Positions 1 to 29,030 of a stretch of DNA of 29,030 bases are shown here, piece by piece. The notes under the pieces are model-generated. The model saw only the letters and a list, made by a program, of their open reading frames with translations, made no database searches and was not told the origin of the DNA. How positions within the stretch are numbered: the stretch's first letter is position 1; the number at the start of each line of letters is the position of its first letter. Position numbers and translations under genes: made by a program. Source of the stretch: a virus; IMG/VR virus record IMGVR_UViG_3300008111_000132, positions 1 to 29,030 of that record; one strand, given 5' to 3'.

Positions 1-60
1 AATTAATTTACTTATTAATATATAATTTTTTAATTAGAGTATTTTTTATTATATTTCATT

Positions 61-408
61 ATGGACTATAATAAAATATTTTTTGGTATACTATTCGGTA
101 TATTCGGACAAATCGGAACATTTTTACAATTACAAGGATCTTACAAGTATGGTTGGCACGAAAAGTACCAATGGATTATTATTTTGGCAAGTGTACCTCT
201 CGGTTTTTTGTACATTAAGTCTGTCAATTATTTTATCGAAGGATTTGGTGGACAGATATGGCCAAGTAGGTTAATTGGGTTTGGTGTCGGTGTAATCATT
301 TTTACTTTGATGTCATATTATATCTTTAAAGAACCGTTGAACCTTAAAAACGTATTGTGTTTAATATTAGGGTTTTGTATTGTTTTGATCCAACTTTTTG
401 TTAAATAG
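61..408 (+). CDS. Small four-helix membrane protein, DMT/SMR-like
   Basis: The 115-residue product is almost wholly hydrophobic, with four likely membrane helices at about residues 5-22, 37-53, 69-88 and 95-113. The length, four-helix layout and the FKEPLNLKN-like turn before the last helix recall small multidrug resistance or half-EamA proteins of the drug/metabolite transporter superfamily. It would sit in the host inner membrane. The ATG at 61 is the first in frame. No substrate can be named and a pure structural role is possible. The promoter of the next gene overlaps its last codons. Confidence 0.75.
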   Translation: MDYNKIFFGILFGIFGQIGTFLQLQGSYKYGWHEKYQWIIILASVPLGFLYIKSVNYFIEGFGGQIWPSRLIGFGVGVIIFTLMSYYIFKEPLNLKNVLCLILGFCIVLIQLFVK

Positions 409-427
409 AAAATATTCGTTACATTTG
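397..427 (+). promoter_or_regulatory. Bacteroidota-type promoter
   Basis: TTTG at 397-400 and TACATTTG at 420-427 are 19 nt apart, matching the -33/-7 consensus (TTTG, TAnnTTTG). It ends 17 nt before the ATG at 445. Confidence 0.75.
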
Positions 428-444
428 TTATGAAATATTAAAAC

Positions 445-636
445 ATGACAAAAAAAGGAAAAAAAATATCTGAATTTTATGAAGTGATTTGTGATGAAGG
501 CACTATAAAATATGAAGATTTTAAAAAGGCGGAAGAAAAAGTGAAAAGATTATACCAGTCAGAATCTTTTGGGTATTTAGTAAAAAAAGAAATCGACGAA
601 ACTGGTAAGATTTTATCTGAGTTGTTCGTCGGATAA
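445..636 (+). CDS. Hypothetical protein, 63 aa
   Basis: A small lysine- and glutamate-rich protein with no signal peptide or membrane segment, probably mostly helical (KAEEKVKRLYQSE). I do not recognise the family. It is the first gene behind its own promoter and ends 6 nt before the SGNH hydrolase gene, so the two are probably co-transcribed. Confidence 0.7.
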   Translation: MTKKGKKISEFYEVICDEGTIKYEDFKKAEEKVKRLYQSESFGYLVKKEIDETGKILSELFVG

Positions 637-642
637 GTTATT

Positions 643-1359
643 ATGAAATCATTATGGACATTTGGTTGTAGTTACACTGAGGGTTACACAGAGACATCTA
701 AAACCTTTCGAGAGTATAAGAGTTATTGTGGAGATAAGTTCCCAAAAACTTGGCCAGAAATACTCGCAGATAAATTAGAATTGGAACTTAAGAATAGAGG
801 TGAAGGTGCAAGTGGTAATCATCAAATCTTTCAAGAGTTTTGTAAACATTCAAATGAATTTTCACAAAATGATATTATAATAATTGGTTGGACATTCTTA
901 GAAAGATATAGAATTGCAAAAGATGATCAAACGTGGATAAAACTTGGTTCAGGTAAGATCAATGAACAAATACCAATTTCAGAAGAATGTCATGAGAGTT
1001 TAGTAGTAAACAGAACACTAAAACCCTACATAGACGAAATATACAATTATCAGAAATTAATAGATAGATTTTGTGAATCATTATCGATCAATGTTTATTA
1101 TTGGACAATGATAAACGAATTGATATATGACCAACCAAGAGACATTCTAAATAATAGGAAGTATCTAATAAATGATTTGATCAAAGATCAATATGATAAT
1201 GTTTTTACCGTATCAAAAAAATACGGTGGGTATAATATATTTGAAGAAACAAATGAATTAATTAACGATTTTCATCAAGGCGGAACCGGACACAAGGTTC
1301 AAGCAAATTTATTTTATAAATATATAGTAGAAAATAATCGCAAGTGGACAAGTCTTTGA
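643..1359 (+). CDS. SGNH/GDSL-type hydrolase
   Basis: The 238-residue product shows the SGNH blocks: FGCSYT near the start (nucleophile Ser10, block I), GASGNH at 55-60 (Asn59, block III), and DFHQGGTGH near the end (D209 with H211 or H217, block V). This family includes esterases and deacylases, and phages use such enzymes on surface glycans or lipids. No signal peptide is seen, so it acts in the cytoplasm or as a virion part. Block I has GCS in place of GDS, which is common in phage members. A second gene of this type lies at 8283-8900. The substrate is unknown. Confidence 0.75.
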   Translation: MKSLWTFGCSYTEGYTETSKTFREYKSYCGDKFPKTWPEILADKLELELKNRGEGASGNHQIFQEFCKHSNEFSQNDIIIIGWTFLERYRIAKDDQTWIKLGSGKINEQIPISEECHESLVVNRTLKPYIDEIYNYQKLIDRFCESLSINVYYWTMINELIYDQPRDILNNRKYLINDLIKDQYDNVFTVSKKYGGYNIFEETNELINDFHQGGTGHKVQANLFYKYIVENNRKWTSL

Positions 1360-1382
1360 TTATCAATTTGTTATAGAAATAT

Positions 1383-1413
1383 TTTGTGATATCATAAATA
1401 ATCCATACATTTG
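1383..1413 (+). promoter_or_regulatory. Bacteroidota-type promoter
   Basis: TTTG at 1383-1386 and TACATTTG at 1406-1413, 19 nt apart, 16 nt before the ATG at 1430. The -33 neighbourhood TTTTGTGATATCATAA recurs at 3903-3918. Confidence 0.75.
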
Positions 1414-1429
1414 TGTATAATATCAAAGT

Positions 1430-1720
1430 ATGAAAAAGTTTTCTTTTTTTAGAGGTTATGAAAATTCAGAATCACCAAACGTGATTTCTTATGCTGAATA
1501 TCACAGATTAAGAGATCAGATGGCAGAAGAACAATATAGAATCAATTTCTATAAACAAATGATGGAAAGGGAACATAAACCATACCATAGGAAAATCATT
1601 AGTTATTTCAAAAACAAAAGAGATAAACTAATTGAAAACTTCATGATTTTTATAGGGTCAATTGTTGCTTTTATATTCTTATTGGCCTTTATTGGTTTTA
1701 TAACAATGTTTTTTAAATAA
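1430..1720 (+). CDS. Tail-anchored small membrane protein, 96 aa
   Basis: A charged, helical N-terminal part (about residues 25-70, rich in Arg, Lys, Glu and Tyr) is followed by one strong membrane helix at about 71-94. There is no N-terminal signal, so the layout suggests a tail-anchored protein with its bulk in the cytoplasm. It is the first gene behind its own promoter. The family is not recognised. Confidence 0.7.
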   Translation: MKKFSFFRGYENSESPNVISYAEYHRLRDQMAEEQYRINFYKQMMEREHKPYHRKIISYFKNKRDKLIENFMIFIGSIVAFIFLLAFIGFITMFFK

Positions 1721-1741
1721 CATCACTTAAATTTAAGTTAC

Positions 1742-1825
1742 ATGGGAAACACAATTCAACCTATCAAACCATTAGAACCTATCAAACCTCTTGAACCAAT
1801 TAAACCATTAAAACCAAGAAATTAA
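1742..1825 (+). CDS. Proline-rich micro-ORF with PIKPLE repeats
   Basis: ATG at 1742 opens a 27-codon frame encoding MGNTIQ followed by PIKPLE, PIKPLE and PIKPLKP. The six-residue repeat gives a Pro/Lys/Glu-rich peptide that is probably extended (polyproline-like). It follows the 96-aa membrane gene by 21 nt and fits the same transcript, which ends at the terminator at 1998. No family is known, and it may be an untranslated repeat. Confidence 0.4.
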   Translation: MGNTIQPIKPLEPIKPLEPIKPLKPRN

Positions 1826-1882
1826 TATGTTTCTTGTTTTTTCGAATATTTATTATTACATTAATAAAATAAATAAAATTCG

Positions 1883-1969
1883 ATGAGACAAAACAAACAT
1901 ATTACATCATCATTTAACTGGTCAAAATGGTCAGATGATCGTTCTACGTCCAAAAGTCTCAGAAATTAA
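1883..1969 (+). CDS. Possible micro-ORF, 28 aa
   Basis: ATG at 1883 opens a 28-codon frame rich in Ser, Asn, Lys and Trp, ending just before the terminator at 1998. The only support is position in the same transcript and a clean frame. Its last codons (LRN-stop) resemble the end of the preceding micro-ORF (PRN-stop). It may not be translated. Confidence 0.3.
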   Translation: MRQNKHITSSFNWSKWSDDRSTSKSLRN

Positions 1970-1997
1970 AATATTTAAAGTTGTAAACTTTAATACT

Positions 1998-2032
1998 AAC
2001 CCTGAGACAAAAATCTCGGGGTTTTTTATTTT
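1998..2032 (+). terminator. Rho-independent terminator
   Basis: The stem AACCCTGAGA / TCTCGGGGTT (one wobble) with a six-base A-rich loop is followed by a T-run. It closes the 1383 transcript. Confidence 0.85.
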
Positions 2033-2057
2033 ATAAATGGTTTAATGTCGGAAATAT

Positions 2058-2092
2058 CATGCATTAGTTAACAAAAATCATTTTAATGCATG
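2058..2092 (+). repeat. Inverted repeat before tRNA-Trp
   Basis: Perfect 9-bp arms CATGCATTA (2058-2066) and TAATGCATG (2084-2092) flank 17 nt. It lies 17 nt upstream of tRNA-Trp. It has no T-run, so it may be an operator or a processing hairpin. Confidence 0.5.
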
Positions 2093-2109
2093 AATTAAAC
2101 GACAAATTT

Positions 2110-2181
2110 GCGGGTGTGGTGCAATGGTTAGCATAGAAGTCTCCAAAACTTTTGATGGGAGTTCGAATCTCTCCACCCGTG
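2110..2181 (+). tRNA. trnW: tRNA-Trp (CCA)
   Basis: A complete 72-nt cloverleaf: acceptor GCGGGTG with CACCCGT (first pair G-U), D-stem GTGC/GCAT, anticodon stem GAAGT/ACTTT with loop CTCCAAA (anticodon CCA), T-arm GGGAG-TTCGAAT-CTCTC, and discriminator G as usual for bacterial tRNA-Trp. CCA is not encoded. It stands alone, 730 nt before the other three tRNAs, with a coding gene 15 nt downstream. No clear promoter is visible just upstream. Confidence 0.9.
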
Positions 2182-2196
2182 CACAAAATAAAAATT

Positions 2197-2442
2197 ATGG
2201 AACAGGATAACGTTTTAAGTAGATTAGTACCAAGATTAAAAAAGATAGGGATTACCATTGAAATGGTTGGTAACTATCCTTGGATCTATCTTGAGAAAGT
2301 TAATGGTAATAGAATCCAAAGGGAAGATTATTTCTGTGGGAATCACGGATTTACAATTGCATTCCTACCAATTAAGAATGATCAAAAAATGGAACTAACA
2401 GATATAAAAGAAGTTTTTAAAGTAATAAGAAAATATAAATAA
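2197..2442 (+). CDS. Conserved-looking phage protein, 81 aa
   Basis: The ATG at 2197 is chosen because the frame further upstream runs through the tRNA. The 81-residue soluble protein alternates charged and aromatic segments (GNYPWIYLEKVNG, then NHGFTIAFLPI, ending in a basic helix EVFKVIRKYK). I recall similar small proteins in phages of Bacteroidota but none with a function. It is one nt away from the next ATG, so the pair is translationally coupled. Confidence 0.75.
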   Translation: MEQDNVLSRLVPRLKKIGITIEMVGNYPWIYLEKVNGNRIQREDYFCGNHGFTIAFLPIKNDQKMELTDIKEVFKVIRKYK

Positions 2443-2443
2443 A

Positions 2444-2869
2444 ATGGAAACTGAAAAATTAGAGTTTATGATGAAGGCAGATGCCCAATTCAAACAACTT
2501 AAAGAAGAAAGATTAAAAAGGATTAAAGAATATTGGAATAATGAATTACCAAAATTCAACGAACCACATGATGTTCCAGATCTACCACAAGTAGATGAAA
2601 AGGAATGGAAAGAATTTTATGTCCCTAAATTAATTGAGGCTGGTGCCATTCCTAAGAAAGATTTGATTGATGGTCAAATTTACATCGGTAACCACAGAAA
2701 TACTACGGTTGCAAGATGGAATCAAGAGACCAATAAGTTTGATCATATGAGACACAAATTTGGTTGGAGAGAGGATGTGTGTAATCATTTTGAAGATGAT
2801 GATGGGTTTGCGTTATTTGTTCCAATTAGATTAGGAACACAAGAAGATTGGGATGAAAAAATAAAATAA
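2444..2869 (+). CDS. Hypothetical protein, 141 aa
   Basis: A soluble protein with a helical, charged N-terminal third (LKEERLKRIKEYW), a Pro/Asp-rich link (about 38-50) and a compact C-terminal part with GQIYIGNHRNTTVARWN and an acidic DDDG stretch near 118-121. It has no signal or membrane segment and is not a recognised family. It is coupled to the 81-aa gene upstream, and the tRNA-operon promoter follows 14 nt after its stop. Confidence 0.75.
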   Translation: METEKLEFMMKADAQFKQLKEERLKRIKEYWNNELPKFNEPHDVPDLPQVDEKEWKEFYVPKLIEAGAIPKKDLIDGQIYIGNHRNTTVARWNQETNKFDHMRHKFGWREDVCNHFEDDDGFALFVPIRLGTQEDWDEKIK

Positions 2870-2882
2870 TTAATCAGTATAT

Positions 2883-2913
2883 TTTGATTTATAAAGAAAA
2901 TTATTTATCTTTG
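2883..2913 (+). promoter_or_regulatory. Promoter of the tRNA/ncRNA operon
   Basis: TTTG at 2883-2886 and TATCTTTG at 2906-2913, 19 nt apart. Transcription should begin within a few nt of the tRNA-Met 5' end at 2921, so this tRNA has almost no leader. Confidence 0.8.
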
Positions 2914-2920
2914 TATATAT

Positions 2921-2992
2921 CGCAAGGTAGAGCAGCGGTAGCTTACGAGGCTCATAACCTCGGGGTCGGGGGTTCGAGTCCCTCCCTTGCAA
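2921..2992 (+). tRNA. trnfM: Initiator tRNA-Met (CAT)
   Basis: A 72-nt cloverleaf with anticodon loop CTCATAA and T-arm GGGGG-TTCGAGT-CCCTC. The first base C1 faces A72 (CGCAAGG against CCTTGCA), so the end of the acceptor stem is unpaired. This is the hallmark of bacterial initiator tRNA needed for formylation. The D-stem has the A11-U24 pair typical of initiators. The anticodon stem is CGAGG/CCTCG, so it has two G-C pairs next to the loop and then A-U, not the usual three G-C pairs. CCA is not encoded. It is first in the RNA operon. Confidence 0.88.
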
Positions 2993-2995
2993 CAA

Positions 2996-3179
2996 AACAG
3001 GTGACGACGGCGGTGAAACCCCACTGTCTATAAATCTCAACACCCGCCTTGATTCGCGGTATTATAGCGGTGAGAGTAGAGTTACTATAAGTCGGGAGTA
3101 GCTATCCAATGACGAAAATGTAACCACAGATATAGAGATATATTTGTTATGATGTACAAAAGGGTACGAAAAACCTGTT
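2996..3179 (+). ncRNA. Structured spacer RNA between tRNA-Met and tRNA-Asp
   Basis: The 190 nt between the two tRNAs is GC-richer than its surroundings and contains no ORF. Its ends pair perfectly: AACAGGT (2996-3002) with ACCTGTT (3173-3179). Inside are a 7-bp hairpin GGCGGTG / CACTGTC (3009-3015 with 3022-3028), a CACCCGC / GCGGTG pairing near 3042-3084, and small AT hairpins near 3140-3166. The closing helix begins 4 nt after tRNA-Met and ends 4 nt before tRNA-Asp, so tRNA processing alone would release it. It matches no RNA class I know, and it is too short for the GOLLD or ROOL phage RNAs. Confidence 0.55.
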
Positions 3180-3182
3180 AAA

Positions 3183-3256
3183 GGATCGGTAGTTCAGTTG
3201 GTTAGAATGCTGCCCTGTCACGGCAGAGGTCGCGAGTTCGAGTCTCGTCCGGTCCG
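3183..3256 (+). tRNA. trnD: tRNA-Asp (GTC)
   Basis: A 74-nt cloverleaf: acceptor GGATCGG / CCGGTCC, anticodon loop CTGTCAC (anticodon GTC), T-arm GCGAG-TTCGAGT-CTCGT, discriminator G. CCA is not encoded. It lies between the two structured spacers. Confidence 0.93.
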
Positions 3257-3268
3257 CTCGAAGAGTTT

Positions 3269-3359
3269 TATAGATTTTCAAACCCATTATGGGTCTCAAT
3301 CGAAAATCCAATCATTGTCTCACTGGTGATTGGGCTAAATGTGAAAGAAAAAATCTATA
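3269..3359 (+). ncRNA. Structured spacer RNA between tRNA-Asp and tRNA-Ser
   Basis: A 91-nt element closed by a perfect 10-bp helix, TATAGATTTT (3269-3278) with AAAATCTATA (3350-3359). It encloses two hairpins: ACCCA/TGGGT (3282-3286 with 3290-3294) and CCAATCA/TGATTGG (3308-3314 with 3327-3333). This makes a three-way junction. The closing helix ends 1 nt before tRNA-Ser. It has no ORF or T-run, so it is neither a terminator nor a gene. It may be a small stable RNA or a processing guide. Confidence 0.6.
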
Positions 3360-3360
3360 C

Positions 3361-3448
3361 GGAGAGATGGCAGAGTTGGTCTATCGCACTTGACTTGAAA
3401 TCAAGAGAACGGGAAACTGTTCCGTGGGTTCGAATCCTACTCTCTCCG
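3361..3448 (+). tRNA. trnS: tRNA-Ser (TGA)
   Basis: An 88-nt class II tRNA with the long variable arm expected for serine (GAACGGGAAACTGTTCC). Acceptor GGAGAGA / TCTCTCC, anticodon loop CTTGAAA (anticodon TGA), T-arm GTGGG-TTCGAAT-CCTAC, discriminator G. CCA is not encoded. Confidence 0.93.
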
Positions 3449-3470
3449 CATTAGAAAAGTATTTATTACT

Positions 3471-3578
3471 ATGATCATCGTAGTAATAGTTAGTGGAATG
3501 TTAATTGGATATATTGTAGGTTGTTTTTTTCTCGATAGATGGATTAATAACGAATCAGAACACATAGATAACCAATAA
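3471..3578 (+). CDS. Small membrane protein, 35 aa
   Basis: ATG at 3471, 22 nt after tRNA-Ser, opens a 35-codon frame with one membrane helix (about residues 2-20, with Gly spaced as GMLIGYIVG) and a short charged tail. It resembles the other single-helix mini-proteins in this window (8171, 8971 and 9604). It is probably read from the tRNA transcript. Function unknown. Confidence 0.55.
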   Translation: MIIVVIVSGMLIGYIVGCFFLDRWINNESEHIDNQ

Positions 3579-3587
3579 ATAAAACTT

Positions 3588-3779
3588 ATGACACCAAGGC
3601 AGTACAATGAATTAATGAGACAAGCTGATGTTCTTGAAAAAGATAAAATAAACAAAGAATTTCATGATTTGTGGGAACAGTTTACAATTGAAAACCCAAA
3701 TACTATTGGTGGTTTTAAAGAACAATTTGAGTCATTTAAATGGTTGTGGTTTAAATTAAAAGAAAATAAGAAATATTAA
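3588..3779 (+). CDS. Hypothetical protein, 63 aa
   Basis: A soluble helical protein beginning MTPRQYNELMRQ, which resembles the ITEQQYNRLMEG leader of the acetyltransferase at 12138. The rest is helix-forming with a Trp-rich end (FKWLWFKLKENKK). It is the last gene before the terminator at 3809. No family is recognised. Confidence 0.7.
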   Translation: MTPRQYNELMRQADVLEKDKINKEFHDLWEQFTIENPNTIGGFKEQFESFKWLWFKLKENKKY

Positions 3780-3808
3780 ATATTTAATTAATATAGGTGA
3801 CTAATCAT

Positions 3809-3840
3809 AACCCCTTGAAAATCAAGGGGTTTTTTATTTT
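3809..3840 (+). terminator. Rho-independent terminator
   Basis: The perfect stem AACCCCTTGA (3809-3818) / TCAAGGGGTT (3822-3831) is followed by TTTTTATTTT. It ends the operon that began at 2883. Confidence 0.92.
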
Positions 3841-3903
3841 GACAAACTCGGAAGCAAAACACGTCCAAACTCGGAAGTTACGAATAAAATTATTTTAAAA
3901 TAT

Positions 3904-3934
3904 TTTGTGATATCATAACTTTTATGTATTTTTA
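3904..3934 (+). promoter_or_regulatory. Probable promoter (weak -7)
   Basis: TTTG at 3904-3907 and TATTTTTA at 3927-3934, 19 nt apart. The last G of the -7 consensus is lost. The -33 context is the same as at 1382. Its position rules out the upstream ATG at 3924 as the start of the next gene. Confidence 0.5.
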
Positions 3935-3956
3935 CATTACAATTAAATCATTGAAG

Positions 3957-4427
3957 ATGAAAAATAAATCAATTGTAAACCAACTGAAAAATTTTCCTAA
4001 AGATTCAGAAGTGTCTTTGAAATTGAAATTAACAAAATACTCTTTGACTGAGATTTGTTATCATTCAGGCATTTGGGACGGTAAAAACTTTTTTTGTGAG
4101 TCACAATCAAATTGGAAACATTCGGAAGCCGAATCATCTGAAGTTAATCTCGAAGAACTTATTGAATTACTATCGAGTAAAACAATAGATGAGATGTCAA
4201 GTGATAATTTTTCAAACTTATCTTTAGGTGATTCCACTGATGGTAATATTGAGGTTAGTGAAATTGAATGGGAAGGTGATATAAATGAAGAAGAACAATC
4301 GGATGTAGATCCAATGGATCTATATTGGAATTCTGATATTAATGATTCGGACATTACATTTGCACCAAGTTCAATTTGGTTTATGGAAATTGATGTCAAT
4401 GGTGAAAAGTTTTCAATTGAAAATTAA
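3957..4427 (+). CDS. Acidic hypothetical protein, 156 aa
   Basis: The ATG at 3957 (MKNKSIVNQ) is preferred over 3924, which lies inside the promoter. The N-terminal third is balanced (KFPKD-like turn, then aromatic ICYHSGIWDGKNFF). From about residue 60 it becomes very acidic and Ser-rich (EVNLEELIELL, then runs such as GDINEEEQSDVDPMDLYW). It ends with a beta-like segment. No signal peptide or recognised domain. It is followed 9 nt later by the lipoprotein gene, so it probably leads that operon. Confidence 0.75.
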   Translation: MKNKSIVNQLKNFPKDSEVSLKLKLTKYSLTEICYHSGIWDGKNFFCESQSNWKHSEAESSEVNLEELIELLSSKTIDEMSSDNFSNLSLGDSTDGNIEVSEIEWEGDINEEEQSDVDPMDLYWNSDINDSDITFAPSSIWFMEIDVNGEKFSIEN

Positions 4428-4436
4428 AACACTCAT

Positions 4437-4595
4437 ATGAAAAAGATATTCTTGTTTTTATTTGTTATGATAGTTTTAACATCATGTAATCCCATGATGC
4501 ACATTATCGGAGTCGGTATGAGAAAATTCAATACCTCTCAAAACAAATATTCAAAATCAAATCCATATTACAAACCCAATCAAAAAAATAATTAG
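4437..4595 (+). CDS. Small lipoprotein, 52 aa
   Basis: A type II signal peptide is clear: MKK, a hydrophobic core, and lipobox LTSC with Cys17 as the lipidated residue. The mature part is only 36 residues, basic, and rich in Asn, Ser, Lys and Tyr. It should sit in the outer or inner membrane facing the periplasm. It lies directly between an acidic cytoplasmic protein and the CAP-domain gene (4-nt gap). Phage lipoproteins in such places are often Rz1-like spanin parts or superinfection-exclusion proteins, but nothing here decides between these. Confidence 0.75.
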   Translation: MKKIFLFLFVMIVLTSCNPMMHIIGVGMRKFNTSQNKYSKSNPYYKPNQKNN

Positions 4596-4599
4596 TTAT

Positions 4600-5127
4600 A
4601 TGTTAATCAGATCCACCATATTATTAATTTTTTTATTCTCATCTATAGTTGGGATGTCTCAAAATAATATCGACAAAGACTCCGTTCAATATTATTTTAC
4701 AAAGATTCTTAATAACTATAGACAGTCTAATGGTTTATCTAATATTAAACTAAATGATAAACTAAAACAATTCTCGGATGATCATGCAAAATACATGGCA
4801 ACTATTAATAGAGTAACTCATGGTGAAAATGAATATAGTTTCCATAATCGATTTAATAAAAATTTTGTTGGATATGGAGGAGAAAATTGTAGTGAAGTTT
4901 TAATATCAAAAAACATAAGATCTAATTTCAATAATCTAAATGTTGTTTTAGACAAAATAACAACACAAGGAATAACTAATGAATTGTTTGCACAATACAC
5001 ATTCTTAACTTGGAAGAATTCAAATTCACACAATAAATTTCTTTTAGATAAAGAAGTAACGTGTTTTTATCTTTCATATGAGAAAGTTAAAAACACGTAC
5101 TATCTTGAATATTTTGCAATGAAATAA
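4600..5127 (+). CDS. Secreted CAP-superfamily (SCP-like) protein
   Basis: The 175-residue product has a signal peptide of about 20 residues and then one CAP/SCP domain. The typical signatures are in order: YRQSNGL (helix 1), DDHAKYM with H62, THGE with H74, GGENCSEV at 93-100, and TWKNSNSHNKFLL at 137-149. The two histidines and nearby acidic residues match the usual metal-binding cavity. In bacteria such secreted domains act at or outside the cell surface, sometimes on lipids or the wall. A phage copy could alter the host envelope. Its stop codon directly abuts the stop of the opposing gene (TAATTA, 5125-5130). Confidence 0.75.
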   Translation: MLIRSTILLIFLFSSIVGMSQNNIDKDSVQYYFTKILNNYRQSNGLSNIKLNDKLKQFSDDHAKYMATINRVTHGENEYSFHNRFNKNFVGYGGENCSEVLISKNIRSNFNNLNVVLDKITTQGITNELFAQYTFLTWKNSNSHNKFLLDKEVTCFYLSYEKVKNTYYLEYFAMK

Positions 5128-5559
5128 TTACCACTTTGGACACCTCGCGAATTTAGGTGTGACACTCATCAATCTACCAATTCTTATAGTCGGAAGTTCA
5201 AAACGGAAACTTGGTATTTCGATATGTAATTTTTTTCTACCTGTTGCGGTAAATCTAATAATGTAATCATTAACAGTTTTGGGTTCATATTCATCAGGAG
5301 ACCCTGGTGTGGTTGTAACACTCTTTGATTCTTTTTTTGTATCGATAACAAATTGTAAATTTATTTTAGTGTATTTGTACTGATCATAACTTTGTTTATC
5401 TGCCATGTTTCCCGACCATTCAGGACCACTTGTACCATCCCCATTTTGACCATTGGAATTGATTGATATTTCTCCTTTAGAAAAATCAATTGAATTTCTT
5501 TTTAATTCATTTAAAACATAATTACGAGCAGCTTCCGCTCTTGCCTTAGACAACGTCAT
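5128..5559 (-). CDS. OmpA-like C-terminal fragment (frame-shifted half)
   Basis: The frame contains LSKARAEAARNYVLNEL followed by an Ile-rich strand and a Gly/Asn loop. This matches the repeat-helix segment of OmpA-family peptidoglycan-binding domains (LSxxRAxAVxxYL). The frame is open upstream of the first ATG to about 5639, and that extra stretch reads as good protein (NYGKDCAIDPRTKKPYAACP). The upstream half at 5601-6182 ends in another frame. Adding one base to the AAAA run at 5629-5632 would join both into one protein of about 350 aa, so the ATG at 5559 is probably not a true start. Confidence 0.7.
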   Translation of the reverse strand: MTLSKARAEAARNYVLNELKRNSIDFSKGEISINSNGQNGDGTSGPEWSGNMADKQSYDQYKYTKINLQFVIDTKKESKSVTTTPGSPDEYEPKTVNDYIIRFTATGRKKLHIEIPSFRFELPTIRIGRLMSVTPKFARCPKW

Positions 5560-5600
5560 AAATGTTGGACATGCTGCATATGGTTTTTTTGTTCTTGGAT

Positions 5601-6182
5601 CTATTGCACAATCTTTTCCATAGTTGATAAAATATAACCCGGTTCAATAACCTCATTTGTGACAGGTTCTGTTCCTTTTTTTACTAATTGTTTTTCTATT
5701 GTTTCCACATTGTCAACAACAATTTTTTTATCTTTTACCCCTCTTTCACTTTGAAAATCCAATTGAAAACGTTTTAAAACATGAAAATAAAACTTACGTA
5801 AGTTTTCATCTGAACTTTGTGATAATTTATTGAACGCATCTTTAGAATCAGGATCCATTCTACTTACCATAGATTCAACAAGTTTGTAATAATCTTTGGA
5901 TTCGTCTTCTTTAATTGCACCAGCGGCACCGTATTTTTTTATTTCTTCTCGAGTCCGTGCTCTATACAAGTACGCACGTCTTTCTAAATCAATTAGTTTT
6001 GCGTTTATGTATTGTCTTTGAGTTTTAGGATCTTTTGTGGAATAGAAAAGATTTATATCTTTATTTTTTTCAATTGATATAAGTTGTTCAGATAAGATAT
6101 AGTGATTTTTAGTCGCGTCTTGGTGTAATTTTAGAATTCTTTTAGATTCTTCTTCACTTAAATTAAAATTCTGTTTTATCAT
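5601..6182 (-). CDS. N-terminal half of OmpA-like protein, with leader motif
   Basis: It starts MIKQNFNLSEEESKRILKLH, a leader of the same kind as those at 6246, 6810 and 12138. It continues with a long helical, charged region and a Ser-rich middle, up to about residue 175. The last 10 residues (ILSTMEKIVQ) look unlike the rest and lie after the predicted 1-nt loss at 5629-5632, so the true protein continues into 5128-5628. The shared leader suggests a virion-carried or wall-directed protein. It could be a real inactivation, a sequencing error or a recoding site. Confidence 0.65.
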   Translation of the reverse strand: MIKQNFNLSEEESKRILKLHQDATKNHYILSEQLISIEKNKDINLFYSTKDPKTQRQYINAKLIDLERRAYLYRARTREEIKKYGAAGAIKEDESKDYYKLVESMVSRMDPDSKDAFNKLSQSSDENLRKFYFHVLKRFQLDFQSERGVKDKKIVVDNVETIEKQLVKKGTEPVTNEVIEPGYILSTMEKIVQ

Positions 6183-6245
6183 TTTAAGAGTTTTTTATAT
6201 AAATATTTGAAAAGTTATTAGGTTTTATAAATATATTTATTAAGA

Positions 6246-6782
6246 GTGAATTTACAAGAAAACATAGAAAGAATCAAGGAAATGATGGACATTTCATCAC
6301 AAAATGTCAAATATGATGCTATTCTTATTGGTGGATTAGATTATAGAAAGGATAAAAAGGGGAAATTAATTGACAAAACTATAGATGAACAAGTAGAATT
6401 ATTAAAACAAGGTTTTGGGAAAGATAAAAAGATAAAAGGTTTTCAATTTAATGTCAGTTCTTCTACATTACTTGAATTTTTAGAGACGAATCCCAAAGTT
6501 CCTGTGTTTTTATTCAGTGCAGGTTGTAAAATGGCTTTTGATATATCAAGAAGTCCATTTGTGGATAAGAAGAAGATTTACATAATTGAACCTTGGGGTC
6601 TTGGGGAGATCACTCCTAATATTGTAAAAAATGCGGTTAAAGGTGGTGTACCACCAAGACATGTATTTGTTGGAATAAGTAAAGGTACGGGTGTTGGTAT
6701 TGTAGATGGGGCTGTCCCATCTGGTGCAACAGATCATTGGAGTGCACTTACTCTTGTGGGTAAAATGATGAGTACAAAATAA
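6246..6782 (+). CDS. Hypothetical virion-associated protein with NLQENIxRIKEMM leader
   Basis: The GTG start at 6246 is chosen because it keeps the full leader NLQENIERIKEMM, seen on many phage proteins of this group. The next in-frame ATG would cut it. The body (178 aa) alternates beta strands and helices: AILIGGLDY, VPVFLFSAGCKMAF, KIYIIEPWG, HVFVGISKGTG and DHWSALTLVG. This looks like an alpha/beta fold, with a possible Ser or Cys in SAGC and a His in DHWS, recalling hydrolases. That is inference only. It diverges from 6182 across a 63-bp AT-rich gap. Confidence 0.7.
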   Translation: MNLQENIERIKEMMDISSQNVKYDAILIGGLDYRKDKKGKLIDKTIDEQVELLKQGFGKDKKIKGFQFNVSSSTLLEFLETNPKVPVFLFSAGCKMAFDISRSPFVDKKKIYIIEPWGLGEITPNIVKNAVKGGVPPRHVFVGISKGTGVGIVDGAVPSGATDHWSALTLVGKMMSTK

Positions 6783-6809
6783 AACATATTTTCTCTATTT
6801 ATATATAAC

Positions 6810-7163
6810 ATGAAGAAGATTATCATTACCGAATCACAATTAAAAAGAATATTTCTCGAAGAACAATCTGAGGAATATGTTGAACATAAACTTTATGAAG
6901 ATCATTTGGTAAAGACCACATATTTTGCACCTAAGGATAAAATCTCAAAGTTATTTCATGGTCATGGGTATACATTTACAATTGATATTTTAAACAAATC
7001 AAAATTACCTATGACTCTTTTGGCTAAGACACCATCAGATTGGGGTTATAGAGGAGAAAAAGATTTGAATTTTTCAAAACATGCGGTACGTCCAAATGAT
7101 TTAGGTGAGGTTGAATTGATGTTAGTTTATCTTTTCAAAAACCAAGTAGAGAAGAAACTATAA
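6810..7163 (+). CDS. Leader-bearing N-terminal part of a split protein
   Basis: It starts MKKIIITESQLKRIFLEEQ, the clearest copy of the leader in this window. The remaining part is beta-rich (HGYTFTIDIL, MTLLAKTPSDWG) without known motifs. The frame of the next gene stays open back to 7115 and reads well there (PSREETINYCKKFYNDG). This suggests that the two frames are one gene, broken by loss of one A in the AAAAA run at 7137-7141. As annotated it is 117 aa. Confidence 0.65.
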   Translation: MKKIIITESQLKRIFLEEQSEEYVEHKLYEDHLVKTTYFAPKDKISKLFHGHGYTFTIDILNKSKLPMTLLAKTPSDWGYRGEKDLNFSKHAVRPNDLGEVELMLVYLFKNQVEKKL

Positions 7164-7195
7164 ATTATTGTAAAAAGTTTTATAATGATGGTGTT

Positions 7196-7975
7196 TTGAA
7201 CAAAGCTAAATCAACAGTATTGAAGTGGTTAGATGACCCAATAACCATTCAAAAATATATAAAGAATTGGGATATGTCAAAATCTGTAGTGGATTATTAT
7301 TTTCATCACTATAAAAAGACAATAAAAGATGTCAAATTAGAATATGTGATTGATCCAGATGGTGAATATTTGGCCCAAGTTGCACCAAGAAATTTTAACA
7401 AAATATTCAATACTGCAAAGTTTGTTCCTGTAACAATAAATTGTGTTGATAAGTATTTAAACCAATCTTTAAATGCGAAAGATTTTGAATCGGTATTAAT
7501 ACATGAGATGCAACATTTATTTAATTTAATACATCCATGGCATCCTGAGTCTGAATCACCGATAAAAAAAACTTCTAATCTTTACGACATAGCAAAATCA
7601 CAGATAGGTAAAATCACAAATACTGATCAAAGTTTTTATATTATTAAAAGATTAATTAGTGATGGATTTAATGAAAAAGACGCAAAAACCTTGGCCACGG
7701 ATTATGTTTGGTCAAGTTATTTAAAATCACATACAGAATATTTGAATAGTGGTAATGAACTTGCGTCATTCGTATTAGGACTAAGAAGATCTTTAAATTT
7801 AAGACCAGGACAAGAAATTACTAAAGACAATATTATTAAGAATATAGATAATCCAAATGCGACTTGGATAATAAGATTCTATATTAAAAGTGAATTACCT
7901 CTTGAGACATTCCTATCAAAAATAAATTCATATGCAAAAAATGAACCAAGAAGATCAGACACCTACAACGTTTAA
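7196..7975 (+). CDS. HExxH metallopeptidase-like protein (probably the C-terminal part)
   Basis: It contains VLIHEMQHLFN, a zinc-peptidase HExxH motif (His103, Glu104, His107). Downstream are acidic residues E181 and E188 in HTEYLNSGNEL that could give the third ligand, as in gluzincin-type enzymes. There is no signal peptide. No ATG precedes the motif, only TTG at 7196, and the open frame begins at 7115. The true N-terminus therefore probably lies in the gene at 6810, after a 1-nt frameshift. A leader-tagged peptidase would fit a virion-borne lysis or head-maturation enzyme. The substrate is unknown. Confidence 0.65.
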   Translation: MNKAKSTVLKWLDDPITIQKYIKNWDMSKSVVDYYFHHYKKTIKDVKLEYVIDPDGEYLAQVAPRNFNKIFNTAKFVPVTINCVDKYLNQSLNAKDFESVLIHEMQHLFNLIHPWHPESESPIKKTSNLYDIAKSQIGKITNTDQSFYIIKRLISDGFNEKDAKTLATDYVWSSYLKSHTEYLNSGNELASFVLGLRRSLNLRPGQEITKDNIIKNIDNPNATWIIRFYIKSELPLETFLSKINSYAKNEPRRSDTYNV

Positions 7976-8216
7976 CAACATAAAAAATGTGGCGTTCACC
8001 ATATATTTTATTTTGGTTACAATATTTTGTTTTTTTCTTTTTTCATTAATAGAAGAGAAGGATTATGAACTAAAAGAAAAAGAAGAACAGATTCTTGAAT
8101 ATAGTATAATGATTGACAGTTTGATGGATGAACAACATTATTTCCTCGAGTATTTAAAAATTGAAAAACAATGGAACTATCCGAAAGAGAAAAAGATGAC
8201 ATATGGGCAGGAGTAA
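7932..8216 (+). CDS. Single-helix membrane protein with coiled-coil tail
   Basis: It starts at ATG 7932 or 7941 inside the end of the peptidase gene (overlap 35-44 nt, other frame). After a short polar head comes one membrane helix (about residues 18-43), then a charged helical segment (EEKDYELKEKEEQILEYSIMIDSLMDEQ) likely to form a coiled coil. This layout is common for phage holin-accessory or inner-membrane spanin proteins, and the neighbours suit a lysis role. That role is inferred from context only. Confidence 0.65.
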   Translation: MQKMNQEDQTPTTFNNIKNVAFTIYFILVTIFCFFLFSLIEEKDYELKEKEEQILEYSIMIDSLMDEQHYFLEYLKIEKQWNYPKEKKMTYGQE

Positions 8217-8269
8217 TTGTGATTACTATGGTGTCTTTTTTTATTATCATGAGTTTTATCTCAATATAA
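8171..8269 (+). CDS. Small membrane protein, 32 aa
   Basis: ATG at 8171 starts inside the end of the preceding membrane gene (46-nt overlap, different frame). It encodes a charged head (MELSEREKDDIW) and one membrane helix to the C-terminus. The embedded start resembles nested lysis genes of the Rz/Rz1 kind, but no lipobox is present. It ends 13 nt before the stop of the opposing SGNH gene. Confidence 0.5.
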   Translation: MELSEREKDDIWAGVIVITMVSFFIIMSFISI

Positions 8270-8282
8270 ATCCGGCCACTAA

Positions 8283-8900
8283 CTATATATTGGGTATAAT
8301 GTGATCCAAGATTTGACCTTGGACTCCTTTGGTATAATGGCAACACTGATGTTTATTATATCCATTATCAACCAACCACCGATTAAATCCAACATCGAAC
8401 TTGATGTGTTTACCGCATTTTAATAACTGATCCGACCATTCGGTGTTCTCGTTGTAGATATAAAATATCTTAACTCCCCTACTTTCCAACTGTTCAAAGA
8501 TTATATTGAATTGGTGGAATAGTCTTCTATTATAATCCTCACTATAATCTAAAAGGTGGGTGATGATATCAAACATATGTTTTTCATTAGTCAGGATCTT
8601 TCCATTCTCGTCCATACCATCCACATAGAATCTGTTGGTTGATTTGATTTCGTTATCGTTTTTATCGTAGAAACATCCTCTAACGAAATAACTGAAGTTA
8701 AAGAATAGGATATCATTTGGTTTGAACTCGAATAGTTTTTGTAGGAGACGATGGAGGATCATTTCGTTGGATCCGCCGGGGAGTATACTGTTATTACAAT
8801 TATATTCATAACCAATTCTATGGGACAGAAGTTCAACGAAGTGAGGTTCCTTATTTTCTGTGTACCCATAACTGTCCCCGAAGTGATATATTGTGTTCAT
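8283..8900 (-). CDS. SGNH/GDSL-type hydrolase (second copy)
   Basis: The 205-residue protein has FGDSYGY (Ser10, block I), PGGSNEMIL at 41-49 (Gly and Asn45, block III) and a C-terminal HYTKGVQGQILDH with H188 as the candidate catalytic His. It aligns in layout but not closely in sequence with the SGNH protein at 643-1359. There is no signal peptide. It is alone on the - strand between two + operons, so it is probably expressed separately, although no clear promoter is seen. Substrate unknown; glycan de-esterification is a common role of the family. Confidence 0.75.
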   Translation of the reverse strand: MNTIYHFGDSYGYTENKEPHFVELLSHRIGYEYNCNNSILPGGSNEMILHRLLQKLFEFKPNDILFFNFSYFVRGCFYDKNDNEIKSTNRFYVDGMDENGKILTNEKHMFDIITHLLDYSEDYNRRLFHQFNIIFEQLESRGVKIFYIYNENTEWSDQLLKCGKHIKFDVGFNRWLVDNGYNKHQCCHYTKGVQGQILDHIIPNI

Positions 8901-8921
8901 ATGTTTAAATAATAAATAAAT

Positions 8922-8953
8922 TTTGGGATATTGCGAATAATATTATATATTTG
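8922..8953 (+). promoter_or_regulatory. Bacteroidota-type promoter of the 8.97-11.7 kb operon
   Basis: TTTG at 8922-8925 and TATATTTG at 8946-8953, 20 nt apart. It lies 17 nt before the ATG at 8971 and starts a run of at least nine closely spaced + genes. Confidence 0.85.
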
Positions 8954-8970
8954 GGGTATAATACTAAATT

Positions 8971-9099
8971 ATGGATATGTTTCAATTTATTTGGGGATTC
9001 TTAATAGGAATCGGAGTAGGTTTTATAATTGGGTTGCTTATAGCAAAACGAATTGTAAAAGATACAATTAGAAAAGTTTTAAATAATGTGAGACCATGA
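8971..9099 (+). CDS. Small membrane protein, 42 aa
   Basis: ATG at 8971 encodes a glycine-rich membrane helix (about residues 5-25, GFLIGIGVGFIIGLL), followed by a basic amphipathic tail (AKRIVKDTIRKVLNNV). The tail should lie on the cytoplasmic face. The stop overlaps the next start (ATGA), so the two genes are coupled. It is the first gene of its operon. A holin-like or membrane-anchoring role is possible but not shown. Confidence 0.7.
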   Translation: MDMFQFIWGFLIGIGVGFIIGLLIAKRIVKDTIRKVLNNVRP

Positions 9100-9410
9100 G
9101 CAATTTTAATTTGGTACCAGACAACGGTAGTTTGACAATGAAAGGAAGTGGTTTGGTGAAAATCAAAACCCGAATAAAGATTTATGGTACGGGTACGGAA
9201 TTGCCGGTGGAGATTACTGCAGACTTTAACAACATACCACATCATTTACACCAATCCTATCTTCAATCCTTAACCTACCAATACAATACATCGGTTAGTG
9301 TATATAACAACACAGAAGAAGAACCATACCCAATGACAATTAAAGAGAGACAAAGGGAATGGAGATTGAATAAGATTGTGGATATTATTTGTAAAGGATT
9401 AAAAAAATAA
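9096..9410 (+). CDS. Hypothetical protein, 104 aa
   Basis: A soluble protein with a beta-rich N-terminal part (GSLTMKGSGLVKIKTRIKIYG) and a helical, basic C-terminal part (TIKERQREWRLNKIVDIICKGLKK). Its start overlaps the 42-aa membrane gene by 4 nt, and the next gene follows 3 nt after the stop. No family is recognised. Confidence 0.7.
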   Translation: MSNFNLVPDNGSLTMKGSGLVKIKTRIKIYGTGTELPVEITADFNNIPHHLHQSYLQSLTYQYNTSVSVYNNTEEEPYPMTIKERQREWRLNKIVDIICKGLKK

Positions 9411-9413
9411 AAT

Positions 9414-9599
9414 ATGTCAGGAGATATTGAAATGGGTAAATGTGATTTCTGTAAAGAAATTAAACCTGTACAAAGAACGTACTTGGAACCAACCAAATAT
9501 TCAAAACCCGAACATCCCAACAATGTTAAATTATATAATGAGGGTAATTACTTTTTCATTATAAGAACTTGCAGTGATTGTGGTGAACCAAAAATATAA
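9414..9599 (+). CDS. Zinc-ribbon protein, 61 aa
   Basis: Two CxxC pairs, CDFC (C10, C13) and CSDC (C53, C56), flank a beta-rich core (KPVQRTYLEPTKY and NYFFIIR). This is the pattern of a small treble-clef or zinc-ribbon fold. Such phage proteins are usually nucleic-acid or protein adaptors. The family is known to me only as small phage hypothetical proteins. It lies in the coupled + operon. Confidence 0.75.
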   Translation: MSGDIEMGKCDFCKEIKPVQRTYLEPTKYSKPEHPNNVKLYNEGNYFFIIRTCSDCGEPKI

Positions 9600-9603
9600 A
9601 CAT

Positions 9604-9690
9604 ATGTCACAATCAGATGGGATTTTATTTTTTATTGCAATATGGATTCTTGGATTTTTGGCTGGATACTTTAAAGGAAAAAATAAATGA
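9604..9690 (+). CDS. Small membrane protein, 28 aa
   Basis: ATG at 9604 opens a 28-codon frame: a short polar head, one membrane helix (about residues 7-23) and a basic end (FKGKNK). The stop overlaps the start of the next gene (ATGA at 9687-9690), which supports it as a real coupled gene despite its size. Confidence 0.6.
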   Translation: MSQSDGILFFIAIWILGFLAGYFKGKNK

Positions 9691-10286
9691 TAGACAACAT
9701 TGAATTAATAAAACCATTATTAAACTTTGAGAAAGAAGGTGACTTCTATATGCTTTATGTTTTCAAACGTAAGAAAGATCAACCAGAGGATGAGAGAGAT
9801 AATCATCAGTCGGTAAGAACTATTAAAACATATTGTATTGAAAGTATTGATCATCTTAATAGAAGGTACGATGAAATCAAACAGTTATGTGAAATGTTCA
9901 AAGCACGTGCATACATTCATGTTCAGAAACAGAATCACTTTGACGTATCATTGAGTATGATGGTTGATCTTGCTCAACGAATTCAGAATGGACAACACAA
10001 TCAAAAAGGATTGTTTGATAGTGTTGTTGGTCAAATTAAAACACAAGAAAAAAGATGGATTGTTGATTTAGATACAAAGGATGAAAATGAAATTGTAAGA
10101 ATGACTAAAGTAATCAATGTTACAAGACCTGAAGGTGATAAAATTGAGGCAATTATTCCTACAAAGAATGGTTACCACTTTATCACTAAAAGATTTGATG
10201 TTCAGATGTTTGGTAATGTTTATCCTGATATTGATATTCAAAAAAAGAACCCAACATTACTTTATCTTCCAAATTCTTTAAATTAG
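9687..10286 (+). CDS. Possible small primase-polymerase-fold (AEP-like) protein
   Basis: In order along the 199 residues: RWIVDLD (D127 and D129), TKNGYHFI (H164) and YPDIDIQKKNPTLLYLP (D181, D183). This order fits the hDhD, sxH and hD motifs of archaeo-eukaryotic primase folds. The protein is short, and the helical N-terminal half (ARAYIHVQK region) would have to supply the rest of the core. This is an inference from motif order and may be wrong. It is coupled to the 28-aa membrane gene by ATGA. Confidence 0.6.
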   Translation: MIDNIELIKPLLNFEKEGDFYMLYVFKRKKDQPEDERDNHQSVRTIKTYCIESIDHLNRRYDEIKQLCEMFKARAYIHVQKQNHFDVSLSMMVDLAQRIQNGQHNQKGLFDSVVGQIKTQEKRWIVDLDTKDENEIVRMTKVINVTRPEGDKIEAIIPTKNGYHFITKRFDVQMFGNVYPDIDIQKKNPTLLYLPNSLN

Positions 10287-10295
10287 GAAAATAAT

Positions 10296-10574
10296 ATGAT
10301 ACAAAAACTTTCAATAAAAGGATGGAGAATAAACTTTGTTTTCAGACACAAGTTTGAAAAAGAAATGGAACTCCTTGACAAAATGCGTTGGAATAAATAC
10401 GAACTTGGACTTTGGTTTAAGAAATACAAAGCAATTGGTCGTCCCAAAGAAGGTCCAGCAATAATCGGAAAGGATGCACATTTAACCAATTGTTATATGT
10501 TCGGAGTTGAGTTACTCATTTGCAAGTTTTGGATAGACATTTCCTATAGACCACTCACATTAAAGATTGATTAA
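10296..10574 (+). CDS. Hypothetical protein, 92 aa
   Basis: A basic, Trp- and Phe-rich protein (KGWRINFVFRHKFEKEMELLDKMRW, later GLWFKKYKAIGRPKEGPAIIGKDAH). It has no signal peptide; the hydrophobic stretch near residues 68-80 is short. Not a recognised family. It follows the AEP-like gene by 9 nt. Confidence 0.7.
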   Translation: MIQKLSIKGWRINFVFRHKFEKEMELLDKMRWNKYELGLWFKKYKAIGRPKEGPAIIGKDAHLTNCYMFGVELLICKFWIDISYRPLTLKID

Positions 10575-10592
10575 ATTTTAAAAACAAATAAT

Positions 10593-10928
10593 ATGAAAAA
10601 TCAAATGATTGAAACTGAAATTAACTATGACTACATCAATGCTTTGGTAGAAATTGAACAAAAAAAAGCAGAGTATGAAATGGGTCATCCGTTACCAACA
10701 ATAGCACAAACATTTATTGAACTTGGTCAAAAAAGAGGTATAGCCATAGATATTGAGTATGGCGTATCTAAAAACACGGTTGGATATTTTATTACCGCCT
10801 TTGACAAGAGATTATTTCTACCTGATTTATGGATAGAAGATAATTCTCCTTCTAATGTAGCTATGGCTACACAATGGTTTGAAAATATGCTCAACAAATT
10901 ATCTTCCCCTAACACACAAAACAAATAA
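10593..10928 (+). CDS. Hypothetical protein, 111 aa
   Basis: A soluble, mixed-charge protein with a helical N-terminus (YDYINALVEIEQKKAEYE) and a compact middle (IAIDIEYGVSKNTVGYFI). The start is preceded by AAAACAAATAAT, the same leader found before the next two genes. The family is not recognised. Confidence 0.7.
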   Translation: MKNQMIETEINYDYINALVEIEQKKAEYEMGHPLPTIAQTFIELGQKRGIAIDIEYGVSKNTVGYFITAFDKRLFLPDLWIEDNSPSNVAMATQWFENMLNKLSSPNTQNK

Positions 10929-10929
10929 T

Positions 10930-11160
10930 ATGAAACTATATACAGAAGAACAAGTAAAGAACTTTCTTAAAGAAAGAACATTTATGACAGAAGATGCTAT
11001 TGATAAATTATGTGCTCCTTTGACACCAATAGAACTACCAAGTGATGAGTATATTGATGAAGTATTTCAACCAATGACAGAGTTACACCAATATTACAAA
11101 GATGGGTTTATTAATGGTGCTAAATGGATGAAAGAACAAATACTTAACCAAAACAAATAA
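10930..11160 (+). CDS. Phage-type hypothetical protein, 76 aa
   Basis: ATG 10930 is chosen over an in-frame upstream codon at 10879, which lies inside the preceding gene. The protein starts MKLYTEEQV and ends in YYKDGFINGAKWMKEQIL, a C-terminal helix pattern I often see in small proteins of Bacteroidota phages, but with no known function. It is one nt from the upstream stop. Confidence 0.75.
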   Translation: MKLYTEEQVKNFLKERTFMTEDAIDKLCAPLTPIELPSDEYIDEVFQPMTELHQYYKDGFINGAKWMKEQILNQNK

Positions 11161-11161
11161 T

Positions 11162-11371
11162 ATGTCACAACAAACACCGGTGGAGTGGCTTGAGAAATTA
11201 TACAAAGAAGGGATATTGATTCCCAAATCATTTGAATTGGCCAAACAAATGGAACAAGATATTATCTCCGAGTCATGGAACGATGGAAATCTAATTGGAA
11301 GGAATGGATGGATCATAGAGGAATATAGCACGGGGAAACAATATTATAAGAAGAAGTATAAGGATAAATGA
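11162..11371 (+). CDS. Phage-type hypothetical protein, 69 aa
   Basis: A soluble protein with a helical middle (KSFELAKQMEQDIISESWNDGN) followed by a basic end (KQYYKKKYKDK). The MEQDxIxxxWNDG stretch is a recurrent feature of small Bacteroidota phage proteins. One nt follows the previous stop, and its own stop overlaps the next start (ATGA). Confidence 0.72.
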   Translation: MSQQTPVEWLEKLYKEGILIPKSFELAKQMEQDIISESWNDGNLIGRNGWIIEEYSTGKQYYKKKYKDK

Positions 11372-11685
11372 AATCATTTAAGTTTTTGGATAACAATGGG
11401 GATGACTACACCTTAATACCTGATGAAACGGCATCATGGATGTGGCATAATGACTTTATGTTAAGAGATAACATAGAGGGTTACACTTGGCAGTTAAAAA
11501 CAATTAGGTGTGATGGAATAATCAATTTTTTGAATCAGTTTCCAAATTTGTACATTGTTCCCGTATATTCGATCGCGGGGAATAACATTCGTCACGATTC
11601 ATTTAATCAGGGACACGGCTGGGGTTTTAATATACAAACGGAACATTTAAATATAGAATACTTTCAATTGGTACCAAATAATTAA
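11368..11685 (+). CDS. Hypothetical protein, 105 aa
   Basis: A soluble, Trp- and Asn-rich protein with alternating beta-like segments (GDDYTLIPDETASWMW, YIVPVYSIAG, GWGFNIQTEHL). It is coupled to the 69-aa gene by a 4-nt overlap and is last in the tight operon; a 57-nt gap follows. No family is recognised. Confidence 0.7.
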   Translation: MKSFKFLDNNGDDYTLIPDETASWMWHNDFMLRDNIEGYTWQLKTIRCDGIINFLNQFPNLYIVPVYSIAGNNIRHDSFNQGHGWGFNIQTEHLNIEYFQLVPNN

Positions 11686-11742
11686 ATAGTTTAGGTGATA
11701 GTGTGTGAAGATGGAGAAATATAATAGGATATTTATAAGGAT

Positions 11743-12141
11743 ATGGATAAGATTGACACAGAACATAAAAAAGGAATACGTGATCTTGCGATTATGATGG
11801 AAATTATCATAAGAGATGGAATGGAGGATATTCATGCGAGTGGTGAACTTGATCAGGAGGATATGAAGAGTATGAACATATCCCTAAGAAATAATTTCTT
11901 TACTTATTTAACAAGAACTAATAAATTTGACATCCATGATGTTCACGGTATGTTAAAGAAGGTCATGTTACCATTTCGTGATAAGGTTAAAAATAAACGA
12001 AACTTTGATAAAGCACTTTTAAATGCGGTTCACGAATTGAGAACAATATTAAAAGACGCCCTTAAAGACCCGAGTATTTTAAGTATACTATATGCGAGGG
12101 TAAAAGGATTTAAGTACGAGGAACCTGAATTTATAATATGA
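11743..12141 (+). CDS. Hypothetical helical protein, 132 aa
   Basis: Nearly all helical by composition (RDLAIMMEIIIRDGMEDI, DKALLNAVHELRTILKDALKD), balanced in charge and without Cys. It could be a structural or chaperone-like protein. Its stop overlaps the start of the acetyltransferase gene (ATGA, 12138-12141), so the two are probably made together. Confidence 0.7.
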   Translation: MDKIDTEHKKGIRDLAIMMEIIIRDGMEDIHASGELDQEDMKSMNISLRNNFFTYLTRTNKFDIHDVHGMLKKVMLPFRDKVKNKRNFDKALLNAVHELRTILKDALKDPSILSILYARVKGFKYEEPEFII

Positions 12142-12482
12142 AAATCTTAATCACCGAGCAACAGTATAATAGATTGATGGAAGGGTTTGTGGACATTCCG
12201 GTGGAGGAAGATATTACACTTGAACTATGGGAAGATAAGAATAGATTGGAACTATCCACAATAGTAATTCCCAAACATCTAAGAGGTCAGGGTAAGGGAA
12301 CTGAGATAATGAATAAGGTTATTGAATACTCCGAACAAGTTAACAAACCGATCTATCTAACCCCTGACACCAGTTTCGGGGGAACATCTATAAACAGACT
12401 TAAAAGATTCTATAGAAGATTCGGATTTACAAAGAACACAGACCAAGAGGTTTCACATAGTATGGTGAGATATCCTAATTAA
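12138..12482 (+). CDS. GNAT-type acetyltransferase with virion-style leader
   Basis: It begins MKILITEQQYNRLME, a leader shared with 6810. A compact GNAT core follows: strand LELSTIVIPKHL, the acetyl-CoA motif A RGQGKG at 49-54, then a helix, and the FYRRFGF motif B near the end. GNAT enzymes move an acetyl group from acetyl-CoA to an amine. At 114 aa it is short and lacks much beyond the core. The leader suggests delivery with the particle or targeting to a shared partner. It is coupled to the helical protein upstream and is the last + gene before the gene-free centre. Confidence 0.75.
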   Translation: MKILITEQQYNRLMEGFVDIPVEEDITLELWEDKNRLELSTIVIPKHLRGQGKGTEIMNKVIEYSEQVNKPIYLTPDTSFGGTSINRLKRFYRRFGFTKNTDQEVSHSMVRYPN

Positions 12483-12591
12483 GAAAGTCCTCACCTGTAA
12501 TGGGTGGGGATAATTGGGAGAGAATAGAGAGATAGGTACCAGAAGACAGGAAAGATTTTCACTTCTTTAAAGGTTCACACTTTCCCGAATA

Positions 12592-12620
12592 GATCCCCTG
12601 AAGGGGTCCGTCAGGACCCC
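12592..12620 (+). terminator. Alternative GC-rich hairpins
   Basis: CCCC (12595-12598) can pair with GGGG (12603-12606) over a TGAA loop, or GGGGTCC (12603-12609) with GGACCCC (12614-12620) over GTCA. The two folds exclude each other. No T-run follows, so terminator activity is uncertain. Confidence 0.4.
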
Positions 12621-12870
12621 GTAAATTACCCCCGATTTATTCCGTCTAACTACCCTGAAAACCCTATAAAATTCCCCCTGTTTTTAGGTACATTTTGTCG
12701 TAGTTATTTTATATACAGATATAACCATATAAACTTGTTAAATTCCGTGTAGGATATATACCAGCCACGATTTGGGGAAAAAGTGGGGAAAAGTGGTAAT
12801 ATGTGGGGGATTGACCCTTGCGTGAATTAAGACCCATATTATAAAAATTTATATGCATAACTGTTATTGC

Positions 12871-12887
12871 GGGGTCCTTCGGACCCC
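12871..12887 (+). terminator. GC-rich hairpin GGGGTCC/GGACCCC
   Basis: Perfect 7-bp stem over TTC. It repeats the stem of 12603-12620. A second weak hairpin (12892-12908) and GTTTTCATT follow, so + strand termination is possible. Confidence 0.4.
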
Positions 12888-13035
12888 TTCAGGACTGACA
12901 TAGTGTCCGTTTTCATTATATATACGTATATATTATATGTGTAATACGGTGAGTGTCATACGATTAGTTTCTACTTAACATAATCGTAGTTATAAGACAC
13001 AATATAACCCCCTCACGTCATACGAACGGGATGAA

Positions 13036-13054
13036 GGGCCACCGAAGGTGGCCC
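13036..13054 (-). terminator. GC-rich hairpin GGGCCACC/GGTGGCCC
   Basis: Perfect 8-bp stem over a three-base loop; on the - strand it can form a C(UUCG)G tetraloop. No T-run. It may act on transcripts from the 13207 gene, whose end lies 153 nt upstream on the - strand. Confidence 0.4.
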
Positions 13055-13098
13055 GTAATTCTGTTTAACTTTTTAAGATCGTTGTTTAAACAACTATT

Positions 13099-13194
13099 AA
13101 TATTGTCTGGCAAATGTCATACGAAGTTTTTGCCAAACAATATTGGCGAGGACCAGTCTGACCCCAGTGTTGTCATACGAATGTTGTTTGGCAA
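13099..13194. repeat. Intergenic inverted repeat 1 (three half-sites)
   Basis: AATATTGTCTGGCAAA (13099-13114) faces TTTGCCAAACAATATT (13129-13144) with one mismatch and a 14-nt spacer that contains GTCATACGAA. A third half-site TTGTTTGGCAA (13184-13194) lies just after another GTCATACGAA (13172). Confidence 0.8.
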
Positions 13195-13206
13195 AATGGT
13201 CGGGTA

Positions 13207-14175
13207 TTAACTAAAGTCGATTTCGTATTTAGCGAACTGTTTTTTTAGGTGATCTTTAATTTCTCTATAAAGGTCCCAATCATCAGTTGCTGTAAGTGGT
13301 TTCCCGTCATACGACTCAAATGACGCAGTAAGTGAAATACTATAATCGGGGATGATGGTATTTGTTCGAGGGTCTATCAATGTTGCGGGATTATAGTCGT
13401 ATTTGCTGGTTGAATATAGATATATACCATTACCCATACCCATTCGTAATACGTATGGTTTCCCTTTGTACATACCCTTGGATAATGCTTTGAGAATTAC
13501 TTTTCCTCTTTTAACGGATCTTAATCTTTCCTCATCAAAATTATCAGAGAACTTAGCAATTAAGTTTTCAGGGATAACAAGTGTATTACGAATGGCCTGT
13601 CTTTGAAAACTATTTAAATCATTAAACGACTTAACCTCTTGTTTGGGTACGTCGAATATGTTTTCCTGTATTGTTTGTCCGTGACCGAAAAGAAACTTCA
13701 TATCTAATTCCGTCATCAAAGTTTTTGCAACCTGACTTGGAATTACTTCTCTTAAATTAAAATTAAACGAACCATTGTCATACGTTCTAAACCCTTCGAT
13801 TGGATAATCCACATCTGGCATTGACATTGACATTTTACCATTACCTATGGCTTCATTGGTGAACAGGTGTAATCCATGTTTTATACCTAAGTTATATATG
13901 TGTACAAAAATATCGAACATACATGTGGGACTTATTTGTGCACCTCCGTCTAATCTAAAATCAGGTAATATTCTTAAGTTACCCTCATGGGAACTACTTG
14001 AGCTGATTGCACATTTTGCTTCAGCGTTTTCAATTCTGAAGTCTAACGATGAAAAGTCTTTTGAAATTTTAAATATAGCCTCTTCAAAATCAACCTTACT
14101 ATCATTGAATTCAAATTCCTTCTTTGGTTCTTGGTTCTCCCCGTCTTCCATTAGTATGTCATACATCTTGATCAT
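13207..14175 (-). CDS. Hypothetical protein with short MYDILMED leader, 322 aa
   Basis: The start is ATG 14175 (MIKMYDILMED) or ATG 14166 (MYDILMED); the frame continues upstream only through a dispersed repeat copy via a TTG. The protein is soluble and mixed alpha/beta. It has an N-terminal Asp/Glu-rich part, a Ser-rich stretch (SSSSSHEG, near residue 60), and a C-terminal part with KGKPYVLRMGMGNGIYLY. I do not recognise a family. A short leader ending in ILMED followed by a polar linker recalls virion-associated proteins elsewhere in the window. It is the last gene on this strand before the gene-free region. Confidence 0.7.
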   Translation of the reverse strand: MIKMYDILMEDGENQEPKKEFEFNDSKVDFEEAIFKISKDFSSLDFRIENAEAKCAISSSSSHEGNLRILPDFRLDGGAQISPTCMFDIFVHIYNLGIKHGLHLFTNEAIGNGKMSMSMPDVDYPIEGFRTYDNGSFNFNLREVIPSQVAKTLMTELDMKFLFGHGQTIQENIFDVPKQEVKSFNDLNSFQRQAIRNTLVIPENLIAKFSDNFDEERLRSVKRGKVILKALSKGMYKGKPYVLRMGMGNGIYLYSTSKYDYNPATLIDPRTNTIIPDYSISLTASFESYDGKPLTATDDWDLYREIKDHLKKQFAKYEIDFS

Positions 14176-14189
14176 AATAATAAATACTT

Positions 14190-14200
14190 TTGCCAAACAA
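14190..14200 (-). repeat. Single TTGTTTGGCAA half-site before a gene start
   Basis: On the - strand ATATTGTTTGGCAAAA ends 12 nt before the ATG at 14175. This is one of three single copies placed just upstream of - strand genes. Confidence 0.7.
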
Positions 14201-14245
14201 TATCTACCGTCTTCTTGGATCCTGAATCAGGAGACACTGTTTAAT

Positions 14246-14290
14246 AAAAAAATCCCAAGTGCAGACTTGGGGGTCTACACGTTGGGATTT
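14246..14290 (-). terminator. Rho-independent terminator with nested stems
   Basis: On the - strand AAATCCCAA and TTGGGATTT form the outer stem, followed by T7. An inner alternative CCCAAG/CTTGGG also exists. It ends the unit containing the 62-aa basic protein. Confidence 0.8.
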
Positions 14291-14337
14291 AACGACCGAT
14301 ATATAATTAAAGGGCTTTAAAACCCTCAAATCATATA

Positions 14338-14526
14338 TTAGGCTGTTGCAAGGAGCTGATTGCGATAAGCAATTGCATTTCTCTTAGAAGAGAAATTCTT
14401 GCTGTATTTAGTTCCAGCTACACTTACACGTACACGATAGGATGAACCATCGAAGTACACATTGCTTGAAACCGGTACATAAGTAGTTTTAGTACGACGG
14501 TTTCGGTTGGTTGTTGATTTTTTCAT
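14338..14526 (-). CDS. Small basic AP2/Arm-type DNA-binding-like protein, 62 aa
   Basis: An Arg/Lys/Thr-rich head (about residues 1-15) is followed by VYFDGSSYRVRVSVAGTKYSKNFSSKRNAIAYRNQLL, read as three beta strands and a helix. This is the pattern of AP2-like and integrase Arm-type DNA-binding domains (YRVRVxVxGxKxxxxFxxxxxAxxYRNxLL). A protein this small with no catalytic domain is a candidate DNA-binding regulator. It lies next to several copies of the dispersed repeat, so it is one candidate for the protein that reads them. Confidence 0.7.
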   Translation of the reverse strand: MKKSTTNRNRRTKTTYVPVSSNVYFDGSSYRVRVSVAGTKYSKNFSSKRNAIAYRNQLLATA

Positions 14527-14605
14527 ATAACATTTGGTTTATATTAAAATATAACATCCAAAAGTCATAAAAAAAAATATCCGGCAACTTTTTTTAAAAA
14601 AGTTT

Positions 14606-14616
14606 TTGCCAAGCAA
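14606..14616 (-). repeat. Half-site variant TTGCTTGGCAA
   Basis: One base differs from the consensus. It lies in the 112-nt gap before the 62-aa gene, next to the near-perfect repeat AACTTTTTTT/AAAAAAGTT (14586-14604). Confidence 0.6.
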
Positions 14617-14638
14617 TATCGCCCGATCATCTCCTCCC

Positions 14639-14782
14639 TCAGGGTTTCTTCTTATATCGAGAACCCCACTTGATGGACATGTATGCATCATACCTGTGTC
14701 TCTTCATCCCATTGAAGAGAAAGTACACAAAGTAGTAATCCCAAATCCATTCCAACTCTTTAAAGAACTTCTTCATAAGCAT
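14639..14782 (-). CDS. Hypothetical aromatic basic protein, 47 aa
   Basis: ATG at 14782 (or 14776) opens a 47-codon frame: MLMKKFFKELEWIWDYYFVYFLFNGMKRHRYDAY and a basic end. The Trp/Tyr/Phe-rich middle (about residues 7-24) could dip into a membrane. The composition is protein-like and the gap is otherwise empty, which supports a real gene. The half-site ATATTGTTTGGCAAAA ends only a few nt before its start. Confidence 0.55.
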   Translation of the reverse strand: MLMKKFFKELEWIWDYYFVYFLFNGMKRHRYDAYMSIKWGSRYKKKP

Positions 14783-14786
14783 AATT

Positions 14787-14797
14787 TTGCCAAACAA
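14787..14797 (-). repeat. Half-site next to the 47-aa gene start
   Basis: TTGTTTGGCAA on the - strand, ending 4 nt before the ATG at 14782. It could affect translation if it is in the mRNA. Confidence 0.7.
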
Positions 14798-14827
14798 TAT
14801 CCGACAGACTCATCCTGATCTGAACCG

Positions 14828-15028
14828 TCAGATATTATTATGATACTCGAGATCTTCTTTGTTTATTGATTCAAGATTGAACTCATCGTACAATTGTTTC
14901 AGGACCCTGAGTTCACCTTCAGATCGATACTCTTCTTCAGGGCTGTCGAAATATCCTAAATCAATTCTGTTTGTTAATGAGTCGATCTTAGTAACGATCC
15001 ACAACATTAAAATGGGTTTATTTATCAT
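14828..15028 (-). CDS. Hypothetical protein, 66 aa
   Basis: A soluble acidic protein with a beta-like start (PILMLWIVTKIDSLTNRIDLGYF) and a Glu-rich helical end (SPEEEYRSEGELRVLKQLYDEFN). It lies downstream of the terminator at 15058. No clear promoter is visible, so it may depend on readthrough. Not a recognised family. Confidence 0.65.
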   Translation of the reverse strand: MINKPILMLWIVTKIDSLTNRIDLGYFDSPEEEYRSEGELRVLKQLYDEFNLESINKEDLEYHNNI

Positions 15029-15057
15029 GATATAATAGTTTTACAATTTTATGGGAC

Positions 15058-15083
15058 AAAAAAAAGGACTCTTGTTAGAGTCC
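15058..15083 (-). terminator. Rho-independent terminator overlapping a stop codon
   Basis: On the - strand GGACTCT and AGAGTCC pair over a four-base loop, followed by T8. The stop codon of the DUF4241 gene (15075-15077) lies in the loop, so the stem is also the end of the gene. Confidence 0.9.
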
Positions 15084-15662
15084 GTGTAAAGCTGGATGAA
15101 TCTTTCCTTTTACTCCCCTTGGTCGATACTTACCCTCCTCATCGATGTAGAAGTCAATAATCAATCCAACCACCTTACGGTTAACTCTTGCCACATACAG
15201 TGTATATGACCCATCTCCAATTCCTGAACGAGTCACCACACCATTTTCATATGAACCCCACTCAAGTTTTGCTAAAGTGATCTTACACATCTTCAGGTAC
15301 CAATCGTCCCCGTCTTTGGTGACAGGAAGCTCGAACGGTCTTCCATCATATGTTTCTGTTGGTACATCCATATCAATACCGTCGACTCTGTAAGTTTCCT
15401 TACTGAAGATACCGGCCTGACCTGAATCAACACCAATCTCAGCAGAATACTTTCTCCACGTGAGATCCTGATCAAGATAATCCTCGTGGATAGCTGTTAG
15501 ATACGCAATTCTGTTGCCCCAACCATCTGTTTCCATTTCAGTGGCATTAGCAACATAGGATCCAGGTAATACATTCTTTACAATGGCTTGGCACCAAGTT
15601 GGAATGGTGTAGCAGGGATCGGATACTACTACTTCTTTTCCGAGTGTGATTTTGTTTGTCAT
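15075..15662 (-). CDS. DUF4241-family protein
   Basis: The 195-residue product has the DUF4241 hallmarks: VSDPCYTIP near the start, LPGSYVA, GWGNRIAYLTAIH, then IGVDSGQAGIF at 77-86, and a C-terminal SGIGDGSYTLYVARVNRKVVGLIIDF. The family has no established activity; a compact beta-rich fold is likely. There is no signal peptide. The start ATG lies inside the dispersed motif TTCGTATGACA (15658-15667). The stop lies in the loop of its terminator. It is the last gene of the unit transcribed from about 17335. Confidence 0.8.
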   Translation of the reverse strand: MTNKITLGKEVVVSDPCYTIPTWCQAIVKNVLPGSYVANATEMETDGWGNRIAYLTAIHEDYLDQDLTWRKYSAEIGVDSGQAGIFSKETYRVDGIDMDVPTETYDGRPFELPVTKDGDDWYLKMCKITLAKLEWGSYENGVVTRSGIGDGSYTLYVARVNRKVVGLIIDFYIDEEGKYRPRGVKGKIHPALHGL

Positions 15663-15667
15663 ACGAA
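15658..15667 (-). promoter_or_regulatory. TTCGTATGAC motif over a start codon
   Basis: An exact copy of the 10-mer also present in spacers. Here its ATG is the start codon of the DUF4241 gene. Confidence 0.6.
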
Positions 15668-15898
15668 TCAGGGTTTTAATGTTTCTAATATTCTTTCGTA
15701 AATCTTTCTTGTTAAAGAACTGTCCACTGTTCCACCAGGTATTACACGGTCCCTACAGACGATATCACCTGATAAACAATCAACCTCTTTTACCAAAACA
15801 GAATCAAAAAGTATTGGAGATGGGAATCTAACAATACCCTTTGTTCCTTTTGATAATCCAACTTGGAGTGCTTCATTTCTAAGCTCTAAGAATTCCAT
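15668..15898 (-). CDS. Hypothetical protein, 76 aa
   Basis: A small, probably beta-rich protein (TKGIVRFPSPILFDSVLVKEVD, then GDIVCRDRVIPGGTV), ending in a helix with Leu repeats. No signal, metal motif or recognised family. It ends 5 nt before the DUF4241 start and is in the same unit. Confidence 0.7.
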   Translation of the reverse strand: MEFLELRNEALQVGLSKGTKGIVRFPSPILFDSVLVKEVDCLSGDIVCRDRVIPGGTVDSSLTRKIYERILETLKP

Positions 15899-15934
15899 AT
15901 GATAAAGGTATTACATTAACTGGAATATTCCAAA

Positions 15935-16435
15935 TTAATTTGTGATATTTTTATAGATGCTTTCGTACTTCTTGATATTCTCCTGAATTTCAACATCCAT
16001 AGCTTTTACTAACTTGGAATATGCTTTATCCATAAAGTCCTGATTGCCAGACAATTTATCAAGATCACCGTCCCAAAACTCGAGGTTATCTACAATGACA
16101 CGTATATCCTTAGTTGTCTTATCAGTTCTAAAAAATGGACAACGAGCGTAGATATATTCATTACGTACTATGTTGAGCTTGATGTCATCGTTCGTCAGAT
16201 TTTCCTTGGACCTGATTTGCATGATGATCACTTCAAGATCAGCAAGTTGCTGAATCTCTGTCTTTGTCTTCGTGATTAGATCCTGATATGATTTAACAAA
16301 CTGACCCAACTTCTTGGATTCCTTATTTGCCAGTGAACTTCCATAATCCATGAACCTGTCGTAAGAACTTTTTTCTTTTTCATTACCTACGACATTTACA
16401 AACACACCTTCGATGTTCTTGTTTACTCTACCCAT
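15935..16435 (-). CDS. Hypothetical coiled-coil-like protein, 166 aa
   Basis: Mostly helical and charged, with a probable coiled coil in residues 40-80 (GQFVKSYQDLITKTKTEIQQLADLEVIIMQI). A compact C-terminal half follows, with ARCPFF and DNLEFWDGDLDKLSG. Not a recognised family. The short leader before it includes a dispersed-repeat half-site (16471) that is also the end of the preceding gene. Confidence 0.7.
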   Translation of the reverse strand: MGRVNKNIEGVFVNVVGNEKEKSSYDRFMDYGSSLANKESKKLGQFVKSYQDLITKTKTEIQQLADLEVIIMQIRSKENLTNDDIKLNIVRNEYIYARCPFFRTDKTTKDIRVIVDNLEFWDGDLDKLSGNQDFMDKAYSKLVKAMDVEIQENIKKYESIYKNITN

Positions 16436-16458
16436 AATTGCAGTTTTTGTTTTTTGTT

Positions 16459-16656
16459 TTAAAAATTATTTTGCCAAACAATATTGGACATCTCCTCAGA
16501 TCTGTTGTTCTTGAGATGTTCAATGTACTCGAGAAACGTCATTCCGAATCCATTCGGAACATCGTGCAACCTCCTACCGACATTGAATTCGTTAATCCAA
16601 TCTTGTTCCGATGGTTGATCCACGGGATACGTGCTTGTCATGATGTTAATACTCAT
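16459..16656 (-). CDS. Hypothetical protein, 65 aa, ending in the dispersed motif
   Basis: Starts at ATG 16656 with further in-frame ATGs near by. It is a soluble acidic protein (DQPSEQDWINEFNVGRRLHDVP, FLEYIEHLKNN). Its last codons are formed by the repeat: AATATTGTTTGGCAAAATAAT reads NIVWQNN, then F and stop. The repeat thus seems to have entered or supplied the C-terminus. No family is recognised. Confidence 0.65.
   Translation of the reverse strand: MSINIMTSTYPVDQPSEQDWINEFNVGRRLHDVPNGFGMTFLEYIEHLKNNRSEEMSNIVWQNNF
16471..16481 (-). repeat. Half-site inside a coding end
   Basis: TTGTTTGGCAA on the - strand with AATA before it. It is the only copy I found that is clearly within a gene. 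Confidence 0.7.
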
Positions 16657-16666
16657 TTGTTATGAT

Positions 16667-16897
16667 TTAACGGTTATAAATTTTTTTATATTCCTTATCG
16701 GTCAAGAACCTGAAAGGTGAAGTAATCTTCTTACCAAGAAGCAAGAGTCCCATCACATGGTCAATTTTCTCGATGTCATCAATAAGAGCTCGATTACCCT
16801 GTGCAGGATGTTTGATGTTGTTGATTGTTGTGTACAATCTTTCTTCGATGGAATCAACTACATAAGTTGACTCGAAGGTTTCTTTTTTCTTTGCCAT
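16667..16897 (-). CDS. Hypothetical protein, 76 aa
   Basis: A basic, Lys-rich start (MAKKKE) leads into a helical protein with one hydrophobic patch (VMGLLLLGKKI, about residues 48-58) that is too short for a membrane helix. It lies 10 nt upstream of the 65-aa gene and 12 nt after the preceding stop. Not a recognised family. Confidence 0.7.
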   Translation of the reverse strand: MAKKKETFESTYVVDSIEERLYTTINNIKHPAQGNRALIDDIEKIDHVMGLLLLGKKITSPFRFLTDKEYKKIYNR

Positions 16898-16909
16898 GGT
16901 TTTTTGTTT

Positions 16910-17302
16910 TTAAAATTTAGTTACGAAAAGTTTATAATCAACTGTACCGATTTCAATGAAACTAAGGTTATCCGCATTTACACTATCATTATAAATCCAA
17001 TTGGGATTCTCTCTCGGATTATATTTCAACCTAACACACATGGAGTACGTGTCATACGGATCAAACCCATCAAACTTTACATCTATCGAATCACACAAGA
17101 TCCATGCACAAACTGTCTTGTGTTCACCGTCAAAGATCTTCTGTGCGGTCTTCTTATTGTTCTTGAGTGTACATCCTTTCATCACGAGCTGCGTTGATGT
17201 AGGTGATACATATTCCACCTCACCAGATGGATACTGTATTTTCCATTTCATATAATTCTGACCTCGCCCAAGATTAAAACGAACTTTAATTTTCTTGCTC
17301 AT
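16910..17302 (-). CDS. Hypothetical beta-rich protein, 130 aa
   Basis: Start ATG 17302 (MSKKIKVRFN) or the in-frame ATG 17320, which adds MTQIKN and lies inside the motif TTCGTATGACA. Both fit a promoter whose -7 ends at 17341. The protein is soluble and beta-rich (KKIKVRFNLGRG, MKWKIQYPSGEVEYVSP) with an Asn/Asp-rich C-terminus. It is the first gene of a six-gene unit running to 15075. No family is recognised. Confidence 0.7.
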   Translation of the reverse strand: MSKKIKVRFNLGRGQNYMKWKIQYPSGEVEYVSPTSTQLVMKGCTLKNNKKTAQKIFDGEHKTVCAWILCDSIDVKFDGFDPYDTYSMCVRLKYNPRENPNWIYNDSVNADNLSFIEIGTVDYKLFVTKF

Positions 17303-17340
17303 GTTTTTGATCTGTGTCATACGAATAATATTAGGAGTTA

Positions 17341-17372
17341 CAAAGATATAACAGGGATACGAATATACCAAA
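17341..17372 (-). promoter_or_regulatory. Promoter inside a 12-bp inverted repeat
   Basis: On the - strand TTTG (17369-17372) and TATCTTTG (17341-17348), 20 nt apart. The arms ATAACAGGGATA (17348-17359) and TATCCCTGTTAT (17375-17386) flank the -33 box, so a protein on this repeat would block or help the polymerase. TTCGTATGAC follows at 17316. Confidence 0.75.
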
Positions 17373-17395
17373 TATATCCCTGTTATTTTTTTATA

Positions 17396-18154
17396 TTATT
17401 GGATTACAAATTTATTTGTATCCACGAGTTTATTTCGGACCCGTTTAAATTTCAAACCGACAATGACGTTTTTATCATCTCTGTACCTCATGTCATAAAG
17501 ATCTCCATTGATTACAGGACGACCCCAAAAGGTTTCGGGTACATCTTTAAAAACTACCGCCACCCTGATGTCATTGTTCAACATACTAATACAGTCCTGA
17601 AAATTAGAACCACTGTAGGAAAATGTGATATCATAATTCGGATACTTCTTTACCAACTCCAAACGTTTAGCAACCTTTGTGTAATCGTAAAATTGAACGT
17701 CAGAAAAGATCTCCAAAATATTTTGTTTGCGACCGTCAACATCTAAGTAAAATGATTCAGGTGAGATGTCACTCGTGTTATTCAGACGTACACTGAAATG
17801 AAGATCTTCATTGATCGATCTTTGCCAGGCATTATAGATCTCATCGATCATCCACTTCATAAAGAATTCTCGATGTTCAAAAAACAGTTTTGTCTTCTTG
17901 ATTCGTGATGCATTAATCTTGTTCTCCTTAACGTCCATTTTATTACGCCCTGATTCATTCAAACACAATTGTGTACATTCAGGGGTCCTTTTCGGACAAA
18001 CTTCGTATCCACTCATTTTAGCAGGTGCGAGATAAAGTGTGTAAACAAGTTCGTCATACTTATAAGCTTTCTCATGTTTGGTCGAATTGTTAACCATTCC
18101 GAGGTATGACAAACCTGTCAACTTCTTTGCTTGTGCAATTGATTTGTATTCCAT
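17396..18154 (-). CDS. GP88-like phage protein
   Basis: ATG 18154 (MEYKSIAQAK) is preferred; the frame runs further only via TTG. The 252-residue protein matches the pattern I associate with the mycobacteriophage gene-product-88 family: LAPAKMSGYEVCPKRTPEC with CTQLC (C53, C60, C64), SGR and a basic patch, then SVRLNNTSDISPESF, FYDYTKVAKRL, ITFSYSG and a C-terminal VINGDLYDMRYRD. The clustered cysteines could bind a metal or an Fe-S cluster. Function unproven. It has its own promoter overlapping the end of the gene upstream. Confidence 0.75.
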   Translation of the reverse strand: MEYKSIAQAKKLTGLSYLGMVNNSTKHEKAYKYDELVYTLYLAPAKMSGYEVCPKRTPECTQLCLNESGRNKMDVKENKINASRIKKTKLFFEHREFFMKWMIDEIYNAWQRSINEDLHFSVRLNNTSDISPESFYLDVDGRKQNILEIFSDVQFYDYTKVAKRLELVKKYPNYDITFSYSGSNFQDCISMLNNDIRVAVVFKDVPETFWGRPVINGDLYDMRYRDDKNVIVGLKFKRVRNKLVDTNKFVIQ

Positions 18155-18172
18155 ATAATTTGATTTGTGATA

Positions 18173-18203
18173 CAAAGATATAAATTTTATTTAATTCTAC
18201 AAA
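18173..18203 (-). promoter_or_regulatory. Bacteroidota-type promoter
   Basis: On the - strand TTTG (18200-18203) and TATCTTTG (18173-18180), 19 nt apart, just after the stop of the 203-aa gene. It serves the GP88-like gene. Confidence 0.8.
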
Positions 18204-18204
18204 A

Positions 18205-18816
18205 TTAATCCTCAGCTTTAGCAACTTCCTGCATGTCCTCAATAAATTGTGCAACAGATTTAGGGAGTTGTTTCAGGTCATATGACTTGATCATTTTAAC
18301 AGGTGAATACTCTCCCTCATTTTTCATGTGATAAAATCTATCTTCTTTAGTTAAAGGATTTGTATTAAAACCCTCATAGATCTCGAAAGTATTCTTATCA
18401 AGGTCGATAACATAAGCCCACTCACAGAACAAACTATCTGCAGCAAAATCCTCGCTATTGTTCAGCCAAATAAGTTTATCCGTGTCATCCTCATAAACCA
18501 TGTTCAAAATATTTGCACCATTGTCACGAGTAAGGAGTGGATATTTTTTATGATACTTTTGTGCTTGTTCACCATTCATCCAACCATCAGAAGCGTCGAT
18601 TTTTGCCAGAAAATTTTCCATCTCCTTTTGCTTCCGTGGACTCTTTTCAATAAATCGGCAACGTTCCAAAGTTTGTTTAAACTTTTCCATGTCGGAGTTC
18701 AACAAAAATTCTACAACTGTTACCCCTTGTCCTGATGGATACCCATCCCATTGTCCGTACTGTGCGATCTTGGTTTCTCCGTTTGAGATTACCATCGTGA
18801 GGTTTCTTGTTCCCAT
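18205..18816 (-). CDS. Conserved phage hypothetical protein, 203 aa
   Basis: It starts MGTRNLTMVISNGETKIAQYGQWDGYPSGQG, a strongly conserved-looking N-terminus found on phage and plasmid proteins of unknown function. This would be a compact beta start with a possible Asp/Gly active-site or binding loop. The rest is helical and acidic, with a Trp-rich middle (EWAYVIDLDKNTFEIYEGF) that recalls a folded alpha/beta domain. There is no signal peptide. It is co-transcribed with the 106-aa gene upstream (12-nt gap). Confidence 0.75.
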   Translation of the reverse strand: MGTRNLTMVISNGETKIAQYGQWDGYPSGQGVTVVEFLLNSDMEKFKQTLERCRFIEKSPRKQKEMENFLAKIDASDGWMNGEQAQKYHKKYPLLTRDNGANILNMVYEDDTDKLIWLNNSEDFAADSLFCEWAYVIDLDKNTFEIYEGFNTNPLTKEDRFYHMKNEGEYSPVKMIKSYDLKQLPKSVAQFIEDMQEVAKAED

Positions 18817-18828
18817 GTGTGTGTTTAT

Positions 18829-19149
18829 TTAAAGTAAAGCAATGATTTGTTTTCTTTTATCTACGTATTTTACAAGTCGTTTGATAAATGCATCGGCACC
18901 CTGTTTGCTCTTGAAGTAAGCAAAGAATTGACAGTACTCACTATCCTCGTCCGCAGATTTAGTAAGAACTTTGTTTTCTTTAAGACGTTCAACAACATCG
19001 TAATTACTTTCGCAGTTGTCAAATGTTTCGAGTGCTCTAAGATCTGCAGTGACGGTCCAATGTTTGTCATCACTACCCTTGTACGGTTTCAAACTTTCAG
19101 CCTTAAATGATCTCCCTTCTGTTGAGAGAGAATAGAATACTTTGTCCAT
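18829..19149 (-). CDS. Hypothetical protein, 106 aa
   Basis: A soluble, charged protein (KAESLKPYKGSDDKHWTVTADLRAL, then FDNCESNYDVVERLKENK), ending in a basic helix (FIKRLVKYVDKRKQ). Not a recognised family. It is the first gene of its unit, 20 nt after the -7 box. Confidence 0.7.
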   Translation of the reverse strand: MDKVFYSLSTEGRSFKAESLKPYKGSDDKHWTVTADLRALETFDNCESNYDVVERLKENKVLTKSADEDSEYCQFFAYFKSKQGADAFIKRLVKYVDKRKQIIALL

Positions 19150-19169
19150 GGTTATAATGTTTTAGGATA

Positions 19170-19214
19170 CAAATATACTACGTATAAATTGATAATCCAA
19201 ATTTAATTTGTTAA
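19170..19214 (-). promoter_or_regulatory. Promoter with upstream TTAACA box
   Basis: On the - strand TTAACA (19209-19214), 7 nt, TTTG (19198-19201), 20 nt, TATATTTG (19170-19177). The box-to--7 span of 45 nt is the same in three other promoters. Confidence 0.85.
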
Positions 19215-19253
19215 AATTTTGTGAAGGTGAATTCACCTGTGCCGGGATTCGTT

Positions 19254-19308
19254 GATATTGTCTGGCAAGTCGAGTAGATCCCGTCCAACCTATTTGCCAA
19301 ACAATATC
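19254..19308. repeat. Intergenic inverted repeat 2
   Basis: GATATTGTCTGGCAA (19254-19268) faces TTGCCAAACAATATC (19294-19308) with one mismatch and a 25-nt spacer. Positions 19282-19315 are identical over 34 nt to 21603-21636. Confidence 0.85.
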
Positions 19309-19350
19309 CTTAGCTGTTGCTGCGCACAGTAGAAGATGAGGTAACAGCAA

Positions 19351-19380
19351 TAAAAAACCCCCTGAAACCAGGGGGTTTTG
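19351..19380 (-). terminator. Rho-independent terminator, bidirectional-looking
   Basis: The stem AACCCCCTG / CAGGGGGTT has an A6 tail on one side and TTTT on the other. On the - strand it ends the gene at 19415. Confidence 0.92.
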
Positions 19381-19414
19381 ACACTTACTAAACCATTAGA
19401 AAAAAAACCAAATG

Positions 19415-19648
19415 TTACTTCTTTTTCACAGTAACGATTTCGAATAGGTTCTTATAGTTGTTATTTATAATTTCATCTTGGTACATCATAGCATCATCTA
19501 ATGAAAGTTTGGACTTTGATATTTCCCAATTCTTCTTTGTTTTAGATGTCCATACTTCCCAATACTTTTTCGCATCGTCTAATTTGATACGAACGAAAAC
19601 TTGTTTGGAGTGATCAAACAATGCTTTTCTTTTTTCTGGTTCTACCAT
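19415..19648 (-). CDS. Hypothetical protein, 77 aa
   Basis: ATG 19648 (MVEPEKRK) is preferred, since the upstream TTG lies in the promoter. It is a basic, Lys-rich protein with a beta-like core (KQVFVRIKLDDAKKYWEVWTS) and an acidic helix (LSLDDAMMYQDEI). Not a recognised family. It is a single-gene unit with its own promoter and terminator. Confidence 0.7.
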   Translation of the reverse strand: MVEPEKRKALFDHSKQVFVRIKLDDAKKYWEVWTSKTKKNWEISKSKLSLDDAMMYQDEIINNNYKNLFEIVTVKKK

Positions 19649-19669
19649 ACGTTTGTTTTTTTGGTTATG

Positions 19670-19700
19670 CAAAAGTAGTGAAATATATTAAATAAACAAT
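19670..19700 (-). promoter_or_regulatory. Bacteroidota-type promoter
   Basis: On the - strand ATTG (19697-19700) and TACTTTTG (19670-19677), 19 nt apart. It is a weaker match than its neighbours and carries no TTAACA box. Confidence 0.6.
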
Positions 19701-19770
19701 AAAATATTTTAAATGTTTAATTTTAGGTAAAAAAAAACTAAACAAATCTTTTATCTAATTGATTACCATT

Positions 19771-19791
19771 GTCATACGAATTGCCAAACAA
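19771..19791 (-). repeat. Fused pair of dispersed motifs
   Basis: On the - strand TTGTTTGGCAA is followed directly by TTCGTATGAC with no spacer. This is the only place where the two motifs abut. It has no facing arm. Confidence 0.8.
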
Positions 19792-19835
19792 CTTGTGCGA
19801 TCGGATTTCCCGCTGCGGGTTTTAGGTAATACAAA

Positions 19836-19861
19836 TAAAAAGGGACACCTTTCGGTGCCCC
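19836..19861 (-). terminator. Rho-independent terminator with GAAA loop
   Basis: On the - strand GGGGCACC and GGTGTCCC pair over GAAA, followed by T5. It ends the ParB-like gene. Confidence 0.9.
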
Positions 19862-19892
19862 TCTGTTCTTACTAACACTATTCACAACAAAC

Positions 19893-20678
19893 TTAAATCA
19901 AACGAAGATTCAACTTCTCATTTTCCCTACGGCGATAATTGTAAATGTCCTCAATCATCACAGAGTAAGCTCTCTTATCACCGCAAAGATGAATTGAACC
20001 CGGACGAAGTTTAACCTTATGGATAAATTCATCAAACTTAAATCCCTTCTTCTTCTCGGCAATAGTGAGAATTGCTCTCACAAAGTTTGACTTATTGTAC
20101 CCCTTTTCAAAGTAAGGTTTAATTTCAAGAAGGTGATTTGCCCACTTCTCAGCGGTTTTCACACTTGCGATATTAAACTTACCTTTTTGGAATTGCTCCG
20201 TACTTGGATGCTTTGTTCCGCTATTTTGCAGAAGCATCATTCTTTCGGTAAGTGAGAACATTGGGTACTTATCACCAAACTCTTGGAGAATTTGGAAGTT
20301 CTCATTTCCCATTTCGGAGTAACCATGAATATAATCGTTCTTACGAACTTTCTTCTTCCACATATTATATTTGAGGAAGGCGTCAAAGATACCCTTTTTG
20401 GTGAGAGGAATTTCCTCATCAATTACATAATACACACCAACACCCGCGAGTCTTGCTGCGGACAATCTATGTTGTCCATCGGCAGTCCAATGAACACCAT
20501 TCTTATCTTTTCTTGTTACAACAATAGGTTCAGTATAACGAAACCCATTGACCTTCATGTCATCAGCGATTTCACGAATTTGGTTTTGAGATTGAGAATC
20601 CGTGATTTCACGATTAACTTTTACGAGTTGAAATCTATCAAGATTCGTTTCGTAGAGAATACTTTTATTCTTACTCAT
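19893..20678 (-). CDS. ParB-like nuclease-fold protein
   Basis: The 261-residue protein has a ParB/Spo0J N-terminal fold at about residues 20-95: NREITDSQSQNQIREIADDM, then EPIVVTRK and the conserved ADGQHRLSAARLAG (DGQHR at 67-71). A helical region with SLTERMMLLQNSGTKHPSTEQF follows, possibly helix-turn-helix. The rest is basic. ParB folds bind or cut DNA and can hydrolyse CTP. In phages they act in partition, gene control or DNA modification. No ParA is seen here. It sits alone with a promoter and terminator and is the second candidate for a protein that binds the dispersed repeats. Confidence 0.8.
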   Translation of the reverse strand: MSKNKSILYETNLDRFQLVKVNREITDSQSQNQIREIADDMKVNGFRYTEPIVVTRKDKNGVHWTADGQHRLSAARLAGVGVYYVIDEEIPLTKKGIFDAFLKYNMWKKKVRKNDYIHGYSEMGNENFQILQEFGDKYPMFSLTERMMLLQNSGTKHPSTEQFQKGKFNIASVKTAEKWANHLLEIKPYFEKGYNKSNFVRAILTIAEKKKGFKFDEFIHKVKLRPGSIHLCGDKRAYSVMIEDIYNYRRRENEKLNLRLI

Positions 20679-20735
20679 AGTAAGTGATGTTCAGAACACC
20701 TGTCCCCGTGTTTGTTGTGAATTTGTTTACGAGTA

Positions 20736-20790
20736 CAAATATATAACATTAATAACTCCAATCCAAATTTATTTTTTTATATTCTGTTAA
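20736..20790 (-). promoter_or_regulatory. Promoter with TTAACA box 10 nt further upstream
   Basis: On the - strand TTAACA (20785-20790), TTTG (20764-20767), 20 nt, TATATTTG (20736-20743). The box-to--7 span is 55 nt, one helical turn longer than the usual 45. The leader to the ParB-like start is about 55 nt. Confidence 0.75.
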
Positions 20791-20860
20791 AATAATGTTA
20801 AGGTAATACAAATGATATCTTGATGACACCAGTCTGATCGCCTGGGCTGCCTGGGCAATG

Positions 20861-20913
20861 TTGTTTGGCAAATTGATCTACTCGAGATCTCCTCACTGTT
20901 AATTGCCAAACAA
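20861..20913. repeat. Intergenic inverted repeat 3
   Basis: TTGTTTGGCAA (20861-20871) and TTGCCAAACAA (20903-20913) match perfectly, with a 31-nt spacer. Confidence 0.85.
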
Positions 20914-20952
20914 ATTTCGTAATCCGATGACGATCGTCAACATCTTGGAAAT

Positions 20953-20981
20953 AAAAAAGGGAGATACGAAATGTATCTCCC
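20953..20981 (-). terminator. Rho-independent terminator
   Basis: On the - strand GGGAGATAC and GTATCTCCC form a perfect 9-bp stem, followed by T6. It ends the unit of 21061-21466. Confidence 0.92.
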
Positions 20982-21060
20982 AAACAAAACACCAAACACA
21001 GATTATGAACAACTAATAAAATATAGTTATATTATTTCAATAAATCAAGTGTACTATCAA

Positions 21061-21267
21061 TCAAATAGTTTTGAATGTACAATAATCTTCTAAACGATCT
21101 AATGAAATTCTACCATAGTTTGTTGAACTATAATAACCTTGAACGGAATACCTTTGTTTCCATTTGTTGAAGGACTCCATCATTTGTTTCTTTGATGGAT
21201 ATGTCCACTTGTCGAACTCAATAGTAAAACCATCGGGTGACAATACTTGATACTTTTTATTTTTCAT
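21061..21267 (-). CDS. Hypothetical protein, 68 aa
   Basis: ATG 21267 overlaps the stop of the DUF1737 gene. The product is basic and Tyr/Trp-rich (KKYQVLSPDGFTIEFDKWTYPSKKQ, then GYYSSTNYGRISLDRLEDYC). I have seen similar short proteins in Bacteroidota phages, without a function. It is translationally coupled to DUF1737. Confidence 0.72.
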   Translation of the reverse strand: MKNKKYQVLSPDGFTIEFDKWTYPSKKQMMESFNKWKQRYSVQGYYSSTNYGRISLDRLEDYCTFKTI

Positions 21268-21466
21268 CTTCTTGTGTTTTAATAATTGTTTGTGAATATT
21301 CAACCTCAATTCGTGTATCCATATGTTGCATACCACTATATCGGTTTTGTCTATGAATTTCGACAACCGAATGTCCACCAAATGGTTTCCATCCTTCTTG
21401 AATAAATTCATTTACTTTTCTTGTCAGTTCTTCGGGAGAACGTGATGATACGATTTTGTATTCCAT
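21257..21466 (-). CDS. DUF1737-family protein, 69 aa
   Basis: The start MEYKIVSSRSPEELTRKVNEFIQEGWKPFGG is the DUF1737 signature (short beta strand, helix, then GWxPxGG), here with the usual small size. These proteins are widespread in phages and bacteria and have no known function. It is the first gene of its unit and is coupled to the 68-aa gene. Confidence 0.85.
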   Translation of the reverse strand: MEYKIVSSRSPEELTRKVNEFIQEGWKPFGGHSVVEIHRQNRYSGMQHMDTRIEVEYSQTIIKTQEDEK

Positions 21467-21484
21467 TGTTATTAATTTAGATTA

Positions 21485-21529
21485 CAAATATACAACGAAT
21501 AAATTAATATTCCAAATAATAATTGTTAA
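21485..21529 (-). promoter_or_regulatory. Promoter with upstream TTAACA box
   Basis: On the - strand TTAACA (21524-21529), TTTG (21513-21516), 20 nt, TATATTTG (21485-21492). Span 45 nt. Confidence 0.85.
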
Positions 21530-21576
21530 AAATTTGTGAAGGAAATCAATGGTTTCAGCCGATCTGATTCGGCGCC

Positions 21577-21629
21577 AATATTGTTTGGCAAGTGAATATG
21601 GTCGTCCAACCTATTTGCCAAACAATATC
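21577..21629. repeat. Intergenic inverted repeat 4
   Basis: Half-sites TTGTTTGGCAA (21581-21591) and TTGCCAAACAA (21615-21625), perfect match, flanked by AATA and TATC, with a 23-nt spacer. A third copy is at 21699-21709. Confidence 0.85.
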
Positions 21630-21649
21630 CTTAGCTCACGGTACCACTC

Positions 21650-21693
21650 GTACCCGAAGTACCCGAAGTACCCGAAGTACCCGAAGTACCCGA
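21650..21693. repeat. Tandem repeat of GTACCCGAA
   Basis: Four full 9-bp units and one of 8 bp in a row. The same unit occurs about twice at 26313-26331. On the - strand the unit reads Thr-Ser-Gly in one frame. Confidence 0.85.
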
Positions 21694-21753
21694 TCTGTTT
21701 GCCAAACAAATTACAATCTGTTGCACATGCGTTGCAGCCAAATTGCACAAAAC

Positions 21754-21777
21754 AAAAAACCCCAGCAAGTGCTGGGG
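21754..21777 (-). terminator. Rho-independent terminator
   Basis: On the - strand CCCCAGCA and TGCTGGGG pair, followed by T6. It ends the four-gene unit 21805-23875. Confidence 0.9.
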
Positions 21778-21804
21778 TAAATCAAAAACACTATGAAAAC
21801 AAAA

Positions 21805-22503
21805 CTAACTTTCCAACTCCAAAAGAGTTTTATATTCTTCTTCGGTAAGGTGTCGTGTATTTTCACTTCTTACTCCTTCCTTCTTCTTAATCAAAATACA
21901 ATCACCTTGCCTAACAATCTTTTCAATACAACCCTTTGGAATATCAGTTTGAATTGTCCAAGCAATTGCGTCAATTGCCGTGATTTTACTTCCATAATCA
22001 TCTTCACTACTATACCAACGATTTGTTGTTCTGTTATCGTTTGTTTCAAACACACTACGGGCGTCAATCCAAATCATATACTCTCTATCGGTTGAGGTGT
22101 CTTTACACTTTACATAATAAACTGGTTGTGGTTTCCGCCAAGCGTTCTCAACTCCTTTACTCCAAACATCGCCATCTACTTTGTAAAGTTCATAAGTATC
22201 GTTGAACTCTTTTGTAATCAACTCACCACTTTGAGTTACCCAAGTAGTTTGTTTCTTCAAAGTTTCCTTATCAATCAATTTAGGTTTGACTTCTTTAACC
22301 AATCTTTCCAATCCAAGACAACCAACCGCCACTCGTCTCTGTTCTGTATTACGAAACAATGTGGCAATTTCTTTGAAGGTCATTGGAACAATATCGTTCC
22401 AAATATCTTCAATCTCTTTCATTGGACATTCGTTATATTTCAATTTCAAAAGGCGACAACCTTCGTTGTACGGAAATTCAATGTTGTTGATAATAATTTT
22501 CAT
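21805..22503 (-). CDS. Hypothetical protein, 232 aa
   Basis: A soluble mixed protein. The N-terminal part (IIINNIEFPYNEGCRLLKLKYNECPMKEIED) is followed by a Trp-rich middle (WRKPQPVYYVKCKDTSTDREYMIWIDARSVF) and a beta-like part (KITAIDAIAWTIQTDIPKGCIEKI). No membrane segment, signal or catalytic motif is clear. It is the last gene of a four-gene unit and starts 21 nt after the stop of the gene upstream. The type resembles conserved hypothetical proteins of Bacteroidota plasmids and phages. Confidence 0.7.
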   Translation of the reverse strand: MKIIINNIEFPYNEGCRLLKLKYNECPMKEIEDIWNDIVPMTFKEIATLFRNTEQRRVAVGCLGLERLVKEVKPKLIDKETLKKQTTWVTQSGELITKEFNDTYELYKVDGDVWSKGVENAWRKPQPVYYVKCKDTSTDREYMIWIDARSVFETNDNRTTNRWYSSEDDYGSKITAIDAIAWTIQTDIPKGCIEKIVRQGDCILIKKKEGVRSENTRHLTEEEYKTLLELES

Positions 22504-22524
22504 TTGTTTTGTTTTTAATTGTTT

Positions 22525-23205
22525 TTAATCTTCGCTTGGTCTGTAAATAGTAAAACTGCGACTGACTTGAATTGTAATACCTTTCTTTGTGAACTCCATA
22601 TCTGTTTCACTATTTTCCAAGTTAGTAGTCCAATTAAACCACTCACTCGCCTCGCCATTAGTATCTTCGTTTGTGAAAGTATGAGTGTCGGCTTCATATT
22701 CAAACTTTTTCAAAAGTTTATCAATGATATTAGCTTCATCATTGTTAATCACACAATCAATTTTGTAATTAACATTCTTCTCGCCATCACCGCCATTCAT
22801 ACTACCAATCTTTGATTGTAATACTTCCTTTTCTTCTTTACTCAAAACAACTTCAAAAGTATCAGTAAAGGTTTCACTAAACTCAGCCTGAGCGTCTTTG
22901 TGATAATCAAAGTCAGGTTCATCTTCATCATCATTAAATGTAATGATAACCTTACCAGCTTCACCCATATAGTAGCCATCACTATTCACATAGAACTCCA
23001 CACGCTTAAACACTTCGTCCTCAAAGAAATTTTTAAGTTCTTCTGTTTTCTTATTACTAATCTTCTTTGCTTTACTATCGTAAAAATTAAATTCATAGTC
23101 GTTCATACTATCGCCACCAGCGGAAAATTCCATTTCACACTCAGCGACTTTTGCTTCTTTCCAAAGCAACATTTCGGGGGTAAGTTTCAAGTTTTCAGTT
23201 TGCAT
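22525..23205 (-). CDS. Acidic hypothetical protein, 226 aa
   Basis: ATG 23205 overlaps the end of the DUF6915 gene by 11 nt and is chosen for this coupling. The protein is strongly acidic: Asp/Glu-rich in residues 60-150, with NDDEDEPDFDYHKD. It has a beta-like centre (VEFYVNSDGYYMGEAGKVIITF) and ends in SRSFTIYR. Such acidity in a soluble phage protein can reflect DNA mimicry, but no family is known. It lies between the 232-aa gene and DUF6915. Confidence 0.7.
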   Translation of the reverse strand: MQTENLKLTPEMLLWKEAKVAECEMEFSAGGDSMNDYEFNFYDSKAKKISNKKTEELKNFFEDEVFKRVEFYVNSDGYYMGEAGKVIITFNDDEDEPDFDYHKDAQAEFSETFTDTFEVVLSKEEKEVLQSKIGSMNGGDGEKNVNYKIDCVINNDEANIIDKLLKKFEYEADTHTFTNEDTNGEASEWFNWTTNLENSETDMEFTKKGITIQVSRSFTIYRPSED

Positions 23206-23593
23206 GAATTTTGTTATTAAGTTGTTGAACAATAAGTTTTCCTTCTTCGGTATCAAGTTCTTTTACTCCATTACACATCCAGGGTTGGACTTCCAAATGT
23301 TTCAAATAATCTTGTGGTGTTGGTACGAACTTCATACGAAAGTCCTCTGCGATATGTAACATCGCCACATCAACTACATCAACACTTTTGCCATCACTAT
23401 TAGTGATATTGTAACCAAAAATTTTTGGTACAATAGTATAAGCGAACCAAGTGTTATGAGTAAGGAGCCGTGAACTATTATTGTTCATTGTCGCTTTTGG
23501 ACTATCAATCAATTCGTGGATAGCGAGGTAATCTTCTACTTTACCACCCCAACGCTTGACCGAAGATTTTGAATGAATGAGAGGATTTGCCAT
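23195..23593 (-). CDS. DUF6915-family protein
   Basis: The 132-residue product begins MANPLIHSKSSVKRWGGKVEDYLAIHELIDSPKA, then LTHNTWFAYTIVPKIFG, NSDGKSVDVVDVAMLHIAEDF and PTPQDYLKHL. These parts fit the DUF6915 family (HxxSSxxxxGGxxEDYxxIHxxxD, then NSDG and HxxED). The conserved His and Asp suggest a metal or active site, but its role is unknown. It is coupled to the acidic gene downstream. Confidence 0.8.
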   Translation of the reverse strand: MANPLIHSKSSVKRWGGKVEDYLAIHELIDSPKATMNNNSSRLLTHNTWFAYTIVPKIFGYNITNSDGKSVDVVDVAMLHIAEDFRMKFVPTPQDYLKHLEVQPWMCNGVKELDTEEGKLIVQQLNNKIHAN

Positions 23594-23611
23594 AGTGTTT
23601 TGTTTTGTTGG

Positions 23612-23875
23612 TTAATCCCAAACTCTTTCAATAGTTTGTGTAAATGGATTGTACTCAACTTGTTTTCCCATTGACCACTCACCTTTTTCAATTTTCAATG
23701 TTTGGTGTTCATTACTGAATGAGCCGTCAGGTTGTTCGTGTTTCAACAAACTATCTTTTGTTACAACCAGATCAGTAAATTCGGTTTCCGTTTCATCAAT
23801 TTTGAAATCACCATACAAAGTGTGTTGATTTACTCCTTCACCTTTGAGGAGCGTGTGTTTCTTTTTTGCTTTCAT
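23612..23875 (-). CDS. Hypothetical protein, 87 aa
   Basis: Lys-rich head (MKAKKKHTLLKG), then a compact beta pattern (NQHTLYGDFKIDE, EFTDLVVTKDSLLKHEQ, TLKIEKGEWSMGKQVEYNPF) ending in ERVWD. Similar small proteins occur on mobile elements, but none has a function I know. It is the first gene of its unit, 19 nt from the -7 box. Confidence 0.72.
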   Translation of the reverse strand: MKAKKKHTLLKGEGVNQHTLYGDFKIDETETEFTDLVVTKDSLLKHEQPDGSFSNEHQTLKIEKGEWSMGKQVEYNPFTQTIERVWD

Positions 23876-23894
23876 TGTTTAATAATTTAGAATA

Positions 23895-23939
23895 CAAATA
23901 TAAAGATAATAAATGAATAAAACAAATTTATTTTGTTAA
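23895..23939 (-). promoter_or_regulatory. Promoter with upstream TTAACA box
   Basis: On the - strand TTAACA (23934-23939), TTTG (23923-23926), 20 nt, TATATTTG (23895-23902). It drives the four genes to 21805. Confidence 0.85.
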
Positions 23940-23977
23940 AATTTTGTGAAGGAAGAAGACAGGTGTGGCCCAGTTTT

Positions 23978-24042
23978 GATATTGTCTGGCAACCCCTTCC
24001 ACATCTGTCCCCCTGTCATACGAATCTTTGCCAAACAATATC
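23978..24042. repeat. Intergenic inverted repeat 5 with enclosed motif
   Basis: GATATTGTCTGGCAA (23978-23992) faces TTGCCAAACAATATC (24028-24042) with one mismatch. The spacer includes GTCATACGAA (24015-24024). A GCGCATGCGC palindrome follows at 24044-24053. Confidence 0.85.
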
Positions 24043-24081
24043 GGCGCATGCGCGCGCTGCGATCGACAGCAACTTCAGAGC

Positions 24082-24111
24082 AAAAAAAAGCCCCTCGTAG
24101 AAACGAGAGGC
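24082..24111 (-). terminator. Rho-independent terminator
   Basis: On the - strand GCCTCTCG and CGAGGGGC pair (one wobble), followed by T8. It ends the DUF932 gene. The loop and lower stem resemble the terminator at 28525. Confidence 0.9.
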
Positions 24112-24149
24112 GTGGTTAAAAAGATTAACCTAAACCAACATCTTATGTC

Positions 24150-24998
24150 TTACACCAGTTGAGCCAAGTCATTAAAGATTTCAAGTTCTCTTTTACCATA
24201 CACATTAAACATCTTCTCATCAGACCTATCATCTTTTGAAACCGAATGTGTAGTGTATTTTGTTACGCCACTAAACAATCCCCAAAGGTTCTCACCCTTT
24301 GTTCTCAATTCACCATTAAGGTCAATATAAAAGCGAGAGAGTTTGTTACGAGTAACGGTTGGAATAGCGTCCTCATTTTTCAAATCAATTTCTTTTTTGA
24401 TATTGAAAAGTTTTCTAATCACATTATCTTGAATAGCGTCATCAAATCTTGTTTCGCTAAACCTAACAATGTTATCAAATACATAACGTTCTTCAACCAA
24501 TGCGTTATCCAATCTGCGACAAATTTCGTCAATCCTCACATTCATATTTTTGGTATGACGAACCTTTGTTTCCAATTCACGAAAAGCTGCGAAGAATTTA
24601 TTTTGACAACTAATCGTAATGTTACTGGGTCCAAAAGCAAGTGAAGTTGAGCCGTCAAATGAATTAATGCCAGTCAAATATCCTTCAATCCTATCATTAC
24701 CAAGAGTGAGGTTATTTGATTTAAGTTGAATGAATACGCGAGCACCTTCTTTGAAGTGTCCACCATTTTTAATCTCCAATCCACTACGTTGAGAAACTTT
24801 GTCAAGAAGTTCAATCAGCTCATAGTTCTGAAAAGGGAAATACTCATCACTACGAATAGACAAAGGAACATTCGTATCATCACGAATAATTGCTTTTTGT
24901 CCAGGAATTTCAATTCCGCTTTCAGTAACTACATTTTCTGTTCTTACTTTCCAATTAAGACCAGTTTTTTCCAACAGTTCAATAAGTTGTTCGTTCAT
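24150..24998 (-). CDS. DUF932-family phage/plasmid protein
   Basis: ATG 24998 (MNEQLIELLEKTGLNWKVRTENV) is preferred; the longer frame crosses the promoter. The 282-residue protein follows the DUF932 plan: LNWKV start, PLSIRSDEYFPFQNYELIELLD, GGHFKEGARVFIQLKS, GYLTGINSFDGSTSLAFG, ISCQNKFFAAF and VRHTKNM. DUF932 proteins are common on phages and conjugative plasmids, often with recombination or anti-defence genes. Their activity is unknown. It is a one-gene unit with its own promoter and terminator. Confidence 0.85.
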   Translation of the reverse strand: MNEQLIELLEKTGLNWKVRTENVVTESGIEIPGQKAIIRDDTNVPLSIRSDEYFPFQNYELIELLDKVSQRSGLEIKNGGHFKEGARVFIQLKSNNLTLGNDRIEGYLTGINSFDGSTSLAFGPSNITISCQNKFFAAFRELETKVRHTKNMNVRIDEICRRLDNALVEERYVFDNIVRFSETRFDDAIQDNVIRKLFNIKKEIDLKNEDAIPTVTRNKLSRFYIDLNGELRTKGENLWGLFSGVTKYTTHSVSKDDRSDEKMFNVYGKRELEIFNDLAQLV

Positions 24999-25017
24999 AT
25001 AAATTTGATTTAGGATA

Positions 25018-25049
25018 CAAAGATATATCATTTATATTCCTTTTCCAAA
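25018..25049 (-). promoter_or_regulatory. Bacteroidota-type promoter without TTAACA box
   Basis: On the - strand TTTG (25046-25049) and TATCTTTG (25018-25025), 20 nt apart. It drives DUF932. Confidence 0.85.
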
Positions 25050-25089
25050 TTATTTTGAATCTTTTTTTCAGGATCTGCCGGCGTATCCC

Positions 25090-25158
25090 AATGTTGTTTG
25101 GCAAATGTAATACCTCGACTCAAGAAAATTTGTTCCGAACCACTTGCCAAACAATATC
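25090..25158. repeat. Intergenic inverted repeat 6
   Basis: TTGTTTGGCAA (25094-25104) faces TTGCCAAACAA (25144-25154) with a 39-nt spacer. Also present are two copies of AGCAGCGCTTCTGGT (25166-25180, 25198-25212) and a third half-site TTGCCAGACAA (25227-25237) inside ATCTTG-CCAGA-CAAGAT. Confidence 0.85.
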
Positions 25159-25274
25159 AAGCCAGAGCAGCGCTTCTGGTGCAACTGGCACTTCTGAAGC
25201 AGCGCTTCTGGTAGATGTAGTACATCTTGCCAGACAAGATCGAGAGCTTTGCGCTAAACTGTATCCTGAACAGC

Positions 25275-25302
25275 AAAAAAAATCCCCGACTTTCGCCGAG
25301 GA
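25275..25302 (-). terminator. Rho-independent terminator with GAAA loop
   Basis: On the - strand TCCTCGGC and GTCGGGGA pair (two wobbles) over GAAA, followed by T8. It ends the unit 25327-26117. Confidence 0.88.
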
Positions 25303-25326
25303 CCTTTCTAAACTAAAACACAGAAC

Positions 25327-25902
25327 CTACACTTTCTCCATTTCATTCTTCATGTAATACTCCACCATACCTTTCGCTTCACCCATACAATCTTCTTCAC
25401 CATAATAACCCCAACAACTATCCAATTCCTTTTTGTGTTCGTGTCCGTGGTCACATTCACTTACTTCATATACTTTGTAACCATAAACGTCACCCGTAAG
25501 GTATTGGTCATACGTTTCAACTTCACCTTTAAGGTATTGTTCAATTTTACTTTCATCAATCCCATCTTTCTTCACTTTGTCTTTTGATACAAAGATCCAA
25601 CCAACTTGTCCACTATCCCAACGACAACTAAAACCCGTTGTGTTCATTGTAATACCCGAGTGGTCATAAAGATACAAAGGTAAGATAGTGTGTACATTTT
25701 CTTGTTTAATAATTTCTTCTTTCATTTCCTCCCACCCGTCGTAATTGCCAGAACAATAGTCGTGTTTATCACCCAGATCATATCTTCGATGAAAACATAC
25801 CATTGTACCCAAGTTATCCCATTCCCGAGGACTTTCAGGACTTTGGTCAGGGTAAATTTCAATAAGATACTTTCCGATTCTTTCAGTGTTTACTGTTTCC
25901 AT
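25327..25902 (-). CDS. Conserved phage hypothetical protein, 191 aa
   Basis: The 191-residue protein has a pattern found in many phage hypothetical proteins: FHRRYDLGD, LPLYLYDHSGITM, FSCRWDSGQVGWIFVS, then YDQYLTGDVYGYKVYEV. The YDHSGI and WDSGQVG blocks are strongly conserved in those relatives and suggest a folded catalytic or binding domain, but no function is known. It is acidic and Tyr-rich with several Cys. It is the second gene of its unit, 11 nt after the 67-aa gene. Confidence 0.75.
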   Translation of the reverse strand: METVNTERIGKYLIEIYPDQSPESPREWDNLGTMVCFHRRYDLGDKHDYCSGNYDGWEEMKEEIIKQENVHTILPLYLYDHSGITMNTTGFSCRWDSGQVGWIFVSKDKVKKDGIDESKIEQYLKGEVETYDQYLTGDVYGYKVYEVSECDHGHEHKKELDSCWGYYGEEDCMGEAKGMVEYYMKNEMEKV

Positions 25903-25913
25903 TGTGTTTAGTA

Positions 25914-26117
25914 TTAGTAGTTAAAAATAAGGTCAGATACCATTCTTTGTACATTCGGTACGGTTACACAAAGATTATCCCTTGTATTACCCCATTGTTC
26001 CCATTCACCTTGTTTGTCAATACAGAACATTGTTTTGGTACCATCAGTCAATTTGAAGTACCCCTTAATTTCTTTACCAATTTTGGTAAGTTTCGTTGTT
26101 TTTACTTTTGTTGTCAT
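25914..26117 (-). CDS. Hypothetical protein, 67 aa
   Basis: A Lys/Thr-rich start (MTTKVKTTKLTKIGKEIKGYF), then GTKTMFCIDKQGEWEQWGNTRDNLCVTVPNV and a helical end. The GEWEQWGN stretch is shared with small conserved phage proteins of unknown role. First gene behind the promoter at 26137. Confidence 0.72.
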   Translation of the reverse strand: MTTKVKTTKLTKIGKEIKGYFKLTDGTKTMFCIDKQGEWEQWGNTRDNLCVTVPNVQRMVSDLIFNY

Positions 26118-26136
26118 GTGTTTAAAATTTAGAATT

Positions 26137-26181
26137 CAAATATACAACTAATAAAATGATATTCCAAAAAATAATTGTTAA
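26137..26181 (-). promoter_or_regulatory. Promoter with upstream TTAACA box
   Basis: On the - strand TTAACA (26176-26181), TTTG (26165-26168), 20 nt, TATATTTG (26137-26144). Span 45 nt. Confidence 0.85.
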
Positions 26182-26221
26182 GATTATCATAATACATCCA
26201 AGATCCCTGAAGACGCCAGAT

Positions 26222-26285
26222 AATATTGTTTGGCAATTCACACCAAGACATCTTGAGTCTCGATCTACATTTGCCAAACAAGATT
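26222..26285. repeat. Intergenic inverted repeat 7
   Basis: TTGTTTGGCAA (26226-26236) faces TTGCCAAACAA (26271-26281) with a 34-nt spacer. ATCTTGAGTCTC in the spacer recurs at 27652-27663. Two GTACCCGAA units follow at 26313-26331. Confidence 0.85.
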
Positions 26286-26332
26286 CAACATCCGGAGAAC
26301 CTGATGTCCCACTCGTACCCGAAGTACCCGAA

Positions 26333-26363
26333 ATAAAAAACCCCCGATTAATTCGAGGGTTCT
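26333..26363 (-). terminator. Rho-independent terminator overlapping a stop codon
   Basis: On the - strand AACCCTCGA and TCGGGGGTT pair over ATTAA, followed by T6. The stop codon of the 33-aa gene lies in the loop, as in the terminator at 15058. Confidence 0.88.
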
Positions 26364-26449
26364 TCAATATCACAATGTTCTTTACATTCGGAACATATTG
26401 GGTCTTCGGTGTTCCACACTTCAGCCCCACAACAAGTACTAACATTCAT
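26348..26449 (-). CDS. Mini zinc-ribbon protein, 33 aa
   Basis: ATG at 26449 encodes MNVSTCCGAEVWNTEDPICSECKEHCDIEE. The CCGAE and CxxCxxxC pattern is typical of very small zinc-ribbon proteins often seen in Bacteroidota and their phages. It is too short for usual gene finders but has a perfect fit to the terminator loop. It is the last of three genes from the promoter at 27023. Confidence 0.7.
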   Translation of the reverse strand: MNVSTCCGAEVWNTEDPICSECKEHCDIEEPSN

Positions 26450-26459
26450 GTTATAATTT

Positions 26460-26786
26460 TTAAATAGTGTAACAATATCCTCTAACAACTTCACAAACAT
26501 TCTTCATTGTTTTTTCTTTAAGTTTGGGGTATTGTGTTAATTGTTTTTTTAATTTCTTAATTTCTTTTTCAATTTTAGTATGTCTATTAGACATCATAAT
26601 AATTAAAACATTTTCTCTATCGGCGGTATCACCATCACCCCAATAATCAGTATCTACAATTTCAAGGTACTCATCAATACCGACATTAATTTCTTTATCG
26701 GTAAAAAAATTGGTCATCTCACCTTTACCATAAAACATTTTAACGTAATCAAAAAAACTTTTTCTCTCGGTGTTGTTTAATTTCAT
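26460..26786 (-). CDS. Hypothetical protein, 108 aa
   Basis: A soluble protein with a helical, basic middle and end (NRHTKIEKEIKKLKKQLTQYPKLKEK) and an acidic N-terminal half (TDKEINVGIDEYLEIVDTDYWGDGDTADRE). The WGDGDTADR region looks like a metal or phosphate loop but matches no family I know. Between the 68-aa gene (9-nt gap) and the 33-aa zinc gene (10-nt gap). Confidence 0.7.
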   Translation of the reverse strand: MKLNNTERKSFFDYVKMFYGKGEMTNFFTDKEINVGIDEYLEIVDTDYWGDGDTADRENVLIIMMSNRHTKIEKEIKKLKKQLTQYPKLKEKTMKNVCEVVRGYCYTI

Positions 26787-26795
26787 ATAGTTTAT

Positions 26796-27002
26796 TTAGT
26801 AGTTATCGTGTAATAGTTTCTCTATCTTATCCCACTCTTTCATTGGGAGAGGTTTTAATATTCCTTCATTAACGTGATTAACACAAATCGCCGAACCAAT
26901 ATCATACGGGTCTTGTGTCAGTACATCATAAGTTTCTTCACCATTGATACTAACACGATATACCACAAAATTGGTTTTCTCAACTTCAACTTGATTTTTC
27001 AT
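26796..27002 (-). CDS. Hypothetical protein, 68 aa
   Basis: A small beta-plus-helix protein (EKTNFVVYRVSINGEETYDVLTQDPYDIG, then PMKEWDKIEKLLHDNY). No motif is recognised. It is the first gene behind the array promoter at 27023. Confidence 0.7.
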   Translation of the reverse strand: MKNQVEVEKTNFVVYRVSINGEETYDVLTQDPYDIGSAICVNHVNEGILKPLPMKEWDKIEKLLHDNY

Positions 27003-27022
27003 AGTGGTTTAAGTTTAGGATA

Positions 27023-27067
27023 CAAATATACAATGTATATTGTTAATGTGGTGTTAAAGATCGTTAA
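27023..27067 (-). promoter_or_regulatory. Array promoter: three phased TTAAC boxes, no -33
   Basis: On the - strand TTAACG (27062-27067), TTAACA (27052-27057), TTAACA (27041-27046), 10 nt, TATATTTG (27023-27030). The boxes repeat every 10-11 bp and the -33 TTTG is missing. The nearest box is exactly 10 nt from the -7 in all four array promoters. Confidence 0.75.
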
Positions 27068-27105
27068 AGTTTTGTTATGAAATTTAACCCGTGGTGTGAC
27101 ACGAT

Positions 27106-27116
27106 TTGCCAAACAA
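27106..27116 (-). repeat. Single dispersed half-site
   Basis: TTGTTTGGCAA on the - strand in the spacer of the 26796 unit, without a facing arm. The following CAACTGGAGAC recurs at 27688-27698. Confidence 0.75.
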
Positions 27117-27151
27117 TTTCCAACTGGAGACGACTCAGGAATTCTTTGGAC

Positions 27152-27179
27152 AAAAAAAACCCCTGACTTTCGTCAAGGG
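27152..27179 (-). terminator. Rho-independent terminator with GAAA loop
   Basis: On the - strand CCCTTGAC and GTCAGGGG pair (one wobble) over GAAA, followed by T8. It ends the gene 27203-27511. Confidence 0.9.
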
Positions 27180-27202
27180 TTAGGGGGATTGGGGGGAACT
27201 TG

Positions 27203-27511
27203 TTAGTTCCATTCAAACTTGATTGGTTCGAGGTCTTTAAGTTCGTGGTCATCAAACTCTCCGTCTTCTGGTTCATTGAAGAAACGAAACAACACATTCA
27301 TCTTTTCGTTCTCCCAAAAAACTCGGACTTCGGTTCGGTGTTCGGAAACGTAAAAGTTTTCCAACTTTTCCAATTCCTTAACAAACTTGTTCACATCATC
27401 ATAGTAAACGTCATCAGAAAAATCTTGTCCGTCCACTTCGAAGGTGTCAATGGTTTCACATTGTCCGTCATAGTCAAGTGTGAATTCGAGGTACATTTCA
27501 TTGTAAATCAT
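27203..27511 (-). CDS. Strongly acidic hypothetical protein, 102 aa
   Basis: About 30 of 102 residues are Asp or Glu against some 9 Lys/Arg, with many aromatic residues (DFSDDVYYDDVNKFVKELEKLENFY). The charge density and size recall DNA-mimic inhibitors of nucleases or restriction enzymes (such as Ocr or ArdA), but no sequence match is claimed. It has its own array promoter and terminator. Confidence 0.7.
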   Translation of the reverse strand: MIYNEMYLEFTLDYDGQCETIDTFEVDGQDFSDDVYYDDVNKFVKELEKLENFYVSEHRTEVRVFWENEKMNVLFRFFNEPEDGEFDDHELKDLEPIKFEWN

Positions 27512-27530
27512 AATGTATTAATTTAGAATA

Positions 27531-27586
27531 CAAATATACAATGTATATTGTTAAAAAAATCACAACGATTGTAAAAGTTTTGTTAA
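27531..27586 (-). promoter_or_regulatory. Array promoter, TTAACA boxes, no -33
   Basis: On the - strand TTAACA (27549-27554), then 10 nt, TATATTTG (27531-27538). Further upstream a near match TTTACA (27570-27575) and TTAACA (27581-27586) keep a 10-11 bp rhythm. Confidence 0.7.
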
Positions 27587-27627
27587 GAAGATATACCCTG
27601 AAATCACCCTGATCCGGAATCTTTATG

Positions 27628-27683
27628 TTGTCTGGCAACTCCCGTCAAGAGATCTTGAGTCTCCATCTGTATTTGCCAGACAA
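27628..27683. repeat. Intergenic inverted repeat 8 (compensated pair)
   Basis: TTGTCTGGCAA (27628-27638) faces TTGCCAGACAA (27673-27683). Here the C variant of the left arm is matched by G in the right arm. A second repeat GAGTCTCCA/TGGAGACTC (27657-27665, 27692-27700) overlaps it. Confidence 0.85.
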
Positions 27684-27716
27684 TTTACAACTGGAGACTC
27701 GGTGGTCCAGGTGGAC

Positions 27717-27750
27717 AAAAAAAATCCCTAACCTTACGGGGTTAGGGATT
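27717..27750 (-). terminator. Rho-independent terminator
   Basis: On the - strand AATCCCTAACC and GGTTAGGGATT form a perfect 11-bp stem, followed by a T-run. It ends the gene 27769-27981. Confidence 0.92.
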
Positions 27751-27768
27751 CATACCTAAATTTTCCTT

Positions 27769-27981
27769 CTACTCATTTTCATCACTCCACTTCTCATAGA
27801 CCTCATCAAACAATTCATTTTTGAGTTGGTCAATAGTGTACCCACTTTCGATACACTCTTCTACCCACTCATCACTTTCGGTGATTCCTTCCCAAGACTC
27901 GTGTGGTGGAAGACCCATGTTGGATTCAGTTTGAATGTGGTCGTAAATTCTCTCTTTTACTTCTTCGATTGAAAGTTTCAT
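27769..27981 (-). CDS. Strongly acidic hypothetical protein, 70 aa
   Basis: ATG 27981 (MKLSIEEVKERIYDHI) is used; the longer frame runs into the leader. About 21 of 70 residues are acidic against 5 basic, and it is mostly helical (ESDEWVEECIESGYTIDQLKNELFDEVYEKW). Like its neighbours it could be a DNA-mimic or host-factor inhibitor. Function unknown. Single-gene unit with its own array promoter. Confidence 0.7.
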   Translation of the reverse strand: MKLSIEEVKERIYDHIQTESNMGLPPHESWEGITESDEWVEECIESGYTIDQLKNELFDEVYEKWSDENE

Positions 27982-27999
27982 GTGATTTAATTTAGAATT

Positions 28000-28043
28000 C
28001 AAATATACAATGTATAATGTTAATACAATGTTAAGGTTGTTAA
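28000..28043 (-). promoter_or_regulatory. Array promoter: three phased TTAACA boxes
   Basis: On the - strand TTAACA at 28038-28043, 28029-28034 and 28018-28023, then 10 nt, TATATTTG (28000-28007). The most upstream boxes overlap the end of the 28040-28318 gene. Confidence 0.75.
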
Positions 28044-28318
28044 TTAGTAACGTACTCGTTGTTTTTTGTTACCGACATTCCACTATGAATAAATTCGGTC
28101 AAATGATTAAGGAACTTTTGATACAACTCGTTGTCAAACTGAATTGTGGGTTCTTTGTCTTCCAACTCTACATCATCAAACAAACTCTCGTTTTGGTCTT
28201 GACAATGTGTAAGTACCATGTGATTAAAATCACTACCATTCCACTCGTAGTTAATACAACTATCAATGTGGTTTTCAATAATGTCTTTGATTTCTTTTCT
28301 AATAATTTCGTTTACCAT
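28040..28318 (-). CDS. Hypothetical protein, 92 aa
   Basis: ATG 28318 (MVNEIIRKEIKDIIENHIDSCINYEWNG) is used; the longer frame crosses the promoter. It is soluble, with an acidic middle (QNESLFDDVELEDKEPTIQFDNEL) and a His-containing helix. Not a recognised family. No terminator is seen between it and the promoter of the next gene, so readthrough into 27769 is likely. Confidence 0.7.
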   Translation of the reverse strand: MVNEIIRKEIKDIIENHIDSCINYEWNGSDFNHMVLTHCQDQNESLFDDVELEDKEPTIQFDNELYQKFLNHLTEFIHSGMSVTKNNEYVTN

Positions 28319-28336
28319 AATTTTTAATTTAGGATA

Positions 28337-28371
28337 CAAATATACATTGGATATCGTTAATGTGGTGTTAA
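28337..28371 (-). promoter_or_regulatory. Array promoter: two phased TTAAC boxes
   Basis: On the - strand TTAACA (28366-28371), 5 nt, TTAACG (28355-28360), 10 nt, TATATTTG (28337-28344). No -33 TTTG. Confidence 0.75.
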
Positions 28372-28430
28372 CGTAATACGAATGTTGTGTTAAGAACCTG
28401 ATGACCCCAGAATCCAGGATCGAGATAAAT

Positions 28431-28485
28431 TTGTTTGGCAAACAGACCAGTCTTCCTCAAGATGTCATACGAATTTGCCAATCAA
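28431..28485. repeat. Intergenic inverted repeat 9 with enclosed motif
   Basis: TTGTTTGGCAA (28431-28441) faces the degenerate arm TTGCCAATCAA (28475-28485). GTCATACGAA (28464-28473) lies next to the right arm. Confidence 0.8.
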
Positions 28486-28524
28486 GATCTGCGCCTGAAC
28501 CAGATTCCTGATCTTCCTGAAAAT

Positions 28525-28554
28525 AAAAAACCCCCTCGTAGAAACGAAGGGGTT
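28525..28554 (-). terminator. Rho-independent terminator
   Basis: On the - strand AACCCCTTCG and CGAGGGGGTT pair (one wobble), followed by T6. It ends the caspase-like gene. Confidence 0.9.
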
Positions 28555-28574
28555 TATAACCAAAACCTATTCAC

Positions 28575-29030
28575 CTATGAAAAATATAACCTATCGTGAT
28601 TGTATTGAACGATAGGGTTTGTATCACAAAGAATACCATACTCGTCTTTTACATTTTCATAAACTTCTTCCAAAGGTTTATCAATGTGTTTACCGACAAT
28701 TTCAGAAAATGTATAGTTGGAACTTGAAACCTGACTTTGTGTAATACCTCTAAAACCACACATCATACTTTCCCCCACTTCACTAATGAACATACCACTA
28801 TAAAACCCCTCCAAGTCATACTTCTCAACGAACTTATCAGAGTTACACCAAATAAAGATATTTTCTTTACCTCTCAAATACTGAACTGTGTTACTATTGA
28901 TAACAAGTCCACAATTATTGAACTGACCTACACCAAACAAACCAACGGGACAACCATGTCCACACATAATAATACGATTGTGTGTTTTGATTTCCTCAAC
29001 AACATCATTGTAAGTACAACCACCCGTAAT
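28575..29030 (-). CDS. Caspase-like (clan CD) protein, partial
   Basis: The frame is open to the window edge, so the N-terminus is missing; an internal ATG at 28967 is unlikely to be the start. A hydrophobic strand ends in GHG (RIIMCGHGCPVGLF, His codon 28956-28958). About 37 residues later another ends in WCNSD (NIFIWCNSD, Cys codon 28845-28847). This His-Gly and hhhxC order is the clan CD (caspase, gingipain, CHAT) catalytic dyad pattern. FYSGMFISEVGES follows. The match is by motif only. A phage protease of this fold could act on host or defence proteins. Confidence 0.7.
   Translation of the reverse strand: MTGGCTYNDVVEEIKTHNRIIMCGHGCPVGLFGVGQFNNCGLVINSNTVQYLRGKENIFIWCNSDKFVEKYDLEGFYSGMFISEVGESMMCGFRGITQSQVSSSNYTFSEIVGKHIDKPLEEVYENVKDEYGILCDTNPIVQYNHDRLYFS

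Follow-up and report, generated by a model that had tools for sequence, protein, structure and literature searches.

A structured RNA family in the tRNA arrays of large phages, with self-complementary loops that may join its copies

Does the short stretch between two tRNA genes of an uncultured virus encode an RNA in its own right, and what might such an RNA do for the phage? The DNA examined here (hereafter, the window) is the 29,030-nt virus record IMGVR_UViG_3300008111_000132, which carries three tRNA genes (tRNA-Met, tRNA-Asp and tRNA-Ser) at positions 2921-3449. A preliminary description of the sequence had suggested a new structured RNA at 2996-3179 on the plus strand (184 nt; here termed element A), between tRNA-Met (CAU; 2921-2993, plus strand) and tRNA-Asp (GUC; 3183-3257, plus strand). 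The gaps to these neighbors, given there as 4 nt each, are actually 2 nt after tRNA-Met and 3 nt before tRNA-Asp, and the perfect 7-bp closing helix that it reported, P1, is present (AACAGGU at 2996-3002 with ACCUGUU at 3173-3179). Element A is also GC-richer than the window (0.42 vs 0.34), although this is weak by itself, with 6.8% of same-size windows being equally GC-rich. The single-sequence fold (-49.6 kcal/mol) was more stable than those of all 200 dinucleotide shuffles (mean -38.4 kcal/mol, z = -2.66). The element had been described as lacking an open reading frame, and no frame is conserved in the family: lengths vary out of phase and each frame is broken in some members, and a coding origin was rejected.

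Homologs were traced through a neighboring 141-aa gene, which led to a related record (L003) whose element A is 79% identical over 190 nt; further contigs were collected with DNA patterns, built from this pair and then from a wider consensus, and were checked with covariance models. The first exact pattern (GGCGGTGAAACCCCACTG) gave zero matches because it covers bases at which the window copy departs from its relatives. On the basis of these searches, the family comprises 58 records, that is, the window and 57 further uncultured viral records, several of which are near-identical (25 and 27 whole records searched, the window, and five contigs: L013, L017, L027/L067, L072 and L076). Exactly one copy was found in each of the 52 whole records searched. 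Full-length members measure 173-212 nt (about 185 nt) and their covariance-model scores range from 221 down to 123 bits; the window copy matched model R3 over its full length with 203.1 bits (E = 4.2e-50). The flanking genes vary by lineage (tRNA-Met, -Thr, -Asn or tmRNA before; tRNA-Asp, -Glu, -Arg or -Gly after), and tmRNA adjoins or just precedes the element in L016, L020, L083, L087, L093, L098 and L109. Since the neighbors differ between lineages, element A behaves as a unit.

Outside these records, element A is not known from any cultured phage; a BLAST search of five family variants against INPHARED phages returned chance matches only, and exact patterns, which do not span every subfamily, were not found in 84,980 prokaryote species genomes. 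Element A was also absent from Flavobacterium phage immuto, from the huge phages LR756508, LR756501 and LR745206, and from the relatives G001 and G003-G007; a weak model match in immuto (16.7 bits) was rejected since it lies inside coding genes. The terminase of one large element A record is T4-like, and immuto is among its nearest named isolates (25% identity). This kinship, together with the promoter type described below, suggests that the hosts of these large phages are probably Bacteroidota. By eye, a 115-aa ORF at window 61-408 resembles an immuto gene annotated as an EmrE-like transporter.

The architecture was fixed by a mutual-information scan and pair counts on 41 distinct sequences (alignment A4); RNAalifold on 14 sequences had already shown 12 pairs with double changes. 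The resulting comparative model folds element A into two stacked junctions, P1/P2/PC/P7 outside and PC/P3/P4/P5 inside, in which P1 closes P2, the central helix PC and P7, whereas PC encloses P3 with its outer hairpin P3b, P4 and P5. In A4, 33 of the 50 pairs were changed on both sides yet still paired (shuffles 14.5, s.d. 2.0; 0 of 500), and 95.9% of cells were paired, compared with 32-52% in slid controls; since the sequences were aligned by fitting them to the model and the shuffle test keeps the relatedness of members, which inflates it, most weight should be given to the effect size, the slid controls, and PC and the corrected P3, both missing from the model used for alignment.

All seven pairs of P1 showed double changes in A4, and in L110 this helix is AUUCUGA/UCGGAAU, which is complementary and unlike that of all other members. 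The P2 hairpin (3006-3028; 3006-3013 with 3021-3028; this and all helices below on the plus strand) covaries as well (A4 pair 14-31, G-U/U-G; pair 16-29, U-A/A-U). Its 7-nt loop, UGAAACC in the window and UGNRACC in nearly all members of the loop alignment, fits the T-loop consensus, and P2 may be a T-loop-like hairpin. PC (3029-3032 with 3148-3151) was 100% paired, with five types at A4 pair 38-200 (AU 19, GC 12, GU 6, UG 2 and UA 1). P3 and P3b occupy 3036-3076: P3 (3036-3038 with 3074-3076) was also 100% paired, its middle pair being CG in 30 and UA in 10 members, and P3b (3044-3047 with 3067-3070 and 3050-3053 with 3061-3064) covaries. Double changes were observed in P4 (3081-3124) at 5/5 pairs of the lower stem (3081-3085 with 3120-3124) and 3/3 pairs of the middle stem (3091-3093 with 3111-3113), above which 3095-3096 pair with 3106-3107. 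They were further found at 5/6 pairs of P5 (3126-3147; 3126-3131 with 3142-3147), whose length varies among members, and at 3/4 pairs of P7 (3154-3167; 3154-3157 with 3164-3167). The minimum-energy fold missed PC and set P3 one base out of register; its P3 register, like that of RNAalifold, was replaced by the covarying one. An antisense RNA was rejected because two features would give A-C mismatches on that strand: the U-G pair at A4 35-203, which is invariant, and the exchange of G-U for U-G at 14-31.

Thus, homologs in 58 records with heavy covariation, far above chance, bear out the structured RNA proposed between tRNA-Met and tRNA-Asp, and the element is intact in relatives rather than degenerate. 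A search of window 2850-3460 against all families of Rfam 15 (E ≤ 10) gave no match covering element A, and none was obtained at gathering score; likewise, no covariance-model match was found with the Rfam models for ribozymes, 6S, riboswitches and tmRNA, or with those for ROOL and OLE. No description of the element was found in the literature covered, which did not extend to the supplements of large RNA screens (for example, PMC8040213). Element A is almost certainly a real, previously undescribed RNA gene family.

The loops of P3b and P4 suggest how copies of this RNA may associate. Adjacent bases cannot pair within one molecule. When the whole 41-sequence alignment was scanned for adjacent positions that are at least 90% self-complementary with at least two types, only the centers of these two loops were found. 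L3b (UCGCGG; 3054-3059, plus strand) has the self-complementary core CGCG, with CUAG or CCGG in other members: CGCG occurs in 30 and CUAG in 10 (center GC 30, UA 10), and the lone exception, L080, has CCGG one column off. L4 contains the palindrome UAGCUA (3099-3104, plus strand), which is UAAUUA in most members (core AAUU 35, AGCU 4, GAUU 1 and UGCU 1; center AU 36, GC 5). This palindrome is broken in L092 and is kept in L003 only via a G-U wobble; being AU-rich, L4 would provide a weak contact of 6 bp. The L3b state changed about eight times on a tree of the remaining molecule, compared with 9.3 with shuffled labels, and no single-base intermediates were seen. Not all of these changes are independent, because the P3b hairpin appears to be swapped between members as an intact cassette (outside it, L074 and L076 do not differ); perhaps three look separate, which is modest evidence if taken alone. 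Hexamers that could partner the L3b palindrome are present elsewhere in the same loci, at no consistent place.

In a cryo-EM study of OLE, ROOL and GOLLD, the same adjacent-base pattern was regarded as evolutionary support for intermolecular contacts, and the self-complementary signature was used for OLE L9.3 and GOLLD L21a (PMC12286853). Considering that L3b and L4 change yet stay self-complementary, and that OLE and GOLLD have the same signature, we infer that element A is a homo-oligomer held together by kissing loops, with a probability of roughly 0.6. Copies would join through L3b and L4 by loop-loop contacts between molecules, and the product would be a homodimer or, since each molecule has two sticky loops, something larger. 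The changes in L3b may reflect selection for self-pairing and, more speculatively, turnover of specificity. A tentative extension is that copies of element A would form a multi-copy assembly made of RNA only, in phages that also produce the GOLLD cage, with interchangeable loop alleles keeping the assemblies of different phages apart.

Among the alternatives, the one that survives best, albeit unlikely, is a monomeric decoy or regulatory RNA that would bind an RNA or protein of the host, such as a nuclease, a polymerase or a translation factor; its palindromic loops would be binding sites or chance. The small size, the strongly conserved unpaired segments and the T-loop-like P2 loop are consistent with such a role. 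However, it leaves unexplained why the loop centers switch only between self-complementary pairs, and element A resembles neither 6S nor any other family in Rfam.

Somewhat more doubtful is the possibility that element A is a partner of GOLLD that helps build, fills or sits inside the GOLLD cage. The window itself has no match to the GOLLD covariance model (RF02032) at gathering score. The preliminary description had likened the position near tRNAs to that of large phage RNAs, and GOLLD itself is in fact present in 28 of the 52 whole element A records, on the same strand in all of them (many GOLLD-free element A records are cut short). It lies 0.5-13 kb downstream of element A in 24 of these and 112 kb away in the other four, which are near-identical. 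In four records of three lineages (L082/L086, L079 and L117) it is the next gene, with a promoter box of its own. On the other hand, each RNA occurs without the other: GOLLD was lacking in G020, G021, G032, G039 and G054 despite 46-67 kb downstream of element A, and was found without element A in G001 and LR745206.1. Moreover, a common phage lineage could account for the linkage.

Among known RNAs, GOLLD resembles element A in being phage-encoded, non-coding and near tRNA genes and in having loop centers that switch between palindromes (L21a, PMC12286853); many phages with element A carry it too, on the same strand. It differs in size (a Rfam model of 416 positions and a full RNA of >800 nt vs about 185 nt), and element A, at 173-212 nt, falls outside the length and conserved 3' domain that mark GOLLD; the two also have separate promoters. 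GOLLD forms a homo-oligomeric cage; element A shows the sequence signature of loop-loop pairing. ROOL and OLE are structured RNAs that form homo-oligomers via kissing loops, and ROOL, like element A, occurs in phages near tRNA islands (PMC12286853); element A, a putative oligomer, is far smaller and matches neither family.

The ends of the RNA bear on whether it is a gene or a part of its neighbors. Most members have a tRNA or tmRNA ending 0-5 nt ahead of P1. In eight members (L016, L021, L062, L076, L091, L098, L111 and L114), a TAnnTTTG box, which corresponds to the -7 element of promoters in Bacteroidota, begins 11-15 nt upstream of P1. Either way, P1 appears to be the natural end of the RNA, and the box in these eight argues that element A is an independent RNA gene. 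A run of at least five U follows P1 in 30 of the 41 members, its place being taken by tRNA-Asp in the window. In L117, element A has no adjacent tRNA and lies between a gene and the GOLLD promoter, directly before the latter. A Bacteroidota-type box in the window, TATCTTTG (2906-2913, plus strand; 15 nt before tRNA-Met), probably starts a common transcript of tRNA-Met, element A, tRNA-Asp, a spacer and tRNA-Ser. The earlier view that tRNA processing alone would release the element is plausible for the window copy but does not hold in general, as the eight promoter-bearing members show. Element A would be transcribed from its own promoter, or within a tRNA/tmRNA transcript and freed by tRNA end-processing, and would be a stable non-coding gene product of ~185 nt, presumably abundant during infection, rather than a leftover of tRNA processing. 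With tRNA and tmRNA it shares frequent adjacency, probably common transcripts and the T-loop-like hairpin, but it matches neither and its branching differs.

Most members, the window copy included, have a direct tRNA or tmRNA neighbor on at least one side, which could also point to a structured spacer or insulator that aids the folding and cutting of neighboring tRNAs in a long transcript. We consider this improbable: the promoter box separates element A from upstream genes in eight members, L117 has no adjoining tRNA, many unpaired bases do not vary even between divergent members, and a single copy is present per whole record despite arrays with up to 22 tRNA genes. It is very improbable that element A is a ribozyme or a mobile RNA that settled in tRNA arrays, as the varied positions between tRNAs and the HNH-like genes in some arrays (L003) might suggest: Rfam gave no ribozyme or intron match, each whole record has a single copy, and the ends are transcription starts or tRNA ends instead of a split gene.

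Several other elements were observed in and around the tRNA arrays. The next inter-tRNA spacer of the window (3258-3360) gives a fold of one closed helix and two hairpins and is conserved at 98% in L031, and parts of it at 80-92% in L019, L026, L032, L034, L068, L073 and L077. Element B (~73 nt; L017 949-1021, minus strand, and 15 further distinct loci) immediately follows the 3' end of element A in most of the relatives and is absent from the window; covariation was seen in its outer helix (ACUAACUCA/UGAGUUAG to ACUAAUCCA/UGGAUUAG). Three conserved non-coding blocks were found between tRNA genes, none of them in Rfam at gathering score: C (~210 nt; L033 7492-7700), D (~100 nt; L031 633-732) and E (~95 nt; L017 1213-1306, minus strand). 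In L003, a small basic ORF (7611-7730; MARTSKRVARKASSALRSKRTTKDYKSVAGSALRQRRRK) shortly precedes element A, and the record also has HNH-like genes between tRNA genes (6700-7420 and 8440-8855) and a GC-rich stretch after tRNA-Asp that looks structured (8086-8370). L002, L004, L006 and L008, relatives by the neighboring gene, have ~25 tRNA genes in ~7 kb without element A, and the L002 record carries GOLLD. Several undescribed RNAs reside in the tRNA arrays of these large phages, which probably infect Bacteroidota.

By analogy with GOLLD, element A is most likely a structural RNA of infection, and its putative assembly would serve the phage in the same setting. Element A is far smaller than the 'ornate' phage RNAs whose function is in question, occurs in many phages that have them, and at its length lends itself to synthesis, mutation and structure solution. 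Its natural loop alleles (CGCG, CUAG and CCGG; AAUU and AGCU) are ready-made tests of the importance of self-pairing.

Follow-up and report, generated by a model that had tools for sequence, protein, structure and literature searches.

The window analysed here is a 29,030-nt stretch of viral DNA (positions 1 to 29,030 of the IMG/VR record IMGVR_UViG_3300008111_000132). Its right half carries genes for a 322-aa protein (13207–14175), a 62-aa AP2/integrase-arm-like protein (14338–14526, minus strand), a 166-aa protein and a ParB-like protein (phrog_12305; 19893–20678, minus strand), together with a short repeated DNA site, T1. The 11-mer TTGTYTGGCAA is present in 26 exact copies, all between 13103 and 28441, as opposed to a mean of 0.05 copies and a maximum of one in dinucleotide shuffles of the window. 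A preliminary description of this DNA had reported about 27 copies and none in the first 13 kb; the exact count bears this out, with no exact copy in the first 13 kb. On the basis of a hand-made gene list, 24 of the 26 copies are non-coding, in a right half with 22% non-coding DNA (binomial p ~5e-14), the two coding copies being those at 16044 and 16471. The equal density in coding DNA or in the left half that the earlier author had named as evidence against the system was, thus, not found. An A is present at position −3 in 26/26 copies, so the extended T1 site, AWRTTGTYTGGCAA, is longer than the 11-mer, which is the core of this 14-bp asymmetric DNA site. Two near-copies, at 14606 (TTGCTTGGCAA) and, with a single mismatch, at 28475 (TTGATTGGCAA), are placed like the exact copies. 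DNA searches against phage records gave no matches, and the earlier statement that no named element has this sequence is consistent with a search of the open literature, in which the matches listed looked incidental from their titles.

Nine facing pairs of T1 sites are found in the window: at 13103–13140 (TTGTCTGGCAA and TTGCCAAACAA, spacer of 16 nt, at the end of the block of sites), 19258–19304 (25 nt), 20861–20913 (31 nt), 21581–21625 (23 nt), 23982–24038 (35 nt), 25094–25154 (39 nt), 26226–26281 (34 nt), 27628–27683 (34 nt) and 28431–28485 (33 nt), this last pair including the one-mismatch copy as its right half-site. The order is TTGTYTGGCAA then TTGCCARACAA in all nine, and the inner spacers of 16–39 nt confirm the nine fixed-order pairs described previously with spacers of about 14–39 nt. 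Eight of the pairs are preceded, at a distance of 33–128 nt, by a terminator T-run and followed by a Bacteroidota −7 box, the exception being 13103/13130, at the end of the block. One closely spaced divergent pair (13130/13184) involves a plus-strand site antisense to the block genes (13184–13194). Single sites on the minus strand are more diverse in their placement. Three isolated sense sites have no promoter behind them: 14190–14200, just before the 322-aa gene and with no −7 box behind; 14787–14797, at an intra-operon junction with no −7 box; and 16471–16481, overlapping the 3' end of the ORF 16459–16656, upstream of the 166-aa gene. Other sense singles lie 3' of a terminator (19781–19791), in the same spacer regions as the fourth and sixth pairs (21699–21709 and 25227–25237, respectively) or with a terminator on one side and a promoter on the other (27106–27116), and the variant at 14606–14616 lies upstream of the AP2-like gene. 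The placement between terminator and promoter proposed earlier is, thus, true of eight of the nine pairs, but not of the isolated sites at 14190, 14787 and 16471; similarly, the suggestion that the sites are probably not in mature mRNA stands for the promoter-proximal pairs and fails for the intra-operon single sites.

Related contigs of up to 335 kb were retrieved, and their T sites are confined to one gene-dense block of 13–20 kb, rich in small, variably present genes, in which they mark almost all gene boundaries; in the 335-kb contig (G008), 23 of 24 sites lie inside a single 14-kb block. Two near-identical relatives (G001 and G002) retain T1 sites in the regions they cover, and the block of G002 extends about 4 kb beyond the right end of the window. 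Other relatives with the same genes have almost no T1 and carry TTACTGGG (T2), TTGTTTCGCA (T3) or TTAGTTTGGC (T4) at the same junctions, a scaffold being common to all four consensuses. The T2 contigs (G016, G018, G019 and G020) have 20–64 T2 sites and at most two T1 sites; G021 has T3, and G017, G022, G025 and G026 have T4. The comparison with related phages proposed in the preliminary description recovers T1 sites in the near-identical relatives and finds them replaced by T2, T3 or T4 in others. Orthologous upstream junctions match the motif of their own class in 75 of 156 cases and those of other classes in 13 of 468, 10 of these 13 being T1-like. The junction of the 14606 variant carries T1, T2, T3 or T4 in relatives, and that of the 16471 site is also class-specific. 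The minus-strand copy at 16044–16054, within the 166-aa gene on the codons L-S-G-N, is also present in class T4 phages and may be protein-constrained; its retention in these phages and the conserved L-x-G-N that it encodes make it weak evidence, and it was given no further weight. At least five changes of class label are needed on gene trees, and the T classes are not clades, indicating that whole site sets have been switched repeatedly. Across the family, convergent pairs outnumber divergent ones by 58 to 5 and isolated sites are mostly sense (96 versus 30 antisense). Inner spacings of pairs range between 0 nt and the 70 nt to which the search extended, and follow no fixed register. In G010, a −7 box lies downstream of every one of the 14 TTAACA double boxes, and 10 of them have a T site no more than 160 nt upstream.

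A companion motif, B (GTATKACA, often TTCGTATGACA), occurs in 21 copies between 12940 and 28747 (minus strand), 18 of them sense, for example at 13115, 13171, 14157, 19770, 24014, 25106 and 28463, and is enriched in every T class. The AP2-like protein, recognised by its fold only, is kept in all T classes. Its core is near-identical in T2 and T3, the motifs of which are completely different, and it was rejected as the T recogniser; it is possibly tied to motif B rather than to T specificity. The gene for the ParB-like protein was not found in the four T2 contigs, which are incomplete genomes, and given their 20–64 sites this protein was rejected as the recogniser of T sites as a class. The HNH/zinc-module proteins flanking the blocks were discarded because the same protein is present in T1 and T2 phages. 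The 322-aa gene, located after the AP2-like gene and likewise set aside, is fast-evolving, with homologous but unplaced members; its product gave a poor AlphaFold model (pLDDT 45), the gene has no PHROG match and a 307-aa stretch of the product has no Pfam match. When the block proteins were scanned against Pfam and PHROGs, the ParB-like protein was the sole regulator named, and no gene convincingly tracked T class in a covariation screen of 63 families; the top-scoring family, an RmlC-like sugar epimerase, was rejected because its copies in T3 and T2 are almost identical. No candidate counterpart of the L5 gp71 repressor was identified in the block by the Pfam and PHROGs scans or by covariation.

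The same convergent T1 pairs occur in an unrelated family of small phages (14 convergent, 0 divergent), several of them between convergent gene ends; these phages and G008 have a tail-fibre-like protein in common. Judging from the promoter type, the window phage is probably a large phage infecting Bacteroidota, and the T-site block is probably expressed early. No T1 regulon was found in a sample of about 745 Bacteroidota genomes, in which the 14-mer occurs in 0–5 copies per genome; the T1 pairs found in GTDB genomes occur singly, no contig having more than one, and none belongs to a dense set. A host-encoded operator is not supported, given the lack of a regulon of the 14-mer in the sampled Bacteroidota chromosomes. 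Of 18 contigs, 17, G008 included, yielded no tyrosine integrase or recombinase, and any role in lysogeny immunity is, thus, putative.

These features suggest, with a probability of roughly 0.5, that the T sites are asymmetric polar operator or roadblock sites for a phage regulator, working like the stoperators of mycobacteriophages and similar in layout to the extended start-associated sequences (ESAS) of Cluster K. This is the best supported of the three readings offered in the preliminary description, since the sites are phage-specific, polar, located at junctions and replaced as a set in relatives. A phage-encoded DNA-binding regulator would most probably recognise the 14-bp T1 site and act in a polar manner; single sites between operon genes would block or trim sense-direction transcription passing through, and convergent pairs with a terminator behind them and a promoter ahead would shield or silence a unit on either side, gate the promoter next to them, or do both. 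The specificity of the regulator would change in evolution and the whole site set would follow, giving rise to classes T1–T4. We infer the binding of a protein, its encoding by the phage and its roadblock or repression effect. The promoter-proximal pairs lie upstream of the −33 box, so a roadblock is not the sole reading there: the sites might be a classical promoter-upstream operator or enhancer, at which a dimeric or looping regulator bound to the facing half-sites ahead of the −33 boxes switches initiation on or off with no roadblock. The eight window pairs just upstream of a Bacteroidota promoter and the double boxes of G010 favour this possibility, which nevertheless seems less likely given the many single sites, some with no promoter behind, the small-phage pairs between convergent gene ends and the variable spacing with no fixed register.

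The remaining explanations appear much less plausible. Stem-loop cassettes of T-even phages are an analogue for gene exchange at module borders, and the 14-mers shared between junctions could similarly serve as homology or recombinase sites; the junction placement, the small, variably present genes and the HNH-type proteins flanking several blocks fit this idea. It is, however, improbable, as the motif of another class occupies the same orthologous junctions, homology needs no convergent or sense bias and no recombinase covaries with T class; the swapped motifs and the polarity weaken the recombination border proposed earlier, although recombination between repeats may occur as a side effect. 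Integron attC and Xer dif sites were discarded given the variable spacing (0 to 70 nt) and the lack of a tyrosine recombinase in all but one of the 18 contigs. Convergent arms are complementary across 11–14 bp and could pair in RNA or as a DNA cruciform, as processing, terminator or protein-binding stem-loops, but the divergent order would make an equally good stem, and the strong convergent bias in both families, the many unpaired singles, the location of pairs after terminators and an Rfam search with no match make such hairpins very improbable. Hardly any weight can be given to parS- or Ter-like sites for partition, DNA organisation or replication block, used by a ParB-like or replication protein: the block contains a ParB-like gene and its sites are polar and convergent, yet no such gene was detected in the T2 contigs, in which sites are most numerous, and the sites track gene junctions and transcription direction. 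The partition-like site family suggested previously is weakened accordingly.

Several known systems resemble the T sites in part. The stoperators of Cluster A (L5-like) mycobacteriophages are short, asymmetric, syn-oriented and clade-specific, with 20–30 per genome (PMC6550527); many are not promoter-associated, and related but distinct consensuses are found between clades (PMC6550527, PMC9283540). The T sites are similarly short, asymmetric, numerous (26 in the window) and mostly oriented with transcription, as seen for isolated sites, and T1–T4 provide class-specific consensuses at syntenic sites. As to promoter association, the T sites are mixed: the window pairs are promoter-proximal and the intra-operon singles are not. 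The T sites differ from stoperators in host phylum, sequence, convergent pairing and the presence of motif B, in their confinement to one block rather than the whole genome, and in that stoperators have an immunity repressor, whereas here no repressor was found and most members show no sign of lysogeny. The ESAS of Cluster K mycobacteriophages are inverted repeats of unknown function found upstream of particular genes; their spacer is variable, each gene family conserves its own repeat and the consensus changes by subcluster (PMC3203893). The T sites share the inverted repeats, variable spacer, association with particular genes and group-specific consensus; by contrast, ESAS arms are 17 bp long, imperfect and immediately upstream of a start-associated sequence, whereas T arms are 11–14 bp, are located upstream of promoters or at the ends of genes, are often single and are replaced as whole sets by different motifs. 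The T sites were not classified as ESAS on account of the length and placement of their arms. In halovirus HF2, virus-specific intergenic repeats are linked to transcription units (PMC8707807), as here; the HF2 repeats themselves carry the promoters, whereas the promoters next to T sites are of host type and lie apart from the repeats, on their downstream side.

It is conceivable, if unlikely, that the T sites form a dispersed polar site code defining compatibility groups in lytic jumbo phages, each group having its own tag on all units of the block and tags being switched as whole sets, and that the unrelated small phages that share a tail-fibre-like protein with G008 carry the common tag in order to be read by one regulator, or to avoid being read by it.

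To our knowledge, most of what is known in detail about phage codes with numerous dispersed asymmetric sites comes from mycobacteriophages. The T sites would represent a comparable system in large phages that probably infect Bacteroidota, in which any of four site alphabets can occupy a given gene junction. Classes T1–T4 would, thus, constitute a natural experiment in which a regulator and dozens of sites change specificity together, and the sites could help to find the control protein in these jumbo phages, a group that is poorly understood. The presence of T1 in unrelated phages hints that one control code may be common to both.

TTGTYTGGCAA, the core of the T1 sites, is present in 26 exact copies in the window, all within 13103–28441 (0.05 expected), and 24 of these copies are extragenic on a hand-made gene list (simple ORF rules plus conservation), versus 22% non-coding DNA in the right half (p ~5e-14). 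An A occupies position -3 in 26/26 copies, and the real T1 site is, therefore, AWRTTGTYTGGCAA. The nine convergent ("facing") pairs of the preliminary description were all recovered in constant order, with inner spacers of 16–39 nt, the ninth being counted via a one-mismatch copy at 28475. The genes of the block, the gene-dense region carrying these sites, run along the minus strand, on which a gene is usually followed by a hairpin terminator, a GATC-rich stretch, TTGTTTGGCAA and TTGCCAAACAA with a spacer between them, a promoter and the next gene. The promoter following a facing pair is of the Bacteroidota -33/-7 type (TATATTTG) and, judging from promoter type alone, the host probably belongs to Bacteroidota. 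The suggested placement between terminator and promoter holds for 8/9 pairs, but not for the single, sense-oriented sites at 14190, 14787 and 16471, which lie at junctions with no -7 box. Intergenic spacers adjoining T1 sites also carry 9-nt tandem repeats, GTACCCGAA (sense GGGTACTTC), at 21636–21693 and 26301–26331. The left half (1–13000) lacks a block of T sites or of motif B (GTATKACA); its small genes include four for tRNAs (2110–3449, plus strand).

Scanning viral contigs for the pattern gave 29 stretches. Parts of the window have near-identical counterparts (99.9%) in two contigs, G001 and G002, and in G002 the block continues for ~4 kb past the window. The distant relatives (G004, G005, G007 (310 kb), G008 (335 kb), G010 and G024), incomplete genomes like the other relatives, typically display 40–65% protein identity and share DUF932, GP88, DUF6915, ParB-like, AP2-like and other genes, not all on each contig; one 14-kb block of G008 holds 23/24 of its sites. 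Cellular genomes yielded isolated T1 pairs only, one per contig, and the 14-mer was found in 0–5 copies in each of ~745 sampled Bacteroidota genomes. T1 is also used by an unrelated family of small phages (G003, G009, G012–G015, up to 35 kb, plus fragments), with 1–3 clusters per contig; its inverted cases, not all independent given that some fragments are near-duplicates, are convergent in 14/14, several lying between convergent gene ends. The proteins this family shares with G008 are mainly tail-fibre-like. Several of its T1 pairs (L019, L028, G003, G009, G012–G015) lie near DnaA-box-like TTATCCACA repeats.

Further relatives with the block, retrieved through the AP2-like protein, carry replacement motifs: T2 (TTACTGGG) in G016, G018, G019 and G020, T3 (TTGTTTCGCA) in G021, and T4 (TTAGTTTGGC) in G017, G022, G025 and G026. 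T1 sites are few or absent in these relatives; some T4 phages retain several (seven in G017, three in G025). The consensuses have a common scaffold (T1 AWaTTGTYTGGCAA, T3 RAT.TTGTTTCGCAY, T4 RAWTTAGTTTGGCaa, T2 WW.WTTACTGGGRa). Within 260 nt upstream of orthologous gene starts, the motif of the phage's own class was found in 75/156 cases and another class's motif in 13/468 (10 of the 13 T1-like), a measure of within-genome consistency rather than independent prediction, as the class labels were set by the motif counts themselves. In front of the 166-aa gene, where the site and the 3' end of the preceding ORF overlap, the motif is still class-matched in most phages. The classes do not form groups in the trees of either DUF932 or the 195-aa protein, each tree requiring at least five label changes; the starred branches of the latter force at least three for T1 and two for T2.

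No T-site recogniser was found among the candidates and 63 gene families in these contigs, which are fragments, so its gene may simply be absent from them. As specificity determinants, the AP2-like protein (14338–14526, minus strand), conserved across classes, and the ParB-like protein (19893–20678, minus strand) both fail; an RmlC-like epimerase, top of the class-covariation screen, is implausible as a binder. RmlC-like (dTDP-sugar epimerase) proteins occur in three diverged types (G008 268474–269019, G020 40403–40942, others). Motif B occurs 21 times in the window (2.6 expected; 12940–28747), often as TTCGTATGACA, and is enriched, mostly in sense, in phages of each T class; it is also found near the AP2-like gene of G023, a contig with no T sites. 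The AP2-like model weakly resembles integrase arm-binding and AP2 domains (best PDB matches 3rmp and 3jtz, E ~0.6, TM 0.5), and this protein could, at a guess, be the partner of motif B.

Other elements were also observed. A TTAACA-N4-6-TTAACA double box, with the look of an activator-binding or UP-type element, lies just upstream of -33 in L035 (G010), L030, L031 and L032, with a -7 box downstream in 14/14 cases in G010. Just outside T-site blocks lie genes for proteins that contain repeated CxCG...SCGC zinc-ribbon modules and, in some cases, end in an HNH-type region (G005 44774–45874 and 60712–62100; G018 39191–40579; G021 12387–13682; G008 23673–24773), and a small C-terminal motif, PCWxGYExxGxKxxxGxxVPNCVP, is common to otherwise unrelated phage proteins (L001:5530–5850, G008 127536–127964).

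Neighbouring sites within 70 nt are convergent in 58 cases and divergent in five, and isolated sites (T1–T4 pooled) are sense in 96 and antisense in 30. As a hairpin would be indifferent to arm order, the convergent excess favours an asymmetric bound site. Published stoperators are syn-oriented, clade-specific, present in 20–30 copies per genome and mostly away from promoters (PMC6550527); the repressor that recognises them is monomeric when it binds asymmetric DNA (PMC9283540). The ESAS of Cluster K, of unknown function, are inverted repeats with variable spacers and a subcluster-specific consensus (PMC3203893); the T-site layout is partly alike, which does not amount to membership. The main rival, a plain operator upstream of promoters, matches the usual junction order and seems rather unlikely; the reading that best accounts for polarity, promoter-less sites, pairs between convergent gene ends and switching motif sets, taken together, is a stoperator-like system, to which we assign a probability of about 0.5 from sequence patterns. 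The likeness proposed to stoperators is one of mode rather than membership: a phage regulator would bind many asymmetric sites and, once bound, would block or gate transcription in a polar manner.

Follow-up and report, generated by a model that had tools for sequence, protein, structure and literature searches.

Phased TTAACA arrays probably let a Bacteroidota virus have several genes switched on by the host phosphate-starvation regulator or a viral look-alike

A virus with Bacteroidota-type promoters probably lets the phosphate-starvation regulator of its host, or a viral look-alike of that regulator, switch several of its genes on. The window, i.e., the whole analyzed stretch of 29,030 nucleotides, is a linear 29-kb virus record. 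Four promoters on its minus strand have the −7 element TATATTTG, lack TTTG at −33, and carry TTAACA or TTAACG at gap 10, where the gap (or N) is the number of nucleotides separating a box from TATATTTG, counted upstream (Table 1). The sequence, spacing, and conservation of these arrays and their association with host phosphate genes are directly observed in the genomes, and suggest, with moderate confidence, that the arrays serve as operators of a response regulator in the OmpR/PhoB family, with host PhoB, the phosphate regulator, as the likeliest candidate.

The layout seen in the first-pass annotation was largely confirmed. None of the four promoters has TTTG at N18–21, the promoter at 28007 having only a bare TTG at N18, and all four have TTAAC(A/G) exactly 10 nt above TATATTTG (TTAACG at 28344, TTAACA at the other three). 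For every promoter, further boxes had been described some 10 and 20 bp above this one; both are present at two of the four, while the promoter at 28344 has only the first and the one at 27538, with no box at gap 21, only the second. The boxes at N10 and N21 cover −22 to −38, thereby overlapping or taking the place of the −33 element, and the arrays form direct repeats with the ~11-bp period of Pho-box promoters. The PhoP box of B. subtilis is likewise of the TTAACA type. Array promoters are not confined to the four rightmost ones of the window: the sister contig L090, which derives from this phage and encodes 100% identical proteins, adds three past the window end, and in each of them the box nearest TATATTTG is at N10 (a degenerate ATAACG in one, TTAACT in another).

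Table 1 Promoter elements, associated open reading frames, and repeats in the window
Feature	Coordinates	Strand	Details
Promoter 1, −7 element	28337..28344	-	TATATTTG
Promoter 1 boxes	28355..28393	-	TTAACG 28355-28360 (gap 10), TTAACA 28366-28371 (gap 21), TTAACA 28388-28393 (gap 43)
Promoter 1, 92-aa ORF	28040..28318	-	first ATG downstream; no Pfam match
Promoter 2, −7 element	28000..28007	-	TATATTTG
Promoter 2 boxes	28018..28043	-	TTAACA 28018-28023 (gap 10), 28029-28034 (gap 21), 28038-28043 (gap 30)
Promoter 2, 70-aa ORF	27769..27981	-	function not assigned
Promoter 3, −7 element	27531..27538	-	TATATTTG
Promoter 3 boxes	27549..27586	-	TTAACA 27549-27554 (gap 10), TTTACA 27570-27575 (gap 31), TTAACA 27581-27586 (gap 42)
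Promoter 3, 102-aa ORF	27203..27511	-	no PHROG or Pfam match
Promoter 4, −7 element	27023..27030	-	TATATTTG
Promoter 4 boxes, proximal	27041..27078	-	TTAACA 27041-27046 (gap 10), TTAACA 27052-27057 (gap 21)
Promoter 4 boxes, distal	27041..27078	-	TTAACG 27062-27067 (gap 31), ATAACA 27073-27078 (gap 42)
Promoter 4, 68-aa ORF	26796..27002	-	function not assigned
TTTG-class promoter	26137..26181	-	TATATTTG, TTTG N20, single TTAACA N31
TTTG-class promoter	23895..23939	-	TTTG N20, TTAACA N31
TTTG-class promoter	21485..21529	-	TTTG N20, TTAACA N31
TTTG-class promoter	20736..20801	-	TTAACA pair (gaps 41, 52), before ParB-like gene
TTTG-class promoter	19170..19214	-	TTTG N20, TTAACA N31
Inverted repeat copies 1-4	13103-13140, 19258-19304, 20861-20913, 21581-21625		
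Inverted repeat copies 5-8	23982-24038, 25094-25154, 26226-26281, 27628-27683		

Box placement in the window is clearly non-random. The pattern TTAACR-N10-TATATTTG occurs four times, compared to zero in 300 first-order Markov sequences, while TTAACA overall is not enriched (45 observed vs. 44 expected). Upstream of 14 TATATTTG sites in the window, 17 TTAACR boxes occur within 70 nt, without exception at gaps 10, 21, 30–31, 41–43, or 52, a common grid of ~10.5 bp. The probability of such on-grid placement is 2.6e-10 assuming independent positions, an assumption weakened by the duplicate-like appearance of some promoters.

Each array promoter lies ~18–20 nt ahead of the start codon of a small open reading frame to which no function was assigned, and no phosphate link is recognizable among the phage genes driven by arrays. 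The other TATATTTG promoters examined in the block (seven of seven; five in the window and two in L090) have TTTG at N20 together with upstream TTAACA, located at N31 or at 41 and 52, i.e., on the same grid as the arrays. The block thus includes two promoter classes sharing one grid, the array class replacing −33 with boxes at N10 and N21, and the TTTG class keeping −33 and placing its box one turn higher. Across nearly all promoters of the block, the leaders between TATATTTG and ATG are strikingly alike (TATTCTAAATTAA-like; e.g., 28319-28336, 27512-27530, and 27003-27022), and are perhaps a signal for translation or transcript start.

The first-pass annotation had proposed a search for the same arrays before host phosphate genes, which gave a positive result. 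This comparison included 41 Flavobacterium genomes and Bacteroidia sets, which may not represent the phage's own host. Across the Flavobacterium genomes, TTAACA-N5-TTAACA was found 17 times above TAnnTTTG, and the reversed pattern zero times. Fifteen of these 17 arrays precede phosphate-transport genes (14 the Pit-accessory gene DUF47/PhoU_div and one PstS), and two are found before other genes. The phosphate-gene arrays sit at gaps 9 or 19–20. While the 14 DUF47 promoters are orthologues and not independent observations, their pairs occupy either gap 9 or gap 19–20, positions that differ by one helical turn and that equal the phage gaps of 10 and 20–21 to within a base. In genome G171, a divergent TonB receptor gene is followed by phoB, phoR, a porin gene, the array, pstS, and further genes that we read by eye as pstC, pstA, pstB, and phoU, a locus resembling the PhoBR cluster of F. 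johnsoniae (PMC8115612). In genome G001, an array precedes DUF47 and then a Pit-type transporter gene.

The association extends across the Bacteroidia sets, in which we searched for pairs with at least 11 of 12 matches at 11-bp spacing within 250 nt upstream of selected genes. Such near-perfect pairs were identified for 30 of 85 phosphate-transport genes (PstS, 8/30; Porin_O_P, 10/30; DUF47, 12/25) and for none of 29 RecA genes, with control spacings yielding 0.1–0.3 pairs per set and reverse-strand pairs reaching up to 2–4 per 25–30 phosphate genes. PhoX (PF05787) was also tried as a Pho marker and rejected: none of 25 genes had a pair, which was counted against the reading, and many PF05787 matches may not be phosphatases. 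An independent scan of genome contigs recovered arrays ahead of PstS and Porin_O_P genes and, for a Clostridiales genome, ahead of a Na/Pi cotransporter gene, along with arrays at genes that have no established phosphate role. Based on this association with host phosphate-transport genes, the TTAACA array is very probably a Bacteroidota Pho box, perhaps read not by PhoB alone. It offers a concrete candidate for the phylum, for which our literature search found no paper defining a Pho box; the sequence is the one we infer here. A search on TTAACA in Bacteroidetes promoters returned nothing relevant, and the main text of a study of F. psychrophilum transcription start sites names sigma motifs, with no TTAAC motif in that main text.

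Outside of Flavobacterium, arrays are also found before genes for CAP lipoproteins, TonB receptors, an acyltransferase-like protein, and others. Because phosphate genes are thus not its only location, the motif may also be read by another regulator whose box is similar, and each of the four Bacteroidota genomes searched encodes 3–10 PF00486 proteins with similar recognition helices. We nevertheless consider it improbable that the phage arrays are read by a host OmpR/PhoB-family regulator that is distinct from PhoB but recognizes a closely similar TTAACA box, given that the unbiased Flavobacterium search placed 15 of 17 arrays at phosphate-transport genes and that the RecA controls had none. 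Separately, four loci (L180, L210, L217, and L230, one titled Bacteroidales) have a TTAACA pair at gap 10 before a conserved acyltransferase-like gene (NLL.NKLARYEEPQKAKAAGIYPYFRAISSEQD...), which looks like a serine palmitoyltransferase, so that a link between sphingolipid synthesis and the same regulator is possible.

Similar arrays recur in other viral contigs. A scan for TTAACA-N5-TTAACA-N0..30-TATATTTG yielded at least 119 matches, most of them at gaps 10, 20–21, or 30; among the matches listed, gap 21 accounts for 41, gap 30 for 21, gap 20 for 17, gap 10 for 14, and gap 3 for 13, with five or fewer at any other gap. The gap-3 peak partly corresponds to the TTTG class, because in 7 of 15 cases among the matches listed a −7-like box follows at N20–21, which indicates that the matched TATATTTG is there the −33 element. 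Once ascertained sites were removed, TTAACA boxes above TAnnTTTG, among the matches listed, peaked at 20–21 (29), 31–32 (60), 42–43 (29), and 53 (7) over a background mean of ~3.6, whereas host-genome loci showed no TTAACA peaks upstream of TAnnTTTG. Across 20 phage records, 43 arrays were identified vs. zero reversed-pattern controls, a density biased upward because these records were chosen for having an array. The absence of TTTG in viral arrays at gaps 10 and 20–21 was dropped as evidence, being partly mechanical since the boxes occupy those bases.

A diverged relative of the window phage was reached through this pattern search and local tblastn. Searches with the driven small proteins recovered near-identical contigs and no diverged ones, and tblastn of GP88 and DUF932 against named phages returned distant records only, mostly non-Bacteroidota. 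The useful relative, G196 (310,542 bases), matches the 14.3–29 kb section of the window and its L090 extension at 232–263 kb, with proteins 38–65% identical and gene order broadly kept, and the window phage is a member of a jumbo-phage group. In G196, 19 of 24 on-grid box sites are located at 239–263 kb, mostly on the minus strand. The conservation on which the first-pass annotation had staked its reading is thus observed in this relative, with in-phase arrays kept at orthologous genes. Both phages have a TTAACA array at the ParB-like gene, the G196 orthologue with a TTAACA-N5-TTAACA pair, and both have arrays at a 176-aa gene found in L090 for the window phage. For the gene at 21260-21466, the window phage has TTTG and a box at N31, and the G196 orthologue a box at N10.

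Boxes that shift by whole turns yet keep their phase point to a bound protein and argue against mere duplication. Recently duplicated promoter cassettes, with boxes devoid of function, could account for TTAACACCACATTAAC being common to promoters 1 and 4 and for a 50-nt family spanning all four promoters, but the grid recurs in unrelated phages, and in G196 with different flanks, which leaves this explanation a negligible probability. We also consider it very improbable that the boxes are generic promoter parts for host sigma-A, either UP-type elements or an alternative −33. TTAACA is indeed also found at N31 above the TTTG promoters of the phage, where an UP-type element could act. An UP element would however lie upstream of −33 and be common at strong host promoters, while the N10 and N21 boxes occupy −22 to −38, the N10 boxes lie downstream of the usual alpha-CTD sites, TTAACA forms no peak above TAnnTTTG in host loci, and RecA promoters lack the pair. 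Arrays of three to four boxes in phase, and orthologous promoters that differ by whole helical turns, are moreover consistent with a protein oligomer.

The proposal that this PhoB/PhoP-type layout is read by a host or phage regulator is hence supported by arrays at host genes and by in-phase conservation. As the first-pass annotation had stated, no OmpR/PhoB-type gene (PF00486) is encoded in the window; none was detected in the two sister contigs either, all of these sequences being fragments. Among the 20 array-bearing phage records, a PF00486 protein is found in three and absent from 17, including records of 131–251 kb, although some of the 17 may be fragments. Host PhoB would be the simplest common reader, because no PF00486 gene was detected in most array-bearing records and the boxes are concentrated in one block.

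A phage-encoded activator is nonetheless a serious alternative for the group of the window phage, even if we give it a distinctly smaller chance: a PhoB-type DNA-binding protein of the phage itself would bind the arrays and define a phosphate-independent, phage-timed (middle) class, possibly acting beside host PhoB. G196 encodes a 134-aa protein (191088-191492; L413:2088-2492, plus strand) in which Pfam detects a PF00486 domain (E 1.2e-19) but no receiver. It is nearest to a host PhoB-type group including PhoB of G171 and G001, and its recognition helix (RTVDTHIRKLR) resembles the host PhoB-type one (RTIDVHIRKLR). Two other array-bearing phages also encode PF00486 proteins, and a PhoB effector domain without its receiver binds DNA constitutively (PMC4415409). 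Conversely, the branch of the G196 protein is long and modestly supported (83/79), its gene is ~41–48 kb away from the box cluster, and the window, the two sister contigs, and the 17 records mentioned above, some of them possibly fragments, lack such a gene. The regulators of phages G206 and G197 were rejected as array readers since they fall in a different response-regulator clade. The PF00486 proteins of the two other large array-bearing phages (L412:2945-3643, plus strand; L414:1988-2689, minus strand) are ~232 aa long with an N-terminal part lacking a Pfam match, and the L412 gene is ~0.6 kb downstream of a TTAACA array with one gene between. As a bolder and rather unlikely extension, some Bacteroidota jumbo phages could combine a receiver-less PhoB with a TTAACA-array block to run their own Pho-type regulon, possibly including host phosphate-uptake genes, in the absence of any phosphate signal, with host PhoB serving those phages that do not carry the gene.

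If host PhoB is the reader, dimers of the phosphorylated protein would occupy the boxes head-to-tail, from about −22 to −60. As E. coli PhoB does, they would make up for the missing −33 contact by recruiting host sigma-A. The phage genes would then fire, more strongly in phosphate-starved hosts. TTTG promoters with a box at N31 would probably form a second class that depends less on this protein, which would assist them from a site higher up, and the clustering of small one-strand genes probably marks an early or host-takeover region, the early timing being itself presumptive.

Activator-dependent phage promoters without a −35 element are also found in T4, whose middle promoters depend on MotA. 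MotA is however not a member of the OmpR/PhoB family and reads a single 9-bp box near −30, and T4 middle promoters have no tandem TTAACA repeats. Other parallels are the operators of B. subtilis PhoP and E. coli PhoB, in which 11-bp tandem repeats lie over −35 and the activator replaces the −35 contact, Pho boxes being built of tandem 11-nt units (PMC4415409); the window phage differs from these in being a Bacteroidota phage, with a −7/−33 sigma-A promoter and gap classes of 10, 20–21, and 30–31. Examples from the Bacteroidota PHO regulon are the PhoBR operon of F. johnsoniae (PMC8115612) and the pstC promoter of B. fragilis, to which PhoB binds (PMC3547664); in our searches, the motif precedes pstSCAB-phoU, DUF47-pit, and OprP-like genes of the phylum.

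In cyanophages (pstS of P-SSM2, and genes of S-PM2 with Synechococcus PhoBR), TTAA-type repeats are known to place phage genes under host PhoBR, as demonstrated by EMSA, and the S-PM2 genes under PhoBR control are, as here, not obvious phosphate genes (PMC10976474). The same study warns that predicted phage Pho boxes are unreliable without binding tests, and the present case, predicted from sequence, involves another phylum, host, and promoter type (TAnnTTTG), with several promoters in one block and long phased arrays in place of −33. If our reading is correct, phage control by the host phosphate switch would be widespread in phages of Bacteroidota, and built into one gene block instead of just into borrowed phosphate genes. 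Infection by array-bearing phages would then be predicted to depend on host phosphate status, and, should a phage PhoB-like protein read the same boxes, a virus would have taken the output half of a two-component system.

The window also includes recurrent intergenic inverted repeats (TTGTYTGGCAA ... TTGCCARACAA, loops of 16–39 nt; Table 1), for which no Rfam family match was found. Both arms of the copy at 27628-27683 change jointly (C in one arm, G in the other), so that pairing is kept in that copy, and three copies have a mismatch. The same element is found in G196. A tandem 9-bp repeat, CCGAAGTAC, adjoins one of these inverted repeats at 21627-21711, and a short version is present at 26310-26335.
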